64,000 nucleotides of DNA from Microbacterium hominis (GTDB taxonomy: Bacteria > Actinomycetota > Actinomycetes > Actinomycetales > Microbacteriaceae), in contig NZ_CP054038.1 in assembly GCF_013282805.1 (NCBI RefSeq), positions 3,658,001 through 3,722,000 on the forward strand, written 5' to 3'. This document shows, in pieces, positions 1 through 64,000 of this stretch. Position numbers and translations under genes: made by a program. Every line of letters starts with the position of its first letter. The first letter of the stretch is position 1. The notes below the pieces were generated by a model. It did not search any database and was not told the DNA's origin. It saw only the letters and a list, made by a program, of their open reading frames with translations.

Positions 1-413
1 CGGCGGGCCTCCTTGCCGTCGGCGAGCAGCGTGCCCACGCCCGTCGGCGAGAAGAACGCGCCGATCCCGGCGCCCGCGGCGCGGATGCGCTCGGCGAGGT
101 TGCCCTGCGGCACGATCTCGAGCTCGATCTCCCCCGCGCGGTACAGCCCGTCGAACACCCACGAGTCGTGTTGACGCGGGAACGAGCAGATGATCCGGCG
201 CACGCGCTTCTGCGCCAGCAGGGCGGCGAGGCCCACATCCCCGTTGCCGGCGTTGTTGCTCACGATCGTGAGGTCGGTCGCGCCCTGCGCGATGAGCGCG
301 TCGATGAGCTCGACCGGCTGCCCCGCGCGGCCGAAGCCGCCGATCATCACCGTCGCTCCGTCGGGGATGCCCGCCACAGCAGCCTCGACATCCGGCACCG
401 TCTTGTCGATCAT
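1..413 (-). CDS. pcaI: 3-oxoacid (3-oxoadipate) CoA-transferase subunit A, partial
   Basis: Runs off the left edge; the first 137 codons are visible. Subunit A, with subunit B (expected just outside), moves CoA from succinyl-CoA to 3-oxoadipate. The start reads MIDKTVPDVEAAVAGIPDGA, followed by TVMIGGFGRAGQP, the glycine-rich N-terminal motif of this family, then SNNAGNGDVGLAALL. The ATG at 411-413 follows an AGAGGAGG ribosome site. It lies 98 bp after pcaC on the same strand, a larger gap than between the other pca genes, with a palindrome in that gap, so it may have its own promoter. Identity is firm from motifs; assignment to oxoadipate rather than acetoacetate rests on the pca neighbours. 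Confidence 0.9.
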   Translation of the reverse strand, partial: MIDKTVPDVEAAVAGIPDGATVMIGGFGRAGQPVELIDALIAQGATDLTIVSNNAGNGDVGLAALLAQKRVRRIICSFPRQHDSWVFDGLYRAGEIELEIVPQGNLAERIRAAGAGIGAFFSPTGVGTLLADGKEAR

Positions 414-441
414 CGCGCCTCCTCTGGTTCGCCGCTCGAGT

Positions 442-456
442 GTTCGACATGCGAAC
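442..456. promoter_or_regulatory. palindrome upstream of pcaI
   Basis: GTTCG-ACATG-CGAAC, a perfect 5-bp inverted repeat with a 5-bp spacer, lies 29 bp before the pcaI start. On the minus strand a CATAAT hexamer lies just upstream of it and could be a -10 box, which would place the palindrome near the start of the pcaI transcript. It does not share the CCGTYCAATG core of the other aromatic promoters, so the binding protein is unknown. Confidence 0.4.
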
Positions 457-511
457 GCCTGTACGTATTATGAACAGGATACGCCATCGGTCGCGCCGGG
501 GGTCTGCCCGG

Positions 512-907
512 TCACACTTCGTCGCCGTAGACCTCCGACGCGATGCGGAACGCCGTGTTGGCCGCCGGCACACCGCAGTACAGCCCGGCCTGCAGGATCA
601 CCTCCCGCACCTCGTCGACGGTGAGGCCGTTGCGAAGCGCCGCACGCAGGTGCATGGCGAGCTCTTCGTGGTGGCCGAGCGCGATGAGCGCGGTCAGCAC
701 CGCGACCGAGCGCGACCGGCGATCGAGGCCCGGACGCGACCAGATGTCGCCCCACGCATACCGGGAGATGAAGTCCTGGAAGTCCGCGGTCAGCTCCGTG
801 GTGTTCGCGATCGCACGGTCCACGTGCTCGTCGCCGAGCACCGCGCGGCGCACCTGCATGCCCTGTTCCCAGCGCTCCGCGTCGGAGAGTCCCTCGTTCG
901 TGGTCAT
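512..907 (-). CDS. pcaC: 4-carboxymuconolactone decarboxylase
   Basis: 131 residues from ATG (MTTNEGLSDAERWEQG). It decarboxylates 4-carboxymuconolactone to 3-oxoadipate enol-lactone. Features of the AhpD-like fold family include the helix around RSVAVLTALIALGHHEEL and the C-terminal stretch VREVILQAGLYCGVPAANTA, both typical of PcaC. Length matches free-standing PcaC of about 130 residues; here it is not fused to PcaD as in PcaL of some actinobacteria. Its ATG overlaps the pcaD stop by ATGA, and an AAAGGACGG site precedes it, so it is translationally coupled as the fifth gene of the pcaHGBDC operon. Confidence 0.93.
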   Translation of the reverse strand: MTTNEGLSDAERWEQGMQVRRAVLGDEHVDRAIANTTELTADFQDFISRYAWGDIWSRPGLDRRSRSVAVLTALIALGHHEELAMHLRAALRNGLTVDEVREVILQAGLYCGVPAANTAFRIASEVYGDEV

Positions 908-1695
908 CGCCCCGTCCTTTCGAGAGTGGTCGCGAAGAAGGCGCGCAGCGCGTGCGCCGTCGCGGCCGGGTCTTCCGCCGGCGGCAGGTGGGCGACGCCG
1001 GCCACGCACTCGGCCCGACCGTCGCGCACGCCGGACGCGATCTCGACGGCCTTGCCCTCGGGCGCGACAGCGTCGTGCTCACCCCACAGCGCGAGCGTCG
1101 GCACCGCGATCTCGCCGAGCCGGTCGCGCACGTCGTACGCCGCGAGCGCCTCGCAGCAGCGGGCGTAGCTCTCGTCGTCGGCATCGCGCAGCGCGTGCAG
1201 CAGGCGCCCGGACAGGTCGGGGTGCCGCTCGATCGACCCGGGCGCGAACCAGCGCTGCGCCGAGGGGATCACGAGCGACGCGGTCGAGAGTGCCCGCACG
1301 TGCGCGGCCCGCTCGTGCCACGCGGCCGGATCGCCGAGCCTGGCGCCCGAGGCGACGATCGCCGACGCGGCGACGAGATCGGGATGCCGCAGCGAGAGCT
1401 CCAGCCCGGTGGCGCCGCCCAGCGAGACGCCGGCGTACAGCACGCGGTGCTCGCCGAGTCCGCGCGCGCGCTCGGCGACGGCATCGGCGAGGTCGGCGAC
1501 CGAGAAAGCCGCGGCGCCGGCGGGCGAGGCGCCGTGACCGGGAAGATCCCACGCGGTGACGCGGAACTCCGTCGCGAGCGCCGGCGTCGCTGCCTCCCAG
1601 AGGATCGTCGAGGTGCCCAGCGACGGCCCCAGCACGAGCAGGGGCGCGCCGGCGGGTCCGACGGGTTCGGTGAAGGCGAGGGTCGGGATGGTCAC
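904..1695 (-). CDS. pcaD: 3-oxoadipate enol-lactonase
   Basis: 263 residues, GTG start after GGAGACACC. An alpha/beta hydrolase that opens 3-oxoadipate enol-lactone to 3-oxoadipate. The nucleophile elbow is GVSLGG near residue 93; the oxyanion region is LGPSLGTSTILWE near the N-terminus; the acid GEHD and the terminal histidine in VAHLPPAEDP complete the expected triad. It overlaps pcaB by GTGA upstream and pcaC by ATGA downstream. PcaD and PcaC are separate proteins here. Confidence 0.92.
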   Translation of the reverse strand: MTIPTLAFTEPVGPAGAPLLVLGPSLGTSTILWEAATPALATEFRVTAWDLPGHGASPAGAAAFSVADLADAVAERARGLGEHRVLYAGVSLGGATGLELSLRHPDLVAASAIVASGARLGDPAAWHERAAHVRALSTASLVIPSAQRWFAPGSIERHPDLSGRLLHALRDADDESYARCCEALAAYDVRDRLGEIAVPTLALWGEHDAVAPEGKAVEIASGVRDGRAECVAGVAHLPPAEDPAATAHALRAFFATTLERTGR

Positions 1696-3071
1696 GCGCG
1701 GGTGTCTCCGGTGAGTCGGTCGGTCAGGATGCCGGCAAGGCCCGTGTAGTGCGCGGGGTCGAGGAGCTCGTCGAGGTCGAGACCTGCCAGCGCGCTCTCG
1801 GAGGCCAGGAGGCCGCGCAGATCGTCACCGCCGTTCGCCCGGGCGATGATCGCCGCGAGACGGTCGGGGCCGACCAGCGGCGCGGCGACGGCGGAGAGCC
1901 GCTCCGCGACGATGAGGCCGCCCGAGGCTGCGGTGTTGCGCGCCATCGCGTCGGCGTCGATCACCAGTCCGTCGACGAGGCGCGCGAGCGTGGCAGCGGT
2001 GCCGAGCGCGAGGCGCAGAAGTTCCCGCAGCACCGGCCACTCTGCGTGCCACGCGCCGTCGGGTCTTTCGTCGACGGCGAGGGCCGCCGACGCATGCAGG
2101 CTCGCCCCGAGGTGCGGCGCGCGGATCGCCGCCGATCGGATCAGCACCGACGCCGCCGGGTTCTGCTTCTGCGGCATGGCCGACGAGCCGCCGGCGGCGC
2201 CCTCGGAGACCTCGGCGATCTCGGTGCGACTGAGCGTCACGACGTCGGCGGCGACGACGCCCGCGGCATCCATCACCTGCACGAGGGCGTCGCCGAGCTC
2301 GGTCACCGGCCAGCGGACGGTGTGCCACGGGGCGTCGGGGGCCGCCAGCCCCAGCTCGGCGGCCAGCAGCGTCGGCAGCCGCACCGCGGCATCGCGCGCC
2401 GCCTCGTCACCGAGCGCGTGGCCGGCGGCCTCGACCGCCGCCGCGAGGGTGCCGGCCGCCCCGCCGAGCTGGGCGGGGAGAGTGGATGCCGCGGCCTCGA
2501 GCCGCACGCCGGCGCGGCGCACGCCGGCGAGCCACGTGGCCGCGCGCAGACCGAACGTCGTCGGCACGGCGTGCTGGCCGAGTGTGCGGGCCGCCGCGAC
2601 CGTGCCGCGGTGGGTGCGGGCGAGCGCCGTGAGCGCGGCCTCGGCGCGCTCGAGCGCCGCCGAGACGTCGGTGCACGCACGTCGGGCGACGAGCATGAGG
2701 GCGGAGTCGAGGATGTCCTGGCTCGTCGCGCCGCGATGCACCCAGGCGCGATGCTCGGGCGCGACGCGCGCGCGCAATGCGGAGACCAGCGGGATGACGG
2801 GGTTGCCGCCCGCGACGGCCGCCTCGGCGAGCGCGCCGAGGTCCGCACCGTGCCCGATGCACAGCTGTCCCGGCCCGCTCCAGCCGAGCGCCCCGGAGAT
2901 CCCGGCCACGGCGTCGGCGGGCGCGGCCGCCACCTCCCCCCACGCCCGGGCGAGGGCGGCCTCGGCGGTCACGAGCGCGTCGAGCACCGCGGCATCCGAC
3001 ACGGCGTCGGCAGAGCCGACCGTCACCGGCGACAGCAGCCCGACGTCGATCGGGGCGGGGTCAGAAGGCAA
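1692..3071 (-). CDS. pcaB: 3-carboxy-cis,cis-muconate cycloisomerase
   Basis: A fumarase/aspartase-superfamily enzyme that lactonises 3-carboxymuconate to 4-carboxymuconolactone. The family signature SSAMPQKQNP is intact, as are HRGATSQDILDS and ITGALG-like N-terminal segments. No ATG lies where the conserved N-terminus begins; the best start is TTG at 3069-3071, reading MPSDPAPIDVGLLSPVTVGS, preceded by GAGGGAGA at 9 nt. This gives 459 residues, the usual length, and an 11-bp overlap with pcaG. A GTG nine codons further in (about 3026) would cut the conserved GLLSP segment and is less likely. Confidence 0.92.
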   Translation of the reverse strand: MPSDPAPIDVGLLSPVTVGSADAVSDAAVLDALVTAEAALARAWGEVAAAPADAVAGISGALGWSGPGQLCIGHGADLGALAEAAVAGGNPVIPLVSALRARVAPEHRAWVHRGATSQDILDSALMLVARRACTDVSAALERAEAALTALARTHRGTVAAARTLGQHAVPTTFGLRAATWLAGVRRAGVRLEAAASTLPAQLGGAAGTLAAAVEAAGHALGDEAARDAAVRLPTLLAAELGLAAPDAPWHTVRWPVTELGDALVQVMDAAGVVAADVVTLSRTEIAEVSEGAAGGSSAMPQKQNPAASVLIRSAAIRAPHLGASLHASAALAVDERPDGAWHAEWPVLRELLRLALGTAATLARLVDGLVIDADAMARNTAASGGLIVAERLSAVAAPLVGPDRLAAIIARANGGDDLRGLLASESALAGLDLDELLDPAHYTGLAGILTDRLTGDTRA

Positions 3072-3630
3072 GGAACACGGTCTCCCTCTCGCCCTGCAGG
3101 CGGACGTCGAACCGGAGTCCGCCATCGGGCGTGCGCTCAGCGATGAGAGTAGCGCGCTCCTCGGCGTCGAGCGAGGACAGGAGCGGATCGGCGGCGAGCG
3201 CCGCCTCGTCGTCGGGCAGGTAGATGCGGGTGTGCAGCTTGTTCGGCAGTCCGCGCGCGTAGACGATGAGCGCGATGAACGGCGCCTCGGCGGCGACCTG
3301 GCCGGGGTTGCGGGTCCAGAAGTAGTAACCGCCTTCGTCGTTCGTGTACGAGCGCCCGAATCCGGTGAACGTGTGGTCGTCACGGCGGAGCGATCCGCGA
3401 CCGCGCGGCACCGAGCCGTCGGCGTCGCGCTGCCAGATCTCGAGCATCGCGTCGGGAATCGCGTTCCCGTCGCCGTCGGTCACCGTGCCGGTGAGAACGA
3501 TCGCCCCCGGCGAGTGCGGGAAGGCGACTTCGCGCATCTTGGGGTACTCCACCCCGTACGCGAAGAACGGGCCGACGGTCTGGCCGGCGGTGGGCGCATG
3601 GGTCTTCGGGGGCACGTTCGCGGTGGTCAT
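3061..3630 (-). CDS. pcaG: protocatechuate 3,4-dioxygenase alpha subunit
   Basis: 189 residues from ATG (MTTANVPPKTHAPTAGQ). With PcaH it forms the non-haem Fe(III) intradiol dioxygenase that cleaves protocatechuate to 3-carboxy-cis,cis-muconate. The intradiol core is visible: GQTVGPFF, LTGTVTDGDGNAIPDAMLEIWQ, and FTGFGRS...GGYYFWT. As in known alpha subunits the iron ligands are missing; these come from PcaH. Its ATG overlaps the pcaH stop by one base (TGATG), which would keep subunits in equal amounts. Confidence 0.95.
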   Translation of the reverse strand: MTTANVPPKTHAPTAGQTVGPFFAYGVEYPKMREVAFPHSPGAIVLTGTVTDGDGNAIPDAMLEIWQRDADGSVPRGRGSLRRDDHTFTGFGRSYTNDEGGYYFWTRNPGQVAAEAPFIALIVYARGLPNKLHTRIYLPDDEAALAADPLLSSLDAEERATLIAERTPDGGLRFDVRLQGERETVFLAF

Positions 3631-4445
3631 CAGTGCTCTCCCTCGGGCTCGAACCATGTGGCATCCGGCCCGTCGACGACGATGTCGAAGCGGTAGCCCA
3701 TCGAGAACTCGGGCACCGTCAGGTCGTGGTCGTACACGCCGATCAGGCGGTCGCGGTCCTTCTGACTGCGGATGGTGTTGTAGATCGGGTCGAGCGGGAA
3801 CAGCGGATCGCCGGGGAAGTACATCTGCGTCACGATGCGCTGCGTGAACGACGAGCCGAAGACGGAGAAGTGGATGTGCGCGGGCCGCCAGGCATTCACG
3901 TGGTTCTTCCACGGGTACGCGCCGGGCTTGATCGTGGTGAACCGGTAGAAACCGTCGCCATCGGTGACCGCCCGGCCGGCACCGGTGAAGTTCGGGTCGA
4001 GGGGGGCGGGGTGCTGGTCGCGCTGGTGGATGTAGCGCCCGGCGGCGTTGGCCTGCCACAGTTCGATCAGCTGATTGGCCAGCGGGCGCCCCCACGAATC
4101 GAGCAGGCGCCCCGACACCGTGATGCGCTCGCCCTGGGGCTCTCCGGTGTGCTGGAGCGTCAGGTCGGATTCGATCGCGGCGACATCGCGCTGACCGAAC
4201 GCCGGAGACCAGAGCTCGATGGTCTCCGGGTCGACGAGCTTGGGGTTCTTCGTCGGGTGCCGCAGGATGCTCGACCGGTACGGCGGGAAGTCGTAGAGGG
4301 TCGCGGGCACCTGCTCGCCGGCGGCGACACGCCGCTCGGCCTCGGCGTGGATCGCGACGATCTCGGCCGTGATCTCGTCCTGCGACACCTGGATCGCGGG
4401 TGCCAGCAGCGATTCCGGGGCTGCGGCGGTGGGCGCGTCTGCCAT
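3630..4445 (-). CDS. pcaH: protocatechuate 3,4-dioxygenase beta subunit
   Basis: 271 residues, first gene of the pca operon. It carries the Fe(III) site: Tyr138 (AGRYIHQ), Tyr177 (KPGAYPWK), His190 and His192 (RPAHIHFS), the standard two-Tyr two-His set of intradiol dioxygenases. The ATG at 4443-4445 follows AAGGAGACCG at good spacing. It is transcribed away from the IclR-type regulator; the 123-bp gap between them holds a dyad shared with the pobA and P450 promoters, so induction by an aromatic acid through an IclR protein is likely. Confidence 0.96.
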   Translation of the reverse strand: MADAPTAAAPESLLAPAIQVSQDEITAEIVAIHAEAERRVAAGEQVPATLYDFPPYRSSILRHPTKNPKLVDPETIELWSPAFGQRDVAAIESDLTLQHTGEPQGERITVSGRLLDSWGRPLANQLIELWQANAAGRYIHQRDQHPAPLDPNFTGAGRAVTDGDGFYRFTTIKPGAYPWKNHVNAWRPAHIHFSVFGSSFTQRIVTQMYFPGDPLFPLDPIYNTIRSQKDRDRLIGVYDHDLTVPEFSMGYRFDIVVDGPDATWFEPEGEH

Positions 4446-4540
4446 GGGGTCGGTCTCCTTCGACGCGGTCGGGCTCGGGAACGGCGGCGCGCACGGCGCC
4501 GCTCCCATGCTCCTCCGGGCGGCCGGGCGCGGCATCCCTC

Positions 4541-4557
4541 TTCCCGTCCAATGGGAA
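4541..4557. promoter_or_regulatory. putative IclR operator, pcaR-pcaH
   Basis: TTCCC-GTCCAAT-GGGAA, a perfect 5-bp inverted repeat with 7-bp spacer, in the divergent gap. Its core CCGTCCAATG matches CCGTTCAATG before pobA (6844-6860) and, on the opposite strand, before the second IclR gene (26860-26876). It lies 11 bp upstream of the regulator start and about 95 bp upstream of pcaH, so it could control both directions. Confidence 0.6.
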
Positions 4558-4568
4558 TCGGAGGCGTT

Positions 4569-5339
4569 GTGTGGCATTCTGCGAGGGTGGCGAACTCCCC
4601 CTCCGGCGACTCCGTGACCGACCGGCTCGTGCGCGTTCTCGAGACGTTCACGCCGACCCGCACCGCGCAGACGGCGGCCGAGATCGGCCGGCGCAGCGGC
4701 CTCCCGTCGTCGAGCGCGCACCGGATCGTCGGGGAGCTGGTGGATGCCGGCCTCCTCGAGCGCGACGGCGACCGGCGCATCCGCATCGGCATGCGCCTGT
4801 GGGAGCTGGCCACGCGTTCGTCGCACGCGCTGCGCCTGCGCCAGGCGGCCATGCCGTTCATGGAGCGCGTGCAGTCGCGCGTGCGGGAGCACACGCAGCT
4901 GGCGATCCTCGAGCAGGACGAAGCCCTGTTCCTCGAACGGCTGAGCGGACAGGGGGCGGGCTCGAACGTCACCCGCGTCGCCGGGCGCCTGCCCCTTCAC
5001 GCGTCGTCGTCGGGGCTGGTGCTTCTGGCCTTCGCCGACGCGGAGCTGCAGGAGCGGGTGCTCGGTGCGCCGCTGCGCGCCCTCACCCGCTCGACGCCCA
5101 CCGACCCGGCCGCGGTGCGCCGCAAGCTCGCCGAGGTGCGCACGCTCGGCCACGCGATCGCCCCCGGCTACATCGAGGAGGTCTCCACGGGGCTCGCCGT
5201 TCCCGTGCACGACGAGACCGGGGCGCCCGTCGCCGCGCTCTCGGTGGTGCTCCCTCGCGACGCGCAGACCGCCTACGCGCTCGAGGAGCTCTACCGCGCC
5301 GCCCGCGACATCGAGCGAGCCATGGGGTATCGACGCTGA
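4569..5339 (+). CDS. IclR-family regulator of the pca genes
   Basis: 256 residues from GTG at 4569, preceded by GGAGG at 4 nt; a GTG at 4587 is an alternative that would shorten it by 6 residues. The N-terminal winged helix spans TAAEIGRRSGLPSSSAHRIV; the C-terminal IclR effector domain follows, with RLPLHASSSGLVLLAF and the GYIEEVSTGLAVPV stretch. It probably binds protocatechuate or a related aromatic acid and controls the divergent pcaHGBDC operon, in the role of PcaR/PcaU. It is a clear paralogue of the IclR protein at 25985-26845: both share LRLWEL, PFM and RVR(E/Q)HTQL segments. Confidence 0.85.
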   Translation: MWHSARVANSPSGDSVTDRLVRVLETFTPTRTAQTAAEIGRRSGLPSSSAHRIVGELVDAGLLERDGDRRIRIGMRLWELATRSSHALRLRQAAMPFMERVQSRVREHTQLAILEQDEALFLERLSGQGAGSNVTRVAGRLPLHASSSGLVLLAFADAELQERVLGAPLRALTRSTPTDPAAVRRKLAEVRTLGHAIAPGYIEEVSTGLAVPVHDETGAPVAALSVVLPRDAQTAYALEELYRAARDIERAMGYRR

Positions 5340-5360
5340 CGCGGCCGCCCGGCTGCGACG

Positions 5361-6743
5361 TCAGAAGGGCGGCAGGTCGTCATCGCCCCTGTCGGCGGCC
5401 GGCACGGGCGGGCTCGGTCGGAAGACGGGGATCCGCCGTTCGGGGTTCACGACGTATCGTCGCCCCGTGGGCGAGGTCCATCGCACGGCGCCGCCGCTCG
5501 CGGGGAGCTGTTCGACCCTCCAGGTCGTGTTGTCCTTCACGAGATGATGGCCTTTGCAGAACGGCGCATTGTTCTCGAGCGAGGTTTCGCCACCGTCGGC
5601 CCAGCGGATCTGATGATCGATCTCGCATCGTGATGCCGGCATCCCGCACCCGGGACCCATGCATCGGTCGGCCCGCCACCTCACGAGCCTCTGCAACGCC
5701 GCCGGCGGCCGGTAGGAGTCTCGCCCGACCGACAGCACCGCGCCGGTCTCGGGGTGGGTGAGCACCCGCATCCAGCGGGTGTCGCCGCCGCACAGCTCAC
5801 GAGCACGGGAGATCGGAATCGGCCCGACGCCCTCGACCGTGGCCGGGTCGCTCGCACGGGCCGCGTCGTCGTCGAGCAGTGCGAGCGCGGGAACCGTCAC
5901 GACCACCGTGGCACGGATCCCCCGCGCCGTCGCGGGCGTCGCGTCGGTCGTTCCATCGATGAGCAGGTCGCAGAGCACATCGGCACGCACCTTGTCGAGC
6001 GTGCGCTGCTCGCCATCGCGCCCCGTGATGGTCTTCGCCATCGCGGTCGCGCGGCCGTGGATCGCCCGCAGCTCCACCTCGGGGGCGTGCAGGTGCAGTA
6101 CGCCCATGCCGGCGCCGGTCGATTCGACCACGACCCGCCGTTCCTGCACCGCCTGGCGGTACTGCTCCTCGAGGGTAGCGGCGAGCGCGGCGTCGACCAT
6201 CGCCCGCACGGCGCGACGGAACGTGCCGACCGCCTCGGCCTCGGCGACGGCGACCGCGCGCTCCACGATGTCGCCGCGCAGCGCGGCCGGCAGCCGGTCG
6301 ATCTCGTCGACGAGGACTTCGGCGTGCTTCAGCGTGATCCGTCCGCCGCCCAGCGACGAGAGCGCCTGCGGGTACCGGCACACCAGCGCCTCGGCGTGCG
6401 TGATCATGCGGCCCGCGGCGTGCTCGGTGATCCGCATGGCCGCGGCGAGCTCCAGCCGGATCGACCGTTCGGTGAGATCCGACATCGCTCCGTACCGCAC
6501 CCCGTGGGCCCCGAACCCGCTGTCGTCGGCCGCGGCGAGCGCCTCCCGCCGCATCCCGTGGATGCGCTCCAGTCGCTGCGCCGCGAACACGGCCTCCATC
6601 GTCGCCACCTCGGTCACCAGATCCACAGCATCCGGCACGACGACCGCGGAGAACTCCGCGTCGCTCATCCACACCGACTCATCGAGCTCGTCGGGGCCGT
6701 CCGCCGTCTCGAGATCGGCGGCCGGAGCGAGGGTCGAGGTCAT
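5361..6743 (-). CDS. DUF222 / HNH endonuclease domain protein (13E12-type)
   Basis: 460 residues from ATG (MTSTLAPAADLE). The N-terminal two thirds are the alpha-helical DUF222 region; the C-terminus is an HNH nuclease domain: CMGPGCGMPASRCEIDH, then WADGGETSLENNAPFCKGHH, giving the H-N-H set and paired cysteines. This family is repeated many times in actinobacterial genomes (the 13E12 repeat family of mycobacteria), and its exact substrate is unknown. A near-perfect LexA box lies 11 bp before the start, pointing to SOS control. It sits between two aromatic operons without obvious link to them. Confidence 0.88.
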   Translation of the reverse strand: MTSTLAPAADLETADGPDELDESVWMSDAEFSAVVVPDAVDLVTEVATMEAVFAAQRLERIHGMRREALAAADDSGFGAHGVRYGAMSDLTERSIRLELAAAMRITEHAAGRMITHAEALVCRYPQALSSLGGGRITLKHAEVLVDEIDRLPAALRGDIVERAVAVAEAEAVGTFRRAVRAMVDAALAATLEEQYRQAVQERRVVVESTGAGMGVLHLHAPEVELRAIHGRATAMAKTITGRDGEQRTLDKVRADVLCDLLIDGTTDATPATARGIRATVVVTVPALALLDDDAARASDPATVEGVGPIPISRARELCGGDTRWMRVLTHPETGAVLSVGRDSYRPPAALQRLVRWRADRCMGPGCGMPASRCEIDHQIRWADGGETSLENNAPFCKGHHLVKDNTTWRVEQLPASGGAVRWTSPTGRRYVVNPERRIPVFRPSPPVPAADRGDDDLPPF

Positions 6744-6754
6744 GCATCCAGAAT

Positions 6755-6769
6755 AGAACAGATGTTCGA
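6755..6769. promoter_or_regulatory. LexA (SOS) box
   Basis: AGAACAGATGTTCGA matches the actinobacterial SOS box CGAACRNRTGTTYGA at 14 of 15 positions; only the first base differs. It lies 11 bp upstream of the DUF222/HNH start, where bound LexA would block transcription. Confidence 0.75.
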
Positions 6770-6843
6770 ATGTGTCCAGAGTGTGATCGAGAGAGGATCG
6801 CGTCCGACGAAGGAGTCGGCGACCGTCGCCAGGTCCACGCGGC

Positions 6844-6860
6844 AACCCGTTCAATGAGAG
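6844..6860. promoter_or_regulatory. putative IclR operator upstream of pobA
   Basis: AACCCGTTCAATGAGAG contains the CCGTTCAATG core found in the other two aromatic promoters, in a less symmetrical dyad. It lies 67 bp upstream of the pobA start. Assignment rests on the shared core rather than on symmetry. Confidence 0.55.
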
Positions 6861-6927
6861 TGCGGCCTGGATGTCGAACCTCCGCGCGCACCATGAATCG
6901 CAGGCACCATGTCGAAGGAGACACCCC

Positions 6928-8100
6928 ATGACCGAGACCATCCGCACCCGCGTCGCGATCGTCGGCGCCGGACCGGCGGGGCTCGTGCTCTCGCACCTGC
7001 TCGCCGCGTCGGGCATCGAGTCGATCGTCGTCGATCAGCGCTCGCGCGAGGAGATCGAGACGACGATCCGCGCCGGCATCCTCGAGCAGGGGACGGTCGA
7101 GCTGCTCGCCGCGATCGACGGATCGCGCGTGCACACGGTCGGCTCCCGCCACGACGGCATCGAGCTGCGTTTCGACGGCGCCGGGCACCGCATCGACTTC
7201 GCCGACCTCGTCGGCCGCGCCGTGTGGCTCTACCCGCAGCACGAAGCGCTGAAGGACCTCATCGCCGCGCGGCTCGCGGCCGGACAGGACCTGCGCTTCG
7301 GCGTCACCGTGGCGTCGGTCGAGGGCGCCGACACGTCGTCGCCGCGCGTGCGCGCGACCGATCCGACGGGCGCCCCGCTCGAGATCGAGGCCGACTTCGT
7401 GGTCGGCGCCGACGGCTCGCGCTCGAGCGTGCGGGCTGCGGTCACCGGCGCGCACGGCGGCTACTTCCGCGAGTACCCGTTCGCGTGGTTCGGCATCCTG
7501 TGCGAGGCGCCGCCGAGCGCCGAGGAGCTCATCTACTCGAACTCACCCGACGGCTTCGCCCTCATCAGCCAGCGCTCCCCCACCGTGCAGCGCATGTACT
7601 TCCAGTGCGACCCGGAGGCCGACCCGCACGCGCTCAGCGAAGCCGAGATCTGGGACACGCTGCAGAAGCGGGTGCCCGGCACGACCCTCGCCGAGGGCCC
7701 GATCTTCCAGCGTGACGTGCTGCGGTTCCGCTCCTTCGTCGCGCGCGACCTGCGCCGGGGACGCGTGGCGATCGTCGGAGACGCCGCCCACACCGTGCCG
7801 CCGACGGGGGCGAAGGGCATGAACCTCGCGGTCGCCGACGTGATCCTGCTGGCGCGGGCGCTGGAGGCGCTGCTGCTGCGCGGCGACGAGGCCGGCATCG
7901 ACGGATGGGCGGATGCCGCGCGCCAGCGCATCTGGAAGGCGCAGCACTTCTCGTGGTGGATGACCTCGATGCTGCACGTGACACCGGACGCCACCGACTT
8001 CGACCGGCTGCGCCAGCTCGGCGAGCTGCGCACGGTCGTGGATTCGGACGCCGGCCGCGCCTACCTCGCCGAGGCGTACACGGGGTGGCCGCTGGACTGA
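6928..8100 (+). CDS. pobA: 4-hydroxybenzoate 3-monooxygenase
   Basis: 390 residues, ATG after GAAGGAG. An FAD monooxygenase turning 4-hydroxybenzoate into protocatechuate with NAD(P)H and oxygen. It follows the Pseudomonas enzyme closely: GAGPAG Rossmann motif at the N-terminus, GADGSRSSVR (DG motif), ELIYSN with the active-site Tyr201 equivalent, ISQRS with the Ser212/Arg214 pair that binds the carboxylate, GDAAHTVPPTGAKG for FAD and Pro293, and FSWWMTSMLH and EAYTGWP near the end (Tyr385 equivalent). The product feeds the pca operon upstream. Confidence 0.96.
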   Translation: MTETIRTRVAIVGAGPAGLVLSHLLAASGIESIVVDQRSREEIETTIRAGILEQGTVELLAAIDGSRVHTVGSRHDGIELRFDGAGHRIDFADLVGRAVWLYPQHEALKDLIAARLAAGQDLRFGVTVASVEGADTSSPRVRATDPTGAPLEIEADFVVGADGSRSSVRAAVTGAHGGYFREYPFAWFGILCEAPPSAEELIYSNSPDGFALISQRSPTVQRMYFQCDPEADPHALSEAEIWDTLQKRVPGTTLAEGPIFQRDVLRFRSFVARDLRRGRVAIVGDAAHTVPPTGAKGMNLAVADVILLARALEALLLRGDEAGIDGWADAARQRIWKAQHFSWWMTSMLHVTPDATDFDRLRQLGELRTVVDSDAGRAYLAEAYTGWPLD

Positions 8101-8118
8101 CCACCCCGCGCACGGCCG

Positions 8119-9413
8119 TCACTCGTAGCGCAGCGATTCCACCGGGTCGGCCTTCGCCGCCCGCCAGGCCGGGATCGTGCCGGCGAGGAACGCGATCACC
8201 ATCACGATGAGGATGATCGTCGCGATCGACACCGGGTCGAACGCGATGAGCGTCAGCCCCGCGAGATCCGCGAGCAGTCCCTGGGCGAGCGCTCCGCTGA
8301 GCGCGGTGCCCGCGACCATCGCGATGCCCACCCCGATCGCGCTGCCGAGGAACCCGAGGAAGACCGCTTCGAGGCTGAACAGTGAGAACACGCGCCCCGA
8401 CCCCATGCCCATGGCCTTCATGAGTCCGATCTCGCGAGTGCGCTCCTGCACCGACATCAGCAACGTGTTCACGATGCCGAAGCTCGCGGCGAGCAGCGCG
8501 ATGACCGCGAACGCATTGAGGACGAGCACGATGCCGTCGATCACGGTCGTGACCGCGCCGAGCTGGTCGGCCACGGTGGTGCCGGTGAAGCCCTCGTCGG
8601 CCAGGTCGTCCTTCAGCGCCTGGATCTCGTCCTCGGTCGCCGCCGCGTCGAACCACACGGTGGCCGACGCGTATCGATCGGCCTGCTCGGCCGGGATGCC
8701 GGCCGACTGCGTCTCGAACAGCGTGTCGGTGAGCGCATCGTTGAGCAGGATGCTCGACCCGAGCGGCGAGGCGAGCGTCTCCTCGGTGACCCCGGTGACG
8801 GTCGCCTCGATGATGTGCTGCTCACGCAGCGCATCGGTGATCGCGATCGAGATCGTCTCGCCGACGGCATCCGTGTCGGAATCGAACCCGAGCGCCTCCA
8901 CGTACTCCTGCGGGATCGCCACCTCGAAGGCGTCGGCGTCGGCATCGGGCTCCGCGCCCGCGGTGAGCAGGGTCGTCTGCCCGGGCACGAGGCTGCCGAC
9001 CTGGGCCGTGTACTTCGTGCCGGCGTCGTGGACGATGTAGTCGGGGCTGATGGCGCGGGCCGCCTGCACCTCGAACACGCCGTCGATCCCCTCGATCGCC
9101 TCGATGTCGTCGGGGGTCATGGCGATCACGGATCGGCCGGGGATGCCGGTGTCGACGGCATCCGGGTCGTACTCGAGCGGGCCGGTCTCGCCGGGGATGG
9201 CGCCGCCCTCGCTCTGCACCTTGGCGACCGACATCGCATCGGATGCGCCGACGCCGCTGAGGGTGTCGTCGATGTACGCGTTGATGCCGGTGCCGAGGCC
9301 GCTGGTGAGCGTGAGGGTGAACGCGCCGACGAAGATCGCGAGGATCGTGAGGGTCGATCGGGTCTTGGAGCGGAACGTGTTGGCGCCCGCCGTGGTGATC
9401 AGGTCTGCGGTCT

Positions 9414-9417
<4 letters not shown>
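8119..9417 (-). CDS. ABC transporter permease, FtsX/MacB type
   Basis: 432 residues. One N-terminal membrane segment (STLTILAIFVGAFTLTLTSGL), a large extracytoplasmic MacB-type domain of about 240 residues rich in Asp and Thr, then three C-terminal membrane segments with ERTREIGLMKAMGMG, the FtsX coupling motif. Together with the ATPase upstream (ATGA overlap) it should form a mechanotransmission-type exporter or envelope-stress system rather than an importer. The adjacent two-component system probably controls it. The substrate cannot be read from the sequence. Confidence 0.88.
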
Positions 9418-10151
<734 letters not shown>

Positions 10152-10206
10152 CCTTCCAGCCTCGCGAGCGCTGCCCGTTCGCGAATCCTCCGGGCGCGGC
10201 ATCCTC

Positions 10207-10224
10207 ATACCGCAGCCGCGGTAT
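10207..10224. promoter_or_regulatory. palindrome between response regulator and ABC genes
   Basis: ATACCGC-AGCC-GCGGTAT, perfect 7-bp arms and 4-bp spacer, about 55 bp before the GTG start of the ATPase. The half GCGGTATTC recurs at 12109-12117 upstream of the sensor kinase, which suggests the response regulator binds both places. Confidence 0.6.
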
Positions 10225-10229
10225 TCGGA

Positions 10230-10889
10230 TCAGCCGCCCGGGGTCAGCAGGCCGGTCTCGTACGCGACGATCACCAGCTGCGCGCGGTCGTGGGCGTGCA
10301 GCTTCGTCATGATGCGGTTCACGTGCGTCTTGGCGGTGTGCGGGGAGATGAACAGCTCATCGGCGATCTCCTGGTTCGAGCGGCCCCGCCCGACGAGCAT
10401 GAGCACCTCCTGCTCGCGCTCCGTCAGCGGCGCGAGGCGGCTGCGATCGACGGTCGCCGGTGCGGGGTGCAGGTGCTTGGCGATGAGCGCGCGCGTCGCG
10501 GTCGCCGACAGCAGCGAGTCGCCGGCGTGCACCGCTTCGACCGCGCGCACGATGTCGTCGGGCTCGGCCCCCTTGCCGATGAATCCGCTCGCGCCGGCGC
10601 GCATGGCGGAGACGACGTACTCGTCCTCCTCGAAGGTGGTGAGGATCAGCACGCGTGTCTCAGCAAGCGCGGGGTCGTCGCAGATGCGCTCGGTAGCCTG
10701 GATGCCGTCGAGGTGCGGCATCCGGATGTCCATGAGCACCACATCCGGCCGCAGAGCCCGCGCCTGCGCCACGGCCTCGACGCCGTCGACGGCCTCGCCC
10801 ACCACGGACACCCCGTCTGCCCCGGAGAGGATGTCGGTCACGGCCTGGCGGATCAGCGCCTGGTCGTCGACCACGAGCACCCCGATCAC
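10230..10889 (-). CDS. LuxR/NarL-family response regulator
   Basis: 219 residues. Receiver domain with acidic pair DD8-9, phospho-acceptor Asp54 (VVLMDIRMP) and the conserved Lys in GASGFIGKGA; C-terminal LuxR-type helix-turn-helix from LTEREQEVL through HTAKTHVNRIMTKL. It overlaps the sensor kinase by 4 bp (ATGA). Its expected target is the ABC exporter just downstream, through the palindrome at 10207-10224. Confidence 0.92.
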   Translation of the reverse strand: MIGVLVVDDQALIRQAVTDILSGADGVSVVGEAVDGVEAVAQARALRPDVVLMDIRMPHLDGIQATERICDDPALAETRVLILTTFEEDEYVVSAMRAGASGFIGKGAEPDDIVRAVEAVHAGDSLLSATATRALIAKHLHPAPATVDRSRLAPLTEREQEVLMLVGRGRSNQEIADELFISPHTAKTHVNRIMTKLHAHDRAQLVIVAYETGLLTPGG

Positions 10890-12064
10890 GCGGAATCCCC
10901 CGTCGGCAGGGGAAGTCGGGCGGTGACGCGCCAGCCGCCGGGCGCCGACCCGGTCTCGACGACCCCGCGCACCGTCGCCACGCGCTCCCGCACGCCGACC
11001 AGTCCCCGCCGCGAGCCGGGTGATGTGGATGCCGCGCCCGCCGCCGTCGGATTCGTGACGACGACCGTGAGCGCGTCGTCCTGCACCGTGAGCAGCACGT
11101 GGGCGCGGTGCTCGTCGCCGTGCTTGTGGGCGTTCGTAAGAGCCTCCTGGATCACCCGGTACGCCACGAGCGACACCGCGCTGGGCGCACGGGAGAGATC
11201 ACCCTCGACGCGCACCGACACGTCGAGCCCGGCATCCGCGAACTGCCTCGTCAGCTCGTCGAGTCGTGCGAGGTTCGGTCCGGGCGCGGTCGCCGGGTCG
11301 TCGTCGGCGGCCCGCAGGACGTCGAGGAGCCCGCCGATCTCGCCGAGCACCGTGCGGGAGGCCGAGCGGATCGTCGCGAGCGCCTCCTTCGCCTTCTCGG
11401 GGCGCTCGTCGACCGCCGCCGAGGCGACCCCCGCATTGAGGCTGATCACCGAGATCTGGTGGGCGACCGCGTCGTGGAGGTCGCGCGCGATGCGCAGGCG
11501 CTCCTCCGACACGCGACGCCGCGCTTCGGCCTCGCGTGTGCGCTCGGCCCGCTCGGCGCGATCGGTGATGGCCTCGATGTACTCGCGGCGTGAGCGCGTG
11601 GCGTCACCGAGGGCCGAGCCGATCGCGGTCGTGAGCGCGAACTGCACCAGGCGCGGGTCGGGGCCGTCGCCGACCCAGGCGATCAGGCCGAACCCGGTGA
11701 CGACGGCGAGGGTGATGCCGGTGGCGACGAGACCTTCGCGGCGCGGCATCCGATTCGTCACCTGGAACATCGCGACGGCGACGGCGAGCGAGAGGGCCTG
11801 GGGCAGACCGCCGACGACGGCGGCGAGCGCGAAGATGCCGAGCTCGACGCCGAGGATGGGCAGCGGCCACCGGCGCCGGAAGGGGAGCGCGACCGCGGCC
11901 AGGATCACGAGACCGATCGTCGCCGGTGAGGGCCACTCGATGCTGCGGCCGGGCTCGGTCACGAGAGTGAGCGGCACCATGATGACGACGATCAGCGCGT
12001 CGACCGCCCAGGCCGGCACGCGCGGCTGCGGGTCCTTCGGCATCGCGGGCACGGTGGCGGTCAT
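10886..12064 (-). CDS. sensor histidine kinase, HisKA_3 type
   Basis: 392 residues from ATG at 12062-12064. Five hydrophobic segments between residues 20 and 130 form a membrane sensor with no large extracellular loop. A coiled linker precedes the dimerisation motif with the phospho-accepting His197 (RIARDLHDAVAHQ). The HATPase_c domain carries VIQEALTNAHKH (N box) and RRGLVGVRERV (G box). This intramembrane-sensing layout is common for kinases paired with ABC exporters that respond to cell-envelope stress. A TAGGGG hexamer right before the start suggests a leaderless message. Confidence 0.9.
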   Translation of the reverse strand: MTATVPAMPKDPQPRVPAWAVDALIVVIMVPLTLVTEPGRSIEWPSPATIGLVILAAVALPFRRRWPLPILGVELGIFALAAVVGGLPQALSLAVAVAMFQVTNRMPRREGLVATGITLAVVTGFGLIAWVGDGPDPRLVQFALTTAIGSALGDATRSRREYIEAITDRAERAERTREAEARRRVSEERLRIARDLHDAVAHQISVISLNAGVASAAVDERPEKAKEALATIRSASRTVLGEIGGLLDVLRAADDDPATAPGPNLARLDELTRQFADAGLDVSVRVEGDLSRAPSAVSLVAYRVIQEALTNAHKHGDEHRAHVLLTVQDDALTVVVTNPTAAGAASTSPGSRRGLVGVRERVATVRGVVETGSAPGGWRVTARLPLPTGDSA

Positions 12065-12091
12065 GCCCCTAGTGTGGCCCGGCTGCGAGGT

Positions 12092-12120
12092 GGGGGAATC
12101 CCCCCGGTGCGGTATTCCGC
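12092..12120. promoter_or_regulatory. dyads upstream of the sensor kinase
   Basis: Two adjoining dyads: GGGGG-AAT-CCCCC (12092-12104) and GCGG-TATT-CCGC (12109-12120). The second contains GCGGTATTC, also found in the 10207-10224 palindrome, as expected for autoregulation by the response regulator. Confidence 0.45.
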
Positions 12121-12223
12121 GGCGGGGCCCTGTTCGGTCCTGGTCGACCAACGGCGGCCGTCGCCGGGCGCGAGAACTTGGCATACTCCTCTCGTCGGCA
12201 TCATCAGGACGAAGCGGAGCCCC

Positions 12224-13156
12224 ATGGACATCGAGCTCGTCGATCCGAGCCTGCGCGAGGCGACGCGGCGCGCGCCCCGGGTCGATTTCGAGAACCGGTT
12301 CGTCCGCTGGAGCGTCGCCGCGCTCACCCGCATCGCCCCCGGCCGGAAGGTCGACGGGGTGGAACGCCGCCGGGCCCGCGCGGGCCGGGTCGGCGTGCGC
12401 GTCTACACGCCCGAGACCGTCTCGGGCGACGGGCTGCTCTGGATCCACGGCGGCGGCCTCATCATCGGATCGGCCGCGCTCGACGATGTGATGTGCGCGA
12501 AGACCGCGCGCGACACCGGCGCCGTCGTGGTGTCGGTCGACTACCGCCTGGCGCCGCGGCATCGGTTTCCCGCGGCGATCGACGACTGCGCGGACGCGTT
12601 CGCCTGGCTGATCGAGAACGCACTCGCGCTCGGGATCAACCCCTCACGGGTCGCGGTCGGCGGGCAGAGCGCGGGCGGAGGTCTCGCCGCAGCCCTCGCG
12701 CAGAGGCTGCACGACGAAGGCGTCGCGGTCGCGGCGCAATGGCTCTTCTGTCCCATGCTCGATGACCGCACTGCGACCGACCGCACGCACGACGCGACCG
12801 CGCACCTGGTGTGGAGCAACCGGTCCAACCTCGTCGGGTGGTCCTCCTATCTGGGCGATCGGGTCGGCGCTCCCGACCTCCCGCCGTACGCCGCAGCCGC
12901 GCGCCGTGAGGACCTGTCGGGGCTGCCCCCGACGTGGATCTACTCGTCGGACATCGAGCTCTTCCACGAGGAGGACCGGGACTACGCCGAACGGCTGCGG
13001 TCTGCGGGCGTTGCGGTGACCATGACCACTGTCTCCGGCGCCCCGCACGGTTTCGAGGCATGGGCGCCCGGGAACGCGATGGCGCGAGACCTGCTCGCGG
13101 AGGCGCTTGCGTGGCTCCGCGGTGCGCTCGAGGGCGCGGAGCCCGCCAAGGCATAG
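12224..13156 (+). CDS. alpha/beta hydrolase, hormone-sensitive-lipase family
   Basis: 310 residues, ATG after a GCGGAG site. The HSL family marks are plain: HGGG oxyanion hole (WIHGGGLIIG), nucleophile Ser in GGQSAGGGLA, acid region near SSDIELFHEEDRDY and catalytic His in GAPHGFEAW. Such enzymes hydrolyse short acyl or aryl esters in the cytoplasm. There is no signal peptide. It is a single gene divergent from the sensor kinase. It lies next to the glycoside locus, so de-esterification of plant-derived substrates is possible but not shown. Confidence 0.85.
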   Translation: MDIELVDPSLREATRRAPRVDFENRFVRWSVAALTRIAPGRKVDGVERRRARAGRVGVRVYTPETVSGDGLLWIHGGGLIIGSAALDDVMCAKTARDTGAVVVSVDYRLAPRHRFPAAIDDCADAFAWLIENALALGINPSRVAVGGQSAGGGLAAALAQRLHDEGVAVAAQWLFCPMLDDRTATDRTHDATAHLVWSNRSNLVGWSSYLGDRVGAPDLPPYAAAARREDLSGLPPTWIYSSDIELFHEEDRDYAERLRSAGVAVTMTTVSGAPHGFEAWAPGNAMARDLLAEALAWLRGALEGAEPAKA

Positions 13157-13239
13157 GTGAGCGTCTCGATGATCAGGAGAGTCATGCGGCGGAGGCGATC
13201 GACGACCTGGCCGACGAGCGGCACGAAGATGGTGATTGT
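13157..13239 (-). pseudogene. possible MFS transporter remnant
   Basis: A 28-codon open stretch reads ITIFVPLVGQVVDRLRRMTL followed by hydrophobic LIIETL. This resembles the loop between membrane helices 2 and 3 of major-facilitator transporters (G-x-x-x-D-R-x-x-R). It is bounded by a stop upstream, has no start, and runs into the esterase antisense. It may be a decay remnant at the edge of the glycoside locus. The similarity is short and could be chance. Confidence 0.3.
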
Positions 13240-13372
13240 CTATCGTCCGCATTGACACCACCGATACCCCTGCCCCACACGACGTTTCGCCGGATACGCC
13301 GTGGGACGATGGACTTTGAAACGATCCACAAACGGGCGCCTCGCCCGGACATGACCCGATAGGCAGGCTACG

Positions 13373-15979
13373 ATGGCCCTCGCCCCGACCGCTCCCACAC
13401 TGCGCACCGAGCACGACGATCATTCACCGCGGATCGGAAGCGGAAGCGCGCGCCCTCGCCTCTCCTGGACGATCGAGACGGCACCGCCCGCCTATGCTCA
13501 GGCCGCGTACGAGCTGCGCTGGACGACGACAGATCCGAGTGGCACCGTCATCGAGCGGTCCGACGCGACGGTGGAGTCCACCGATCAGATCCTCGTCCCG
13601 TGGCCCGGCCGTCCGCTCGGGCCCCGCCAGTGCGCCGAGGTGAGCGTCCGCACCAAGGACGGCTCCAGCGGGGAATGGGGTCGTTGGAGCGCACCGGTCT
13701 CGGTCGAGCGCGGCCTGGCCGCCGAAGACTGGCGCGCACAGCTCATCGGTCCCGGCTACCCCGAAGGCCCCGAAACCGATCGTCGCGCACCTCTCGTGCG
13801 ATACGGCTTCGTCGTGACCGGAGACGTGCGCGCGGCCCGCCTGCATGTGACCGCCCACGGCCTCGTCGAGACCGAGCTCAATGGCATCCGGGTCGGCCGC
13901 GACGAACTCCTCCCCGGCTGGACCCCTTACGGGGAGCTGCTGCGCGTGTTCACTTACGACGTCACGGACCTCATCCGCGCCGGCGAGAACGCCATCGGAG
14001 CGTGGCTGGCCGACGGATGGTTCCGCGGCCGCTTCGGATTCGAAGGCGGCACCACCGACATCTATGGATCGCACGTCGGCGTGCTCGCCCAGCTCGAGAT
14101 CGTGCTCGCCGACGGTACGACTCAGACCGTCGCCAGCGATGATTCGTGGCGCAGCGCTCCCGGCCCGCTCACCCGCGCGAGTCTGTACGACGGCGAGCGG
14201 ATCGACCTGAACCTCGTGCCGGCCGGCTGGTCCGAGCCAGGATTCGATGACGCGGAGTGGGCACCGGTCGTCGTCCACCCGCTCGACCTCGCGACGCTGG
14301 CGGCACACGATGGTCCCGCTGTGCGGGTGATCGAGGAGATCGCCCCGATCAGCATCACGGCGGTCGACGACGGGTGGCTGATCGACTACGGGCAGAACCA
14401 CTCCGGGCGTCCGCGAGTGCGCGTGCCAGCTGCGCCGGCCGGCACGCACATCACGATCCGGCATGCCGAGGTGCTGCAAGACGGCCGACTGTGCACGCGC
14501 CCCCTGCGTGCGGCAGCCGCGACCGACGAGATCATCACGGCCGGGGAGCCGGTCGAGTGGGAGCCTCGCTTCACGATCCACGGATACCGCTACGCCTTCG
14601 TGACCGGATGGCCCGGAGACCGCGCGCCGTCCACCGAGGAGATCGTGTCGCGGGTGATGCACTCCGACATGCCGCGCACCGGCTGGTTCCGGTCCGATCG
14701 CGACGACCTCAACCGGCTGCACGAGAACGTCGTGTGGGGCCTGCGCTCGAACTTCGTCGACATCCCGACCGACTGCCCCCAGCGCGACGAGCGGCTCGGC
14801 TGGACCGGTGACATCCAGATCTTCACGCCGACGGCATCGTTCCTCTACGACGTCCACGACGTGCTCGGCGGCTGGCTCCGGGCGCTCGTGATCGAGCAGG
14901 ACCGCTTCGACGGCAACGTTCCGGTCTACGTGCCGTTCATCCCCGGCGGCCCGTGGTGGAACCCGCGCGAGGCCGTCGCCGGGTGGGGCGACGCTGCCGT
15001 GCTCGTCCCGGAAGCGCTGCACGACGCGTTCGCCGATCGGGCGCTCGTCGAGCGGCAGTTCGCCTCCGCCCGCACGTGGGTGGAGAAGGTCTGCGCACTC
15101 GCCGGCCCGGGACGGCTGTGGGATCAGCAGCGCCAGCTGGGCGACTGGCTCGACCCGACCGCACCGCCGGATCGCCCGTTCGAGGCGAAGACCGACCCGC
15201 ACCTCGTGTCGACCGCGTACTTCGCGCGGTCGACGGCTGGGCTCGCCCGTCTTGCCGGGCTGCTCGGCAAGAGCGACGATGCGGTGCACTACGGAGCGCT
15301 CGCGACCGAGATCCGCGGCGCGTTCGCGAACGCCTACCTCGAGTCCGGCGTGGCGAGCCACGACACCGTGACCGCGCATTCGCTCGCGATCGTCTTCGGC
15401 CTGCACCCCGACGATGAGTCGCGTCAGCGCGCCGGGGATCGGCTCGCCGTGCTCGTCCGCGCGCACGGTCACCGCGTCGCGACCGGCTTTCTCGGCACGC
15501 CCGTCGTCGCCGAGGCACTCACCGCGACCGGGCATACCGATACCGCCTACGCGCTCGTGCTCAACCACGACGCGCCCTCGTGGATGGCGACGGTCGACCT
15601 CGGCGCGACCACGGTCTGGGAGCGCTGGGACTCACTGCTGCCCGATGGCACGGTGAACCCCGGCGATATGACGTCCTTCAACCACTATGCCCTGGGCTCG
15701 GTGGCCCATTGGATCCACGGGACGATCGGCGGACTCAGCACGGTCGAGCCGGGCTGGCGACGCATCCGCATCGCCCCGCGGCCCGGTCCGGGTGTCACCT
15801 CGGCAATGGCCTCCCACATGTCCCCTTACGGCATGGCGAGCGTCGACTGGGCAGTCCATGACGGAGATCTCCGGGTCTCGTTCACCATTCCTGTCGGGGC
15901 GACCGCCGTCGTCGACCTGCCCGGCACCGATCCGTACACGGTCGGGCACGGCATCCACACCGCAGTTTCACGCCTCTGA
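13373..15979 (+). CDS. intracellular alpha-L-rhamnosidase, GH78
   Basis: 868 residues with the full GH78 order: N-terminal Fn3-like sheet, rhamnosidase N domain (WTPYGELLRVFTYDVTDLI), concanavalin-like domain, the (alpha/alpha)6 barrel and a C-terminal sheet. Catalytic acid is Glu473 in DCPQRDERLGWTGD; Glu750 in TVWERWDS is the expected base. No signal peptide, so it acts on rhamnosides already imported, for example flavonoid or terpenoid glycosides. The -10-like TAGGCA/TACGAT just before ATG suggests a leaderless transcript. It converges on the AraC-GH39 gene. Confidence 0.92.
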   Translation: MALAPTAPTLRTEHDDHSPRIGSGSARPRLSWTIETAPPAYAQAAYELRWTTTDPSGTVIERSDATVESTDQILVPWPGRPLGPRQCAEVSVRTKDGSSGEWGRWSAPVSVERGLAAEDWRAQLIGPGYPEGPETDRRAPLVRYGFVVTGDVRAARLHVTAHGLVETELNGIRVGRDELLPGWTPYGELLRVFTYDVTDLIRAGENAIGAWLADGWFRGRFGFEGGTTDIYGSHVGVLAQLEIVLADGTTQTVASDDSWRSAPGPLTRASLYDGERIDLNLVPAGWSEPGFDDAEWAPVVVHPLDLATLAAHDGPAVRVIEEIAPISITAVDDGWLIDYGQNHSGRPRVRVPAAPAGTHITIRHAEVLQDGRLCTRPLRAAAATDEIITAGEPVEWEPRFTIHGYRYAFVTGWPGDRAPSTEEIVSRVMHSDMPRTGWFRSDRDDLNRLHENVVWGLRSNFVDIPTDCPQRDERLGWTGDIQIFTPTASFLYDVHDVLGGWLRALVIEQDRFDGNVPVYVPFIPGGPWWNPREAVAGWGDAAVLVPEALHDAFADRALVERQFASARTWVEKVCALAGPGRLWDQQRQLGDWLDPTAPPDRPFEAKTDPHLVSTAYFARSTAGLARLAGLLGKSDDAVHYGALATEIRGAFANAYLESGVASHDTVTAHSLAIVFGLHPDDESRQRAGDRLAVLVRAHGHRVATGFLGTPVVAEALTATGHTDTAYALVLNHDAPSWMATVDLGATTVWERWDSLLPDGTVNPGDMTSFNHYALGSVAHWIHGTIGGLSTVEPGWRRIRIAPRPGPGVTSAMASHMSPYGMASVDWAVHDGDLRVSFTIPVGATAVVDLPGTDPYTVGHGIHTAVSRL

Positions 15980-16006
15980 CACCGCGTCGCCGGCAGGCGG
16001 TGTCAG
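15976..16006. terminator. bidirectional hairpin between GH78 and AraC-GH39
   Basis: CTGACACCGC and GCGGTGTCAG form a perfect 10-bp stem with an 11-nt loop. It covers the stop codons of both convergent genes. There is no long T run, as is usual in this GC-rich genome. Confidence 0.7.
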
Positions 16007-18516
16007 TCGTCCTGCCGCCCGCGGCGGGCGAGCGGGACCAGTTCGATGACACGCACCTCGAGGGGTTCGAGCACGGCCGAGAGCGTCAGCTCGCCATCGA
16101 CCTCCACATCGTCGACCACCATCTGCGGCACCGACACCTGACGGATGTAGTCCACCGTGCGTGCGTCGATGGCCGGTGCTCCCATGCGGATCCAGGTGTC
16201 GAACGCGGAGCCGTGCTCCGTGTTGATCACCTCCTCGCGCCGGCGGTACCGTCCCGGGGCGAGACCGGTGAGCTCGGCCGAGAAGTCCATCCGTCCCACC
16301 TCGGAGAACGGTGCGTAACGCTCCAGGTAGGTCATGTCGTACCGCTCGCCCGAGGCGAACAGGTGGCCGAAGTGCTCGTAGTTGTAGAGGATCGCCTGCA
16401 CGCCATGTTCGGTCGCCGTCACGAAATACCCCTCCCCCGACGCGAGCAGGCGATCACCGACACGCCCCAGCGCCGTGAAGAAGTGGTAGTGCGGCTTCTT
16501 CACGCCGTTCGATGTCAGGAGTCCCAGACCGCCGTGGAACATGTCGGGGCTCGGCTGGAGCTCCTCGATGAGGTCAGTGAGAGTCCAGTAGCCGAACGCG
16601 TCGAGCTCGTCGTAGTTCTCGAGCAGGTTCTTGGCCAGGTAGCAGCTCTTGAACGTGGTGTCGTTGAGCAGGTCCCGATGCGAGACGGTGAGGTTCCACT
16701 CCGTCAGGTAGACCGGCACTCGGAGTCCGCGATCGCGCAGCAGCAGCTTCAGCTGCCGAACGGTCTTGTGGAACGTGTCCTGATCCTTGTTGAGGCGTGA
16801 TGAGCTGGGGTTTCCCGGTGTGTGCTCGGGCAGCGTGTCCCAGGCGAAGTCATTGTCGTAGAAGTGGATGGTCAGGAAGTCCGGACGGCAGGCGTGCTCG
16901 TCGGCGTAGTCGAGGAAGGACATCAGCCAGTCCTTGCCCTGCGCGTAGGAGACGAGCATCGCCGGGCTGCCGAATGTCAGCTCGGACCCGAAGCCCTTCA
17001 CGGCGCCGAATGTCGCCCGATAGAACGCGTGGAACTCGGCGTCGTCGTCGAAGCCGAACAGTGTCGGACCCGTGTCGGGCTCATTCCACACGCTGAACAG
17101 CCACGAGCGCACCTCGTCGTACGTGTATCGCTCGATCACATGCGCCATGAACGCCTCGACCAGCGCCGTCCACTGGTCGAGGCGCGCCGGAGGGCTCACG
17201 TTGAAGGGCGCCGAGTACACGGTGCGCTCCGGCAGTGAGGCGAGCTCCTGGGGCATGAACGACAGTTCGACGAACGGGCGCAGGCCGATCGACAGCAGGT
17301 AATCGATGACCTTGTCGACGAAGGTGAAGCTGTACACCGGCTCCCCGTCGGCGCCCACCCGGTACACGTGCATGTCGTCACTGAAGATGCCGTGGAATTT
17401 GATGTACTCGAATCCGACGTCGCGCTGCCACTGCGACAGCATCTCGCGGACCTCTTCGTACATGAGTTCCTTGGCGCGCCCGACCGTGGTGACTTTCCGG
17501 TACCGGTGATGGAGTCGGCGACCGCGCGAGGAGGCATCGATCGGCTCGACCGCCACGATCTTCGTGGTCGGCTCGATCTCGAGCCCCCGCGACACGTCCG
17601 TCGCGCTCTCGTCGGGGAGGTACTTCGCGAGTACTCGGAGCGGCGTGTCCGGGGCCGCGGCCGCCGTCGTCATGCGATCGACGCGGTCTCCGCGTTCGTC
17701 ACGGCCATCGCGCCGATACTGGCTGGGCAGCAGGCCGAAACGCTGCTTGAACACCTTCACGAACGCGCGCGGATCGCGGAAGCCGTTGCGCCGCGCGATC
17801 ACCTCCACGCTCTCGTCACTGGTCATGAGGTCGTCGACGGCCCGGTCCAGGCGCAGAGCGTTGTAGTACGCCGAGAACGTCATCCCGACGTGCTCCTTGA
17901 AGAAGGCCGACAGGTAGGGCGCCGACAGGTGCTCGTGATCGGCGACGTGATTGAGGGTGAGCGCCTCGGCGTAGTGCTCGTCGATGTAGCGGAGGAGCCC
18001 GCGCATTCGCGATCGATGTTTGTCGGATGCCGGCGCCGGTCCAGCGGGGCTCGCGACGTACGCACGGGTGAGCTCATCGAGGAGCATGTAGAGCAGGGCT
18101 GTGGTCTTGAATCGACTCTGCTCGTCTTCGGTGCTGTTCACCTTGATGATGCGGGCGAGGATGTGGACCAGCGGCCGGAACGCCTTGCTGTTGCCCGCGG
18201 TTGCGGAGTTGACGCGGAACTCGACGTCGTCGAGCGATCCGGCGAGCCTGCGGATGTCGAATCGCAGGGCGATCACCTGGAACGGGCCGTCGGACTCGAG
18301 CGCGACGAGACTGTGCGCGTTCGCGAGGACCACGTCCTCGACATCGAGATTCGTCTCGTCCTCGTCGATCACAAACGTCGGTCGCCCGTGGACGACGAAG
18401 AACAGCTGCGCCTCATCGCGGCGGGTCGGCGGCACCTGTTCATCGGCGTCGATGAACACCACACGGGCAGGCACCGCGCGCGCGAGAGCGACGAGTTCAC
18501 TCTCCCGGAACATCAT
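16003..18516 (-). CDS. AraC-type regulator fused to a GH39 glycosidase
   Basis: 837 residues. Residues 1-160 are a cupin-like sensor, 168-270 the AraC double helix-turn-helix (ALTLNHVADHEHLSAPYLSAFF, then SVEVIARRNGFRDPRAFVKVF), and about 300-830 a GH39 domain of the beta-xylosidase/iduronidase clan. Both catalytic glutamates remain: acid/base Glu479 (FSVWNEPDTG) and nucleophile Glu606 (VYLTEWNLT). There is no signal peptide, so enzyme and DNA-binding parts both work in the cytoplasm. It is the last gene of a minus-strand run from the ABC importer, 53 bp after the HAD gene, starting ATGATG after GAGAGCGAGCGG. It may bind sugar at the cupin, the GH39 site, or both. Confidence 0.85.
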   Translation of the reverse strand: MMFRESELVALARAVPARVVFIDADEQVPPTRRDEAQLFFVVHGRPTFVIDEDETNLDVEDVVLANAHSLVALESDGPFQVIALRFDIRRLAGSLDDVEFRVNSATAGNSKAFRPLVHILARIIKVNSTEDEQSRFKTTALLYMLLDELTRAYVASPAGPAPASDKHRSRMRGLLRYIDEHYAEALTLNHVADHEHLSAPYLSAFFKEHVGMTFSAYYNALRLDRAVDDLMTSDESVEVIARRNGFRDPRAFVKVFKQRFGLLPSQYRRDGRDERGDRVDRMTTAAAAPDTPLRVLAKYLPDESATDVSRGLEIEPTTKIVAVEPIDASSRGRRLHHRYRKVTTVGRAKELMYEEVREMLSQWQRDVGFEYIKFHGIFSDDMHVYRVGADGEPVYSFTFVDKVIDYLLSIGLRPFVELSFMPQELASLPERTVYSAPFNVSPPARLDQWTALVEAFMAHVIERYTYDEVRSWLFSVWNEPDTGPTLFGFDDDAEFHAFYRATFGAVKGFGSELTFGSPAMLVSYAQGKDWLMSFLDYADEHACRPDFLTIHFYDNDFAWDTLPEHTPGNPSSSRLNKDQDTFHKTVRQLKLLLRDRGLRVPVYLTEWNLTVSHRDLLNDTTFKSCYLAKNLLENYDELDAFGYWTLTDLIEELQPSPDMFHGGLGLLTSNGVKKPHYHFFTALGRVGDRLLASGEGYFVTATEHGVQAILYNYEHFGHLFASGERYDMTYLERYAPFSEVGRMDFSAELTGLAPGRYRRREEVINTEHGSAFDTWIRMGAPAIDARTVDYIRQVSVPQMVVDDVEVDGELTLSAVLEPLEVRVIELVPLARRGRQDD

Positions 18517-18569
18517 CCGCTCGCTCTCGCAAGGCCGTCATCCTCTCGAGCCCTGGTGTCGCATCGGTC

Positions 18570-19208
18570 TCAGATGCGCTCGAGGACCTCTCCGAGCGTA
18601 TCGATCCGCCACGTGACCTCGGGGTGTGAACCGGCGTCGCCGATGCCGATCGCGGTGAAACCACCGGCGACGGCGGCCTCCACTCCCGCCCGTGCGTCCT
18701 CCACGACCGCGCACTGCGCCGGCGTGAGCGCGAGGAACTCCGCGGCGCGCAGGAAGACCTCGGGGTCGGGCTTGCTCCGAACGATGTTCTCCCCGTCGGA
18801 GACGGCGTCGAACCACCCACGCAGGCCGGTGCGCTCCAGGATCATCTTCGCGTTGCGGCTCGACGAGCCGACCGCGAGCCGCAATCCGCGTTCCCGCAGC
18901 GTCGCGAGCGTCTCGCGGACGCCCGGTTCGACATCGGCGGCCGACAGCCCGCGCAGCAGCGTTCGGTAGATCGCGTTCTTCTCGTCGGCGAGGACGGATT
19001 TCTCGGTCTCGGAGACCTGCGTGCCGCCGATCTCGAGGATGATCTCCAGGCTCTCCTCGCGCGATACGCCTCGCAGCCGATCGTTGTCCTCGCGGGTGAA
19101 CGGGATGCCGAGGCGTCCAGCGATCTCCGACCACGCTTGGAAGTGCAGATCGTCGGTGTGGATGAGCACACCGTCGAGGTCGAAGATGACGCCGCGCGTC
19201 GCGGTCAC
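18570..19208 (-). CDS. HAD hydrolase, beta-phosphoglucomutase type
   Basis: 212 residues. HAD motif I is FDLDGVL (Asp10, Asp12), then the cap with GVSREESLEI, the substrate-specificity loop typical of beta-phosphoglucomutases; motif II is GSSSRNAK, the lysine is in RSKPDPEVF and motif IV is VVEDARAG. Beta-phosphoglucomutase converts beta-glucose 1-phosphate to glucose 6-phosphate. Its ATG overlaps the GH3 stop by 4 bp, so the two are coupled; this pairing would make sense if the GH3 enzyme releases a sugar 1-phosphate. A general sugar phosphatase is the alternative. Confidence 0.8.
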   Translation of the reverse strand: MTATRGVIFDLDGVLIHTDDLHFQAWSEIAGRLGIPFTREDNDRLRGVSREESLEIILEIGGTQVSETEKSVLADEKNAIYRTLLRGLSAADVEPGVRETLATLRERGLRLAVGSSSRNAKMILERTGLRGWFDAVSDGENIVRSKPDPEVFLRAAEFLALTPAQCAVVEDARAGVEAAVAGGFTAIGIGDAGSHPEVTWRIDTLGEVLERI

Positions 19209-20896
19209 AGGCGGGTGTCCCAGCGGCCGACGAACGCATCAACCGGCGATGTGCCAGGGAACGGCGACTCCCCGCGCAGGGCAGCCAGCATCGACTCCAC
19301 GACGGCGGGCGACGATCCGTACGTGTTGATGTACGTGCGCACGCGCGGCACGTCGAGCAGGTGGTAAGGATTCTCGAGCGAGATGAAGACGGTCGGCACG
19401 GTCGGCACGTACGCCGGCACGTTCGCACCCATGGGCGACGCCCACTCGATGCGGACCACGGTCTGATTGGACTTCGTCGAGAGGTTCGCGAGGTAGACGA
19501 TGAGGTCGTGGTTGTCCGTGACATCGCTCGTGGGCGCGGCCAGACCCTCCCAGCCGCCCCCGGGGACGAATCGGGTGACCTCGTGCCCTGCGGCGACCAG
19601 CTCGGCGACGATCTGCTCGATCGCGCCCGCCTTCGCGCCCTGCCCGATGGGGTTGGCGCCGCCCTCGATGTCGTACACGAGGACGCGGGGGTAGCGCTCG
19701 GCCGAGATCGGGAGCACCCCCGCCTCCTCCTTCACCAGCGTGAGCGACTCCTGGGCGACCGCGCGCGCCACCGCGCGGTGATCCTCGCTCCCGATCTTCA
19801 CCGCAGTCGCGTCGGGCAGCGTCCGGCCGCGGTGAATACCGAGGGACGCCTTGAGCGCGAGCACGCGTGTGACCGCTTCGTCGAGCCGCTCCCGGGTGAG
19901 GATGCCCGACTCGAGCCCCGCACGCATGAAGGCGAAGTCCTCTTCCAGGTTCTTCGTGAACAGGAACATGTCACAGCCCGCCGCGATCACCCGCGGCACG
20001 GCCTCGCGGCGCGGGAGAACGGTGGCCATACCGGCCATCGTGGTCGAGTCCGAGACAATGAGGCCGTTGAAGCCGAGACGGTCGCGCAGGAGGTCGTTCA
20101 GCAGCTCCTCGGCCACCAGGCCCGGCATGATCTCCGAGTCGTGGATGCCGGGTCGCAGGGCGCGACTGTACTCGGGCAGCATGATGTGGCCGACCATGAT
20201 GGTCTTCGTTCCGGCCTCGATTCCTGCGCGATAGACCTCTCCGAAACTGGACTCCCACTCCTCGACGCCCATGGAGTTCACGGACGCCAGAAGGTGCTGG
20301 TCTCGCTCATCGACGCCGTCGCCGGGGAAGTGCTTGACCGAAGCTGCAACTCCTTCGGCTTGCAGGGATTCGACGTAGGCGGCCGTGAAGGCGGCGACGT
20401 CGTCGGCGTGGGCGCCGAAGGTGCGTGTGTTCGTGATCGGGTTGCGGAAGTTGAGGTCGATGTCGGCGACGGGCGTGAAGGCCCAGTTGATGCCGACCTC
20501 TCGGGCTTCGCGGGCGATGACCTGCGCAGCCTGGCGCACACGCTCGAGACAGCCGGTCGCTGCGAGGGCCATGTTGCTCCCCACGTGCGTCGCGCCGATG
20601 AGGGTCTGATCGGCACCGCCTTCGAGGTTGGCGGAGATGAGCAGCGGGACCTCGGCACTCTGTTGGAGCGTCGTCACGGCTTCGGCCGCCTCGGCGATCT
20701 CCATCGTGCGCAGCATCACCCCGCCCACGTGGAGCCCACGGGTGAGGTAGTTCAGGTAGCCGGGATCGTTCGTGTAGGTGATGAGGCAGAACAGCTGGCC
20801 GAGCTTCTGCTCATCGCTCATGCCGGCGAGGGTGTCGGACACCCACGAGACGTCCTCGTCGGTGAGCGAGAACGGGGCGGCGGCGAGGTCGATCAT
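19205..20896 (-). CDS. GH3 beta-glycosidase or glycoside phosphorylase, NagZ-like
   Basis: 563 residues from ATG at 20894-20896. GH3 N-terminal barrel with nucleophile Asp283 (LIVSDSTTMAGM) and a C-terminal sandwich domain from about residue 400. The segment KHFPGDGVDERDQH (188-201) keeps the Asp-x-His dyad (Asp199, His201) that serves as acid/base in the NagZ-type subgroup, some members of which (Cellulomonas fimi Nag3) act as phosphorylases. No signal peptide, so the substrate is imported. It overlaps the permease upstream and the HAD gene downstream by 4 bp each. Sugar specificity is not evident. Confidence 0.83.
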   Translation of the reverse strand: MIDLAAAPFSLTDEDVSWVSDTLAGMSDEQKLGQLFCLITYTNDPGYLNYLTRGLHVGGVMLRTMEIAEAAEAVTTLQQSAEVPLLISANLEGGADQTLIGATHVGSNMALAATGCLERVRQAAQVIAREAREVGINWAFTPVADIDLNFRNPITNTRTFGAHADDVAAFTAAYVESLQAEGVAASVKHFPGDGVDERDQHLLASVNSMGVEEWESSFGEVYRAGIEAGTKTIMVGHIMLPEYSRALRPGIHDSEIMPGLVAEELLNDLLRDRLGFNGLIVSDSTTMAGMATVLPRREAVPRVIAAGCDMFLFTKNLEEDFAFMRAGLESGILTRERLDEAVTRVLALKASLGIHRGRTLPDATAVKIGSEDHRAVARAVAQESLTLVKEEAGVLPISAERYPRVLVYDIEGGANPIGQGAKAGAIEQIVAELVAAGHEVTRFVPGGGWEGLAAPTSDVTDNHDLIVYLANLSTKSNQTVVRIEWASPMGANVPAYVPTVPTVFISLENPYHLLDVPRVRTYINTYGSSPAVVESMLAALRGESPFPGTSPVDAFVGRWDTRL

Positions 20897-21921
20897 GATG
20901 CGGATGCTCCGGTGGTGACGAGAGAGGACGGTGTCGAGCCGCCGCGAGCGCGGCCGGTGAGCGTGCGCCACCAGCGCGCGATGCGCTGCTCGTTGCTGAG
21001 GAAGATGAGGAACGCGACAAGGAGGAGCGCCGTGGTGACGGACTGGACGCTGCTTGTGAGGTTCATCGCCGAGTAGCCGAGCGCGATCACGGTCGTGCTG
21101 AAGGCGCCCAGCAGATATCCGAGCTTGTCGTTCGAGTACCGTCCGATCCACCCACCGACGAACATGGGCAAGAAGGCCGTGAACATGATGCCGATCGTCG
21201 CGAAGTTGAGGTTGCCCGCCTCGATGAAGCCGACCTGCGAAGCGAGGATGAGCCCGACGACGCTCATCAGCCCGCCGCTGGCCGCATAGGTCGCGATCGC
21301 GTTGCCCCGCTCCTTCGCGCCGGCGGCCACCGCCGCGTTCTGCCCGGTGATGAGCGCACGGTAGTCGAAGCCGAATCGGCTGCGGTCGAACAGCACATAC
21401 ACCACGCCGAGCGCGACCCCGACGACCAGGATCATGTTGATCGGGCTCTTCGCGAACGCCGTGAGGTCGTTGCGCAGCACGAAGCTGATGTTCGCTCCGC
21501 CGCTGATGGTGAAGGCGATGCCCTCGTAGAGGAGTGTGACTCCGAGCGAGCTCACCAAGGGTGAGATGCGCAGGAGTACGTAGACGAGCCCCGAGAACGC
21601 ACCGAGGCCGAGGCCCGCGACGACGGTGATGAACGCCATCATCGGGAATCCTCCGCCGAGATCGAGCGCGGTGCTCGTGCCGATGACCGCGGACAGCGTG
21701 GCCATCGCTCCGAGTGAGAAGTCGAAGCGGCCGCTGTTGAGGTTGATGGCGAGCGCCATCGCCGTGAGCGACGTGATGGCCACACCTCGGGTCAGCAGCA
21801 GGAAGCTGTCGCCCGTGCCGAACAGGGAGACACCGTTGATCGCGCACAGCGCGGAGACGATCGCGACCACCCCGATCGGGATGATAAGTGTTCCCGTCGC
21901 CCGTCGCATGAAGCCAGCCAT
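20893..21921 (-). CDS. sugar ABC transporter permease, RbsC type (second)
   Basis: 342 residues from ATG after AGGGAGGCACCG. About nine hydrophobic segments and the branched-chain/ribose permease pattern: INLNSGRFDFSLGAMATLSAV (the motif in which Asp follows the first cytoplasmic turn), GLVYVLLRISPLVSSLG, and a late NFATIGIMFTAFLPMFVGG. It pairs with the other permease (23213-24274), the ATPase and the lipoprotein. Order here is ATPase, permease, binding protein, permease. Confidence 0.88.
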   Translation of the reverse strand: MAGFMRRATGTLIIPIGVVAIVSALCAINGVSLFGTGDSFLLLTRGVAITSLTAMALAINLNSGRFDFSLGAMATLSAVIGTSTALDLGGGFPMMAFITVVAGLGLGAFSGLVYVLLRISPLVSSLGVTLLYEGIAFTISGGANISFVLRNDLTAFAKSPINMILVVGVALGVVYVLFDRSRFGFDYRALITGQNAAVAAGAKERGNAIATYAASGGLMSVVGLILASQVGFIEAGNLNFATIGIMFTAFLPMFVGGWIGRYSNDKLGYLLGAFSTTVIALGYSAMNLTSSVQSVTTALLLVAFLIFLSNEQRIARWWRTLTGRARGGSTPSSLVTTGASAS

Positions 21922-21953
21922 CTGCGGTGCCTCCCTGTCCTTTCCGGTGTGTG

Positions 21954-23162
21954 TCAGCCGACGAGGTCGGCGTAGGTGTACTGGCTCACGAAGGTTGCGA
22001 AGTCGTCGTAGGTCGCACCCGATGCGATCCACGGCTCCAGCGCGGTCTTGTCGTAGACGGGGCTCTCGACGCTGTCGGCAGCAAGGATCTGATCGAACTC
22101 CTCGATCGAGGTGGCGACCCAGTATCCCTGGCCCAGCGCGATCGCCGCGTCGCCGTCGGCGCGCAGCGGCTCGCCCTGGACGGCACTGAGGGTGGCGGCG
22201 AAGATCGGACCGTTGATCGAGGTGAACTTTCCGGCGAGGTAGGCGAGCGCGCCCGACTCCATCGCGGCCTTGTTGTCCTCGGTGTACGCGTCGATGTCAC
22301 CGATCTTGATGTCGGTGCCTGCGACAGCGGCACCCACCACGGCGAACCCGGTGCCCGCGGCGAGGATCGCATCGGGCTGCGCGGCGACCATGCCGGCCAT
22401 GTTGGCCTGCCACGCCGAATCGCTGAAGTTCCAGGCCTCGAGATATCCGGTCAGGCTGTACACGTCGGACTCGAAGTCAGCGATCTTGATCGTGCCGTCC
22501 TGGTAGATCTTGCCCAGGATCGCGCCCGGGTCCTTCTGGCCGCCGTACGTGGTCGAAGGCTCCTCCGCGAGTGCCGCGAGAATGCCCGCCGTGCGGTGGA
22601 TGTGCATGTCGAGGTAGTAGGGGATGCCCGCACCGAAGAGGCCGAAGGAGGTGTCCCCCTCCTCGACGAAGAACTGCGCCATGTCGTACCCCGCCTGGAA
22701 CTCGATGTCGAGGCTCGGGCCGATCGCGCCCACGTAGTACTCGTAGTCCTTGTAGGTCTCGTAGTCCTCGTCGGAGAGCGTGCCGGTGGCCACGGCGTAG
22801 TAGACGCCGGCATCCTCGGCCATCTCGATCTGCGCGGGCCGATCGGCCGACGCGAACGAGATGACGGCCTTGCAGTTGTTGGCGATGAAGTTCTCCATCG
22901 CGGACTTCTCGGCGTCGGCGTCGGCGAGCTCGTCCGAGTAGACGAACTCGACGGGGAAGTTCTCCTGCACGTACTCCGTGTAGTAGTCCTTGAAGCCGAG
23001 CGCTTCGGACGAGGTCGCGTCGGAGACGAGGACGCACATCTTCACCGGGTCGGCGGAGGCGTCGCCGCCTGCCGAGCCCGTGCTGCCCGCGCAGCCGGTG
23101 AGGGCGAGCGACAGTCCGACCACGGCGGAGGCGCCGAGTGCGATGCTGCGGGTGATTCTCAT
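21954..23162 (-). CDS. sugar ABC transporter substrate-binding lipoprotein
   Basis: 402 residues from ATG after AAGGGAACACC. Signal peptide MRITRSIALGASAVVGLSLA ends in lipobox LTGC with Cys24 as lipid anchor, followed by a Ser/Gly/Ala linker. The mature part has the two-lobe type I periplasmic-binding fold used with RbsA-type transporters. Aromatic residues (YYTEYV, YYVGAIG, YYLDMH) could stack on sugar rings. It lies between the two permease genes, so it serves this importer. The ligand is probably a small oligosaccharide or glycoside cleaved by the GH3, GH39 or GH78 enzymes. Confidence 0.87.
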   Translation of the reverse strand: MRITRSIALGASAVVGLSLALTGCAGSTGSAGGDASADPVKMCVLVSDATSSEALGFKDYYTEYVQENFPVEFVYSDELADADAEKSAMENFIANNCKAVISFASADRPAQIEMAEDAGVYYAVATGTLSDEDYETYKDYEYYVGAIGPSLDIEFQAGYDMAQFFVEEGDTSFGLFGAGIPYYLDMHIHRTAGILAALAEEPSTTYGGQKDPGAILGKIYQDGTIKIADFESDVYSLTGYLEAWNFSDSAWQANMAGMVAAQPDAILAAGTGFAVVGAAVAGTDIKIGDIDAYTEDNKAAMESGALAYLAGKFTSINGPIFAATLSAVQGEPLRADGDAAIALGQGYWVATSIEEFDQILAADSVESPVYDKTALEPWIASGATYDDFATFVSQYTYADLVG

Positions 23163-23212
23163 TGGTGTTCCCTTCATTGGGTGGGTTCTCGGAGGTGCGA
23201 GCCGGGCGCGCG

Positions 23213-24274
23213 TCAGCGCGGGAGGACCTTGCTGCGGAAGCCGATGGTGGCGACCCATACGATCGCGAGGAACAGCACGGCCCGCACGATCTGGGCGATG
23301 CCGTTCCCGGCGGATGTGGTGGAGAGCAGCGTGGTCATGGTCTGGTTGAGGAAGGCCATCGAGAGCCCTCCGATGAGCGCCGCGTAGATGCGGCTGCGCG
23401 GCCCGCCGGAGATCGGCATGCCGCCGAACACCATCGCGACGAGGATGTTCATTCCGATGTCGCCGGCGCTCATCGTCGTCAGGGTCGGCGTGCGGAGCAC
23501 GGTGAGGAAGGCGCCGAGTCCCACGCCGAGCCCCGCGATCGCGAATGCGGCGATCGCGGTCTTCTTCATCGACACGCCGGTGAGCTTGGCGGTGACGGGG
23601 TTGCCGCCGATGAGCTTCTCGACCCTGCCGAGTCGAGTGAAGGAGAACAGCAGCACACACAGTCCGATGAACGCACCGGCGACGATGAGCTTCATCCACA
23701 GCGTGTCGTACTCCCGTGCGAAGGAGCTGTCGATGCGGATCTGTGCGCCGCCGGTGGTCTGCACGAGCGCGACGGCCACCGCTCCCAGAACAGAGAGCAT
23801 CGCGACAGTGGTGACGAAGACGGGCAGATCGAAGACGGCAGCAAGCACCGCACTGATCAGGGAGGTCGTGACCGCCGTCACCACGCACGCCAGGAGCATG
23901 GCCCAGAGGTCGCCCGTCGCGTTGAAGACGAGCGCTCCCACCATCGCGGAGACCAGCGTCGACGCACCCAGGCTGATGTCGAACGAGCCCATCGAGAAGA
24001 TGAAGATGGCGCCCGTGGCGATGATGATGATGATGACGGACTGGTTGATGAGCGTCTGCAGGCTGAAGGCCATGTTGATGCCCTGCCATGACCCGACGAC
24101 GACGAACGCAACGGCCAGGACGACCAGTCCGGCGAGCGGAGCGAGCTCGGCGGCGAACGTGGCCCAGCGGGCGCGGTTGCGGGCTTTGGTGTCGACCTCC
24201 GGCTCGACGAACTTGTCGTCGACCGACGTGATGACCGGATCCTTCACGCCGGTGGCGCTGCTCAGATCATGCAT
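23213..24274 (-). CDS. sugar ABC transporter permease, RbsC type (first)
   Basis: 353 residues. A long hydrophilic N-terminus of about 40 residues precedes around nine membrane segments; FSMGSFDISLGASTLVSAMV is the conserved RbsC-type motif and GMPISGGPRSRIYAALIGG the EAA-like loop facing the ATPase. It overlaps the ATPase gene by 13 bp, which indicates coupling. It probably forms a heterodimer with the permease at 20893-21921. Confidence 0.87.
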   Translation of the reverse strand: MHDLSSATGVKDPVITSVDDKFVEPEVDTKARNRARWATFAAELAPLAGLVVLAVAFVVVGSWQGINMAFSLQTLINQSVIIIIIATGAIFIFSMGSFDISLGASTLVSAMVGALVFNATGDLWAMLLACVVTAVTTSLISAVLAAVFDLPVFVTTVAMLSVLGAVAVALVQTTGGAQIRIDSSFAREYDTLWMKLIVAGAFIGLCVLLFSFTRLGRVEKLIGGNPVTAKLTGVSMKKTAIAAFAIAGLGVGLGAFLTVLRTPTLTTMSAGDIGMNILVAMVFGGMPISGGPRSRIYAALIGGLSMAFLNQTMTTLLSTTSAGNGIAQIVRAVLFLAIVWVATIGFRSKVLPR

Positions 24275-25761
24275 TCGATGATCTCCATCTCGTTGAGGTC
24301 GGCGCTGCGCTCGAACTCGCGCACCACCTGACCGTCCTTCATGATGAGGAGGCGGTCGCTCATGCCCATGAGCTCGGTCATCTCCTCGGAGACGATGACG
24401 ATCGCCTTGCCTTCGTTCTTGAGGTCGGTCATCAGCCGGTACATCGCCTGCTTGACCCCCACATCGACGCCGCGGGTGGGGCAGTCGAGGATGAGCACCT
24501 CGGTGCCGCAGGCGATCCACTTGCCGAAGACGACCTTCTGCTTGTTCCCGCCCGAAAGCGTCGAGACGACCGTTTCGGCGCTCGGCGCCTTGATCTCCAG
24601 CTGGGCCATCGGGTCTGCGACGTACGCCGTCTCCGCGCGCGAGGTGATGAGCCCCGCACGGCCACGGCCGATGATCCGCAGACCCGCGCTGGCGATGTTG
24701 TCCCGGATGCTCGCCGTCAGACTCAGGGACTCCGTGTCCCGGTCCTTCGAGACGTAGCCGAGGGATGCGCGCACCGCTCGCTGCTCACTGGTGATGCGTC
24801 GCCCCTGCGCGGTCACCTGGCCCGAGTCGACACGGATGGCACCGAACAGCGCCTTGCCCAGCTCGTGCATGCCGCTGTGGCTGAGCCCTCCGATGCCGAG
24901 GATCTCACCGCTGCGCACCGACAGGCTGACGTCCCGCACCTTGTCGCCGACGCTGACGTGCTCCGCCTCGAGCACGATTTCCGAACCCCACGAGGGTGTC
25001 TGGTCCTCGCGATAATAGTGCCCCTCGAGGTTGCGTCCGATCATGGCCGCACGGATGTCGTCCTCGTCGAACTCGTGCTTGTCGAAGGTGCGGATGATAT
25101 CGCCGTCGCGCAGCACCGTCAGTCGATCGCAGACCGACATGATCTCGTCGAGATCATGCGAGATGAAGATGACCGAGCCGCGGGACTTCTGCTCGTCCAT
25201 GAGCCGGTACAGCAGATCGCGACCGTCCTGGGACAGAGCGGTGGTGGTCTCATCGACGACGACGACCTTCGGACGGTGCATCATCACGCGCGCGAGCTCG
25301 ACGAGCTTGCGCGTCTGGATGTCGAGCGATCCGGTCATGGCGGCCGGGTCGATGTCGGGGATGCCGATCGCGGCGAGCGCCTGGCGGCCGGCATCGTGCA
25401 GGGCGCGCCGGTCGACGATGCCGAACCGCGAGAAGCGCCGGGTGTCGCCGAGGAAGAGATTCTCTGCGACGGACACTCCCGACACGGTCCCCGCTTCCTG
25501 CACGATCATGCCGACGCCGGCTGCGAGTGCCTCGTTGACGGTCGACGGCGCCCAGCGCTCGCCCTGGAAGTCGATCGCTCCGCTGTCGGCGACCTGCTGC
25601 CCGGCGACGATCGAGGTGAGCGTCGACTTGCCGGAGCCGTTCTCGCCGATCAGGCCGTGGATCTCGCCGTCGCGCAATTCGAAATCCACGTTCTTGAGCG
25701 CGCGCACGACACCGAAGGACTTGGATAGGTCCGCGATCGTGAGTACGACGTCGTTCGTCAT
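24262..25761 (-). CDS. sugar ABC transporter ATP-binding protein, RbsA type
   Basis: 499 residues with two ABC domains in one chain. The first has a complete Walker A (GLIGENGSGKST, about residues 37-48) and VVVDETTTAL; the second has a degenerate Walker A (GGLSHSGMHELG) but an intact signature LSGGNKQKV and Walker B region LILDCPTRGVDVG, the usual asymmetry of RbsA/MglA proteins. First gene of the glycoside operon, ATG after GAGAGGCTG. Two interleaved palindromes lie 40-67 bp upstream. Confidence 0.9.
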   Translation of the reverse strand: MTNDVVLTIADLSKSFGVVRALKNVDFELRDGEIHGLIGENGSGKSTLTSIVAGQQVADSGAIDFQGERWAPSTVNEALAAGVGMIVQEAGTVSGVSVAENLFLGDTRRFSRFGIVDRRALHDAGRQALAAIGIPDIDPAAMTGSLDIQTRKLVELARVMMHRPKVVVVDETTTALSQDGRDLLYRLMDEQKSRGSVIFISHDLDEIMSVCDRLTVLRDGDIIRTFDKHEFDEDDIRAAMIGRNLEGHYYREDQTPSWGSEIVLEAEHVSVGDKVRDVSLSVRSGEILGIGGLSHSGMHELGKALFGAIRVDSGQVTAQGRRITSEQRAVRASLGYVSKDRDTESLSLTASIRDNIASAGLRIIGRGRAGLITSRAETAYVADPMAQLEIKAPSAETVVSTLSGGNKQKVVFGKWIACGTEVLILDCPTRGVDVGVKQAMYRLMTDLKNEGKAIVIVSEEMTELMGMSDRLLIMKDGQVVREFERSADLNEMEIIECMI

Positions 25762-25800
25762 GGCGCAGCCTCTCTGCTGTCGGGTAAAGCCTGCGTATCC

Positions 25801-25828
25801 ATGTTTCGTCGCACGAAACATGTGCGAC
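25801..25828. promoter_or_regulatory. two interleaved palindromes before the sugar ABC operon
   Basis: ATGTTTCGT-CGC-ACGAAACAT (25801-25821) has perfect 9-bp arms. GTCGCAC-GAAACAT-GTGCGAC (25808-25828) has perfect 7-bp arms and shares 14 bp with it. They sit 40-67 bp upstream of the ATPase start. This is a strong operator candidate for the neighbouring IclR protein, the AraC-GH39 fusion, or an outside regulator. The overlap of two symmetries could let two dimers compete or stack. Confidence 0.7.
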
Positions 25829-25950
25829 AACGAGCGTTGCTACCGCGTTCGCGGGAAGGAATTGCGGCCGGGCGCGCGGCTCGACACCCACTTCCGCGCC
25901 CGACGAGATATCAGGTTGCGGCGATCGAGCAGCCGCCAGGTGAAGAAAAT

Positions 25951-25972
25951 GAGCCTCGATCCAGGGAGGCTC
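25951..25972 (-). terminator. terminator after the second IclR gene
   Basis: On the minus strand GAGCCTC-N8-GAGGCTC is followed by ATTTTCTTC, a stem with a T-rich tail, 13 bp after the IclR stop. It separates the regulator from the sugar ABC operon on the same strand. The other strand also has a T-rich tail (GCTTTCTTCT). Confidence 0.75.
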
Positions 25973-25984
25973 GCTTTCTTCTCC

Positions 25985-26845
25985 TCACTCCTTCGGTGCG
26001 GCTGTCCGGTGCGCGAAGTAGTCGAGTGTCGCCGTGGAACTGCTGATCAGCGGACCGAACACCGGCGTGCGCCCGCGCACGGCATCCGGCAGCGAGGCAT
26101 CCTGCAGGGCTGCGGCGAGCGCAGACGCCGCCTGCGCGAGGAGTTCGATCGTGGGCGCCGGGTCCGCACCGTCGTTCGGCACGACGACGCCCAGAGCCGC
26201 GAAAGGGTGCCGGTTGGGCGCCATGACCGGCACCGCGATGCCGCGCGACCCCTCGTGGATGAAGCCGTCGGCCACGACGAAGCCGTCCGCGCGTGCGCGG
26301 CGAAGCCGACAGACGAGAGCGTCCTCGCCTCGAATCGCGGCCGGTGTCGGCGTCGGCCAGCCCGTTGCGACGACGTCGTCGAGAACGGCCCGTTCCGCGT
26401 GTGCGAGGAGGATCAGGCCGCTGGAGCTGAGCGGCAGCGGCATCCGCCCCCCGACCAGCGTCGCGTTGATCACGGCATCCCGCGTCGACATCCGCTCGAT
26501 GAACAGCACGTCGCGCCCACTGAGGATCCCCAGCTGGGTGTGCTGACGCACGCGTGTGTGCACGGCGGCCATGAACGGCCGGGCTATCTCCCGCAGCCCG
26601 AACCCTCCCGGTGTGCGCGACCCCAGTTCCCAGAGGCGCAGTCCGAGTCGGTAGGCGCCGTCAGGCGTCCGCTCGACGAGCCGTTCACGCTCGAGCTCGG
26701 CCACCAGCCGGTGAGCGGTGGCGTGGGCGAGACCCGATCTCTGGGTGATCTGCGCGAGCGTGAGGAAGGGGGTGAGGGCATCGAATGCGTCGAGCACGCG
26801 CAAGTGCCGCTGTAGGACGGACTCTCCATTCGATCCACGCGCCAC
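25985..26845 (-). CDS. IclR-family regulator of the P450/reductase genes
   Basis: 286 residues, GTG start at 26843-26845. Winged helix TLAQITQRSGLAHATAHRLVAE, then the IclR effector domain with RMPLPLSSSGLILLAH and GFIHEGSRGIAVPV. It resembles the pca regulator at 4569-5339, sharing LRLWEL, ARPFM and RVRQHTQL. A GATAAT box 6 bp before the GTG suggests a leaderless message, with the dyad at 26860-26876 where a -35 box would lie, hence autoregulation. Its terminator implies a single-gene unit; the divergent reductase/P450 pair is the likely main target. Confidence 0.85.
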   Translation of the reverse strand: MARGSNGESVLQRHLRVLDAFDALTPFLTLAQITQRSGLAHATAHRLVAELERERLVERTPDGAYRLGLRLWELGSRTPGGFGLREIARPFMAAVHTRVRQHTQLGILSGRDVLFIERMSTRDAVINATLVGGRMPLPLSSSGLILLAHAERAVLDDVVATGWPTPTPAAIRGEDALVCRLRRARADGFVVADGFIHEGSRGIAVPVMAPNRHPFAALGVVVPNDGADPAPTIELLAQAASALAAALQDASLPDAVRGRTPVFGPLISSSTATLDYFAHRTAAPKE

Positions 26846-26859
26846 GCAACGAGATTATC

Positions 26860-26876
26860 TGTCCATTGAACGGACA
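26860..26876. promoter_or_regulatory. putative IclR operator, iclR-reductase
   Basis: TGTCC-ATTGAAC-GGACA, a perfect 5-bp inverted repeat with 7-bp spacer. Its reverse strand reads TGTCCGTTCAATGGACA, holding CCGTTCAATG as at pobA and, with one change, at pcaH. It is 14 bp from the IclR start and about 76 bp from the reductase start. Confidence 0.65.
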
Positions 26877-26952
26877 CGCACGCGCGTTCGAATTCCAGCC
26901 CTCATACGCTCATCGGGATCGAAGACGATCGCAGGCTCGGCAAGGAGGTCGG

Positions 26953-27936
26953 ATGCCCACCTTCACGTTCCCCGACGGCCATCAGGTCACCGCACCATCC
27001 GCGGCGGCCGACACGGTGACCGTGGTCTCCCGTCGTGACGTGGCCCACGGGGTCATCGAACTGCGCCTGCAGCGCCCCGGTGGTGGCCGCCTCCCGGACT
27101 GGGCTCCCGGCGCCCACATCGATCTCCTGCTCGACGATGGCGCAGTGCGCCAGTACTCCCTGTGCGGGGATCGATGGGATGCCGCGACCTACACCATCGC
27201 GGTCCAGCGCGAACCCTGTGGACGCGGCGGGTCGGTGGCGATCCACGACAGCATCGCCGTCGGCAGTGTCGTGCGATTCGGCGGGCCGCGCAACAACTTC
27301 CGGCTCGCACCGGCTCCGGAGTATCTGTTCATCGCCGGGGGCATCGGCATCACCCCCCTGCTGCCGATGATCCGCGGCGCAGAGCTCGCGGGCGCCGAAT
27401 GGAGGCTGCTGTACCTCGGACGCTCGCGACGGCGCATGGCCTACCTCGACGAACTGAGCCCGTACGGCGCGCGCGTCACCATGCATTGCTCCGACGAGCG
27501 CGGCCGCATCGACCTCGACACGTGGCGTCCCCGCGACGCCCGCGTGCGCACGTACGCCTGCGGTCCTGAACGACTCCTGGACTCCGTCGCGGCGTGGGGT
27601 GCCGTCGAAGGCGGTTGGCCGCCGAAGGTCGAGCGGTTCGCCGCAACCGCCTCCGATTCGGGCGCTGAGCGAGCGTTCGAGGTCGTCGCCACGCGCACGG
27701 GAGCGACCGTCACGGTCGACACCGGCGAGACGGTCGTCGCCGCACTGCGTCGCGCCGGCGTGAGCGTGCTGACCTCGTGCGCGCAGGGTGTGTGCGGTAC
27801 GTGCGAGACCCGCGTCGTGGCGGGAACCCCGGACCATCGCGACGCGCTGCTCGACGATGACGAGCGCACGGCGTCGGACTCCATGTATCCCTGCGTCTCC
27901 CGGTGCCGCGGCGAGCGGCTCCTGCTCGATCTCTGA
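26953..27936 (+). CDS. ferredoxin reductase, VanB/phthalate dioxygenase reductase type
   Basis: 327 residues, ATG after AAGGAGGTC. Flavin motif RQYSL (66-70), NAD-binding GGIGITP (129-135), then a C-terminal plant-type [2Fe-2S] domain with Cys276, Cys281, Cys284 and Cys314. It carries electrons from NADH through flavin and iron-sulphur to an oxygenase. The P450 gene starts 21 bp downstream, so it is the likely partner; this would avoid separate ferredoxin and ferredoxin reductase. The flavin-first, iron-sulphur-last order differs from GcoB of guaiacol demethylase. Confidence 0.9.
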   Translation: MPTFTFPDGHQVTAPSAAADTVTVVSRRDVAHGVIELRLQRPGGGRLPDWAPGAHIDLLLDDGAVRQYSLCGDRWDAATYTIAVQREPCGRGGSVAIHDSIAVGSVVRFGGPRNNFRLAPAPEYLFIAGGIGITPLLPMIRGAELAGAEWRLLYLGRSRRRMAYLDELSPYGARVTMHCSDERGRIDLDTWRPRDARVRTYACGPERLLDSVAAWGAVEGGWPPKVERFAATASDSGAERAFEVVATRTGATVTVDTGETVVAALRRAGVSVLTSCAQGVCGTCETRVVAGTPDHRDALLDDDERTASDSMYPCVSRCRGERLLLDL

Positions 27937-27957
27937 TCCCCACCCCAAGGAACGCTC

Positions 27958-29193
27958 ATGACCTCCGTCACCCGCGCGTCGCTCCCCGTCTCGATGCTCG
28001 ACCCCTTCAGCGACGAGTTCCTCGCCGATCCCTCTCCGCGGCTTCACGAACTGCGCGAACTCGGACCGGTCTTCCGGCTCGAGCGATACGACGTCTATGG
28101 CATCGCGCGCTACGCCGAGGTGCACCGCGCGCTCACCGACTGGCAGTCGCTCGTCTCGAGCGCGGGCGTCGGCCTGGCGAACTTCGACGAGGAACCGCCG
28201 TGGCGGCCGCCGAGCCTCCTCCTCGAAGCCGATCCGCCGCGACACGACGCGCCCCGCTCAGTTCTCACCCGCCTGCTCTCGCCGGCACGGCTGCGGGAAC
28301 TGTCGACCCAATGGCAGACCGACGCGGCCGCGCTGGTGGACGAGGTGCTTTCGCGAGGCGAGGGCTTCGATGTGGTCACAGACCTCGCCGAGGTCTTCCC
28401 CCTGCGGGTGTTCCCCGATGCCGTCGGTCTCGGCACCGACGGCCGGGAGAACCTCCTGCCCTATGGGGACTTCGCGTTCAATGCCTTCGGACCGCAGAAC
28501 GATCGGGTCATCAGCGGTGCCGCCCACATCGGTCCGACGATCTCGTGGATCGCCGAGCAGTGTCGGCGCGAGAACCTCTCCACATCAGGCTTCGGTGCGC
28601 AGATCTGGGCCGCCGCCGACCGCGGCGACATCACCCACGAGCAGGCGCCGCTGATCGTGCGATCCCTGCTCACGGCCGGCGTCGACACCACGGTGACCGG
28701 CATCGCCTCGACGCTGCACGCGCTGGCGTCGAACCCCGCTGCATGGGCCCGGCTGCGCGGCGATCGCTCACTCCTCCCTCGCGCTTTCGAAGAGGCGATC
28801 CGCCTCGATTCGCCGGTGCAGACCTTCTTCCGCACGACGAAGACCGAAACCGTCATCGACGACGTGCTCATCCCGCCCGGGCAGAAGGTGCTCATGTTCC
28901 TCGGCTCCGCCAACCACGATCCGCGCCGATGGCGCGACCCGGAGCGCTTCGATCTCGACCGTGATCCCTCCGGCCACGTCGGCTTCGGCATGGGCCTGCA
29001 CCAGTGCGTCGGGCAGCACGTGGCGCGCGCCGAAGCACTCGCCGTGCTGAACGCGCTGCTCGATCGCGTGGAGACCCTCACGCCGACAGTCGAGCCCCGT
29101 CGGCACCTCAACAACACGCTCCGAGGCTGGGAGAGCATCCCGGTTCGGGTACGCACGGTGCCTCGATCGGATCAGAGCGAAGCCCTCACGTAG
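27958..29193 (+). CDS. cytochrome P450, CYP199-like para-methoxybenzoate O-demethylase
   Basis: 411 residues, ATG after AAGGAACG. Haem ligand Cys350 in GFGMGLHQCVG; ExxR at Glu279-Arg282; acid-alcohol pair Asp243-Thr244 (AGVDTTV). From memory of the CYP199A2/A4 family, long stretches agree: VYGIARYAEVH, GVGL near residue 72, PWRPPSLLLEADPPRH, FPDAVGL, FNAFGP, VLMFLGSAN and NNTLRGWES. Arg235-Ser236 match the carboxylate-binding Arg-Ser of CYP199A4, but an Arg in its SSRGVGL loop is Ala here (SSAGVGL). The expected reaction is 4-methoxybenzoate to 4-hydroxybenzoate plus formaldehyde. Exact substrate is inference. Confidence 0.82.
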   Translation: MTSVTRASLPVSMLDPFSDEFLADPSPRLHELRELGPVFRLERYDVYGIARYAEVHRALTDWQSLVSSAGVGLANFDEEPPWRPPSLLLEADPPRHDAPRSVLTRLLSPARLRELSTQWQTDAAALVDEVLSRGEGFDVVTDLAEVFPLRVFPDAVGLGTDGRENLLPYGDFAFNAFGPQNDRVISGAAHIGPTISWIAEQCRRENLSTSGFGAQIWAAADRGDITHEQAPLIVRSLLTAGVDTTVTGIASTLHALASNPAAWARLRGDRSLLPRAFEEAIRLDSPVQTFFRTTKTETVIDDVLIPPGQKVLMFLGSANHDPRRWRDPERFDLDRDPSGHVGFGMGLHQCVGQHVARAEALAVLNALLDRVETLTPTVEPRRHLNNTLRGWESIPVRVRTVPRSDQSEALT

Positions 29194-29305
29194 CGGGCGC
29201 ACGCGGCGACGATCGCGGTGGAGGCGACGATCGCTTCAGCGACATCCTCGCGCGTGGCCGTCGGGCGGTTGTCGTCGGGTACTCCGTGCTGTTGCGCACC
29301 TGGCG

Positions 29306-29324
29306 CATTCCGCTTACCGGAATG
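29306..29324. promoter_or_regulatory. palindrome upstream of purU
   Basis: CATTCCG-CTTAC-CGGAATG, perfect 7-bp arms and 5-bp spacer, 65 bp before purU and 113 bp after the P450 stop. TTCC/GGAA arms resemble IclR-family sites (E. coli IclR binds a TGGAAAT/ATTTCCA palindrome). It lacks a T tail, so it is a poor terminator. The rest of the 196-bp gap shows nothing else clear. Confidence 0.45.
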
Positions 29325-29389
29325 GTCAAGGAGATCCCGGCAACCGAACCCGGTTCAGGCGACCGGCCTCCACACGGCAGAATCTATCC

Positions 29390-30271
29390 ATGGCCGCGCC
29401 CGCTTTCGTCCACCTGCTCCCCGATCACGCCTGCCTCATCGTGCACGGCAGCGACAAGCCGGGGATCATCGCGGCCGTCTCCGCCATGATCACGCGCCTC
29501 GGCGGGAACATCGTCACCCTCGACCAGTACTCCGACGACCCGCGCGGGGGCGCGTACTTCCAGCGCGTCGTGTTCCACCGCCCCCAGTTCGCCGCCGCCC
29601 GCCCGCAGATCGAGGCCGAGATCGCGCAGACCCTCGCGGGGTTCGACCTGGAATGGTCGCTCACCGACCAGTCGGTGCCCAAGCGCATGGCGATCCTGTC
29701 ATCGAAGCAGGACCACTGCCTGCTCGACCTGCTCTGGCGGCACCGCCGCGGCGACCTCCCGGTCACGGTGCCCATGGTGATCTCGAACCACACGACCTCC
29801 GCCGAAGACGTGCGCTCGTTCGGCGTGCCGTTCTTCCACGTGCCCTCGACTCCGGGTCCGGACAAGGCGGAGTCGGAGGCGAAGATCCTGCAGCTGCTCC
29901 AGGGCAACGTCGACTTCGTGGTGCTCGCGCGCTACATGCAGATCCTCTCGCCCGACTTCCTCGAGCAGCTCGGGGTGCCGGTGATCAACATCCACCACTC
30001 GTTCCTCCCCGCCTTCATCGGCGCCGAGCCCTACAAGAAGGCCAAGGAACGCGGTGTCAAGCTCATCGGCGCGACCTCGCACTACGTCACCGGCGACCTC
30101 GACGAGGGTCCGATCATCGAGCAGGACATCGTGCGCGTGACCCACGCCGACACCCTCGCCGAGCTCGTGCGCCGCGGCGCCGACGTGGAGCGCCAGGTGC
30201 TCTCGCGCGCGGTGCTCTGGCACGCGCAGGACCGCGTGATCCGCCACGGCAACCACACGATCGTTTTTTGA
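29390..30271 (+). CDS. purU: formyltetrahydrofolate deformylase
   Basis: 293 residues. N-terminal ACT domain (LIVHGSDKPGIIAAVSAMI) and C-terminal formyltransferase-like domain with NIHHSFLPAFIGAEPY and GATSHYVTGDLDEGPII. It hydrolyses 10-formyl-THF to formate and THF, balancing one-carbon folates. It follows the O-demethylating P450 on the same strand, where folate-bound one-carbon units derived from formaldehyde may need discharge; it may equally be a housekeeping gene. AGAATC/TATCC just before ATG suggests a leaderless start. Confidence 0.93.
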   Translation: MAAPAFVHLLPDHACLIVHGSDKPGIIAAVSAMITRLGGNIVTLDQYSDDPRGGAYFQRVVFHRPQFAAARPQIEAEIAQTLAGFDLEWSLTDQSVPKRMAILSSKQDHCLLDLLWRHRRGDLPVTVPMVISNHTTSAEDVRSFGVPFFHVPSTPGPDKAESEAKILQLLQGNVDFVVLARYMQILSPDFLEQLGVPVINIHHSFLPAFIGAEPYKKAKERGVKLIGATSHYVTGDLDEGPIIEQDIVRVTHADTLAELVRRGADVERQVLSRAVLWHAQDRVIRHGNHTIVF

Positions 30272-30274
30272 CGC

Positions 30275-30315
30275 GCGACGGATCAATCCGAGCGGAGCCC
30301 GCGTTGATGCGTCGC
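30275..30315. terminator. hairpin after purU
   Basis: GCGACGGATCAA pairs with TTGATGCGTCGC with one mismatch (11 of 12 bp) across a 17-nt loop, starting 4 bp after the purU stop. No T run follows, so a terminator or mRNA-protecting role is inferred from position. Confidence 0.45.
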
Positions 30316-30326
30316 GGGTCAAGGAC

Positions 30327-30357
30327 GGGGAGCGAGGAACGAGCGTATCGAGACCCC
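30327..30357. repeat. possible dispersed intergenic repeat
   Basis: The minus strand begins GGGGTCTCGATACGCTCG, a phrase I recall as recurring between genes in many Microbacteriaceae. Only this copy is seen in the window, so the call rests on memory of the group rather than on local evidence. Confidence 0.3.
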
Positions 30358-30364
30358 ACCGGCG

Positions 30365-31288
30365 CTAGAAGACGTACTCCATGAGGTCGACGCCGAGCGT
30401 GCGGAAGGCGTCGTGCACCCGCATGCGGTGGTAGATCGACAGGTCGTCGAAGCAGACGATCAGGGCGTATGAGACGCCGCCGCGGGGGCCCGCGAGCACT
30501 CCGGACTCCACCCGCACGCCGGACTCGCGACCCGTCTTGTTGATGAACAGCAGCCCGTGCTCGTCATTCTCGTGGGCGAACGGGTCGAGCCCCGTGGCCG
30601 ACGCGACCAGGGACAGGTCGTGGTTGAGGCTCAGCCATTCCGCCACCTGGGCGCTCACCGGCGCCGAGACGACCTGCGAGTTGACGAGCGCCGCGAACAC
30701 CTCCGCGAGCTCGCGCGCCGAGCCGAGCGCGTAGTGGGGCGCGTCGTCGGGTCCCCGCTCGTCGCGGAACTGGTCGAGCAGCGCCGAGCGCGACAGCCCC
30801 AGCTGCTCGATGCGGGCCTGCACGTGGCTCAGTCCGACCCGGGAGAGCAGGGCGTTGGCGGCCAGCGCGTCGCCGGTGGATGCCGTGAGCACGGCGAGAT
30901 CCACGAGAGGGAGCGCCGGCGCCTTCAGGTGCTGCCACACCCCCGCCACGGCCACGGAATCGAAGCCTTGACGGTCGACGATCTCCAGCGGCTCGAGCCG
31001 GCCGGACTCGAACGCGGCCGCCAGTTCGATCAGCAGCGGCACGACCCCCAGACCCCCGACCGGCAGAGTCACGAAGTCGTCGCCGGCGAGCACCGGGGTG
31101 CCGCGGTCCAGGTCGGTGATGCGCACCGAGATCTTGGCGCCGGACGCGGCGAGGCCGTCGAGCGCCTTCAGCGTCGACGTGAATGAGGATCTGCGCCCGA
31201 CTGCCGCCCTCCTCGGCAGTCTGCGGCTGCTGCGTCGCGACCCCCGCTGCGACTCAGCTTCCGGTATGGGCTCAGGGGGCTTGCCCAC
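30365..31288 (-). CDS. beta-lactamase-fold protein without catalytic Ser/Lys
   Basis: 307 residues from GTG after GGAAGGAACCCC. The class A serine beta-lactamase/transpeptidase-like layout is recognisable: the helix after LPVGGLGVVPLLIELA, STGDALAANALLSRVG, and FINKTGRESG with an intact KTG (251-253). But where SxxK should stand (residues 79-82) the sequence is GLGV, and the SDN position reads TGD. Catalysis by the usual mechanism is therefore unlikely. There is no clear signal peptide. It may bind a ligand or partner. It lies 93 bp after the M13 peptidase. Confidence 0.75.
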   Translation of the reverse strand: MGKPPEPIPEAESQRGSRRSSRRLPRRAAVGRRSSFTSTLKALDGLAASGAKISVRITDLDRGTPVLAGDDFVTLPVGGLGVVPLLIELAAAFESGRLEPLEIVDRQGFDSVAVAGVWQHLKAPALPLVDLAVLTASTGDALAANALLSRVGLSHVQARIEQLGLSRSALLDQFRDERGPDDAPHYALGSARELAEVFAALVNSQVVSAPVSAQVAEWLSLNHDLSLVASATGLDPFAHENDEHGLLFINKTGRESGVRVESGVLAGPRGGVSYALIVCFDDLSIYHRMRVHDAFRTLGVDLMEYVF

Positions 31289-31381
31289 GAGCGGGGTTCC
31301 TTCCGGTCGGAATGGATGCGGGAACTATTCGTGTTCAGTTGGGGAGTGAAGGCGCGCGGGGCCTCGGGTGGCCCGCGCGGG

Positions 31382-33364
31382 TCACCAGATGGTGACGCGC
31401 GCCTCCGGGTCGAGCCACAGCGCGTCGGACTCCGTCACGCCGAACGCGTCGTAGAACGCGTCGATGTTGCGGACGATCTGGTTGCACCGGAACTCGTTCG
31501 GCGAGTGCGGGTCGATCGTGAGCAGGCGGATGGTCTCGGCATCCCGGCCCTTCTGCTGCCAGATCTGCGCCCAGCTCAGCAGCAGGCGCTGGATGCCGGT
31601 GAATCCGTCGAGCTCGGGACCGGTGACCGCAGCGTCGGCGTCGTCGGCGCCCACGTGCAGCGCGTACGCCTTGAGGGCGATGCCGAGTCCGCCGAGGTCG
31701 CCGATGTTCTCGCCGATGGTCAGGGAGCCGTTGACGGTGTTCTCCTCGGCCAGCCCCTGCGGAGTGAGCGCGTCGTACTGGGCGATGAGGTTCTTCGTGC
31801 GCTTCTCGAACGCGGCCCGGTCGTCGTCGGTCCACCAGTCGCGCAGCGACCCGTCGCCGTCGAACCGGCTGCCCTGGTCGTCGAAGCCGTGGCCGATCTC
31901 GTGGCCGATCACCGCGCCGATGCCGCCGTAGTTCGCGGCCGCGTCGCGGTCGGGCTCGAAGAACGGGTACTGCAGGATCGCCGCCGGGAACACGATCTCG
32001 TTCATGAGCGGGTTGTAGTACGCGTTGACGGTCTGGGGCGTCATGTACCACTCGTCGCGGTCGATCGGCTGGCCGACCTTGGCGAGCTGGCGGTCGTGCT
32101 CCCACACGTGCGCGCGGCGCACGTTGCCCACGAGGTCTTCGGCGTCGATCTCGAGGGTGGAGTAGTCCTTCCACTTGACCGGGTAGCCGATCTTCGGCGT
32201 GAACGCGTCGAGCTTGGCGAGCGCGCGCTCGCGGGTCTCGGGGCTCATCCAGTCGAGTTCGGCGATCGACTGGCGGTACGCCTCGATGAGGTTGGCAACC
32301 AGCTCGTCCATGGCGTCCTTGGCCGCCGGCGGGAAGTGCCGCTCGACGTACACGTGGCCGATGGCCTCGCCGAGCGCCGCCTCGGCGAGCGAGACGCCGC
32401 GCTTCCACCGCTCGCGGTTCACCGGTACGCCGGTGAGCTGCGTGCCGTAGAAGGAGAAGTTCTCGTCGACGAACACCTGCGGGAGGAACGGCGCGGCCGA
32501 GTGGACGATCGAGAACCGCAGCCAGGCCTTCCAATCCTCGAGCCGGTCCTCCGTCAGCAGCGCGCCGAGCCCCTCGAGGAAGCTCGGCTGGCTGACGTTG
32601 ATCTCTTCGAAGACGCCCGGGTGATCGGGCGCGACCGCGGCGACCCACGGGTCGAGGTTCAGACCCATGAGCTTCTCGGCCTCGTCACCGGTCATGAGGT
32701 TGTAGGTGGCGACGGCGTCGCGACTGCGGACGTTGTCCCAGTGGTGGGTCGCCAGCTCGGTCTCGAGCGCGACGATGCGGTCGGCCGCCGCACCCGGCTC
32801 GTCGACGCCCGCGAGCCCCAGGATGCGCTCGGCGTGCCCGCGGAACGCGATGCGCGTCTCCTGGAAGTTGTCGAGGCGGTAGTAGCTCTCGTCGGGCAGC
32901 GACAGGCCGCCCTGGATGAAGAACGGCACGTAGCGCTCGGGGTTGCCCGGGTCGGGCTCGATGTAGAGGTGGATGAGCCCGGCGACGCCGTCGCGCTCGA
33001 GTTCGCCCAGGGTCGCGAGGAAGGCGGGGATGCCGTCGACAGCGTCGACCCGAGCCAGCTGCGCGGTCAGCGGTGCGGTGCCGAGCGCCTCGATGCGCTC
33101 GGTGTCCATGAAGCTCGTGTAGAGGTCGCCGATCTTGCGGGCCTCGGTGCCGGGCTCCGCCGACTGCGACTCCTCGACGATCGCGCGCACGTCCTTCTCC
33201 GCCTGTTCGGCGATCAGGTGGAACGAGCCCCAGCGCGCCTTGTCGTCGGGGATCTCGGTGCGATCGATCCAGGCCCCGTTGACGTGACGGTAGAGGTCGT
33301 CCTGCGGGCGGATCTCGGCACTCAGCTCCTCGAGCGCGAGACCGGAACGGGGGGAATCGGTCAT
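31382..33364 (-). CDS. M13-family zinc metallopeptidase (PepO-like)
   Basis: 660 residues. Zinc site His488-Glu489-x-x-His492 (VIGHEIGHGFDDQG) and third ligand Glu552 in GENIGDLGG with the supporting Asp556; substrate motif NAYYNP at 447-452. Length and the N-terminal QDDLYRHVNGAWI match PepO/neprilysin-type peptidases. No signal peptide is seen, so it should be cytoplasmic and digest peptides rather than proteins. TAGCAT/CATAGA just before ATG suggests a leaderless message; it is divergent from the MATE gene. Confidence 0.94.
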   Translation of the reverse strand: MTDSPRSGLALEELSAEIRPQDDLYRHVNGAWIDRTEIPDDKARWGSFHLIAEQAEKDVRAIVEESQSAEPGTEARKIGDLYTSFMDTERIEALGTAPLTAQLARVDAVDGIPAFLATLGELERDGVAGLIHLYIEPDPGNPERYVPFFIQGGLSLPDESYYRLDNFQETRIAFRGHAERILGLAGVDEPGAAADRIVALETELATHHWDNVRSRDAVATYNLMTGDEAEKLMGLNLDPWVAAVAPDHPGVFEEINVSQPSFLEGLGALLTEDRLEDWKAWLRFSIVHSAAPFLPQVFVDENFSFYGTQLTGVPVNRERWKRGVSLAEAALGEAIGHVYVERHFPPAAKDAMDELVANLIEAYRQSIAELDWMSPETRERALAKLDAFTPKIGYPVKWKDYSTLEIDAEDLVGNVRRAHVWEHDRQLAKVGQPIDRDEWYMTPQTVNAYYNPLMNEIVFPAAILQYPFFEPDRDAAANYGGIGAVIGHEIGHGFDDQGSRFDGDGSLRDWWTDDDRAAFEKRTKNLIAQYDALTPQGLAEENTVNGSLTIGENIGDLGGLGIALKAYALHVGADDADAAVTGPELDGFTGIQRLLLSWAQIWQQKGRDAETIRLLTIDPHSPNEFRCNQIVRNIDAFYDAFGVTESDALWLDPEARVTIW

Positions 33365-33456
33365 GGGCTCTATGCTATGCGCCGCCGCACCCCGGTGCGG
33401 GCCCGATCGGACCGCGCCCGAGGTCGTGATGCCATCGTGACCCGTAGGCTCGGACC

Positions 33457-34782
33457 GTGACGAGCGCCCCCGACACTCTGAACCGCGCGATCCTGCGCCT
33501 GGCGGTGCCGGCGCTGGGCGCGCTGGTGGCCGAGCCCCTGTTCCTCATCGTCGATTCCGCGCTCGTCGGGCATCTCGGGGTCGTGCCGCTCGCCGGGCTC
33601 GGCATCGCCTCGGCGGTGCTGCAGACGATCGTCGGCCTCATGGTCTTCCTCGCCTACAGCACCACCCCCGCGGTGGCACGCCGCTTCGGCGGAGGCGACC
33701 TGTCGAGGGCGGTCTCGGTCGGCATCGACGGCATGTGGCTCGCCCTGGCGCTGGGCTCCGGCCTCGCCCTGGTCGGCTACCTCGCGACACCGGGCCTCGT
33801 GGCGCTGTTCGGCGCTTCCCCGGAGGTCGCGGGCGAGGCATCCATCTATCTCGGCATCTCGATGTGGGGTCTGCCGGCGATGCTCGTGGTGTTCGCCGCA
33901 ACGGGCCTCCTGCGCGGGATGCAGGACACCGTCACCCCGCTGTGGATCGCCGGGCTCGGCTTCGGCGCGAACGCCCTGCTCAACTGGCTGTTCATCTACG
34001 GGTTCGGCTGGGGGATCGCGGGATCCGCGTTCGGCACCGTCGTCGCCCAGTGGGGCATGGTCGGCGCCTACGCGTGGGTGGTGTCGCGGCTGGCGCGCCG
34101 GCACGCGGCATCCATCCGTCCGCATCGGGAGGGATTGCGCGGCTCCGCCCGCTCGGGCGGCTGGCTGTTCCTGCGCACGGTGTCGCTGCGGGTCGCGCTG
34201 CTGGCCACGGTCGCCGTCGCGACCGGGCTCGGCACGGAGGAGCTCGCCGGCTGGCAGGTGGCGTTCACGATCTTCTCCACCGCCGCGTTCGCGCTCGACG
34301 CGCTCGCCATCGCCGCCCAGGCCCTCATCGGCAAGGGCCTCGGTGCCGGCGACGAGCACGAGGTCGTGCGGGTGCTGCGGCGCACCGTGGCCTGGGGCGC
34401 CTGGTTCGGGGTTCTCGTGGGTGTGGTCATCGGCGGCTTCTCTGGTCTCATCGGGCTGCTGTTCACCGGGGATGCCGCGCTCGCGGCACTGGTGCAGCCG
34501 GCGCTGATCATCCTGGCGATCGCGCAGCCGGTGTGCGGGATCGTGTTCGTGCTCGACGGGGTGCTCATCGGCGCGGGCGACGCGAAGTACCTCGCGGTGG
34601 CGGGCCTGCTGAACCTCGTGCCCTTCCTCCCCGCCCTCGTGGCGGTGGCACTGATCTCGCCCCCGGGCGCCGCGGGGCTCGCGTGGCTTGCAGTCACCTT
34701 CTTCGGCGTGTACATGCTGGCGCGGCTCGCGACCCTCGGCTGGCGCGTGCGCCGGCCGGAGTGGATGACCGCCGGAGCCTGA
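33457..34782 (+). CDS. MATE-family efflux transporter, DinF-like
   Basis: 441 residues, GTG start directly after a TAGGCT box (leaderless). Twelve hydrophobic segments in two similar halves; the first half opens RLAVPALGALVAEPLFLIVDSALVGHLG and contains STTPAVARRFGGGD, typical of the DinF branch. Such proteins exchange drugs or metabolites for sodium or protons. Substrate not predictable. The single-gene unit is divergent from the M13 peptidase. Confidence 0.9.
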   Translation: MTSAPDTLNRAILRLAVPALGALVAEPLFLIVDSALVGHLGVVPLAGLGIASAVLQTIVGLMVFLAYSTTPAVARRFGGGDLSRAVSVGIDGMWLALALGSGLALVGYLATPGLVALFGASPEVAGEASIYLGISMWGLPAMLVVFAATGLLRGMQDTVTPLWIAGLGFGANALLNWLFIYGFGWGIAGSAFGTVVAQWGMVGAYAWVVSRLARRHAASIRPHREGLRGSARSGGWLFLRTVSLRVALLATVAVATGLGTEELAGWQVAFTIFSTAAFALDALAIAAQALIGKGLGAGDEHEVVRVLRRTVAWGAWFGVLVGVVIGGFSGLIGLLFTGDAALAALVQPALIILAIAQPVCGIVFVLDGVLIGAGDAKYLAVAGLLNLVPFLPALVAVALISPPGAAGLAWLAVTFFGVYMLARLATLGWRVRRPEWMTAGA

Positions 34783-34789
34783 GGCTTCT

Positions 34790-34801
34790 CCCCAATTGGG
34801 G
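34790..34801. other. 12-bp palindrome after the MATE gene
   Basis: CCCCAATTGGGG is a perfect palindrome 8 bp after the MATE stop and 101 bp before the small membrane protein. It may be an operator or part of a terminator; nothing in the sequence decides. Confidence 0.3.
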
Positions 34802-34901
34802 TGTGCACGATGATCGTCCACAACGGCACGGGTTCGGCGGATCGGGCGCCCAGGCACTGGCATCGTCGTGCGCACCGCATCACAATGAAGGAGTGCTGAC
34901 C

Positions 34902-35114
34902 GTGACCGAGCCGCAGGTGTGGACCCTCATCGCCGTGTTCGCCGCCGGCATGTTCGGCATGATCACCGTGGTGTCGACGATGTTCGTGCGCGTGGTCCGC
35001 GCCGAGATCGGACGACTCGACACGAAGTTCGACCTCGTCAACGCCCGGCTCGACAATCTCGATCGCGACGTGCAGGCCCTCGTCAAGCACACCTTCGGCA
35101 TCGACCGCGGCTGA
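34902..35114 (+). CDS. small membrane protein with coiled-coil tail
   Basis: 70 residues from GTG at 34902, with AAGGAG at 8 nt; an in-frame GTG at 34893 overlaps that ribosome site and is rejected. One hydrophobic helix (WTLIAVFAAGMFGMITVVST) is followed by heptads (IGRLDTKFDLVNARLDNLDRDVQAL), so an N-terminal anchor with a cytoplasmic coiled coil is likely. Similar short anchor/coiled-coil proteins are common in actinobacteria with unknown role. Confidence 0.7.
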   Translation: MTEPQVWTLIAVFAAGMFGMITVVSTMFVRVVRAEIGRLDTKFDLVNARLDNLDRDVQALVKHTFGIDRG

Positions 35115-35141
35115 CTCGGCGTATCAGAGCCGTGCCTGCGA

Positions 35142-35191
35142 CCTCTCGATAGGGCAACGGCGCCGCACCGTGCGGCGCGCCCGTCGAGAGG
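35142..35191 (+). promoter_or_regulatory. nested hairpin covering the ribosome site of the next gene
   Basis: Outer arms CCTCTCGA (35142-35149) and TCGAGAGG (35184-35191) enclose an inner stem GCGCCGCAC-C-GTGCGGCGC (35160-35178). The Shine-Dalgarno GAGAGGA of the gene at 35201 is in the outer right arm, so folding would hide it. It could be a translational switch for the reductase-like gene. Confidence 0.55.
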
Positions 35192-35200
35192 ACCACTCCC

Positions 35201-36250
35201 ATGAGCGCTGCCGGCACCTTCGCCTTCCTCGTGCACCCGCGAGCCCGACTGAGCGAGGACCTCGCCCGCGTGTGGCGTCCGCTCGGCGCCGTCCCCGAGC
35301 CGATCTACGACGTCGCGCTGCGCCGCCTGCCCGTGCCGCCGGTCACGATGGCGGGGGTCTCCATCGGCGGCGAGCGCGTCGGCCACGTGGTGCTGGTGCC
35401 CTTCGGCGCCCGCCACCTGCTCGCGCACGTCGACGAAGGACGCCGCCGCGTCTCGCGCGCCGTCGATCGCGCCGAATCGCTCGGCGCCGACGTGGTGGGC
35501 CTGGGTGCGCTCACCGCCACGGTGACGGCCGGAGGTCTCACCCTGCGCGGTCGCACCGGCATCGGCGTGACCAACGGCAACGCCTACACCGCGGCGATCG
35601 TCGACGATCAGGTGCGCGCGGCCGCCAGGCGGCGCGGGGATGAGGCGCGACGCATCGCGATCGTGGGCGCCAGCGGCAGCGTGGGATCAGGACTCGCGCG
35701 GCTTCTCGCCCGCGACCCGATCGCCTCGCAGCTCCTGCTCGTCGCGCGTTCGGCGCCGAAGCTCGAGGCGTTCGCGGCGAGCCTGCCCCGCGGCATCCAT
35801 GTCTCCACGGCGGTCTCGATCGACGCGGTCGCAGACGCCGACATCGTGGTGCTGCTCACCGCGTCGGCCGACGCGCTCCTGCGGCCCGAGCACCTCGCCC
35901 CCGGTGCGGTCGTGATCGACGGAACGCAGCCGCGCAACACCTCTCCCGACCTCGCCGAGGCCCGCCCCGACGTGACGGTGATCGACGGCGGAATCGTCGC
36001 GATCCCGAGCCTGCGGCTCGTCGGCGGCGATATCGGCCTGCCCGACGGGCGATCGTACGCGTGCTTCGCCGAGACGGCGATCCTCGCCCTCACCGGGCAC
36101 ACCGGCCACTTCTCGATCGGCATGCCCGACCTCGCGCAGATCGACGAGATCCGCGGCCGCGCGGCCGACCTCGCGCACCTGGGCTTCCGTCCCGCGCCGC
36201 CGACGAGCTTCGGCCACGCGCTCGCGCACGCCGAGGAGGTGCCCGCGTGA
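35201..36250 (+). CDS. acyl-ACP-reductase-like oxidoreductase (COG5322)
   Basis: 349 residues. The order matches cyanobacterial fatty acyl-ACP reductase (AAR): an N-terminal helical part, VGLGALTATVTAGGLTLRGRTG and GVTNGNAYTA, the NAD(P) motif GASGSVGSGLA (156-166), then SYACFAET with Cys288 where AAR has its catalytic thioester Cys. The same family is labelled predicted amino acid dehydrogenase. If it works like AAR it would reduce an acyl thioester to an aldehyde. It overlaps the flavoprotein gene downstream by GTGA, so the two are coupled. Substrate unknown. Confidence 0.7.
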   Translation: MSAAGTFAFLVHPRARLSEDLARVWRPLGAVPEPIYDVALRRLPVPPVTMAGVSIGGERVGHVVLVPFGARHLLAHVDEGRRRVSRAVDRAESLGADVVGLGALTATVTAGGLTLRGRTGIGVTNGNAYTAAIVDDQVRAAARRRGDEARRIAIVGASGSVGSGLARLLARDPIASQLLLVARSAPKLEAFAASLPRGIHVSTAVSIDAVADADIVVLLTASADALLRPEHLAPGAVVIDGTQPRNTSPDLAEARPDVTVIDGGIVAIPSLRLVGGDIGLPDGRSYACFAETAILALTGHTGHFSIGMPDLAQIDEIRGRAADLAHLGFRPAPPTSFGHALAHAEEVPA

Positions 36251-37482
36251 CCCGCATCGTGCTGCTCGGCGGCGGCTACGTCACCCTTCACGCGTATGCG
36301 GGCCTCGTCCGGGGGCTCCGCTCGCGCGTGCGCCGCGGCGAGGTCGAGATCGTCGTCATCTCGGCCGACCACTCCCACCGGTTCCATGGGTTCACGGGCG
36401 AGCTGCTCGCGGGCGACATCCGCCCTGACCGTCTCGCGACCCCGCTCGCCGAGGCGATGCCGCTGGCCCGCATCGAACGCGGCGTCGCGACCGCGATCGA
36501 TCCCCACGCGCACACCGTCACCTACGAGGGGGATGCCGGTGAGCGCACGCTCGCCTACGACCACCTGGTGGTCGGCACCGGCGCGCGCGAACCCGTCGCG
36601 GCGGTGCCCGGGCTCGCCGAGCACGCCCGCACGCTGCGCGGTGTGGACGAGATCGCGGCGCTGGGCGACCACGTGCGCTCCACCCGATGCGGCGAGGTCG
36701 TCGTGATCGGCGGCGGCGTCGCGGGGGCCGAGATCGCCGCGGCGATCGCCAAGCGCGGCCGGCGCGTGACGCTCGTGCACTCCGGCGACCGGGTGCTCGG
36801 CGCGTGGGACGACCAGCCCGCGCTCGTGGGAGCGGCCGCGCGGGATCTCGCCGACGCGGGGGTGACGCTGCGCCTCGGCGTGCGTGTCACCGAGGCGGAT
36901 GCGACGGGCATCGCACTCTCGGACGGCACGCGGCTGCGTGCCGACACGATCGTCGCGGCCGTCGGCGAGCGGCCCGTCGTCGTGCCCGGGCTCGATGCGT
37001 GGCGCGACCGGCGCGGCCGCCTCATCACGCGCCGCGACCTCGCCGTGCGCGCCGGCGTGTGGGCCGCGGGCGACGCCGCCGCCGTGGTGCACCCGGTGAC
37101 CGGGCTGCTCGTGCCGGCCGACGCGCTGTGGGCGATCAAGGGCGGCGAACACCTCGGCCGTCAGCTGGCGCGCGTGGTCGCCGGCCGCGCCCCGCGGCCC
37201 TTCCGCTACCGCGGCCTCGGCCGTGCGGCCGCGTTCGGTGTGGGGCGCGGCATCGCGGAACTGTACGGCATCCCGTTCACGGGCCGGATGGCGTGGATGC
37301 TGCGCCTGACGTTCTTCCTGCGCTTCATGCCGTCGCGCTCGCGCGCGGCCGGCGTGGTCGCCGACCTCGCGGCGGCCGTCGCCCGGTCAGTGCGCGACGC
37401 TCAGGCCCAACGCCGGCACCACTCGTACATGACGACCGCTCCGGCGGCGCTCGCGTTGATCGACCGCGTCGAGCCGAACTGA
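36247..37482 (+). CDS. NDH-2-like FAD/pyridine nucleotide oxidoreductase
   Basis: 411 residues, GTG overlapping the previous stop by 4 bp. FAD motif TRIVLLGGGYVTLHAY at the N-terminus, second Rossmann VVIGGGVAGAEIAAAI, and GVWAAGDAAAV for FAD; the ending contains a long basic/hydrophobic region (RMAWMLRLTFFLRFMPSR) suited to membrane contact, as in type II NADH dehydrogenases. It may regenerate or consume NAD(P)H for the partner reductase. Its last 82 bp overlap the end of the convergent methyltransferase gene. Confidence 0.78.
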   Translation: MTRIVLLGGGYVTLHAYAGLVRGLRSRVRRGEVEIVVISADHSHRFHGFTGELLAGDIRPDRLATPLAEAMPLARIERGVATAIDPHAHTVTYEGDAGERTLAYDHLVVGTGAREPVAAVPGLAEHARTLRGVDEIAALGDHVRSTRCGEVVVIGGGVAGAEIAAAIAKRGRRVTLVHSGDRVLGAWDDQPALVGAAARDLADAGVTLRLGVRVTEADATGIALSDGTRLRADTIVAAVGERPVVVPGLDAWRDRRGRLITRRDLAVRAGVWAAGDAAAVVHPVTGLLVPADALWAIKGGEHLGRQLARVVAGRAPRPFRYRGLGRAAAFGVGRGIAELYGIPFTGRMAWMLRLTFFLRFMPSRSRAAGVVADLAAAVARSVRDAQAQRRHHSYMTTAPAALALIDRVEPN

Positions 37483-38024
37483 GTGATCTCGATGACCCCG
37501 GATGCCGCGGCGAGCGCCTCCGGAGACAGACCGGGGCCTTCCTGGCCGAACAGGAGCACGCACGCCTCGGGGAGATCGGCGCGATCGAGCGGCGCGGATC
37601 CGTCGACGTTGTCGATCGCGAGGATCGGCAGTCCCTCGGCATCCGCCCACGCGGCGAAGGTCGCGACGTCTTCGTGATGGCGCACGTGCTGGTAGCGGTC
37701 GGTCACCATTGCGCCGCGGCGATTCCAGCGGCGCCGCCCGACGATGTGCACCTCGGCGGCGAGAAAGGCGTTCGCGCTGCGCACGATCGAGCCGATGTTC
37801 ATGTCGTGCTGCCAGTTCTCGATCGCGACGTGGAAGGGATGCCGCCGCGTGTCGAGGTCTGCCACGATCGCCTCCATCGTCCAGTACCGGTACCCGTCGA
37901 CGACGTTGCGCGTGTCGCCGTGCGCGAGCAGATCGCGGTCGTAGCGGTCGTCGTCGGGCCACGCGGCCTCTCCGCCGGGCCACGGCCCGACGCCGTGGGG
38001 AAGCACGGGCTCCGAAGCAGTCAC
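37401..38024 (-). CDS. TrmH-family RNA 2'-O-methyltransferase
   Basis: 207 residues from GTG at 38022-38024, after TACGGT (leaderless type). SPOUT motifs: NIGSIVRSANAF (motif 1), LLFGQEGPGLSPE (motif 2) and ITQFGSTRSINASAAGAVVMYEW (motif 3), which form the trefoil knot that binds S-adenosylmethionine. It probably methylates tRNA or rRNA ribose. The gene overlaps the convergent flavoprotein gene by 82 bp at the 3' ends. Confidence 0.88.
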   Translation of the reverse strand: MTASEPVLPHGVGPWPGGEAAWPDDDRYDRDLLAHGDTRNVVDGYRYWTMEAIVADLDTRRHPFHVAIENWQHDMNIGSIVRSANAFLAAEVHIVGRRRWNRRGAMVTDRYQHVRHHEDVATFAAWADAEGLPILAIDNVDGSAPLDRADLPEACVLLFGQEGPGLSPEALAAASGVIEITQFGSTRSINASAAGAVVMYEWCRRWA

Positions 38025-38057
38025 CCCGCCACCGTATCCCGCGCGCGAATTCCGAGG

Positions 38058-38073
38058 TTTCGGTCCTCCGAAA
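38058..38073. promoter_or_regulatory. DtxR/MntR-type operator 1 at mntH
   Basis: TTTCGG-TCCT-CCGAAA, perfect 6-bp arms and 4-bp spacer, 20 bp upstream of the mntH start and 28 bp centre to centre from operator 2. Confidence 0.75.
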
Positions 38074-38084
38074 TATCGCGTACT

Positions 38085-38102
38085 CTTTCGGCATGCCGAA
38101 AG
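38085..38102. promoter_or_regulatory. DtxR/MntR-type operator 2 over the mntH start
   Basis: CTTTCGGCATGCCGAAAG is a perfect 18-bp palindrome with the mntH ATG at its centre. A TACTCT box 6 bp before ATG suggests the transcript begins here, so bound MntR would block initiation directly. Confidence 0.78.
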
Positions 38103-39478
38103 TCGTCGAGGGGATGCGGATGCCAGGCACTTCCGCCCAGGGGGGTTCCGGTGCCGGCCCCACGGCACCGGTGCGAAGCGAGCGAAGCTTGCGCCTGGCA
38201 TCCGTCCCTCGAATCGCCTGGCTGATCGGACCTGCGCTCGTTGCCGGGGTCGCCTATCTCGACCCCGGCAACGTAGCCAGCAACATGACCGCGGGCGCGC
38301 TGTACGGGTATCTCCTGGTCTGGGTGGTGGTGCTGGCCAACGTGATGGCCTGGCTCATCCAGTACCTGTCGGCCAAGCTCGGCATCGTCTCCGGGCAGAG
38401 CCTGCCCGAGGTTCTCGGCCAGCGGATGCGGAGCGCCTGGGGGCGTCGCGCGTACTGGCTGCAGGCCGAGCTGGTGGCCATGGCCACCGACATCGCCGAG
38501 GTGATCGGCGGTGCGGTCGCACTGTGGCTGCTGTTCGGCGTCCCACTCGTGTGGGGCGGCGTGATCACCGGCGCCGTGTCGATCGGACTGCTGCTCGTGC
38601 AATCGCGGGGCGGGGCGCGGGCATTCGAGGTGATCGTGATCGGCATGGTCGCCGTGATCGCCGTGGGCTTCACGTTCGGCGTATTCCTCGGCCCGCCGGA
38701 GCCGAGCGGCGTCCTCGGCGGCATGGTGCCGCGCTTCGAGGATGCGGGATCGGTGCTGCTGGCGGCATCCATCCTCGGCGCGACGATCATGCCGCACGCC
38801 ATCTACGCGCATTCGGCGCTCGCGCGCGACCGGTTCGCGCCGCGCCACCACCGTGTCGGCGACGTGTTCGACCAGGCCACCGGCGCCCGCGTCCCCGCGC
38901 CGCTGGAGCACCGGCGTGGAATCAGCACCGCACGGCTGCTGACCGCGACCCGCTGGGACGTCACGATCGCGATGCTCATCGCCGGCACCGTGAACCTCTG
39001 CATCCTGTTGCTGGCGGCCGCGAACCTCGTCGGCGTCCCCGGCACCGAGACCCTCGAGGGCGCCTACGCGGCGCTGCGAGACGGGCTCGGCCCGGTCGTG
39101 GCGACCCTGTTCGCCGTCGGTCTGCTCGCGAGCGGCCTGGCGAGCACGTCGGTCGGCGCCTACGCCGGGGCCGAGATCATGCACGGGCTGCTGCGCGTGC
39201 GCGTGCCGCTGCTGGTTCGCCGCCTCGTCACCCTGCTGCCGGCGCTGGCGATCCTCGCGGTCGGCTTCGACCCGACCCTCGCGCTCGTGCTGAGCCAGGT
39301 GGTCCTCTCGTTCGGCATCCCCTTCGCGCTCATCCCGCTGGTCGTGCTCACCGCGAAGCGCGAGGTTCTCGGGCCGTTCCGCAACCGGTGGATCACCACG
39401 GCCGCCGGCGTCGCGGCATCCGTGTTCCTCATCGCGCTCAACGCCCTCCTGCTCGTGCTCGTCTTCACGGGGGCGTGA
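38093..39478 (+). CDS. mntH: NRAMP manganese transporter
   Basis: 461 residues from the ATG at 38093; an ATG at 38114 after GAGGGG is an alternative. About eleven membrane helices. The metal site is visible: DPGN at 57-60 (AYLDPGNVASN) and MPH at 233-235 (TIMPHAIYAHS). NRAMP proteins import Mn(II) (also Fe(II)) with protons. Two identical-type palindromes overlap the promoter and start, and a DtxR/MntR regulator gene follows 45 bp after, so manganese repression is a firm inference. Confidence 0.93.
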   Translation: MPKVVEGMRMPGTSAQGGSGAGPTAPVRSERSLRLASVPRIAWLIGPALVAGVAYLDPGNVASNMTAGALYGYLLVWVVVLANVMAWLIQYLSAKLGIVSGQSLPEVLGQRMRSAWGRRAYWLQAELVAMATDIAEVIGGAVALWLLFGVPLVWGGVITGAVSIGLLLVQSRGGARAFEVIVIGMVAVIAVGFTFGVFLGPPEPSGVLGGMVPRFEDAGSVLLAASILGATIMPHAIYAHSALARDRFAPRHHRVGDVFDQATGARVPAPLEHRRGISTARLLTATRWDVTIAMLIAGTVNLCILLLAAANLVGVPGTETLEGAYAALRDGLGPVVATLFAVGLLASGLASTSVGAYAGAEIMHGLLRVRVPLLVRRLVTLLPALAILAVGFDPTLALVLSQVVLSFGIPFALIPLVVLTAKREVLGPFRNRWITTAAGVAASVFLIALNALLLVLVFTGA

Positions 39479-39523
39479 CCGGCTCCGGCGCGGCGGCCTG
39501 AGCGCCGCCGGTACCCTGGGACG

Positions 39524-40159
39524 GTGGCATCCCCCGCGGTCGACGACTACCTGAAGACCATCTACCACCACACCGAGTGGCAGAACGAGCGCATCACGCC
39601 CTCGCAGCTGGCGGGGGTGCTCGGGCTCGCCCCGTCGAGCGTCACCGAGATGGTGAAGAAGCTCGCCGCACAGGGCCTGGTCACCCACCGCCCGTACGGC
39701 CCGATCGGGCTCACCGACGACGGACAGCGCCGCGCCGCCGCCATCATCCGCCGCCACCGTCTCATCGAGACCTGGCTGGTGAGCGAGTTCGGCTACGGGT
39801 GGGACGAGGTGCACGACGAGGCCGAGGTGCTCGAGCACTCGATCAGCGACCGCCTCCTCGAGCGGATCGACGAGCGCCTGGGCCGCCCGCGCTTCGACCC
39901 GCACGGCGACGCGATCCCCGATGCCGACGGCAACGTGGAGCGCGAGCCGTTCGTGCTGCTCGCCGACGCCGCCTCCGGCCACCGCGGACGGGTGCTGCGC
40001 ATCAGCGACCGCGACCCCGAGATCCTGCGAGCGGCCGAGGCCGCCGGCCTCGCGGTCGGCGTCGAGGTGATCGTCGGCGATGCCGGGGCCCTCCGCGTCG
40101 CCGGCGACGACGCGGCCCTTCCCGCCGACGCCGCCGACGCCGTCTGGCTCACGGCCTGA
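39524..40159 (+). CDS. mntR: DtxR/MntR-family metal-dependent repressor
   Basis: 211 residues, GTG start shortly after a TACCCT box. N-terminal winged helix (TPSQLAGVLGLAPSSVTEMVKKL), metal-binding/dimerisation helices with RHRLIETWLV and DEVHDEAEVLEHSISDRL (the Glu/His ligands), and a C-terminal SH3/FeoA-like domain about 145-211. DtxR members sense Fe(II) or Mn(II); adjacency to NRAMP favours manganese. The TTTCGG-N4-CCGAAA sites before mntH are its likely targets. Confidence 0.9.
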   Translation: MASPAVDDYLKTIYHHTEWQNERITPSQLAGVLGLAPSSVTEMVKKLAAQGLVTHRPYGPIGLTDDGQRRAAAIIRRHRLIETWLVSEFGYGWDEVHDEAEVLEHSISDRLLERIDERLGRPRFDPHGDAIPDADGNVEREPFVLLADAASGHRGRVLRISDRDPEILRAAEAAGLAVGVEVIVGDAGALRVAGDDAALPADAADAVWLTA

Positions 40160-40187
40160 CGGTGCGCCCAGCTGTCTGAGGCCGCAT

Positions 40188-41144
40188 TCAGCGCCGGCGC
40201 CGGCGCGCCGCCTTGCTCATCGGCCAGGGCACGCTCGCGCGCTCGCAGTGCTCCCACAGGCGCTCCCCGACCGCGGGCTCACGGGTGATCTTTGCCGGCG
40301 TGCCGCGCTTCGGCTCGCCGCGGGGGCCGAACTGCGGTCCCCAGAACTCCCCGCCGCCGATCGTGGGGTCGACCAGCGCGCGCACGAGCGACCACGCCCC
40401 GTGCTCTTTGGACTGGGTGATCGGCATCTGCAGGCTGTCGGTGAACCGCGTGCCGCGCGTGGGTTCGTTCACGTCGCGGATGCCCACCGTGCGTCCGCTC
40501 ACCGAGTAGCCGGGATGGGCGACGATGCTCGCCACCCGCACGCCGGCGACCCGCAGCCGCCGATCGGCTTCGAGCCCGAGGGCCGTGGTGGCGATCTTCG
40601 ACTGCGCGTATGCGCGCCAGGGGGTGTAGCCGGTGCGCAGCTCGGGGTCCATCGGGTCGTAGGGCGTGAGCTTGGTGGCGAGGCTCCCGACCCACACCAT
40701 GCGCCCCGACGCCGAGGCGAGGATGGTGAGCAGCTCCGCCGCGAGGGCGAAGTGCCCGAGCACATTGGTCGCGAAGACGATCTCATGCCCCTCGGGCGAG
40801 GTCGTGCGCTCCTTCGGCGGATGCACGATGCCGGCGTTCAGCAGCAGCCCGTCGAGCTTCTTGCGGGACCGGATGGATGCCGCGGCTGCGCGCACCGAGC
40901 CGAGGTTGGCGGTGTCGAGCAGCATCGTCTCGATCGCGCTGGGATCGGCATCCACTCGCTTTCGCAGCGCCGCACGCGCGGACTGCAGACGCGTCGCGGA
41001 GCGCCCGGTCATGATCACGCGCGCCCCCGCGCCGATGAGCTGCTCGCACGAGAAATAGCCGAGCCCGCGGTTGCCGCCGGTGACGAGATAGGTGCGCCCG
41101 GACAGGTCGGGAAGCCGTCGAGGGTCCCACGCGTCGTTCGCCAC
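40188..41144 (-). CDS. short-chain dehydrogenase/reductase
   Basis: 318 residues from GTG at 41142-41144, right after TAGTCT (leaderless type). Cofactor motif TGGNRGLG, NAG in LLNAGIVHPP, catalytic Ser in VWVGSLA and YxxxK in YAQSK; a C-terminal extension of about 60 basic/polar residues. It resembles the retinol dehydrogenase/protochlorophyllide reductase-like SDRs. Substrate unknown. Convergent with mntR, 28 bp apart. Confidence 0.87.
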   Translation of the reverse strand: MANDAWDPRRLPDLSGRTYLVTGGNRGLGYFSCEQLIGAGARVIMTGRSATRLQSARAALRKRVDADPSAIETMLLDTANLGSVRAAAASIRSRKKLDGLLLNAGIVHPPKERTTSPEGHEIVFATNVLGHFALAAELLTILASASGRMVWVGSLATKLTPYDPMDPELRTGYTPWRAYAQSKIATTALGLEADRRLRVAGVRVASIVAHPGYSVSGRTVGIRDVNEPTRGTRFTDSLQMPITQSKEHGAWSLVRALVDPTIGGGEFWGPQFGPRGEPKRGTPAKITREPAVGERLWEHCERASVPWPMSKAARRRRR

Positions 41145-41199
41145 GAGGATGAGACTACGCCCGGCGGCGCGCGCCGACGAACGCACCTAGGCTGTTCGC

Positions 41200-42009
41200 A
41201 TGCGGACCCGTGCCGAGATCGAATGCTGGCTGACCGACATGGACGGCGTGCTGGTCCACGAGAACACCCCGATCCCGGGTGCGAGCGAGCTGCTCGACCA
41301 CTGGCGCGACACCGCGACGCCGTTCCTGGTGCTCACGAACAACTCGATCTTCACGCCCCGCGACCTCTCCGCCCGGCTGCGCGCGTCGGGTCTGATCGTG
41401 CCCGAGGAGCGCATCTGGACCTCGGCGCTGGCCACGGCCGACTTCCTGCAGTCGCAGATGCCCGGGGGCACCGCGTTCGTCATCGGCGAGGCGGGACTGA
41501 CCACCGCGCTGCACGAGGCCGGCTTCATCATGACCGAGACCGACCCCGACTACGTCGTGGTCGGCGAGACCCGCAACTACTCGTTCGAGGCGATCACCAA
41601 GGCGATCCGGCTCATCGGGGCCGGGGCGCGCTTCATCGCGACCAACCCCGACGCCACGGGCCCTTCGACGGAGGGCCTGCTGCCGGCGACCGGGGCGATC
41701 ACCGCGCTCATCACCAAGGCCACCGGCCGGGAGCCTTACGTGGTCGGAAAGCCCAACCCCATGATGTTCCGCTCGGCGCTCAACCGCATCGGCGCGCACT
41801 CCGAGAACACCGGCATGATCGGCGACCGCATGGACACCGACGTGGTCGCCGGCATCGAGGCGGGCCTGCACACCGTGCTCGTGCTCACCGGCATCTCCGA
41901 CGCCGCCGACGTGCAGCGCTTCCCCTTCCGCCCCGACGAGGTGCTCGACTCGGTCGCCGCGCTCCTTCCCGAAGAGCCCGCCGAGTCCGAGATGCCGGAG
42001 GGCGTCTGA
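41200..42009 (+). CDS. HAD-superfamily hydrolase, NagD/subfamily IIA
   Basis: 269 residues, leaderless start after TAGGCT. Motif I WLTDMDGVLVHENTPIPGA, motif II VLTNNSIFTPRD, lysine in VVGKPNPMMF and motif IV MIGDRMDTDVVAGIEAG, with a C2 cap between. NagD-type enzymes dephosphorylate nucleotides or sugar phosphates. Divergent from the SDR gene. Confidence 0.9.
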   Translation: MRTRAEIECWLTDMDGVLVHENTPIPGASELLDHWRDTATPFLVLTNNSIFTPRDLSARLRASGLIVPEERIWTSALATADFLQSQMPGGTAFVIGEAGLTTALHEAGFIMTETDPDYVVVGETRNYSFEAITKAIRLIGAGARFIATNPDATGPSTEGLLPATGAITALITKATGREPYVVGKPNPMMFRSALNRIGAHSENTGMIGDRMDTDVVAGIEAGLHTVLVLTGISDAADVQRFPFRPDEVLDSVAALLPEEPAESEMPEGV

Positions 42010-42051
42010 CGCGGACGCCGTCCGTCCGCATTCACGGGTAGGGTCGCCGGC

Positions 42052-42624
42052 ATGGGAGCACTCGACGACGGCGAACGGGTCGAAGCGGTGGATGCCGCGG
42101 CCTGGCGCGCCTGGCTGGAGGAGAACCACCGCACGTCGACGGGCGCCTGGCTGGTGCGACCGCGACCCGGGTCGGGCCTCGAACTCGTCGCCTACGAGGA
42201 CGCCATCCGCCAGGCGCTGTGCTTCGGCTGGGTGGACGGCCCGGTGCGCTCGTTCGACGAGGAGCGCGGAGGCCTCTGGTTCGCGCCCCGCCGCCCGTCG
42301 AGCGGGTGGGCCGCCACCAACAAGGCCCGCGTGATCGCGCTCGAGGAGTCGGGAGAGATGACCGATGCCGGCCGCCGCGCGATGGAGATCGCGCGGGCGA
42401 ACGGCGCGTGGAGCATGCTCGACAACGCCGAGGCACTGCGGGAGCCCGCAGATCTCGCCGCCGCATTGGATGCCGCGCCCGTCGCTCGCGCGGCATGGGA
42501 CGCCTTCCCGCCGTCCGCGCGCAAGCTCGGCATCGCGACCGTCGACATGGCCCGGCGGCCCGAGACCCGGTCCGCGCGCATCGCGAAGATCGTGGCCGAT
42601 GCGGCCGAGGGGAGGCGGCCGTGA
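42052..42624 (+). CDS. YdeI/OmpD-associated family protein
   Basis: 190 residues, ATG after TAGGGT (leaderless type). Family marks: AWRAWLEENH, YEDAIRQALCFGWVDGPVRSFDEE, and FAPRRPSSGWAATNKAR. Members are small soluble proteins linked to stress, with no proven activity. It overlaps a tiny membrane protein by GTGA. Confidence 0.82.
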   Translation: MGALDDGERVEAVDAAAWRAWLEENHRTSTGAWLVRPRPGSGLELVAYEDAIRQALCFGWVDGPVRSFDEERGGLWFAPRRPSSGWAATNKARVIALEESGEMTDAGRRAMEIARANGAWSMLDNAEALREPADLAAALDAAPVARAAWDAFPPSARKLGIATVDMARRPETRSARIAKIVADAAEGRRP

Positions 42625-42731
42625 TCAGCGGGGTCGAGCAGGCGCTGCTCTACGGTGTCTCGGCGATCGTGCTGCTGGGCACGACGATCCTGGTCGCGTG
42701 GCAGCTCTGGCAGCGCCGCGGCAAGGACTGA
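42621..42731 (+). CDS. 36-residue membrane protein
   Basis: GTG start overlapping the previous stop by 4 bp, with GGGGAGG as ribosome site. One hydrophobic helix (LLYGVSAIVLLGTTILVAW) followed by basic QLWQRRGKD, so the C-terminus should face the cytoplasm. Coding is supported by the overlap, the ribosome site and a terminator soon after. Function unknown. Confidence 0.65.
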   Translation: MISGVEQALLYGVSAIVLLGTTILVAWQLWQRRGKD

Positions 42732-42758
42732 TCGCTCGGGAGCGCGCTGATACGCCGA

Positions 42759-42789
42759 AGGCGGGCACGGCCTTCGGCCGCGCCCGCCT
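42759..42789. terminator. bidirectional terminator hairpin
   Basis: AGGCGGGC pairs with GCCCGCCT, with an inner GGCC-TTC-GGCC stem. It lies between two convergent units, ending 12 bp from the subtilase stop. Confidence 0.75.
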
Positions 42790-42801
42790 CCGCTCAGCGC
42801 C

Positions 42802-45800
42802 TTACGGCACCTGGTACAGGTCGAACACGTACTGCTCGACCTGGGCGCCGTGCGCGTCGACGCCCTCGACCGCCAGGGAGATCTTGCTGTTCACCGGCAC
42901 GTCGGCCTGGTCGATCAGCGCCACCCATTCCCCGTCGCGCTCCACCACGGGCACATCGACCCACGACGGGCTCTCCCCGGGCAGATTGTTGACGTCCCAC
43001 ACGATCGGCGTGCTCGCCATGCGCACCGAGAGCGACGCCCACTCGCCCGGGTCGTAGCCGTCCTGACCGACCGAGCCGATCGTCACCTCGAACGCGCTGT
43101 CACGCGGCGCCCGGTTGAACTCGTCGACGGCGGCGTCGTAGCGCGGGAACACGACGGGCAGCGCCGCGATGGCCCCGTCGGCCGGTTCGTCGGTCGAGAA
43201 CGAGAACACGGTGTACGTCGTGCTCGACAGGGGCGCAGACCCGAGCTTGGTGTTGATGATCCGCACCGACACGTCATGCGCACCCTCACCGACCGTGAGC
43301 TGTGCGTACGGGAAGGCCGCCACGCCGCGATAGACGCCGTCGACCCACACCGCGGTGTTGCCGACCTCGCGGAAGCCGGCGATCGCGTAGCGTCCGGCGA
43401 CGGTGTCCTGCCACTGCGGGAAGCTGAACCCGATGAGCGTGCCCTGCCGTTCTGCGACACGTCCGGGCGAGCCGTCCGCGCGGTACAGGGTGCCGGTGCG
43501 GCTGCGCAGCTTGTACCAGTCGACCGAGGTCTCCTGGCCGGCCGTGTACGTGCGCTCCGGGTCGACCCACAGGGCGGCGGGCAGCCGGCTGGACTCGCTC
43601 GCGCTCTGCTGCCACGTCGCGCCGGCCGTGTAGTACGCCGTGCGCTGGGCGGGGGCGTTGACCGGGACCGACAGACCGACCAGGTCGGTCGTCCAGCCCG
43701 CGGGCCGCACGGTCATCACATCGAGCATCGCGAGCGGACCGAGCTCGCCGTGCCACGACTCGGTGACGGTGGCCAGGTCCTTCTCGCGCACGACGTGATT
43801 CTGTGCGGCATCGATGCCGTGCTCGGTGGCGAAGACGAGGTTGTAGATGTACGGGCTCGTCGCGATAGAGGTCGAGGGATCCACGCCGCGCATCGTGACG
43901 GCGAAGCCGAACTCGCCGTCCTTCACCCGCGCGGTGGGGGTGACGAACAGGTCGGCGCCGGTCGTCGACAGGTACGACTCGACCCCCCAGCGATCCCAAG
44001 ACATCTCGGTGCCGAACTGCGAATCGACGATCTTCATCGGGCGGGGCGTGTCGACGGTGATCGGCACGGCGTCGCGCGCATCGAGCGTGACCTTCGTGGT
44101 CGACCCGGTGATCTCGAGCTCGGGGACCGACACGTAGGTCCAGGTGCGCTGGCCGTCGACGGTCGTGCGTACGTACGCACCCACCGTGTACGTGCCCACG
44201 CGGAGCTCCTCGGTCGGGATGCCGGACGCCAGCGACACCAGCCCGCGGGCCGGAGCGTGACGGTCGACGAGATCGAACAGGCCGACGCTCGCGGGGGCGC
44301 CGTTGCGGTCGATCACCTCGAAATCGACGGTGGTGGTCTGCGGCGCGAGCCACATGCCGACGGCGGTCGTCGACGCCGTCTTCCCGTTCGCCGTGGCGAT
44401 GACGCGGGCGCTGATCTCGCCGTAGGCATCGGTGGCGAGCGTGCCGACGTCGCCGCGCGCCGACACGGTCACCTCCACCGAGCCACCGGCGGGGATCGTC
44501 ACCGTCTGCGGCGACACGCGGATGAGCGACGACGGCACACGTGCACCGTCGGCCCCGGTCACATCGTCGACGCGGAACGACAGCTGCACGGCCTTGGATC
44601 CGCTGTTCTGGTACGTCACCGGCGTCGACGCCTTCTGGTCGGCGCCGTGCGGCCACGCGAAGGTGCCCACCGAGACGCTGACGTCGGAGGTGACGGTCGC
44701 CGCGATGGCACCGGGAACCCACAGCTCGCCCGCGCCCTCTTCGTACACGGTGCTGGTCTCGCCGGTCTTCACGCCGGCGGCGAGCGCGCGCTTGATCTGA
44801 TCGCCGGTCCACTCCGGGTGGGCCTGGGCGACGAGCGCCGCCGCACCCGCAACGTGCGGTGCGGCCATCGAGGTGCCCGACATGCTGCGGTACTTCACGC
44901 CGCCGGTTCCGTTGGCCCACGCCGAGACGATGTCCACACCCGGTGCGGAGATGTCGGGCTTGACGCGGTGGTCGCCCATCACGGCGCCGCGGCTGGAGAA
45001 CGAGGCCACGTCGCCGTTCGCGTCGACGGCGCCGACGGTGAGCGCCTCAGGCGCGCAGCCGGGCGAGGTGACCGAAGTGCGGGTCGAGAGGTTGCCGGCC
45101 GAGATGACGAACAGCGCCTGGTCGCTGAGCGCCTCGACCGCCGCCTCGACGGGGTCCTCGCAGGGTGCGGGCACCTGGCTGCCGAGCGACATGTTCACGA
45201 TGTCGGCGCCCTGGGCGACCGCCCACTCCATGCCCTCGATGATCGACGACTGCGATCCGCCGTTCGGGCCGAGCACCTTGCCGATGATGAGGTCGGCGTC
45301 GGGTGCCATGCCCACGCGGCTCACGTCGGCGGTGCCGTCCCCGGCCACCGTACCCGCGACGTGCGTGCCGTGGCCGACCTGATCCGCGGTCGCGCCCGAG
45401 CCGGTGAAGTCCTTCTCGGCGACGACGTGATCGGCGAGGTCGGGGTGGCTGCTGTCCCACCCGGTGTCGAGCACGGCGACCCGCACCCCCTCGCCGGTGT
45501 AGCCCGACGCCCATGCCTTCGGCGCTCCGGTCTGCTCGACGCCCGTGCGGGGGTCGAGCATGACCGAGGTGGATGCCGCGCCCGCCGCGGCCGGAACGAC
45601 GGCCGGCTCCATGAGGGCGTCCAGCGCGATCCGCACGTCGGCACCGCCCGCCATCAGCGCCTCGAAGGCCTCGGCGGCGGACTCCTTGTCGATCGTCACG
45701 GCGGTCGCGTCGATGGACTCGAGCTCGGCAGTCGCCTCGGTGCCCTCGATGACCCCGACGGTGCCCGACACGATGACGGGGAGGGAGGTGCGGCCCGCGT

Positions 45801-46197
45801 CGTCGTAGCCCTGGCGGACCAGCCCGCTGACGTTGAAGAGCTCGAGATCGAGACGGTCGTCGCCGATGGCGTCGAGCGCGTCGACGGGGATCGCGTAGAC
45901 GTCCCCCTCGACCGTGCGCGTGAAGACGTCGCCGGTCGATTCGCCGCCGGCGCCGCGGACGAACACGCTCTGGCCGCCATCCGCATCCGTGGTGAGGTAC
46001 GCGGTGTCGCCGGTGATGAGGGTCACCGCGGTGCCGCCGGCCGAGGCGCCGCTGAGCAGCGCGGGAGACCCTGTGAGGGCGGGGGCGGCCGGGTCGGCGG
46101 CGACCGCTGCGGTGCCGGTCAGGCCGGCGCCGACCAGCGCACAGCCGGCGACGGTGGCCGCGAGCAGGCGTCGGGGTCGGGAAGAGCTCGGTTGCAT
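42802..46197 (-). CDS. secreted subtilisin-like serine protease (S8)
   Basis: 1131 residues, ATG after AGGAGTGAC. Signal peptide: basic [12 protein letters not shown], hydrophobic stretch to about residue 30 and AVAADP. A pro-region of about 190 residues follows, then the S8 domain with Asp244 ([11 protein letters not shown]), His276 (VGHGTHVAG), Asn in ISAGN and Ser443 ([12 protein letters not shown]). Beyond about residue 500 come beta-rich domains, likely Fn3-like and substrate-binding, to the C-terminus. No sortase motif or anchor, so it should be released to digest extracellular protein. It is a single-gene unit. Confidence 0.93.
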
Positions 46198-46312
46198 GGA
46201 GTCACTCCTGGGGATCGGGGGATCCTTAGATCGTCCGGATCCGCCCCGGGAGTCGGCAACCCTCCGCAGCGGCGGGAATGCGCCATGGCACAGGCCCGCC
46301 AGCCGCGCGGGA

Positions 46313-46891
46313 CTACTGGGGCGCGAGCCCCAGGTCGTCGAGGTCGATCGCGGCGAGCCACTGCAGGCCCTCCGCCTCGATCGCCGCCTGCGCGCCGGTC
46401 TTGCGGTCGACGATCACCGCGACGGCGACGGGCTCCGCGCCCTCTCGCCGCAGCGCCTCGACCGCCTTGAGCGCCGACTGACCGGTCGTCGAGGTGTCCT
46501 CGACCACGACCACGCGCTTGCCGACGACGTCGGCGCCCTCGACCTGGCGGCCGCGGCCGTGGTCCTTGGGCTCCTTGCGCACGACGAACGCGTCGAGCGG
46601 GGTCGGCGTGCGGGCCGACTCGTGCATCACCGCGTTCGCGATCGGGTCGGCGCCGAGGGTGAGACCGCCCACCGCCACGATGCCGTCGACGTCGCGGATG
46701 AGGTCGAGCATGATGCGCCCGATCGCGGGAGCTGCGCGGTGGTCGAGCGTCAGCTTGCGCATGTCGACGTAGTACGACGCCTTCTTGCCGCTGGAGAGGG
46801 TGAAGTCGCCGTGGAACACGGCTTCGGCCGTGATGAGGGCGATGAGGTTGTGGCGGTCGAGCTCGAGCTCGGGCGTGGACGCGACGGTCAT
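46313..46891 (-). CDS. pyrE: orotate phosphoribosyltransferase
   Basis: 192 residues from ATG ([15 protein letters not shown]). PRPP loop [21 protein letters not shown], flexible loop [12 protein letters not shown] and [14 protein letters not shown] match actinobacterial PyrE. It joins orotate to PRPP to make OMP in pyrimidine synthesis. TATAGA near the start suggests a short or absent leader. It stands alone, apart from other pyr genes. Confidence 0.94.
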
Positions 46892-47027
46892 GGTCTCGAG
46901 TCTATAAATCCTGGGATTCTTCACACGACTTCTCGTGCCGAAGGGGTTGCTCCCACCCTAGAGTCAGGACTCGAGTGTCCCGCCGCCGAGTCGCCCGACC
47001 CGCGGCATCCACCGTCAGGAGCACCGC

Positions 47028-48581
47028 ATGACGCGCATCGGCATCGTCGCCGAACGACCCGGGGAGAACCGGGTCTCCGCCACGCCCCAGACCGTCGCCA
47101 AGATCCTCGCGCTCGGGTACGAGGTCGTCGTCGAGACGGGGGCGGGTGCGGCATCCACCTTCCCGGATCACGCATACGCGGATGCCGGGGCCGGCGTCGT
47201 CTCGAAGGAGGAGGCGTGGGCGGCGGCGGTCGTGCTGAAGGTCGCGCCGCCGACCGACGACGAGATCGCCCTCCTCGCCGACGGCGCCACGCTCCTCGGA
47301 CTGCTGTCGCCGGCGCTGCGCCCCGATCTCGTCGCGGCACTGTCGACCCGCGGCATCACCGCGCTCGCGCTCGACGCCGTACCGCGCATCTCGCGGGCCC
47401 AGTCGATGGATGTGCTCAGCTCCATGGCGAACATCTCCGGCTACCGTGCCGTGGTGGAGGCGGCGCACGAGTTCGGCCGCTTCTTCACCGGTCAGGTGAC
47501 CGCGGCGGGCAAGGTCCCGCCCGCCAAGGTGCTCGTCGCCGGCGCGGGCGTGGCGGGGCTCGCGGCGATCGGCGCGGCATCGAGCCTCGGCGCCATCGTG
47601 CGGGCCACCGACCCGCGACCCGAGGTGGCCGACCAGGTGCGTTCGATCGGCGGCGAGTACCTCGAGGTCGTCGTTCCCGACGAGCAGAAGCAGGTGTCGT
47701 CCGACGGCTACGCCAAGGCCACGAGCGAGGCCTACGATCGGCGGGCCGCCGAGATCTACAGCGAGCAGGCCGCCGACGTCGACATCATCATCACGACCGC
47801 GCTGATCCCGGGACGCCCGGCACCGCGCCTGATCACCGCCGACGACGTGGCGGCCATGACACCCGGCTCGGTCATCGTCGACATGGCGGCCGCCCAGGGC
47901 GGCAACGTCGCGGGGTCGGTGGCGGGCGAGCGCGTGGTCACCGAGAACGGCGTGGTCATCCTCGGCTACACCGACCTCGCGGGGCGGCTGCCGGCCCAGG
48001 CGTCGCAGCTGTACGGCACGAACCTCCTCAATCTGCTGAAGCTCGTGACTCCCGCCAAAGACGGCGTGCTGACGCTCGACTTCGACGACGTGGTGCAGCG
48101 CTCGGTCACCGTCGTGCGCGACGGGGCGACCACGTGGCCGCCGCCGCCGGTGACCGTCTCGGCGGCGCCCGCGAAGCCGGCCGTCGAAGCCACGGACGCG
48201 GCATCCACGGGACGAACACCCTGGCTCACGCCGGCCAGACGCGGCGCGCTCGTCGTGGCGGGCATCGCCGCGCTGTTCCTCGTCAGCGCCGTCGCCCCCG
48301 CACCGCTGCCGCAGCACCTCACCGTGCTGACGCTGTCGATCGTGGTGGGCTTCTACGTGATCGGCAAGGTCACCCACGCGCTGCACACACCGCTGATGAG
48401 CATCACCAATGCGATCTCCGGAATCATCGTGATCGGCGCGATGAGCCAGATCGTGGTGCCCGATCTCACGGTTCGGGTCCTCGCCGCGATCGCCGTGCTG
48501 CTCGCATCGATCAACATCTTCGGCGGATTCGCGGTGACCCGACGAATGCTCTCGATGTTCCAGAAGGGGGCGCAGCAGTGA
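47028..48581 (+). CDS. pntA: NAD(P) transhydrogenase subunit alpha
   Basis: 517 residues. Domain I, NAD-binding, starts [20 protein letters not shown] and has [33 protein letters not shown] and [13 protein letters not shown] are family marks. After a Pro/Ala linker come about four C-terminal membrane helices, so this is the long PntA form, not the split PntAA/PntAB. With PntB it uses proton inflow to reduce NADP with NADH. Confidence 0.95.
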
Positions 48582-50005
48582 CCGGGGATCCGCTCGCCGC
48601 CCTCATCCTCGCCGCCTCGGTGGCCACCGCCGCCTACCTCGTGGCCGGACTGCTGTTCATCCTCGCCCTCGCGGGACTGAGCAAGCACGAAACGGCCCGG
48701 CGCGGCGTCGGCTACGGCATCGCCGGCATGGCCATCGCCCTGCTCGCCACCGTGCTCGCAGTGACGGGGACCGCGGCCGTGACGAGCCAGGACGCGCTCG
48801 GGTTGATCCTCCTCGTGGTCGCGGTGGTCGTGGGCGGTGCCATCGGACTGTGGCGGGCGCGCGTCGTCGAGATGACGGGGATGCCGGAGCTCATCGCCCT
48901 GCTGCACTCGTTCGTGGGCGCCGCCGCGGTGCTCGTCGGCTGGAACGGCGCCCTCTACGACACCGGGCTGGAGGGCGCGCTCGCCGACATCCACCACGCA
49001 GAGGTCTTCATCGGCGTGTTCATCGGCGCGGTCACCTTCACCGGCTCGATCGTCGCGTTCCTGAAGCTCTCGGGGCGCGTGTCGTCGAAGCCCCTCGTGC
49101 TGCCCGGCAAGAACGCCATGAACCTCGGGGCGCTGGTCGCCTTCGTCGCGCTGACCGTCTGGTACGTCATCACGCCGGAGCTGTGGCTGCTGATCGTCGT
49201 GACGCTGCTCGCACTCGCGCTCGGGTGGCACCTGGTGGCATCCATCGGCGGCGGCGACATGCCCGTGGTCGTCTCGATGCTCAACAGCTATTCCGGCTGG
49301 GCGGCGGCCGCGGCGGGCTTCCTGCTGAACAACGACCTGCTCATCGTGACGGGCGCGCTCGTCGGCTCGTCGGGTGCCTACCTCTCGTACATCATGTGCA
49401 AGGCGATGAACCGGTCGTTCCTGTCGGTGATCGCCGGCGGCTTCGGCATCGAGGCTCCGCGCGGCGACGACGCCGATCACGGCGAGCACCGCGAGGTGGA
49501 TGCCGAGACCGTCGCCGACATGCTCGCCGGCGCCTCGACCGTGGTCATCACGCCCGGCTACGGCATGGCCGTCGCGCAGGCGCAGTACCCCGTGGCGGAG
49601 CTCACCCAGCAGCTGCGCGACCGCGGCGTGAACGTGCGGTTCGGCATCCATCCCGTCGCCGGACGCCTCCCGGGCCACATGAACGTGCTGCTGGCCGAGG
49701 CCAAGGTGCCCTACGACATCGTGCTGGAGATGGACGAGATCAACGACGACCTGCGCTCCACGGCGGTCGTGCTCGTGATCGGCGCGAACGACACCGTCAA
49801 CCCGGCGGCCGCCGAGGACCCGTCGTCGCCGATCGCCGGGATGCCGGTGCTGCGGGTGTGGGAGGCGGAGAACGTCATCGTGTTCAAGCGCTCGATGGCC
49901 TCCGGCTACGCCGGCGTGCAGAACCCGCTGTTCTTCCGTGAGAACACGGCGATGCTGTTCGGCGACGCCAAGGAGCGGGTCGACGACATCCTGAAGGCCC
50001 TGTAG
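48578..50005 (+). CDS. pntB: NAD(P) transhydrogenase subunit beta
   Basis: 475 residues, GTG overlapping pntA by 4 bp with AAGGGGG as ribosome site. About nine membrane helices (domain II) up to residue 270, then domain III for NADP with [36 protein letters not shown] and [12 protein letters not shown]. It completes the proton-pumping transhydrogenase, the main NADPH source that PobA or biosynthesis can draw on. Confidence 0.96.
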
Positions 50006-50020
50006 CGCGGCGCGGGACGG

Positions 50021-50057
50021 AGGAAGGGCCGGCGCCGCAGGGGCACCGGCCCTTCCT
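50021..50057. terminator. terminator between pntB and serine protease
   Basis: AGGAAGGGCCGG and CCGGCCCTTCCT form a perfect 12-bp stem with a 13-nt loop, 15 bp after the pntB stop and 23 bp before the convergent protease stop. Confidence 0.82.
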
Positions 50058-50080
50058 GTCGGTCGTCCCGCCGCCGGAGC

Positions 50081-50887
50081 TCAGTCCAGGAAGCTGGACA
50101 CCCAGGCCAGCTCGTCGGCCTGGTCGAGCCGGAAGACGCCGCCCGTGCCACCGCACGTCTCGTTCAGGCCGAACGAGGTGACCCCCGCGATGACGTTGCT
50201 CGTGCCGAGGAAGTTCGGCCCGCCGGAGTCGCCGAAGCACGTGCCTCCGGTGCGGGCGTTGTTCGACAGCAGGATCGAGAAGCCGCCCGTGAAGCCCGGG
50301 GAGTTGATCTGGTTGAGCTTCGGATACGCGACCATCCGGGTCTTCAGAGCGCTCGACTCGAGCTTGGACGCCGCGGGATACGAGCTCTGCAGGCCGTAGC
50401 CGACCGCCGTGAACGTGACATCCTGCTTGCCGCGCTTGGTCGCGAGGCTGTCGAGCTGACCCGCGACCGGCAGCGCGCCGTAGGCGTCGAGGAGGACGGG
50501 CTCATCGAGCACGACCACGCCGAGGTCGTTCGTGAAGAACGCGGCCGGGTCGTAGTCGGGATAGACGTAGGGCGTTCCGGTCACCTCGCCGACCAGCGGA
50601 TAGCCGTGCGCCGCGGGGTCGGGTTCGAGGTCGCTCGTGAACCACAGCTGCACGCCCTCGACGGCGCCCTCGGTGCAATGGCCCGCGGTGACGTAGACCG
50701 TCGGCGAGATGAGGGTGCCCGAGCACCGCCATCCGCCGCCTTCGCCGTCGAAGGCGACCATCAGTCCGACGTAGGGATGGCCCTCGCCGTCGGGCACGCC
50801 GTCGGTCACGGCCTGCGCGGGCGTGGCGAATGACAGGAACAGCACGGCGGCCGCCGCAGCGGCGAGTCCGAGCACAGGTCTGCGCAT
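50081..50887 (-). CDS. secreted trypsin-like serine protease (S1)
   Basis: 268 residues, ATG after GAGGAGAAG. Signal peptide to about AQA26. Triad His70 (VTAGHC), Asp121 (TNDLGVV) and Ser221 (FGDSGGP). It has Cys pairs around His70 and the active Ser, as in chymotrypsin-fold enzymes. The extra Tyr/Pro-rich loop PYVYPDYDP before Asp121 is seen in actinobacterial S1 proteases. Exported, single-gene unit. Confidence 0.92.
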   Translation of the reverse strand: MRRPVLGLAAAAAAVLFLSFATPAQAVTDGVPDGEGHPYVGLMVAFDGEGGGWRCSGTLISPTVYVTAGHCTEGAVEGVQLWFTSDLEPDPAAHGYPLVGEVTGTPYVYPDYDPAAFFTNDLGVVVLDEPVLLDAYGALPVAGQLDSLATKRGKQDVTFTAVGYGLQSSYPAASKLESSALKTRMVAYPKLNQINSPGFTGGFSILLSNNARTGGTCFGDSGGPNFLGTSNVIAGVTSFGLNETCGGTGGVFRLDQADELAWVSSFLD

Positions 50888-51007
50888 CACTTCTCCTCGT
50901 GAGTTCGGTTGGGCAGAGGATCCCACCGCACCTGGCGCCCTGCAAGAGCCCGATTCGACCATCGCGCGCGGAACGGCGAGGTCGGCGGTGCGACCTAGGC
51001 TTGAGGG

Positions 51008-51847
51008 ATGCGCCTTGCCACTTGGAACGTGAACTCCATTCGCGCCCGCGTCGACCGCATCGTCGATTTCGCCGTGCGCGAGCACATCGACGTGCTCGCG
51101 ATGCAGGAGATCAAGTGCAAGACCGAGCAGTTCCCGTTCGCCGCGTTCGAAGAGGCGGGGTACCACGTCGAGGCGCACGGGTTCTCCCAGTGGAACGGCG
51201 TCGCGATCGCCAGTCGCGAGCCGATCTCCGATGTGCGCACGGCGTTCCCCGACATGCCCGGCTTCGCGAAGGGGCATGAGGGCCCCGACGCGCCGCAGGA
51301 GGCGCGGGCGCTCGGCGCCACCGTCGGCGGGGTCGAGGTGTGGAGTCTCTACGTGCCGAACGGCCGCGCCCTCGGCGACCCGCACTACGACTACAAGTTG
51401 CACTGGCTGAAGGCGCTCGAGGAGTACACTCGCTCGGCCCTCGCGGCGAACCCCGAGCTGCCGCTCGCCCTCGTGGGCGACTTCAACATCGCCCCGACGG
51501 ATGCCGACAACGGCGATCCGTCGGTGGTGGCGGGCTTCTCCACCCACGTCTCGCCCCTCGAACGCGACGCGTTCGCGGCGATCGAGGCCGCCGGCGTGCA
51601 AGACGTCGTGCGCCCGCTGGTTCCGACCGGCTTCACCTACTGGGACTACAAGCAGCTGCGCTTCCCGCGCAACCAGGGTCTGCGCATCGACTTCATCATG
51701 GGATCGCAGGCCCTCGCCGACGGCGTGACGGGTGCCGCCATCCACCGCGAGGAGCGCAAGGGCGACGGCCCGAGCGACCACGTGCCCGTGGTCGTCGACC
51801 TCGACCTCGAGCCCGTCGACGACGACGACCGCCCCATGTTCTGGTGA
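51008..51847 (+). CDS. xthA: exodeoxyribonuclease III (AP endonuclease)
   Basis: 279 residues. N-terminal MRLATWNVNSIRAR, catalytic Glu in MQEIKCK, LALVGDFNIAPTD and final GPSDHVPVVVDL define the exonuclease III family. It cuts at abasic sites and trims 3' ends in base-excision repair. Leaderless-type TAGGCT box just before ATG. No LexA box was noticed here. Confidence 0.95.
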   Translation: MRLATWNVNSIRARVDRIVDFAVREHIDVLAMQEIKCKTEQFPFAAFEEAGYHVEAHGFSQWNGVAIASREPISDVRTAFPDMPGFAKGHEGPDAPQEARALGATVGGVEVWSLYVPNGRALGDPHYDYKLHWLKALEEYTRSALAANPELPLALVGDFNIAPTDADNGDPSVVAGFSTHVSPLERDAFAAIEAAGVQDVVRPLVPTGFTYWDYKQLRFPRNQGLRIDFIMGSQALADGVTGAAIHREERKGDGPSDHVPVVVDLDLEPVDDDDRPMFW

Positions 51848-51916
51848 CGACGATCCGACCGGGCCTGGTCACGCGGGCCCCGCGCGCGTAGCGTGGCCCG
51901 CGTCGGAGGGAGCCCC

Positions 51917-52429
51917 ATGAAAGCCGTCGCGATCACCCTCGCCGTGCTCATCGGCGCCGTCGTCGCCGCGGCCGTCGGCCTGGCCGCGGCGCTGGTCGGC
52001 GCGGTGCGCACGGGGGATCCGGAGCGGGTCCGCCGGTTCACGCGCTTCCAGCGCGACAGGGTCAATCCGCGTGTGCTGCAGACCGCCGGCTCCGCCGGAG
52101 ACCGCTACGCGGTCGTCGAGCACGTCGGGCGCACGAGCGGCACCCCCTACGAGACCCCCGTCGGCGCGGTGCGCGACGGCGATCACTGGTACGTCATGCT
52201 CGTCTACGGGCCGCAGACCTCGTGGGCGCGCAACCTCGTCGCCGCGGGCGGCGGGTCGTTGCGCAGCGACGGCGAGCGCCGCACCGTCGTCGACGCGGTG
52301 GTCGTGCCCGTCGCCGAGACGCCGTTCGTGCACAGCGACGCCGGCGTGATCCGTTTCCTCGGCATCCAGTCGGCGCTGCGGCTGCGCGATGCCGGGGTGG
52401 CGGCATCCACCGAGGCGGTCGCGGAATGA
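51917..52429 (+). CDS. Ddn-like deazaflavin-type nitroreductase family protein (first)
   Basis: 170 residues from ATG after TCGGAGGGAG. An N-terminal membrane helix (AITLAVLIGAVVAAAVGLAA) precedes a split-barrel domain with VVEHVGRTSGTPYETPV and WYVMLVYGPQTSWARNL, the signature of the F420-dependent Ddn family. Such proteins reduce quinones or nitro compounds with F420H2. It overlaps a paralogue by 4 bp. Whether the host makes F420 cannot be seen here. Confidence 0.82.
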   Translation: MKAVAITLAVLIGAVVAAAVGLAAALVGAVRTGDPERVRRFTRFQRDRVNPRVLQTAGSAGDRYAVVEHVGRTSGTPYETPVGAVRDGDHWYVMLVYGPQTSWARNLVAAGGGSLRSDGERRTVVDAVVVPVAETPFVHSDAGVIRFLGIQSALRLRDAGVAASTEAVAE

Positions 52430-52899
52430 GGCGGCTCGTCGTCACGGCAGCCGTGCTGCTGGTGCTCGCCCTGCCCCTCGCCTATGTCGTGCGCGGGGTG
52501 CGCACGAAGGATCCGCGCTTCCTCGACCGGTTCATCCGCCTGCAGCGGGACGTGCTCAACCGCGGCATGATGACCGCCGCCGGACGGACGAACTCGCCGA
52601 TCGCCGTGATCGAGCACATCGGCCGGTCGAGCGGCCGCTCGTACGAGACGCCGGTGACCGCGTTCCGCGAGGGCGACGACTGGGTGATCGGACTGCCGTA
52701 CGGCCCCGAGGTGTCCTGGGCGAAGAACGTGCTGACCGCCGGAGAGGCCGTGCTGCGCATCGACGGGGACCGCCACGTCGTCAACGGGGTGCGCGTGGTG
52801 CCGATCGCCTCCACCGCGCTCGCCACGCGCATGTCGGCGGTGATCCGGCTGTTCGGCGTGGAGTCCGCGATGGTGCTCCACGACGCGTCGGTGCGCTGA
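52426..52899 (+). CDS. Ddn-like deazaflavin-type nitroreductase family protein (second)
   Basis: 157 residues, ATGA overlap with the previous gene. The same plan: N-terminal helix (LVVTAAVLLVLALPLAYVV), then IEHIGRSSGRSYETPV and WVIGLPYGPEVSWAKNV. The two genes arose by tandem duplication and have diverged; the anchored pair may form a heterodimer at the membrane. Confidence 0.82.
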   Translation: MRRLVVTAAVLLVLALPLAYVVRGVRTKDPRFLDRFIRLQRDVLNRGMMTAAGRTNSPIAVIEHIGRSSGRSYETPVTAFREGDDWVIGLPYGPEVSWAKNVLTAGEAVLRIDGDRHVVNGVRVVPIASTALATRMSAVIRLFGVESAMVLHDASVR

Positions 52900-52957
52900 G
52901 CGACCCGAGCCGGCGACGAGACCCACCTTCCGCACTCGAACCCGCCCATCGGCGGCG

Positions 52958-53015
52958 GTTCTCGGCGCGAAAGGCGGGTCTCGGCGGCAGAGGCCGGTCT
53001 CGGCGGCAGAGCGCA
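52958..53015. repeat. 19-bp tandem repeat in intergenic DNA
   Basis: GGTCTCGGCGGCAGAG occurs at 52977-52992 and 52996-53011 with a 19-bp period, and a degenerate copy (GGTTCTCGGCGCGAAAGGC) starts near 52958. It lies between convergent genes. No coding role seen; the rest of this 140-bp gap shows nothing else. Confidence 0.6.
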
Positions 53016-53039
53016 GCGCAGGGCGCAGAGCGCTGACCC

Positions 53040-53663
53040 TCAACCGCCCATCGTGCCGGTGCGGGGCTCGCCGGGCGCGGGCGCGTAGCGCAGCAGCACC
53101 GCCCCCCTGTCCGACACGAGCGGCGGGGCGATCAGCCGGAGGTTCGCCGGCGCGGCGCCGTCGGGGAAGACCTTCTTCCCCTGCCCCAGCACGACCGGGT
53201 ACACCCACAGGGTGAGCTCGTCGAAGAGCCGATCGGTCAGGAGGGTCTGCACCAGGTCGACGCTGCCGATCACGCGCACGTTCTCGTGCCGCTCGCGCAG
53301 CCCGGCGAACTCGGCCGCCAGGTCGGGGCCGAGCCGCTGCGATCCGACCCACGCGAGCGTCGGCGTCCCGCGGGAGGCCACGTACTTCGGGATCCGGTTG
53401 AAGGCGCCCGCGATGCCGCCGGCGAAGGCGTCGGGATGCCGCGGCCAGTAGTCCGCGAAGATGTCGTACGTGCGGCGCCCGAGCACGAGGGCGTCGATGT
53501 CGCGCAGCCGCTCCTGCACGTTCGCGCCCTCGACGTCGTCGCTGAGCGGCGCCTGCCACCCGCCGTACGGGAACCCGTTCGATGGGTCCTCGTCGGGCCC
53601 GCCCGGCGCCTGCGCGACCAGGTCGAGGGTGGTGAACAGGTCGATCGTGATGCGTCCGGTCAT
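53040..53663 (-). CDS. dihydrofolate reductase/RibD C-terminal family protein
   Basis: 207 residues. RibD-like motifs: MTGRITIDLFTTLDL, ALVLGRRTYDIFADYW, VIGSVDLVQTLL and LWVYPVVLGQGKKVFPDG. These small NADPH-binding reductases of mostly unknown substrate are common beside HxlR regulators. It overlaps the regulator by ATGA and is the last gene of the VOC-HxlR-reductase operon. Confidence 0.88.
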   Translation of the reverse strand: MTGRITIDLFTTLDLVAQAPGGPDEDPSNGFPYGGWQAPLSDDVEGANVQERLRDIDALVLGRRTYDIFADYWPRHPDAFAGGIAGAFNRIPKYVASRGTPTLAWVGSQRLGPDLAAEFAGLRERHENVRVIGSVDLVQTLLTDRLFDELTLWVYPVVLGQGKKVFPDGAAPANLRLIAPPLVSDRGAVLLRYAPAPGEPRTGTMGG

Positions 53664-54376
53664 GCCGGCTCCTTCGCTCGGGCGCCGGCGCCGGCGCCGG
53701 CGTCGATGTGGAAGATCGCGGCGAACCGCTCCAGGAGCGTCGCCTCTCCCGCGACGACGTCGACCACATCCTGGTCGATCGCCTCGGCGGGCGTGAGCTC
53801 ACCCGACAGGAGTCGGCGGATGCCGGGCCCGGCCGCGAACACGAGGTCGGGCTCCCCCTCGATCGGCCGGCCCCCGACCGGTGGCGCGGGCGGTGCGAGC
53901 TGCGCGATGCGCAGGCTGTCGGCATCCACCCGCACGCGCAGCGCGACCTCGCCCACGTGCACCTCGAGGTCCGCGGGGGGCAGCTCTGCCGCCACCGACG
54001 GCTGGAATGCGGAGCGCAGCGCCATGGTGAGCGAATCCGCGGTCACCACGTCTTCGGGCTCGGGCTCGCCCATCTGCGCGAATCCCCACCGGCCCAGGGC
54101 GAGCACGATCGGCTCGAGCTCGCGCCCGTACGGGGTGAGCTCGTACACCAGCCCGCAGTTCATGACGGGCACGCGCCGCACCACTCCCCCCTCCTGCAGC
54201 TCCTTCAGCCGCGTGGAGAGGATGTTGGTCGGGATCTTGGGCAGGCCCTGCTTGAGGTCGGTGTACCGGCGCGGGCCGACGAGCAGATCGCGAACGATGA
54301 GCAGCGCCCAGCGCTCCCCGATCAGCTCGACGGCGGTCGTGACCCCGCAGTACTGCCCGTAGCTGCGGGAGGCCAC
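53660..54376 (-). CDS. HxlR-family transcriptional regulator
   Basis: 238 residues, GTG directly after the VOC stop. The winged helix reads QYCGVTTAVELIGERWALLIVRDLL, GPRRYTDLKQGLPKIPTNILSTRLKEL, then the wing. An extra C-terminal part of about 120 residues (SLTMALRSAF, GEPDLVFAAG) resembles the SCP2-like domain often fused to HxlR proteins and may bind a lipid-like ligand. The 34-bp dyad in the operon promoter is its expected target. Confidence 0.88.
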   Translation of the reverse strand: MASRSYGQYCGVTTAVELIGERWALLIVRDLLVGPRRYTDLKQGLPKIPTNILSTRLKELQEGGVVRRVPVMNCGLVYELTPYGRELEPIVLALGRWGFAQMGEPEPEDVVTADSLTMALRSAFQPSVAAELPPADLEVHVGEVALRVRVDADSLRIAQLAPPAPPVGGRPIEGEPDLVFAAGPGIRRLLSGELTPAEAIDQDVVDVVAGEATLLERFAAIFHIDAGAGAGARAKEPA

Positions 54377-54817
54377 CTACGCCTGCGCGCCCTGCTCCGC
54401 GAGGTAGACCTCGGGGCCCTTCTCGACGGCGGCGGGGTCCATGTAGACGAACTCGAGGATGTTGCCGTCGGGGTCTTCGAGGTCGCGGTTGTACATGAAG
54501 CCGAGCTCGGTGGTCGGGCGCGGCTCGGTGCCGCCGGCGGCGAGCCCCGCCTCGACGACCCTGTCGACGTCTTCGCGCGAGTCACGGGTGAGCGCGACCA
54601 GCAGCTGGGCGCCCTGCTGCGGGTCGACGACCGGCTTGTCGGTGAACGTCGCGAAGAACTCGCGGGTGAGCACCATGAAGTAGATGTTCTCGTCCCACAC
54701 GATGCACGCGGCGTTCTCGTCGGTGAACAGCGGGTTGATGTCGGCGCCCAGGCCCGTGTAGAACGCCTTCGCGCGTTCGAGGTCGGACGTCGGGATGTTG
54801 ACGAAGATGTGGGTCAT
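54377..54817 (-). CDS. VOC-family (glyoxalase/dioxygenase fold) protein
   Basis: 146 residues from ATG after GGAAGGAAC. VOC beta-alpha-beta units MTHIFVNIPTSDLERAKAFYTGLGA and NRDLEDPDGNILEFVYMD. It may bind a metal for glyoxalase, resistance or reductase chemistry, but the substrate is unknown. It is the first gene of an operon with HxlR and a RibD-type reductase, a pattern seen for electrophile or aldehyde response. Confidence 0.85.
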   Translation of the reverse strand: MTHIFVNIPTSDLERAKAFYTGLGADINPLFTDENAACIVWDENIYFMVLTREFFATFTDKPVVDPQQGAQLLVALTRDSREDVDRVVEAGLAAGGTEPRPTTELGFMYNRDLEDPDGNILEFVYMDPAAVEKGPEVYLAEQGAQA

Positions 54818-54865
54818 GTCGGTTCCTTCCATCTGTCCGGGGTCTGGCACCTCGGGCCTGGAGAG

Positions 54866-54902
54866 ATACTTGCAAAAGACAAGCAAGCTTGTCAATAGCA
54901 AG
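54866..54902 (-). promoter_or_regulatory. promoter and symmetrical HxlR-type operator
   Basis: On the minus strand a consensus -35 TTGACA (54890-54895) and a -10-like AAGTAT (54866-54871) are 18 bp apart. The symmetrical region CTTGC-N4-GACAAGC-AA-GCTTGTC-N4-GCAAG (54869-54902) is a 34-bp dyad about 54885.5 that covers the -35 and spacer. Repressor binding here would shut the VOC-HxlR-reductase operon. Confidence 0.75.
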
Positions 54903-54925
54903 CTCGCCCCCGGGATCCATCGCGC

Positions 54926-54959
54926 GGGGGATGCCCGGCCCCAGCCTCCCCCGTAGCGT
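54926..54959 (+). promoter_or_regulatory. promoter of the second sensor kinase
   Basis: GGGGGATG (54926-54933), 20 nt, then TAGCGT (54954-54959), with ATG at 54966, so the message is leaderless. The same box, spacing and -10 occur before the ABC-2 gene at 57158. Confidence 0.6.
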
Positions 54960-54965
54960 GGAGGG

Positions 54966-56231
54966 ATGTCCGACACCACGTCTCCCGCGCGGCGCTCCAG
55001 GCCGACGGCGACGGATCTCCGCGCCGACGTGTGGCTGGCCGGCGCGCTGCTGCTCGGCGCGATCCTGAGCACGGCTCTCGCCTCGACCTCCGGCATCTAC
55101 GGCACCGAGACGCCCGGAATGCAGTGGGGCCTGCTCTACGCGTTCGGGCTCACCGCCCCGCTGGCGCTGCGGCGGCGGCATCCACTCGTGGTCGCGGTCG
55201 CCGTGGCCCTCGTCTTCTTCGCAGGCGGCTCGGCCAAGATCCCCGAGATCTACGTCGGCAACATCGCCCTGTTCATCGCGATGTACACGGTCGGCGCGTG
55301 GGTCGACGACCGGCGCCGGGCCGTGTGGGTGCGCGGGGCGATCGTGGTGGGGATGTTCCTGTGGCTGATGATCACCACCTTCCAGGCGGCGATCTCGCCC
55401 GATGACGAGGGGCTCTCCCGCGCCGGACTGTTCTCCCCGTTCGTGGCGTTCATGCTGATGCAGTTCCTCGTGAACGTCGCGTTCTTCGGCGGATCCTGGT
55501 ACATGGGCGACCGCGCCTACGCCGCGGCGCTGGAGCGGGCCGCGCTCGAGCAGCGCACGGCCGAGCTCGAACGCGAGCGGGAGCTCACCGCCGCGCAGGC
55601 CGTCGCCCTCGACCGCGTGCGCATCGCCCGCGAGCTGCACGACGTCGTCGCCCACCACGTGTCGGCGATGGGCGTGCAGGCGGGCGCCGCGCGGGCGGTG
55701 ATGGACGCGGATCCGGATGCCGCGCGCGACGCCCTGCGCGGGGTCGAGGACTCCGCGCGCTCGGCGCTCACCGAGCTGCGACAGCTGCTGGAGACCCTGC
55801 GCGGCCCCGGCATCGACGCGCCGAACGCGTCGACCGTCCGCGTCGAGCACCTCGACGAGCTGGTCGCCCACGCGAACGCCAACGGCCTGCCCACCACGCT
55901 GTCGATCGTCGGCGATCCGTCTGCGGCTCGGCTCACCGATGTGGCGACCGTCAACATCTACCGCGTCGCGCAGGAGGCGCTCACCAACGCCCGCCGTCAC
56001 GGTGGCGCGGATGCCACCGCCGACGTGCGGGTGCGCTACAGCGCCGACGCGGTCGAGCTCGAGGTCGCCAACACCGGCCGCGTGACGCCGATCGCGCGAC
56101 CGGGCCTCGGGATGGTCGGCATGCGCGAGCGCGCCGCCGCCTCGGGCGGCACCCTCGAGGCCGGGCCCCGGCCGCGCGGCGGATACCTCGTGCGCCTGCG
56201 GATCCCCGCCCCGCAGCGGGTCGACGCGTGA
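54966..56231 (+). CDS. sensor histidine kinase, HisKA_3 type
   Basis: 421 residues. Five or six hydrophobic segments in the first 180 residues, a coiled linker ERAALEQRTAELERERELT, phospho-accepting His225 (RIARELHDVVAHH), then HATPase_c with RVAQEALTNARRHG and GLGMVGMRERA. No large outer loop. It overlaps the response regulator by GTGA. The pair probably controls the ABC-2 genes downstream. Confidence 0.92.
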   Translation: MSDTTSPARRSRPTATDLRADVWLAGALLLGAILSTALASTSGIYGTETPGMQWGLLYAFGLTAPLALRRRHPLVVAVAVALVFFAGGSAKIPEIYVGNIALFIAMYTVGAWVDDRRRAVWVRGAIVVGMFLWLMITTFQAAISPDDEGLSRAGLFSPFVAFMLMQFLVNVAFFGGSWYMGDRAYAAALERAALEQRTAELERERELTAAQAVALDRVRIARELHDVVAHHVSAMGVQAGAARAVMDADPDAARDALRGVEDSARSALTELRQLLETLRGPGIDAPNASTVRVEHLDELVAHANANGLPTTLSIVGDPSAARLTDVATVNIYRVAQEALTNARRHGGADATADVRVRYSADAVELEVANTGRVTPIARPGLGMVGMRERAAASGGTLEAGPRPRGGYLVRLRIPAPQRVDA

Positions 56232-57064
56232 GCGGGTCGATGGATGCCGGCGCCGGGCCGATCGCCGGCGCCGGGCCGATCCGGGTGCTGCTGGTCGACG
56301 ACCACGCCGTGATGCGCGCAGGGTTCCGCATGATCCTGCAGGCGGCGGGCGGCATCGAGGTCGTGGGCGAGGCGGCGACCGGCACGGAGGCGGTGGCTGC
56401 GGCATCCACGCTCCTCCCCGACGTCGTCTGCATGGACGTGCAGATGCCCGACATGGACGGCCTCGAGGCGACGCGCCTCATCGTCGCAGACCCGTCGGGC
56501 GACGCCGCGGTGGTGGTCGTGACGACCTTCGACCGCGACGACTACCTGTTCGAGGCGCTGTCGGCCGGGGCGAGCGGGTTCCTCCTGAAGAACGCCGGCC
56601 CCGAGGAGCTCGTGGCCGCCGTGCGCGTGGCCGCCGCCGGCGACGCGCTGCTCGCTCCCGAGGTCACCCGACGGGTGATCGCCCGCTTCGCCGGGCAAGC
56701 CTCCACCCCCGGCCTCCCCCGCTCCGCCGGACAGCGCCCCGCCGGACAAGCCTCCACCCCCGGCCTCCCCCGCTCCGCTGTCGCAATCGGCGACTCCGAC
56801 CAGCAGAATGCGACAGCGGAGCCGCGGGGTGATGGGCGCGGGGTGCTGCCGGCGGCCGGGGCGCTGCCGGGGGGCGAGCTCACCGACCGCGAGCGCGAGG
56901 TGCTGCGACTACTCGCCCAGGCGCTCAGCAACGGCGAGATCGCGCAGCGGCTCTTCATCGGCGAGGCGACCGTGAAGACGCACGTGTCGAACGTGCTGCA
57001 GAAGCTCGGCGCCCGCGACCGGGTCGCCGCCGTCGTGTACGCGCACCGCCACGGCCTGGCCTGA
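56228..57064 (+). CDS. LuxR-family response regulator with repeat-expanded linker
   Basis: 278 residues, about 60 more than usual. Receiver with phospho-acceptor Asp70 (VVCMDVQMPDMDG) and Lys in GFLLKNAG; C-terminal LuxR HTH from LTDREREVLRLL. The linker between them (about residues 155-218) holds two copies of GQASTPGLPRSA and then the product of an inverted-repeat element. The reading frame stays open, so the protein should still fold with a long flexible linker. GTG start overlapping the kinase; an ATG at 56240 is an alternative. Confidence 0.88.
   Translation: MSGSMDAGAGPIAGAGPIRVLLVDDHAVMRAGFRMILQAAGGIEVVGEAATGTEAVAAASTLLPDVVCMDVQMPDMDGLEATRLIVADPSGDAAVVVVTTFDRDDYLFEALSAGASGFLLKNAGPEELVAAVRVAAAGDALLAPEVTRRVIARFAGQASTPGLPRSAGQRPAGQASTPGLPRSAVAIGDSDQQNATAEPRGDGRGVLPAAGALPGGELTDREREVLRLLAQALSNGEIAQRLFIGEATVKTHVSNVLQKLGARDRVAAVVYAHRHGLA
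56696..56822. repeat. direct and inverted repeats inside the response regulator gene
   Basis: A 32-bp unit beginning CAAGCCTCCACCCCC occurs at 56696-56727 and 56747-56778, a 51-bp (17-codon) period. The second copy runs into an inverted repeat with perfect 14-bp arms, GCTCCGCTGTCGCA (56772-56785) and TGCGACAGCGGAGC (56809-56822), 23 bp apart. This looks like a REP-like palindromic element carried in frame in the linker. Confidence 0.75.
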
Positions 57065-57116
57065 TCCCCTGCGGCAGCCGCACGTCCGCCGCACGGCGGG
57101 CCGATCCCCTCCTCAC

Positions 57117-57150
57117 GGGGGATGTCGCGGCATCCGCTCCTCCGTAGCGT
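57117..57150 (+). promoter_or_regulatory. promoter of the ABC-2 transporter
   Basis: GGGGGATG (57117-57124), 20 nt, then TAGCGT (57145-57150), with ATG at 57158. An upstream ATCCCC (57104-57109) makes a dyad with GGGGAT. The design is identical to the promoter at 54926-54959, as expected for sites bound by the response regulator. Confidence 0.6.
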
Positions 57151-57157
57151 GGATGCC

Positions 57158-58042
57158 ATGCTGAAACTCCAGGGGATCACCAAGAGCTACGGGGGCAGGC
57201 CCGCGCTCGACGACGTGTCGTTCGAGGTGCGGCCGGGCCGCCTCACCGGCTTCGTCGGCGGAAACGGCGCGGGCAAGACCACCACCATGCGCATCGTGCT
57301 GGGCGTGCTGGCCCGAGACGGCGGCAGCGTCACGCTCGACGGCGCGGAGGTGACCGCCGCCGATCGCCGCCGCTTCGGGTACATGCCCGAGGAGCGGGGC
57401 CTGTATCCCAAGATGAAGGTGCTCGAGCACATCGCGTACCTGGCGCGTCTGCACGGATTCTCCAAGGTGGATGCCACCGCCCGCGCCCGCGAGCTGCTCG
57501 AGCAGCTCGGCCTCGGCGAGCGGCTCGACGACAACGTGGAGACGCTGTCGCTGGGCAACCAGCAGCGCGCGCAGATCGCCGCGGCGCTCGTGCACGACCC
57601 CGAGGTGCTGATCCTCGACGAGCCGTTCTCCGGTCTCGACCCGCTCGCCGTCGACGTCGTCGCCGGGGTGCTGCAGCGCCGCGCGGCGGCGGGGGCCGCC
57701 GTGCTGTTCTCCTCGCACCAGCTCGACGTGGTCGAGCGGCTGTGCGACGACCTCGTGATCATCGCCGGCGGCACGATCCGCGCCGCCGGCGCCCGCGACG
57801 AGCTGCGCGCGAAGCACTCCACCCACCGCTACGAGATCGTCTCGGTCGGCGACGCCGGGTGGCTCCGCGACGAGGAGGGCATCACGGTGCTCGACTTCGA
57901 CGGCGGGTACGCGGTCTTCGACGCCGACGGCGACGAGACCGCGCAGCGGGTGCTGCGCCGGGCGGTCGCCCAGGGCGATGTCGCGAGCTTCGCCCCGCAG
58001 CATCCCACCCTCGCCCAGATCTTCAAGGAGGTCATCCAGTGA
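57158..58042 (+). CDS. ABC transporter ATP-binding protein, NatA-like
   Basis: 294 residues from a leaderless ATG. Walker A VGGNGAGKTTT, signature LSLGNQQRAQ (an LSLGN variant of LSGGQ found in this subfamily), Walker B VLILDEPFSGLDP, switch His in SSHQLD. The C-terminal 80 residues form the usual regulatory tail of NatA/ABC-2 ATPases. It overlaps the permease by GTGA. Confidence 0.9.
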   Translation: MLKLQGITKSYGGRPALDDVSFEVRPGRLTGFVGGNGAGKTTTMRIVLGVLARDGGSVTLDGAEVTAADRRRFGYMPEERGLYPKMKVLEHIAYLARLHGFSKVDATARARELLEQLGLGERLDDNVETLSLGNQQRAQIAAALVHDPEVLILDEPFSGLDPLAVDVVAGVLQRRAAAGAAVLFSSHQLDVVERLCDDLVIIAGGTIRAAGARDELRAKHSTHRYEIVSVGDAGWLRDEEGITVLDFDGGYAVFDADGDETAQRVLRRAVAQGDVASFAPQHPTLAQIFKEVIQ

Positions 58043-59133
58043 GCACCCCGAACACCGGCCTGAGCACGGCCCAGGGCACGTGGCTCGTCGCCGAGCGCGA
58101 GATCGGGTCGAAGCTGCGCAGCAAGGCCTTCGTCATCTCGACGCTCATCCTCTTCGTCGGCGCCCTCGCCCTCGTGGTGTGGGCCGGGTTCACGGCATCC
58201 AGCTCCTCGGGCACGCCGGTCGCGGTGACCGCCGACGCCTCGTCGCTCATCGTGAACGACGACGGCCTCGACGTGACCGAGGTCGCCGACCGCGCCGCCG
58301 CCGAGACCCTCGTCGCCAGCGGAGAGGTGGATGCCGCGATCGTCGGCGATTCCGGCTCTCCGACCGGCTTCGTCGTGCTCGCCGAGTCCGACGCGCCCAC
58401 GCAGCTGCTGCTGCGCCTGGCCGAGCTGCCGCCGGTCGAGCTGCTGAACCCCGCCGAGGTGGATGCGGCCCTCGGCTACATCGCCGCGGTCGGCTTCGGC
58501 GTCGTGTTCCTGTTCGCCGCGTCCGCCTTCGGCGGCACCATCGCGCAGAGCGTCGTCGAAGAGAAGCAGACCCGCGTGGTCGAGCTGCTCATCTCGGCGA
58601 TCCCGGTGCGCACGCTCCTGGCGGGCAAGGTGATCGGCAACACGATCCTCGCCATGGCGCAGGTGCTGATCCTCGCCGCGATCGCCGTCGTCGGACTCAC
58701 CGTCACCGATCAGACCGAGCTGCTGGCGGGCCTGGGCGCGCCCATCGCCTGGTTCTCGGTGTTCTTCCTGCTCGGCTTCGTGCTGCTGGCCGCCCTGTTC
58801 GCCGCCGCCGCGTCGATGGTGTCGCGCATGGAGGATGTCGGGTCGACGACGATGCCGCTCACGATGCTCATCATGGCGCCGTACTTCCTGGTGATCTTCT
58901 TCAACGACAACCCCGTCGTGCTCGGCGTCATGTCGTACGTGCCGTTCTCGGCGCCGATCGGCATGCCGATGCGGATCTTCCTCGATCAGGCCCAGTGGTG
59001 GGAGCCCCTGCTCTCGCTCGGGATCCTCGCCCTCACGTGCGTCGCGGCCATCTGGGTCGGCGCGAAGATCTACGAGAACTCGCTGCTGCGCATGGGAGCA
59101 CGGGTCAAACTGCGCGAGGCCCTGGGGGGCTGA
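58039..59133 (+). CDS. ABC-2 permease, NatB-like
   Basis: 364 residues. One N-terminal helix (AFVISTLILFVGALALVVWAG), an outer domain of about 120 residues, then five C-terminal helices with EEKQTRVVELLISAIPVRTLLAGKVIGN, the conserved ABC-2 coupling segment. NatAB-type exporters move sodium, drugs or peptides out; the substrate here is unknown. The two-component system just upstream is the likely controller. Confidence 0.9.
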   Translation: MSTPNTGLSTAQGTWLVAEREIGSKLRSKAFVISTLILFVGALALVVWAGFTASSSSGTPVAVTADASSLIVNDDGLDVTEVADRAAAETLVASGEVDAAIVGDSGSPTGFVVLAESDAPTQLLLRLAELPPVELLNPAEVDAALGYIAAVGFGVVFLFAASAFGGTIAQSVVEEKQTRVVELLISAIPVRTLLAGKVIGNTILAMAQVLILAAIAVVGLTVTDQTELLAGLGAPIAWFSVFFLLGFVLLAALFAAAASMVSRMEDVGSTTMPLTMLIMAPYFLVIFFNDNPVVLGVMSYVPFSAPIGMPMRIFLDQAQWWEPLLSLGILALTCVAAIWVGAKIYENSLLRMGARVKLREALGG

Positions 59134-59162
59134 GTGCGACGAGCGACGCGCCGTCGCTGCGA

Positions 59163-60956
59163 TCACCGTCGCAGCGCGGCGCGTCCTTCGTGTCCGCCGA
59201 GGGCGTCGGCGGCGCGGATGAGGGCGATGTGCGAGAGCGCCTGCGGGGTGTTGCCCACGTGCCTCCCACCGTGCACGTCGTACTCCTCCGACAGCATCCC
59301 CACATCGTTGGCCAGTCCGCACAGGCGGGCCATGAGGGTGGATGCCTCCTCCCGCCGCCCCGTCGTGGCGTACTGCTCCACCAGCCAGAACGAGCAGGCG
59401 AGGAACGGATGCTCGGTGCCGGGCAGTCCGTCGACGCCGGTGGCCGTGCGGTAGCGCATCACCAGGCCGTCGCGCAGCAGCGTCTGCTCGATGCGGGCGA
59501 CCGTGGCTAGCATGCGCGGATCGTCGTGCGCGCAGAACCCCACCTGGGGAAGGAGCAGGAGCGAGGCATCCACCTCGTCGGTGCCGTAGTGCTGCACGAA
59601 GTGCCCTCCGTCGGGATCGACGCCGCGCTGGTCGATCTCCGCGCGCACCTCGTCGCGCAGCCGCGCCCACAGCGTGGCATCGCCGTCGAGCCCGCCCTCG
59701 CGCACGGCGCGCACGCCGCGGTCGAGAGCCGCCCAGATCATCGCGCGCGAGTGGGTGAACAGGCGCGCGGTGCCGCGGATCTCCCAGATGCCCTGGTCGG
59801 GGCGGTCGATCTGCGCCACGACCTGCGTGAGCAGGGCGCGCTGCAGCGACCACGAGAACTCGGTCTCGCCGACGCCGGCCGCTCGGGTGGCCTCCAGGGC
59901 GACGAGCACCTCACCGAGCACGTCTCCCTGGTACTGGCAGACGGCGCCGTTGCCGATGCGCACCGGCGCGGCGCCGGCATAGCCGGGCAGGCTCGGCAGC
60001 GAGCGCTCCGCAAGGTCGCGTTCGCCCGCGAGGCCGTACATGATCTGCACGTCGGCGGGGTCTCCCGCGATCGCGCGCAGCAGCCAGGCCCGCCAGCGCT
60101 GCGCGGTGCGCACGAACCCGTGGGCGAGCAGGACCTCGAGCGTCAGCGCGGCATCCCGGAGCCAGACGTAGCGGTAGTCCCAGTTGCGAACGCCGCCGAA
60201 ATCCTCGGGCAGCGACGTCGTGGCCGCCGCCACGATGCCGCCGGTGTCTTCGTGGGTGAGCGCACGCAGCACCAGCAGCGAACGGATCACGTGATCGTCG
60301 TGGGGCCCATCGTGGTCGATGCCGTGGGCCCACTCCGTCCACCACCGCCGGGTGCGCTCGATGGCCGAGTCGGCGTCGAGCGGGTGGGGCGGATCGTGAT
60401 GGGAGGGGAACCACGTCAGGGTGAGGTCGACGAACTGCCCCTCGGCGACCTTCACGGTGCCGGTGTGGGCGGTGCCGTCGGGCTCGAGGCGCGCACCGCG
60501 CAGCAGCACCGCATCCGGTCCGGCGACGGCCAGCACCGCCGGCACGAACTCCGTGCCCACCTGCCGCACCCACGGCACCGCTCGCGCATAGTCGAAGCGG
60601 AAGCGCACCTCGTGCGCGAACTCCACCGTGCCGCGGATGCCGACCACGCGCCGCACGAGGTCGACGCGCGGCCCGTCGACGGGCATCAGGTCGTGCACCT
60701 CGGCGACGCCGGTCGGCGTCTCCCACCGCGTGATGAGGATGAACGACCGGCCGTCATAACGGCGCGTCGAGGTCGCCGACCGCGCGCGCGGCCGCAGCGC
60801 CCAGTGTCCGTGCTCGGGGGTGCCCAGCAGCGCGCCGAAGATCGACGGCGCGTCGTACCGCGGCACGCAGAGCCAGTCGATGCTGCCTTCGCGCGAGACC
60901 AGCGCCGCCGTGCGGCAGCTGCTCAGCAGGGCGTAGTCCTCGATCGGTGCGGCCAT
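59163..60956 (-). CDS. GH15 glycoside hydrolase (trehalase/glucoamylase-like)
   Basis: 597 residues from ATG; a GTG one codon earlier is possible. An N-terminal beta domain (IEDYALLSSCRTAALVSREGSIDWLC) precedes the (alpha/alpha)6 barrel with SLPEDFGGVRNWDYRYVWLRDAAL, typical of the bacterial GH15 group that includes actinobacterial trehalases. No signal peptide, so it acts on trehalose or short alpha-glucans in the cytoplasm. AGAATC just before the start suggests a leaderless message. Convergent with the ABC-2 permease. Confidence 0.9.
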   Translation of the reverse strand: MAAPIEDYALLSSCRTAALVSREGSIDWLCVPRYDAPSIFGALLGTPEHGHWALRPRARSATSTRRYDGRSFILITRWETPTGVAEVHDLMPVDGPRVDLVRRVVGIRGTVEFAHEVRFRFDYARAVPWVRQVGTEFVPAVLAVAGPDAVLLRGARLEPDGTAHTGTVKVAEGQFVDLTLTWFPSHHDPPHPLDADSAIERTRRWWTEWAHGIDHDGPHDDHVIRSLLVLRALTHEDTGGIVAAATTSLPEDFGGVRNWDYRYVWLRDAALTLEVLLAHGFVRTAQRWRAWLLRAIAGDPADVQIMYGLAGERDLAERSLPSLPGYAGAAPVRIGNGAVCQYQGDVLGEVLVALEATRAAGVGETEFSWSLQRALLTQVVAQIDRPDQGIWEIRGTARLFTHSRAMIWAALDRGVRAVREGGLDGDATLWARLRDEVRAEIDQRGVDPDGGHFVQHYGTDEVDASLLLLPQVGFCAHDDPRMLATVARIEQTLLRDGLVMRYRTATGVDGLPGTEHPFLACSFWLVEQYATTGRREEASTLMARLCGLANDVGMLSEEYDVHGGRHVGNTPQALSHIALIRAADALGGHEGRAALRR

Positions 60957-61019
60957 CACGCGCGATTCTGGCAGGATCGGCCGCCGACCGGGAGGCCCCG
61001 CGGGGGATGCCGCTGCCGC

Positions 61020-61409
61020 TCAGACGAACTTCATGATCGAGATGACGTTGCCCGACGGGTCCATGAACCACGCGATGTCGGGCCCGCCCTCGAACCCCCG
61101 CGAGATGCCCTTCTCGTCGGTGCCGTAGTCGGGATCGGTATAGATCTTCGTCACGACCCCCCGGCCGTTGAGCTCGTCGACCGCGGCTTCGACGTCGTCG
61201 ACGGCGAAGTTGAAGACCGTGAAGTTCGCCGGCGCGTGGCCCTCCTTCGCGTAGATGAAGTGCCGGCCCCCGTTCGGGAGGGTGAGGGCCATCGACTGCA
61301 TGTCCTTGTCGACGTCGACGTCGAGGCCGAGAGTATTGCCGTAGAACTCCGCAGCGGCGTCGAGGTCGCTCACGGCGAAGCTGCCGAACGGCTGAGAGTT
61401 GTCGAACAT
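61020..61409 (-). CDS. VOC-family protein
   Basis: 129 residues from ATG after CCCGGAGGCACC. VOC motifs GSFAVSDLDAAAEFYGNTLGLDVD and FNFAVDDVEAAVDELNGRGV, ending AWFMDPSGNVISIMKF. Single domain, expected to pair as a dimer. Substrate unknown; not closely similar to the VOC gene at 54377-54817. Confidence 0.86.
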   Translation of the reverse strand: MFDNSQPFGSFAVSDLDAAAEFYGNTLGLDVDVDKDMQSMALTLPNGGRHFIYAKEGHAPANFTVFNFAVDDVEAAVDELNGRGVVTKIYTDPDYGTDEKGISRGFEGGPDIAWFMDPSGNVISIMKFV

Positions 61410-61493
61410 GGGTGCCTCCGGGTGTGGATCTGGCGTGGATGCTGCTCCCCGCGGCATCCACGATCCTCCTGTCTCCGGAGCTTCGCCAGGGGG

Positions 61494-61991
61494 TCAGCGC
61501 TCGACGAGCACCCCGTCGGCGTCGGCCCAGACGTGCGCGCCCGGGCGGAAGCGAACGCCGCCGATGACGACGTCGACGTCGACCTCGCCGCGCCCCTCCT
61601 TGGCGCTCTTGCGCGGGTTCGAGCCGAGCGCCTTGACCCCCAGTGCGAGCTCGCCGATCGCCGCGCGGTCGCGGATCGCGCCGTGCACGATGATCCCCGC
61701 CCAGCCGTTCTCGACAGCGGAGGCGGCGATGAGGTCGCCGACGAGCGCCGACTCCAGCGACCCGCCGCCGTCGACCACGAGCACCGCGCCCTCGCCGGGA
61801 GTGGCGAGCATCGCCTTCACCAGCGCGTTGTCCCGATGGCACCGCACGGTGCGGATCGGGCCGTCGAAGGCGACCCGGCCGCCGATGTCGTGCAGCTGCA
61901 GCGCCAGCGAGTCGAGCGCCTCGCCGCGTTCGTCGTACAGGTCGGCGGTGGCGACGGCGCCGGTCTCGGTGGCAGGGGTCTGCGGGCTCAT
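61494..61991 (-). CDS. RraA-like protein (HMG aldolase/RNase E regulator family)
   Basis: 165 residues, ATG after TAGCCT (leaderless type). RraA motifs: DLYDERGEAL, VLVVDGGGSLESALVGDLIAASAVENGWAGIIVHGAIRD and GVKALGSNPRKSAK. The GGG and GDLIA loop is where the class II 4-hydroxy-4-methyl-2-oxoglutarate aldolases and RraA coincide. Free-standing copies in actinobacteria could be either; no other pathway genes adjoin. Confidence 0.87.
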   Translation of the reverse strand: MSPQTPATETGAVATADLYDERGEALDSLALQLHDIGGRVAFDGPIRTVRCHRDNALVKAMLATPGEGAVLVVDGGGSLESALVGDLIAASAVENGWAGIIVHGAIRDRAAIGELALGVKALGSNPRKSAKEGRGEVDVDVVIGGVRFRPGAHVWADADGVLVER

Positions 61992-62028
61992 ACCGGCCAG
62001 GCTAGGCGGCCGTGCCCGCGTCGCGGCG

Positions 62029-62112
62029 TGCAGAACTCCGGAAGAACCGCCCGAATTCTGCTGACGGCAAGCCGAACGGCGCCGAATCGGCCAGAAGTTC
62101 CGGAGTTGCGCA
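62029..62112. repeat. long inverted-repeat element, REP-like
   Basis: TGCAGAACTCCGGAA (62029-62043) faces TTCCGGAGTTGCGCA (62098-62112): 13 of 15 bp pair across a 54-bp loop. It occupies most of the 155-bp gap between the rraA-like and arsR-like genes. No coding sequence is seen in it; a mobile or structural repeat is likely. Confidence 0.6.
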
Positions 62113-62146
62113 CGGCGCGCCGGGCTCGGCCGGGCGGCGGGGCGGC

Positions 62147-62680
62147 TCAGGCGGGGGGCGTCGGCGGGTTGCGGTCGGTGTGGAGGGCAGTGAAGAGGGA
62201 GTAGGAGTCGCCGTCGGGGTCGGGGCCGCGGTCCTTGAACTCCTGGGCGAGGTCGTGCAGCCGCTGCGAGAGCTCGGCCATGTGCTCCGCGTTCAGGCGC
62301 AGGCCGAGCCACGTGATGTCGAGCTCGTCGCCGGGGATGCCCTCGATCTGCTGCAGGAATGTCTCCACCAGCACGCGCGACCCGTCGCGCACGGGGGTGT
62401 GCCACGACAGTCCGGTGGCCCGGTAGGGCACCTCCCGGGCGCCCTGCGCGCCGAGGCGCTCGGGTTCGGGAGCGAGGAATCCGGTGCTGACCAGCGTGCG
62501 CACGTGGTGGAGCATCGTGCCCGGGTTGACGCCCAGGAGCTCGGCGAGCTCCTTGTTGGTGCGGGCGTCGAACGCGCACAACCGGAGCACGCGCAGGCGC
62601 ATCGGCGAGCTGATCGCGCGCATGCGCGCCGCGGCGAGGTCGTCGTCGAGGGTGTCCGGGGTGTCGGGGCTCTCCGTCAC
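62147..62680 (-). CDS. ArsR-type helix-turn-helix repressor
   Basis: 177 residues from GTG at 62678-62680, following a TATGCT box 10 bp upstream (leaderless type). Winged helix: MRAISSPMRLRVLRLCAF, TNKELAELLGVNPGTMLHHVRTL. The C-terminal 90 residues (EVPYRATGLSWHTPV, LRLNAEHMAELSQRL) resemble the effector part of larger ArsR/PadR-like regulators, without a cysteine metal site. Divergent from an MFS exporter, with repeated dyads between. Confidence 0.85.
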   Translation of the reverse strand: MTESPDTPDTLDDDLAAARMRAISSPMRLRVLRLCAFDARTNKELAELLGVNPGTMLHHVRTLVSTGFLAPEPERLGAQGAREVPYRATGLSWHTPVRDGSRVLVETFLQQIEGIPGDELDITWLGLRLNAEHMAELSQRLHDLAQEFKDRGPDPDGDSYSLFTALHTDRNPPTPPA

Positions 62681-62697
62681 ACGCCCCAGCATAGGCC

Positions 62698-62748
62698 GAT
62701 TGACACTTCCCAATCAGTGCTTCAGACTGATTGACATGTCTCAATCAG
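62698..62748. promoter_or_regulatory. overlapping dyads and promoter between arsR-type and MFS genes
   Basis: GATTGACA-N5-CAATCAG occurs twice, at 62698-62717 and 62729-62748, 31 bp apart. Between and overlapping them CAATCAGT-N7-ACTGATTG (62711-62733) is a perfect dyad. A -35 TTGACA (62700-62705) and -10 CAGACT (62723-62728), spacer 17, point to the MFS ATG at 62736, which lies inside the second copy. Repressor here would block both genes. Confidence 0.72.
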
Positions 62749-64000
62749 AGGTCGCCGAGGCGCCGGCATCCCCTCCTGCCCCACCGCGATCACTGTGGCG
62801 CGACCGCAACTTCCTCACCATGTGGAGCGGTCAGGCCCTCTCCCAGTTCGGTGCGCAGATCACCGAGCTCGCCCTCCCCGTGCTCGCGGTGCTCCTCCTC
62901 GGTGCGACCGAATGGGAGGTCGGTGTGCTGGGCGCGGCGCAGATGGCGGCCTTCCTGCTGGTCGGGCTCCCCGCCGGCGCGTGGATCGATCGCATGCGCA
63001 AGCGCCACGTGATGATCGTCGCCGACGCCGTGCGCGCGCTCGCGCTGGCGACCCTGCCCGTGCTCGCGCTCGCCGGCGTGCTGGAGATCTGGCACCTCGC
63101 CGCCGTCGCCCTGGTGATGGGCATCGCCACGGTGTTCTTCGACGTGTCGAATCAGAGCATCATCCCGTCGCTGGTGCCCACCCGGCAGATCGCCGAGGCC
63201 AACGGCAAGCTCCAGACGACCGAGCAGCTCGCGGGCCTCGCCGGCCCCGCCGTCGGCGGGTGGCTCGTCGGCGCCGTCACTGCCCCGATCGCGATCATCG
63301 TGACCGCGTGCACCTACATCGCCTCGACCGTCGCCCTGCTGTTCACGCGCGACCACGAGAAGCTGCGCGCCCCCGAAGACCACAAGCCCCTCCTCCACGA
63401 GATCCGCGAGGGTCTCGGCTGGGTGTTCGGCAACCCGCTGCTGCGCCGCATCGTGCTCACGACGGGCACGTCGAACTTCTTCAGCACGATCGCGGCGACC
63501 CTCCTGCCGATCTTCGTGCTGCGCGAGCTGGGCCTCACGCCGCAGATGCTGGGCGTGGTGTTCTCGCTCTCCGCGGTCGGGGGCCTCCTCGGCGCGATCG
63601 CGACGCCGCGCATCGTGGCCCGCATCGGCGAGGCCCGGGCCATCCCGCTGAGCGCGATCGCGTTCTCGATCGTGCCGTTCTTCCTCCCCGCGATCTCGCT
63701 CGTGCCGACGCTGGCGTTCCCCCTGCTGGTCATCCAGTTCTTCCTCATGAGCTTCACGGTGCTGCTGTACAACATCACCCAGGTGACGTTCCGCCAGCGC
63801 ATCACCCCGCCCCGCCTGCTCGGACGCATGAACGCCTCGGTGCGGTTCGTCGTGTGGGGCGTCATGCCGATCTCCGCGCTGCTCGCCGGCGCGCTCGGCA
63901 CCTGGATCGGCACGGTGCCCACCCTGTGGATCGCGGCGAGCGGCCAGGTGCTGGCGGGACTGTTCGTCATCACCGGACCGTTCTGGAGCATGCGCGAGCT
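62736..64000 (+). CDS. MFS transporter, partial
   Basis: Open from the leaderless ATG at 62736 to the right edge, 421 codons visible. Begins MSQSEVAEAPASPPAPP, then FLTMWSGQALSQFGAQITEL, a pattern common in the MFS_3 (macrolide/enterobactin exporter) group. About eleven helices are visible, with VGLPAGAWIDRMRKRHVMI as motif A between helices 2 and 3 and LLGRMNASVRFVVWG after helix 10. It likely exports a compound sensed by the ArsR-type protein. Confidence 0.88.
   Translation, partial: MSQSEVAEAPASPPAPPRSLWRDRNFLTMWSGQALSQFGAQITELALPVLAVLLLGATEWEVGVLGAAQMAAFLLVGLPAGAWIDRMRKRHVMIVADAVRALALATLPVLALAGVLEIWHLAAVALVMGIATVFFDVSNQSIIPSLVPTRQIAEANGKLQTTEQLAGLAGPAVGGWLVGAVTAPIAIIVTACTYIASTVALLFTRDHEKLRAPEDHKPLLHEIREGLGWVFGNPLLRRIVLTTGTSNFFSTIAATLLPIFVLRELGLTPQMLGVVFSLSAVGGLLGAIATPRIVARIGEARAIPLSAIAFSIVPFFLPAISLVPTLAFPLLVIQFFLMSFTVLLYNITQVTFRQRITPPRLLGRMNASVRFVVWGVMPISALLAGALGTWIGTVPTLWIAASGQVLAGLFVITGPFWSMRE

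What the first reader, a model, noticed from the sequence alone, without database searches (positions are those of the whole stretch)
4541..26876. One IclR-type operator motif links the P450, pobA and pca promoters across 22 kb
Seen in sequence: TTCCCGTCCAATGGGAA at pcaR/pcaH (4541), AACCCGTTCAATGAGAG at pobA (6844), and TGTCCGTTCAATGGACA read on the minus strand at iclR/reductase (26860). All keep CCGTYCAATG, and two are clean dyads. Each lies in the promoter of a step of the same route. Two paralogous IclR genes adjoin two of the sites. Inference: one or both IclR proteins co-regulate demethylation, hydroxylation and ring cleavage as a single regulon.
Basis: partly seen in the sequence, partly recalled or inferred. 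Interest (0 to 1): 0.85.

Follow-up and report, generated by a model that had tools for sequence, protein, structure and literature searches.

The report
Two sister switches for aromatic degradation
Three promoters of one plant-aromatic breakdown route in a Microbacterium-like soil bacterium carry near-identical control sites, but comparison with related bacteria shows two versions of the site, one for the core pathway and one for the demethylation step, most likely read by two sister regulators rather than by one.

Summary
Observation confirmed: the three dyads are where stated, and their core CCGTYCAATG occurs only 5 times in the 3.9-Mb genome. The one-regulon reading is half right. In relatives, pcaH/iclR1 and pobA promoters share operator nTCCC-RTTSAAY-GGGAn: C3/G15 in 30 of 30 pobA and 27 of 30 iclR1 promoters. 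Its core tracks iclR1, even where pobA lies 25-42 kb away, and is altered in all 6 pobA-bearing genomes without iclR1. The P450 promoter carries a second version, WTTCC-RTTSAAY-GGAAW (here TGTCC...GGACA): T3/A15 in all 11 of 16 IclR2-linked P450 loci with a clear core. Matrices from relatives separate the classes. IclR1 and IclR2 fall in separate clades; IclR2-type genes usually adjoin LigM/DesA-like O-demethylases (26 of 30). All three structural promoters place a -10-like element about 28 nt after the operator, which suggests activation. Best reading: two parallel circuits, IclR1 for pca/pob, IclR2 for demethylation. Cross-binding is neither shown nor excluded. A new member of a known kind.

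The parts
3061..3630 (-). pcaG, protocatechuate 3,4-dioxygenase alpha
   Evidence: TIGR02423 182.5 bits, cut-off 126.25
3630..4445 (-). pcaH, protocatechuate 3,4-dioxygenase beta
   Evidence: TIGR02422 338.6 bits, cut-off 296.4
4507..4512 (-). -10-like GAGCAT of pcaH, 28 nt after the operator
   Evidence: xAxxxT at exactly 28 nt in 24 of 27 loci, L024, L025 and L035 left out
4541..4557 (.). class A operator TTCCC-GTCCAAT-GGGAA, shared by pcaH and iclR1
   Evidence: C3 in 28 and C3/G15 in 27 of 30 iclR1 promoters of the genus; rank 1 with external matrix
4587..5339 (+). iclR1, likely regulator of pca/pob
   Evidence: IclR_C and HTH_IclR; nearest solved chain 5h1a, E 1.7e-80; clade support 1.0
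5361..6743 (-). DUF222-domain gene between iclR1 and pobA; relatives seen have the two genes close together
   Evidence: PF02720; coordinates of iclR1 and pobA in relatives, by eye
6844..6860 (.). class A operator AACCC-GTTCAAT-GAGAG of pobA (imperfect)
   Evidence: C3/G15 in 30 of 30 pobA promoters; rank 2 in the window, though about 12 such scores are expected per genome
6889..6894 (+). -10-like CACCAT of pobA, 28 nt after the operator
   Evidence: xAxxxT at 27, 28, 29 nt counted 7, 17, 6 times in 30 loci
6928..8100 (+). pobA, 4-hydroxybenzoate 3-monooxygenase
   Evidence: NF006091 472.5 bits, cut-off 351; TIGR02360 352.5 bits, below its 538.7
25985..26845 (-). iclR2, likely regulator of the P450 operon
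   Evidence: IclR domains; clade of O-demethylase-linked regulators
26854..26859 (-). -10-like GATAAT of iclR2, directly next to the operator
   Evidence: read; autorepression is inference
26860..26876 (.). class B operator TGTCC-GTTCAAT-GGACA (minus strand) shared by iclR2 and the reductase/P450 operon
   Evidence: T3/A15 in 11 of 11 IclR2-linked P450 loci with a core of at most 1 mismatch, this one included; 5 more have no such site; rank 1 with external class B matrix
26905..26910 (+). -10-like TACGCT of the reductase/P450 operon, 28 nt after the operator
   Evidence: 9 of 10 chosen loci at exactly 28 nt
26953..27936 (+). P450 reductase with C-terminal 2Fe-2S domain (PbdB-like)
   Evidence: Fer2; oxidoreductase-type NCBIfam hits, all below cut-off
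27958..29193 (+). CYP199-type P450, likely 4-methoxybenzoate O-demethylase (substrate inferred)
   Evidence: best chain 9g9q 'CYP199' E 2e-162, CYP199A4 8.7e-130

Best explanation
Two paralogous IclR regulators run two parallel circuits of one route with closely related operators. IclR1 binds class A dyads (nTCCC-RTTSAAY-GGGAn) at pcaH/iclR1 and, in trans, at pobA; it most likely activates pcaHG and pobA and represses itself. IclR2, from a clade tied to O-demethylases, binds the class B dyad (TCC-RTTSAAY-GGA) at iclR2/reductase and does the same for the CYP199 operon. At all three structural promoters the operator ends 28 nt before a -10-like element (operator centre near -49 if the -10 lies at -12 to -7), a placement that suits an activator, while towards the regulator genes it overlaps the promoter. 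The +/-6 base pair (C:G or T:A) would help to keep the two circuits apart. Shown: operators, conservation, class split, spacing, clades. Inferred: which protein binds, activation, ligands (4-hydroxybenzoate or a precursor), substrate of the P450.
For: Core-only scan with positions 3 and 15 left free: C3/G15 in 30 of 30 pobA and 27 of 30 iclR1 promoters; T3/A15 in 11 of 11 IclR2-linked P450 loci with at most 1 core mismatch, the window included, plus G141, which has no adjacent iclR, and in 5 of 6 further IclR2-type loci at that threshold (L220, L225, L228, L231, L233; L224 fails). Within G132 and G141 pobA has C3/G15 and the P450 T3/A15; in G123 the P450 site is degenerate but T3/A15 by eye. 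Class-specific matrices. The core tracks iclR1: 5 of 5 further pobA promoters in genomes with iclR1 have at most 1 core mismatch (three of them far from iclR1), 0 of 6 in genomes without it. Clades with support 1.0 each. 26 of 30 IclR2-type loci have a LigM/DesA-like gene in the 1.5-kb flanks. 28-nt spacing. Precedent: in Rhodococcus opacus separate IclR proteins control pobA (HbaR1, activator, 4-hydroxybenzoate), vanillate (VanR1, activator) and the pca operon (PcaR, repressor) (PMC9582017, passages seen).
Against: No binding or expression data. Loci are related, so counts are not independent. Four of the 6 pobA promoters without iclR1 keep C3/G15 arms around a changed core, each with another IclR-like gene nearby, so C3/G15 is not a mark of IclR1 alone. 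The own pobA site is imperfect (AACCC...GAGAG), and its matrix score would be met about 12 times per genome by chance. The classes differ by one symmetric base pair over a long shared core, so cross-binding is plausible; the class B matrix ranks the pca site third in the window. No recognition-helix residue cleanly separates the clades at the published contact positions (position 27 is Pro in 30 of 30 IclR1 but Ala 18/Pro 12 in IclR2). Of 16 IclR2-linked P450 loci 5 gave no site at the threshold (L117, L121, L122, L161, L189; L121 and L122 show a degenerate T3/A15 dyad); of 10 P450 loci without an iclR hit only G141 has one. Only 8 of 30 genus IclR2-type genes have such a site in the 200 bp upstream. 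R. opacus PcaR is a repressor, so activation at pcaH is not assured.
Confidence: 0.7

Rival explanations
1. One regulon: IclR1 and/or IclR2 each bind all three sites and switch demethylation, hydroxylation and ring cleavage together.
For: Shared exact core at 3 of 5 genome-wide occurrences; same 28-nt promoter geometry at all three; paralogous proteins; the class B matrix still ranks the pca site third in the window.
Against: Operator classes go with the gene in relatives; the class A matrix sees the P450 site at background level; the P450 at 67% identity or more is in only 4 of 149 genus genomes while pobA is in 73, so the pca/pob circuit does not depend on it; in G123 and G132 the P450 lies beside its own iclR2.
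Confidence: 0.17
2. Same two regulators, but both act as plain repressors released by pathway compounds.
For: IclR proteins are generally taken as repressors and R. opacus PcaR represses pcaH (PMC9582017 passages); at the iclR genes the operator overlaps or adjoins the promoter.
Against: Operator ends 28 nt upstream of the -10-like element with nearly fixed spacing at the structural genes; R. opacus HbaR1 and VanR1 activate.
Confidence: 0.22
3. The shared core is chance or a generic IclR signature without function at one or more of the three sites.
For: With one mismatch the core is at chance density; the core matches the family-wide consensus.
Against: A core with at most 2 mismatches in 57 of 60 genus promoters of the two genes and 28-nt spacing.
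Confidence: 0.04

Closest known systems
IclR homologue with PDB entry 5h1a (same sequence in 7cuo, 7dqb); Mi-IclR of Microbacterium sp. HM58-2 (name and strain recalled)
   Same: Nearest solved relative of IclR1 over nearly its whole length (E 1.7e-80) and of IclR2 (E 6.8e-45). 4-hydroxybenzoate as ligand is recalled, not seen in a call.
   Different: Described for a hydrazidase (recalled); its operator and any link to pca/pob were not seen in any call.
HbaR1, VanR1 and PcaR of Rhodococcus opacus PD630 (PMC9582017, passages)
   Same: IclR proteins for 4-hydroxybenzoate, vanillate and protocatechuate steps; HbaR1 and VanR1 are activators.
   Different: There pobA and pca have separate regulators; here pcaH and pobA share an operator class whose core tracks one protein.
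PobR/PcaU of Acinetobacter baylyi
   Same: IclR regulators of 4-hydroxybenzoate/protocatechuate use (PMC8222616; activation is recalled).
   Different: Operators TTGTCCGATSATCGGACAR and TTTGTTCGATWATCGMACAMA; the NCBIfam PcaR/PcaU/PobR model scores 119 and 113 against a cut-off of 284.75.
IclR group-1 motif subgroups WTT-11-AAW and TGT-11-ACA; GenR site ATTCC-N7(5)-GGAAT (PMC8222616)
   Same: Class B sites of relatives fit WTT-11-AAW/GenR, and the own P450 site TGT-11-ACA, apart from the central base.
   Different: Class A has C instead of the T found at that place in all four published main subgroups.
PbdA/PbdB of Rhodococcus jostii RHA1 and CYP199A4
   Same: CYP199-type P450 plus reductase; start of the abstract of PMC11530827 seen in listings.
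   Different: A term search of that paper for regulator, operon or transcription had no hit; regulators beside most other actinobacterial relatives are nearer IclR1 and form a further group.

Membership tests
IclR family (both regulators) | HTH_IclR plus IclR_C domains above gathering score | tested here: met
   both proteins
NCBIfam PcaR/PcaU/PobR subfamily TIGR02431 | score at or above 284.75 bits | tested here: not met
   119 and 113 bits
IclR group-1 operator (PMC8222616) | odd-length dyad with TYCRY...RYGRA arms | tested here: inconclusive
   class B and the own P450 site fit apart from the centre; class A departs at the T
single pca-pob-P450 regulon | same operator class at all three promoters | tested here: not met
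   one symmetric base pair, so cross-binding stays open
single pca-pob regulon under IclR1 | operator core present with iclR1, altered without it | tested here: met
   5 of 5 against 0 of 6, plus 30 of 30; relatedness not corrected, and the arms stay C3/G15 in 4 of the 6
single pca-pob regulon under IclR1 | binding of IclR1 to both sites | not testable with these tools
   needs gel shift or DAP-seq
CYP199 / PbdA | sequence kinship over the whole length | tested here: met
CYP199 / PbdA | O-demethylation of 4-methoxybenzoate | not testable with these tools
   enzyme assay needed

The most novel reading that the evidence does not exclude
A one-base-pair address code: two IclR paralogue clades share promoter architecture and operator core, and only the symmetric base pair at +/-6 tells core ring-degradation promoters (C:G) from O-demethylation promoters (T:A), so that demethylase modules of unlike chemistry (P450 or tetrahydrofolate-dependent) can be plugged in under the second address. 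In this genome IclR2 has a recognition-helix start (A-H-A-T) unlike the other 29 sampled, and the P450 operator an unusual G/C at +/-7, which may be a matched change.
Probability: 0.35. Interest if true: 0.55.

Novelty: new member of a known kind. Interest (0 to 1): 0.4.

Why it matters
It gives a concrete, testable operator code for lignin-type aromatic degradation in Microbacterium and relatives, predicts the regulator of pobA/pcaHG and of CYP199 and LigM-type demethylases, and warns that a shared IclR core motif alone does not prove a shared regulon. Paralogue pairs whose operators differ by one base pair are also useful for biosensors that must not cross-talk.

Tried and rejected
Single regulon across three promoters: weakened by the class split. 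Extra members in the own genome: the class A pattern with up to 3 mismatches gave 115 hits against 65 for the reversed control (list cut at 100). Of the 9 hits with at most 2 mismatches, two are the two strands of the pca site and one is pobA; the perfect hit L045 lies, by eye, inside a reductase-like frame and L051 inside a hydrolase-like frame; L048 and L049 lie in likely coding frames; L047 and L050 were not resolved. The 106 hits with 3 mismatches were not inspected. The generic dyad YCCRTTSAAYGGR with up to 1 mismatch has 31 places against 6 for the reversed control: two exact, one inside a coding frame (L201) and the P450 site; of the 29 others, which include the pca and pobA sites, only L203-L215 (13) were looked at by a rough coding test, which covered 7 of 13. 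A recognition-helix residue explaining the +/-6 base pair: none clean. A dyad between the P450 and purU: not in the 29 other purU loci fetched. Operators of the P450 loci whose regulator is nearer IclR1: no common site under this pattern. Paper searches for such an operator or regulon and for IclR with P450 or other O-demethylases listed none that I recognised from titles and starts of abstracts; opened were only PMC8222616 (abstract, sections 13, 16, 19, passages), PMC9582017 (passages) and PMC11530827 (term search without hits). No structure prediction was run.
Full report
What was checked. The three sites are at the stated places. The exact core CCGTYCAATG occurs five times in the 3,908,277-base genome, against none for the pattern read backwards. 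Three of the five are the pcaH/iclR1, pobA and iclR2/reductase promoters; of the other two, L001 lies in a likely coding frame and L002, by eye, in a cupin-like frame. Allowing one mismatch makes the core unremarkable in the window (7 seen, 6.05 expected).

Genes. pcaG, pcaH and pobA pass curated models, pobA the subfamily model only. Next to pcaG lie pcaB-like and pcaD-like frames whose PcaB and PcaD models score below cut-off. The P450 is of the CYP199 type with a ferredoxin-bearing reductase. IclR1 and IclR2 are both IclR proteins, 44% identical; the nearest solved chain for both is 5h1a. The substrate of the P450 is inferred from its kin.

Class A operators. In the genus sample of 149 genomes, 71 have an IclR1 relative of at least 61% identity (counted) and 73 have pobA. 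I looked at the 30 best loci of each. I scanned only the core CCRTTSAAYGG, with positions 3 and 15 left free. Before pobA, 30 of 30 have a core with at most 2 mismatches, roughly 80-120 bp upstream, all C3/G15 (L093's printed -143 comes from a misplaced anchor, compare). Before iclR1, 27 of 30 have one, all C3 and 26 with G15 (L013 has A15); L035 adds a weaker C3/G15 dyad with 4 core mismatches; L024 and L025 have no site. So 28 of 30 are C3 and 27 of 30 are C3/G15. By eye, iclR1 and pobA are close neighbours in most genomes with both; here a DUF222 gene separates them.

The operator core tracks iclR1. All six pobA-bearing genomes without an IclR1 relative of that identity (G044, G050, G054, G089, G115, G140), and five further ones with it, were examined. 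With iclR1, 5 of 5 have a core with at most one mismatch, including G021, G026 and G142, where pobA lies about 42, 25 and 33 kb from iclR1 (coordinates); G142 has C3 but not G15. Without iclR1, 0 of 6 do. Four of these six (G050, G054, G089, G140) have a dyad with the same C3/G15 arms around another core (such as CACCGAGTG), each with an IclR-like gene at 31-35% identity to IclR1 or IclR2 in the stretch; G115 has no dyad; G044 has a weak one on a short contig of an incomplete genome.

Class B operators. P450 loci came from the genus and family searches, a genome-contig scan (80 loci kept of 256) and stretches of G123, G132 and G141. With the same core scan, 16 loci have a linked regulator nearer IclR2 (the window, L082, L115-L119, L121-L123, L125, L126, L128, L161, L170, L189). 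Eleven of these have a core with at most one mismatch, and all 11 are T3/A15; L117, L121, L122, L161 and L189 have none at this threshold, though L121 and L122 hold a degenerate T3/A15 dyad. Of 10 P450 loci where no iclR was found, only L083 (G141) has such a site, T3/A15. Some loci are near-duplicates (L116/L170, L125/L126, L118/L119, L117/L161). P450 loci whose regulator is nearer IclR1 show no common site; six exceptions at this threshold are mixed (L187 C3/G15; L164, L184, L186, L192 T3/A15; L181 C3/A15). In the genus, 8 of 30 IclR2-type genes have such a site within 200 bp upstream, two being the window and G132; of the other six, five are T3/A15 and L224 is not.

Separation of the classes. 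A matrix from 55 relatives' class A sites ranks the window sites 1 (4541), 2 (6844) and 5 (26860); about 12 and 109 scores as high as the pobA and P450 sites are expected per genome from a second-order Markov model, so the pobA site is not striking genome-wide on its own. A matrix from 11 relatives' class B sites, which I picked with L121 and L122 among them, ranks 26860 first (none as high in 1 Mb simulated), 4541 third and 6844 fourteenth. In a FastTree tree of 132 sequences IclR1 homologues form one clade (30 of 30, support 1.0), and IclR2 homologues with nine P450-linked ones another (39 of 39, support 1.0); the 63 regulators of other P450 loci group with IclR1 at 0.74. Of 30 genus loci with an IclR2-type gene, 26 have a LigM/DesA-like gene in the 1.5-kb flanks and 3 have the P450 (two have both). 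The LigM-like reference from G123 scores 557 bits on the DesA and 525.5 on the LigM model, below both cut-offs.

Promoter geometry. Counting from the operator's end, a hexamer of the form xAxxxT starts at 28 nt in 24 of 27 pcaH-side promoters (L024, L025, L035 left out), at 27, 28 and 29 nt 7, 17 and 6 times in 30 pobA promoters, and at 28 nt in 9 of 10 P450 promoters that I picked; 4-nt bins away from it hold 0-7 of 30 pobA, 1-4 of 27 pcaH and 0-2 of 10 P450 sequences. In the window the hexamers are GAGCAT (4507-4512, minus), CACCAT (6889-6894) and TACGCT (26905-26910). Towards the regulator genes the distance to the start codon varies (17-45 nt for iclR1), and for iclR2 a GATAAT directly follows the operator. 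Nearly fixed spacing upstream of the core promoter suggests activation of the structural genes; overlap suggests autorepression. Both are inferences.

Comparison with what is known. A survey of IclR motifs gives four main group-1 subgroups with T at the position here called 3 (PMC8222616). Class B fits that; class A does not. By my own mapping of positions, the survey links that base pair with HTH positions 27 and 30; in my set no residue there separates the clades cleanly. The shared core of the three window sites is thus mainly family signature plus common descent. In Rhodococcus opacus separate IclR proteins serve 4-hydroxybenzoate, vanillate and protocatechuate (PMC9582017, passages), which makes separate circuits here unsurprising; the sharing of one operator class by pcaH and pobA is the more unusual point.

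Verdict. Observation confirmed; interpretation half right. The best reading is two parallel IclR circuits with related operators and one promoter plan. Cross-binding remains open, and I have no binding or expression data. New member of a known kind, of moderate interest.

Noticed in passing
window 29307-29323: Dyad ATTCCG-CTTAC-CGGAAT between the P450 and purU; second-best class B matrix score in the window but not found in the 29 other purU loci fetched.
   Followed up: partly
window 5361-6743: A DUF222-domain gene lies in opposite orientation between iclR1 and pobA, which are, by eye, close neighbours in most relatives with both.
   Followed up: partly
L217-L245 (unnamed genus genomes): IclR2-type regulators sit beside LigM/DesA-like O-demethylase genes in 26 of the 30 loci L216-L245; five genomes (G049, G052, G062, G101, G130) hold two such regulators within about 4 kb.
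   Followed up: partly
L278, L279, L280, L281: pobA promoters of four genomes without iclR1 carry a dyad with another core (CTCCCAGTGAGTGAGAA, TTCCCACCGAGTGGGAA twice, ATCCCACTCACTGGGAG), each with another IclR-like gene in the stretch: possible regulator replacement with operator change.
   Followed up: no
window 29390-30271: purU (formyltetrahydrofolate deformylase) directly follows the P450; one-carbon disposal next to a demethylase may be coincidence, as purU is present in 57 of 59 genus genomes searched.
   Followed up: partly
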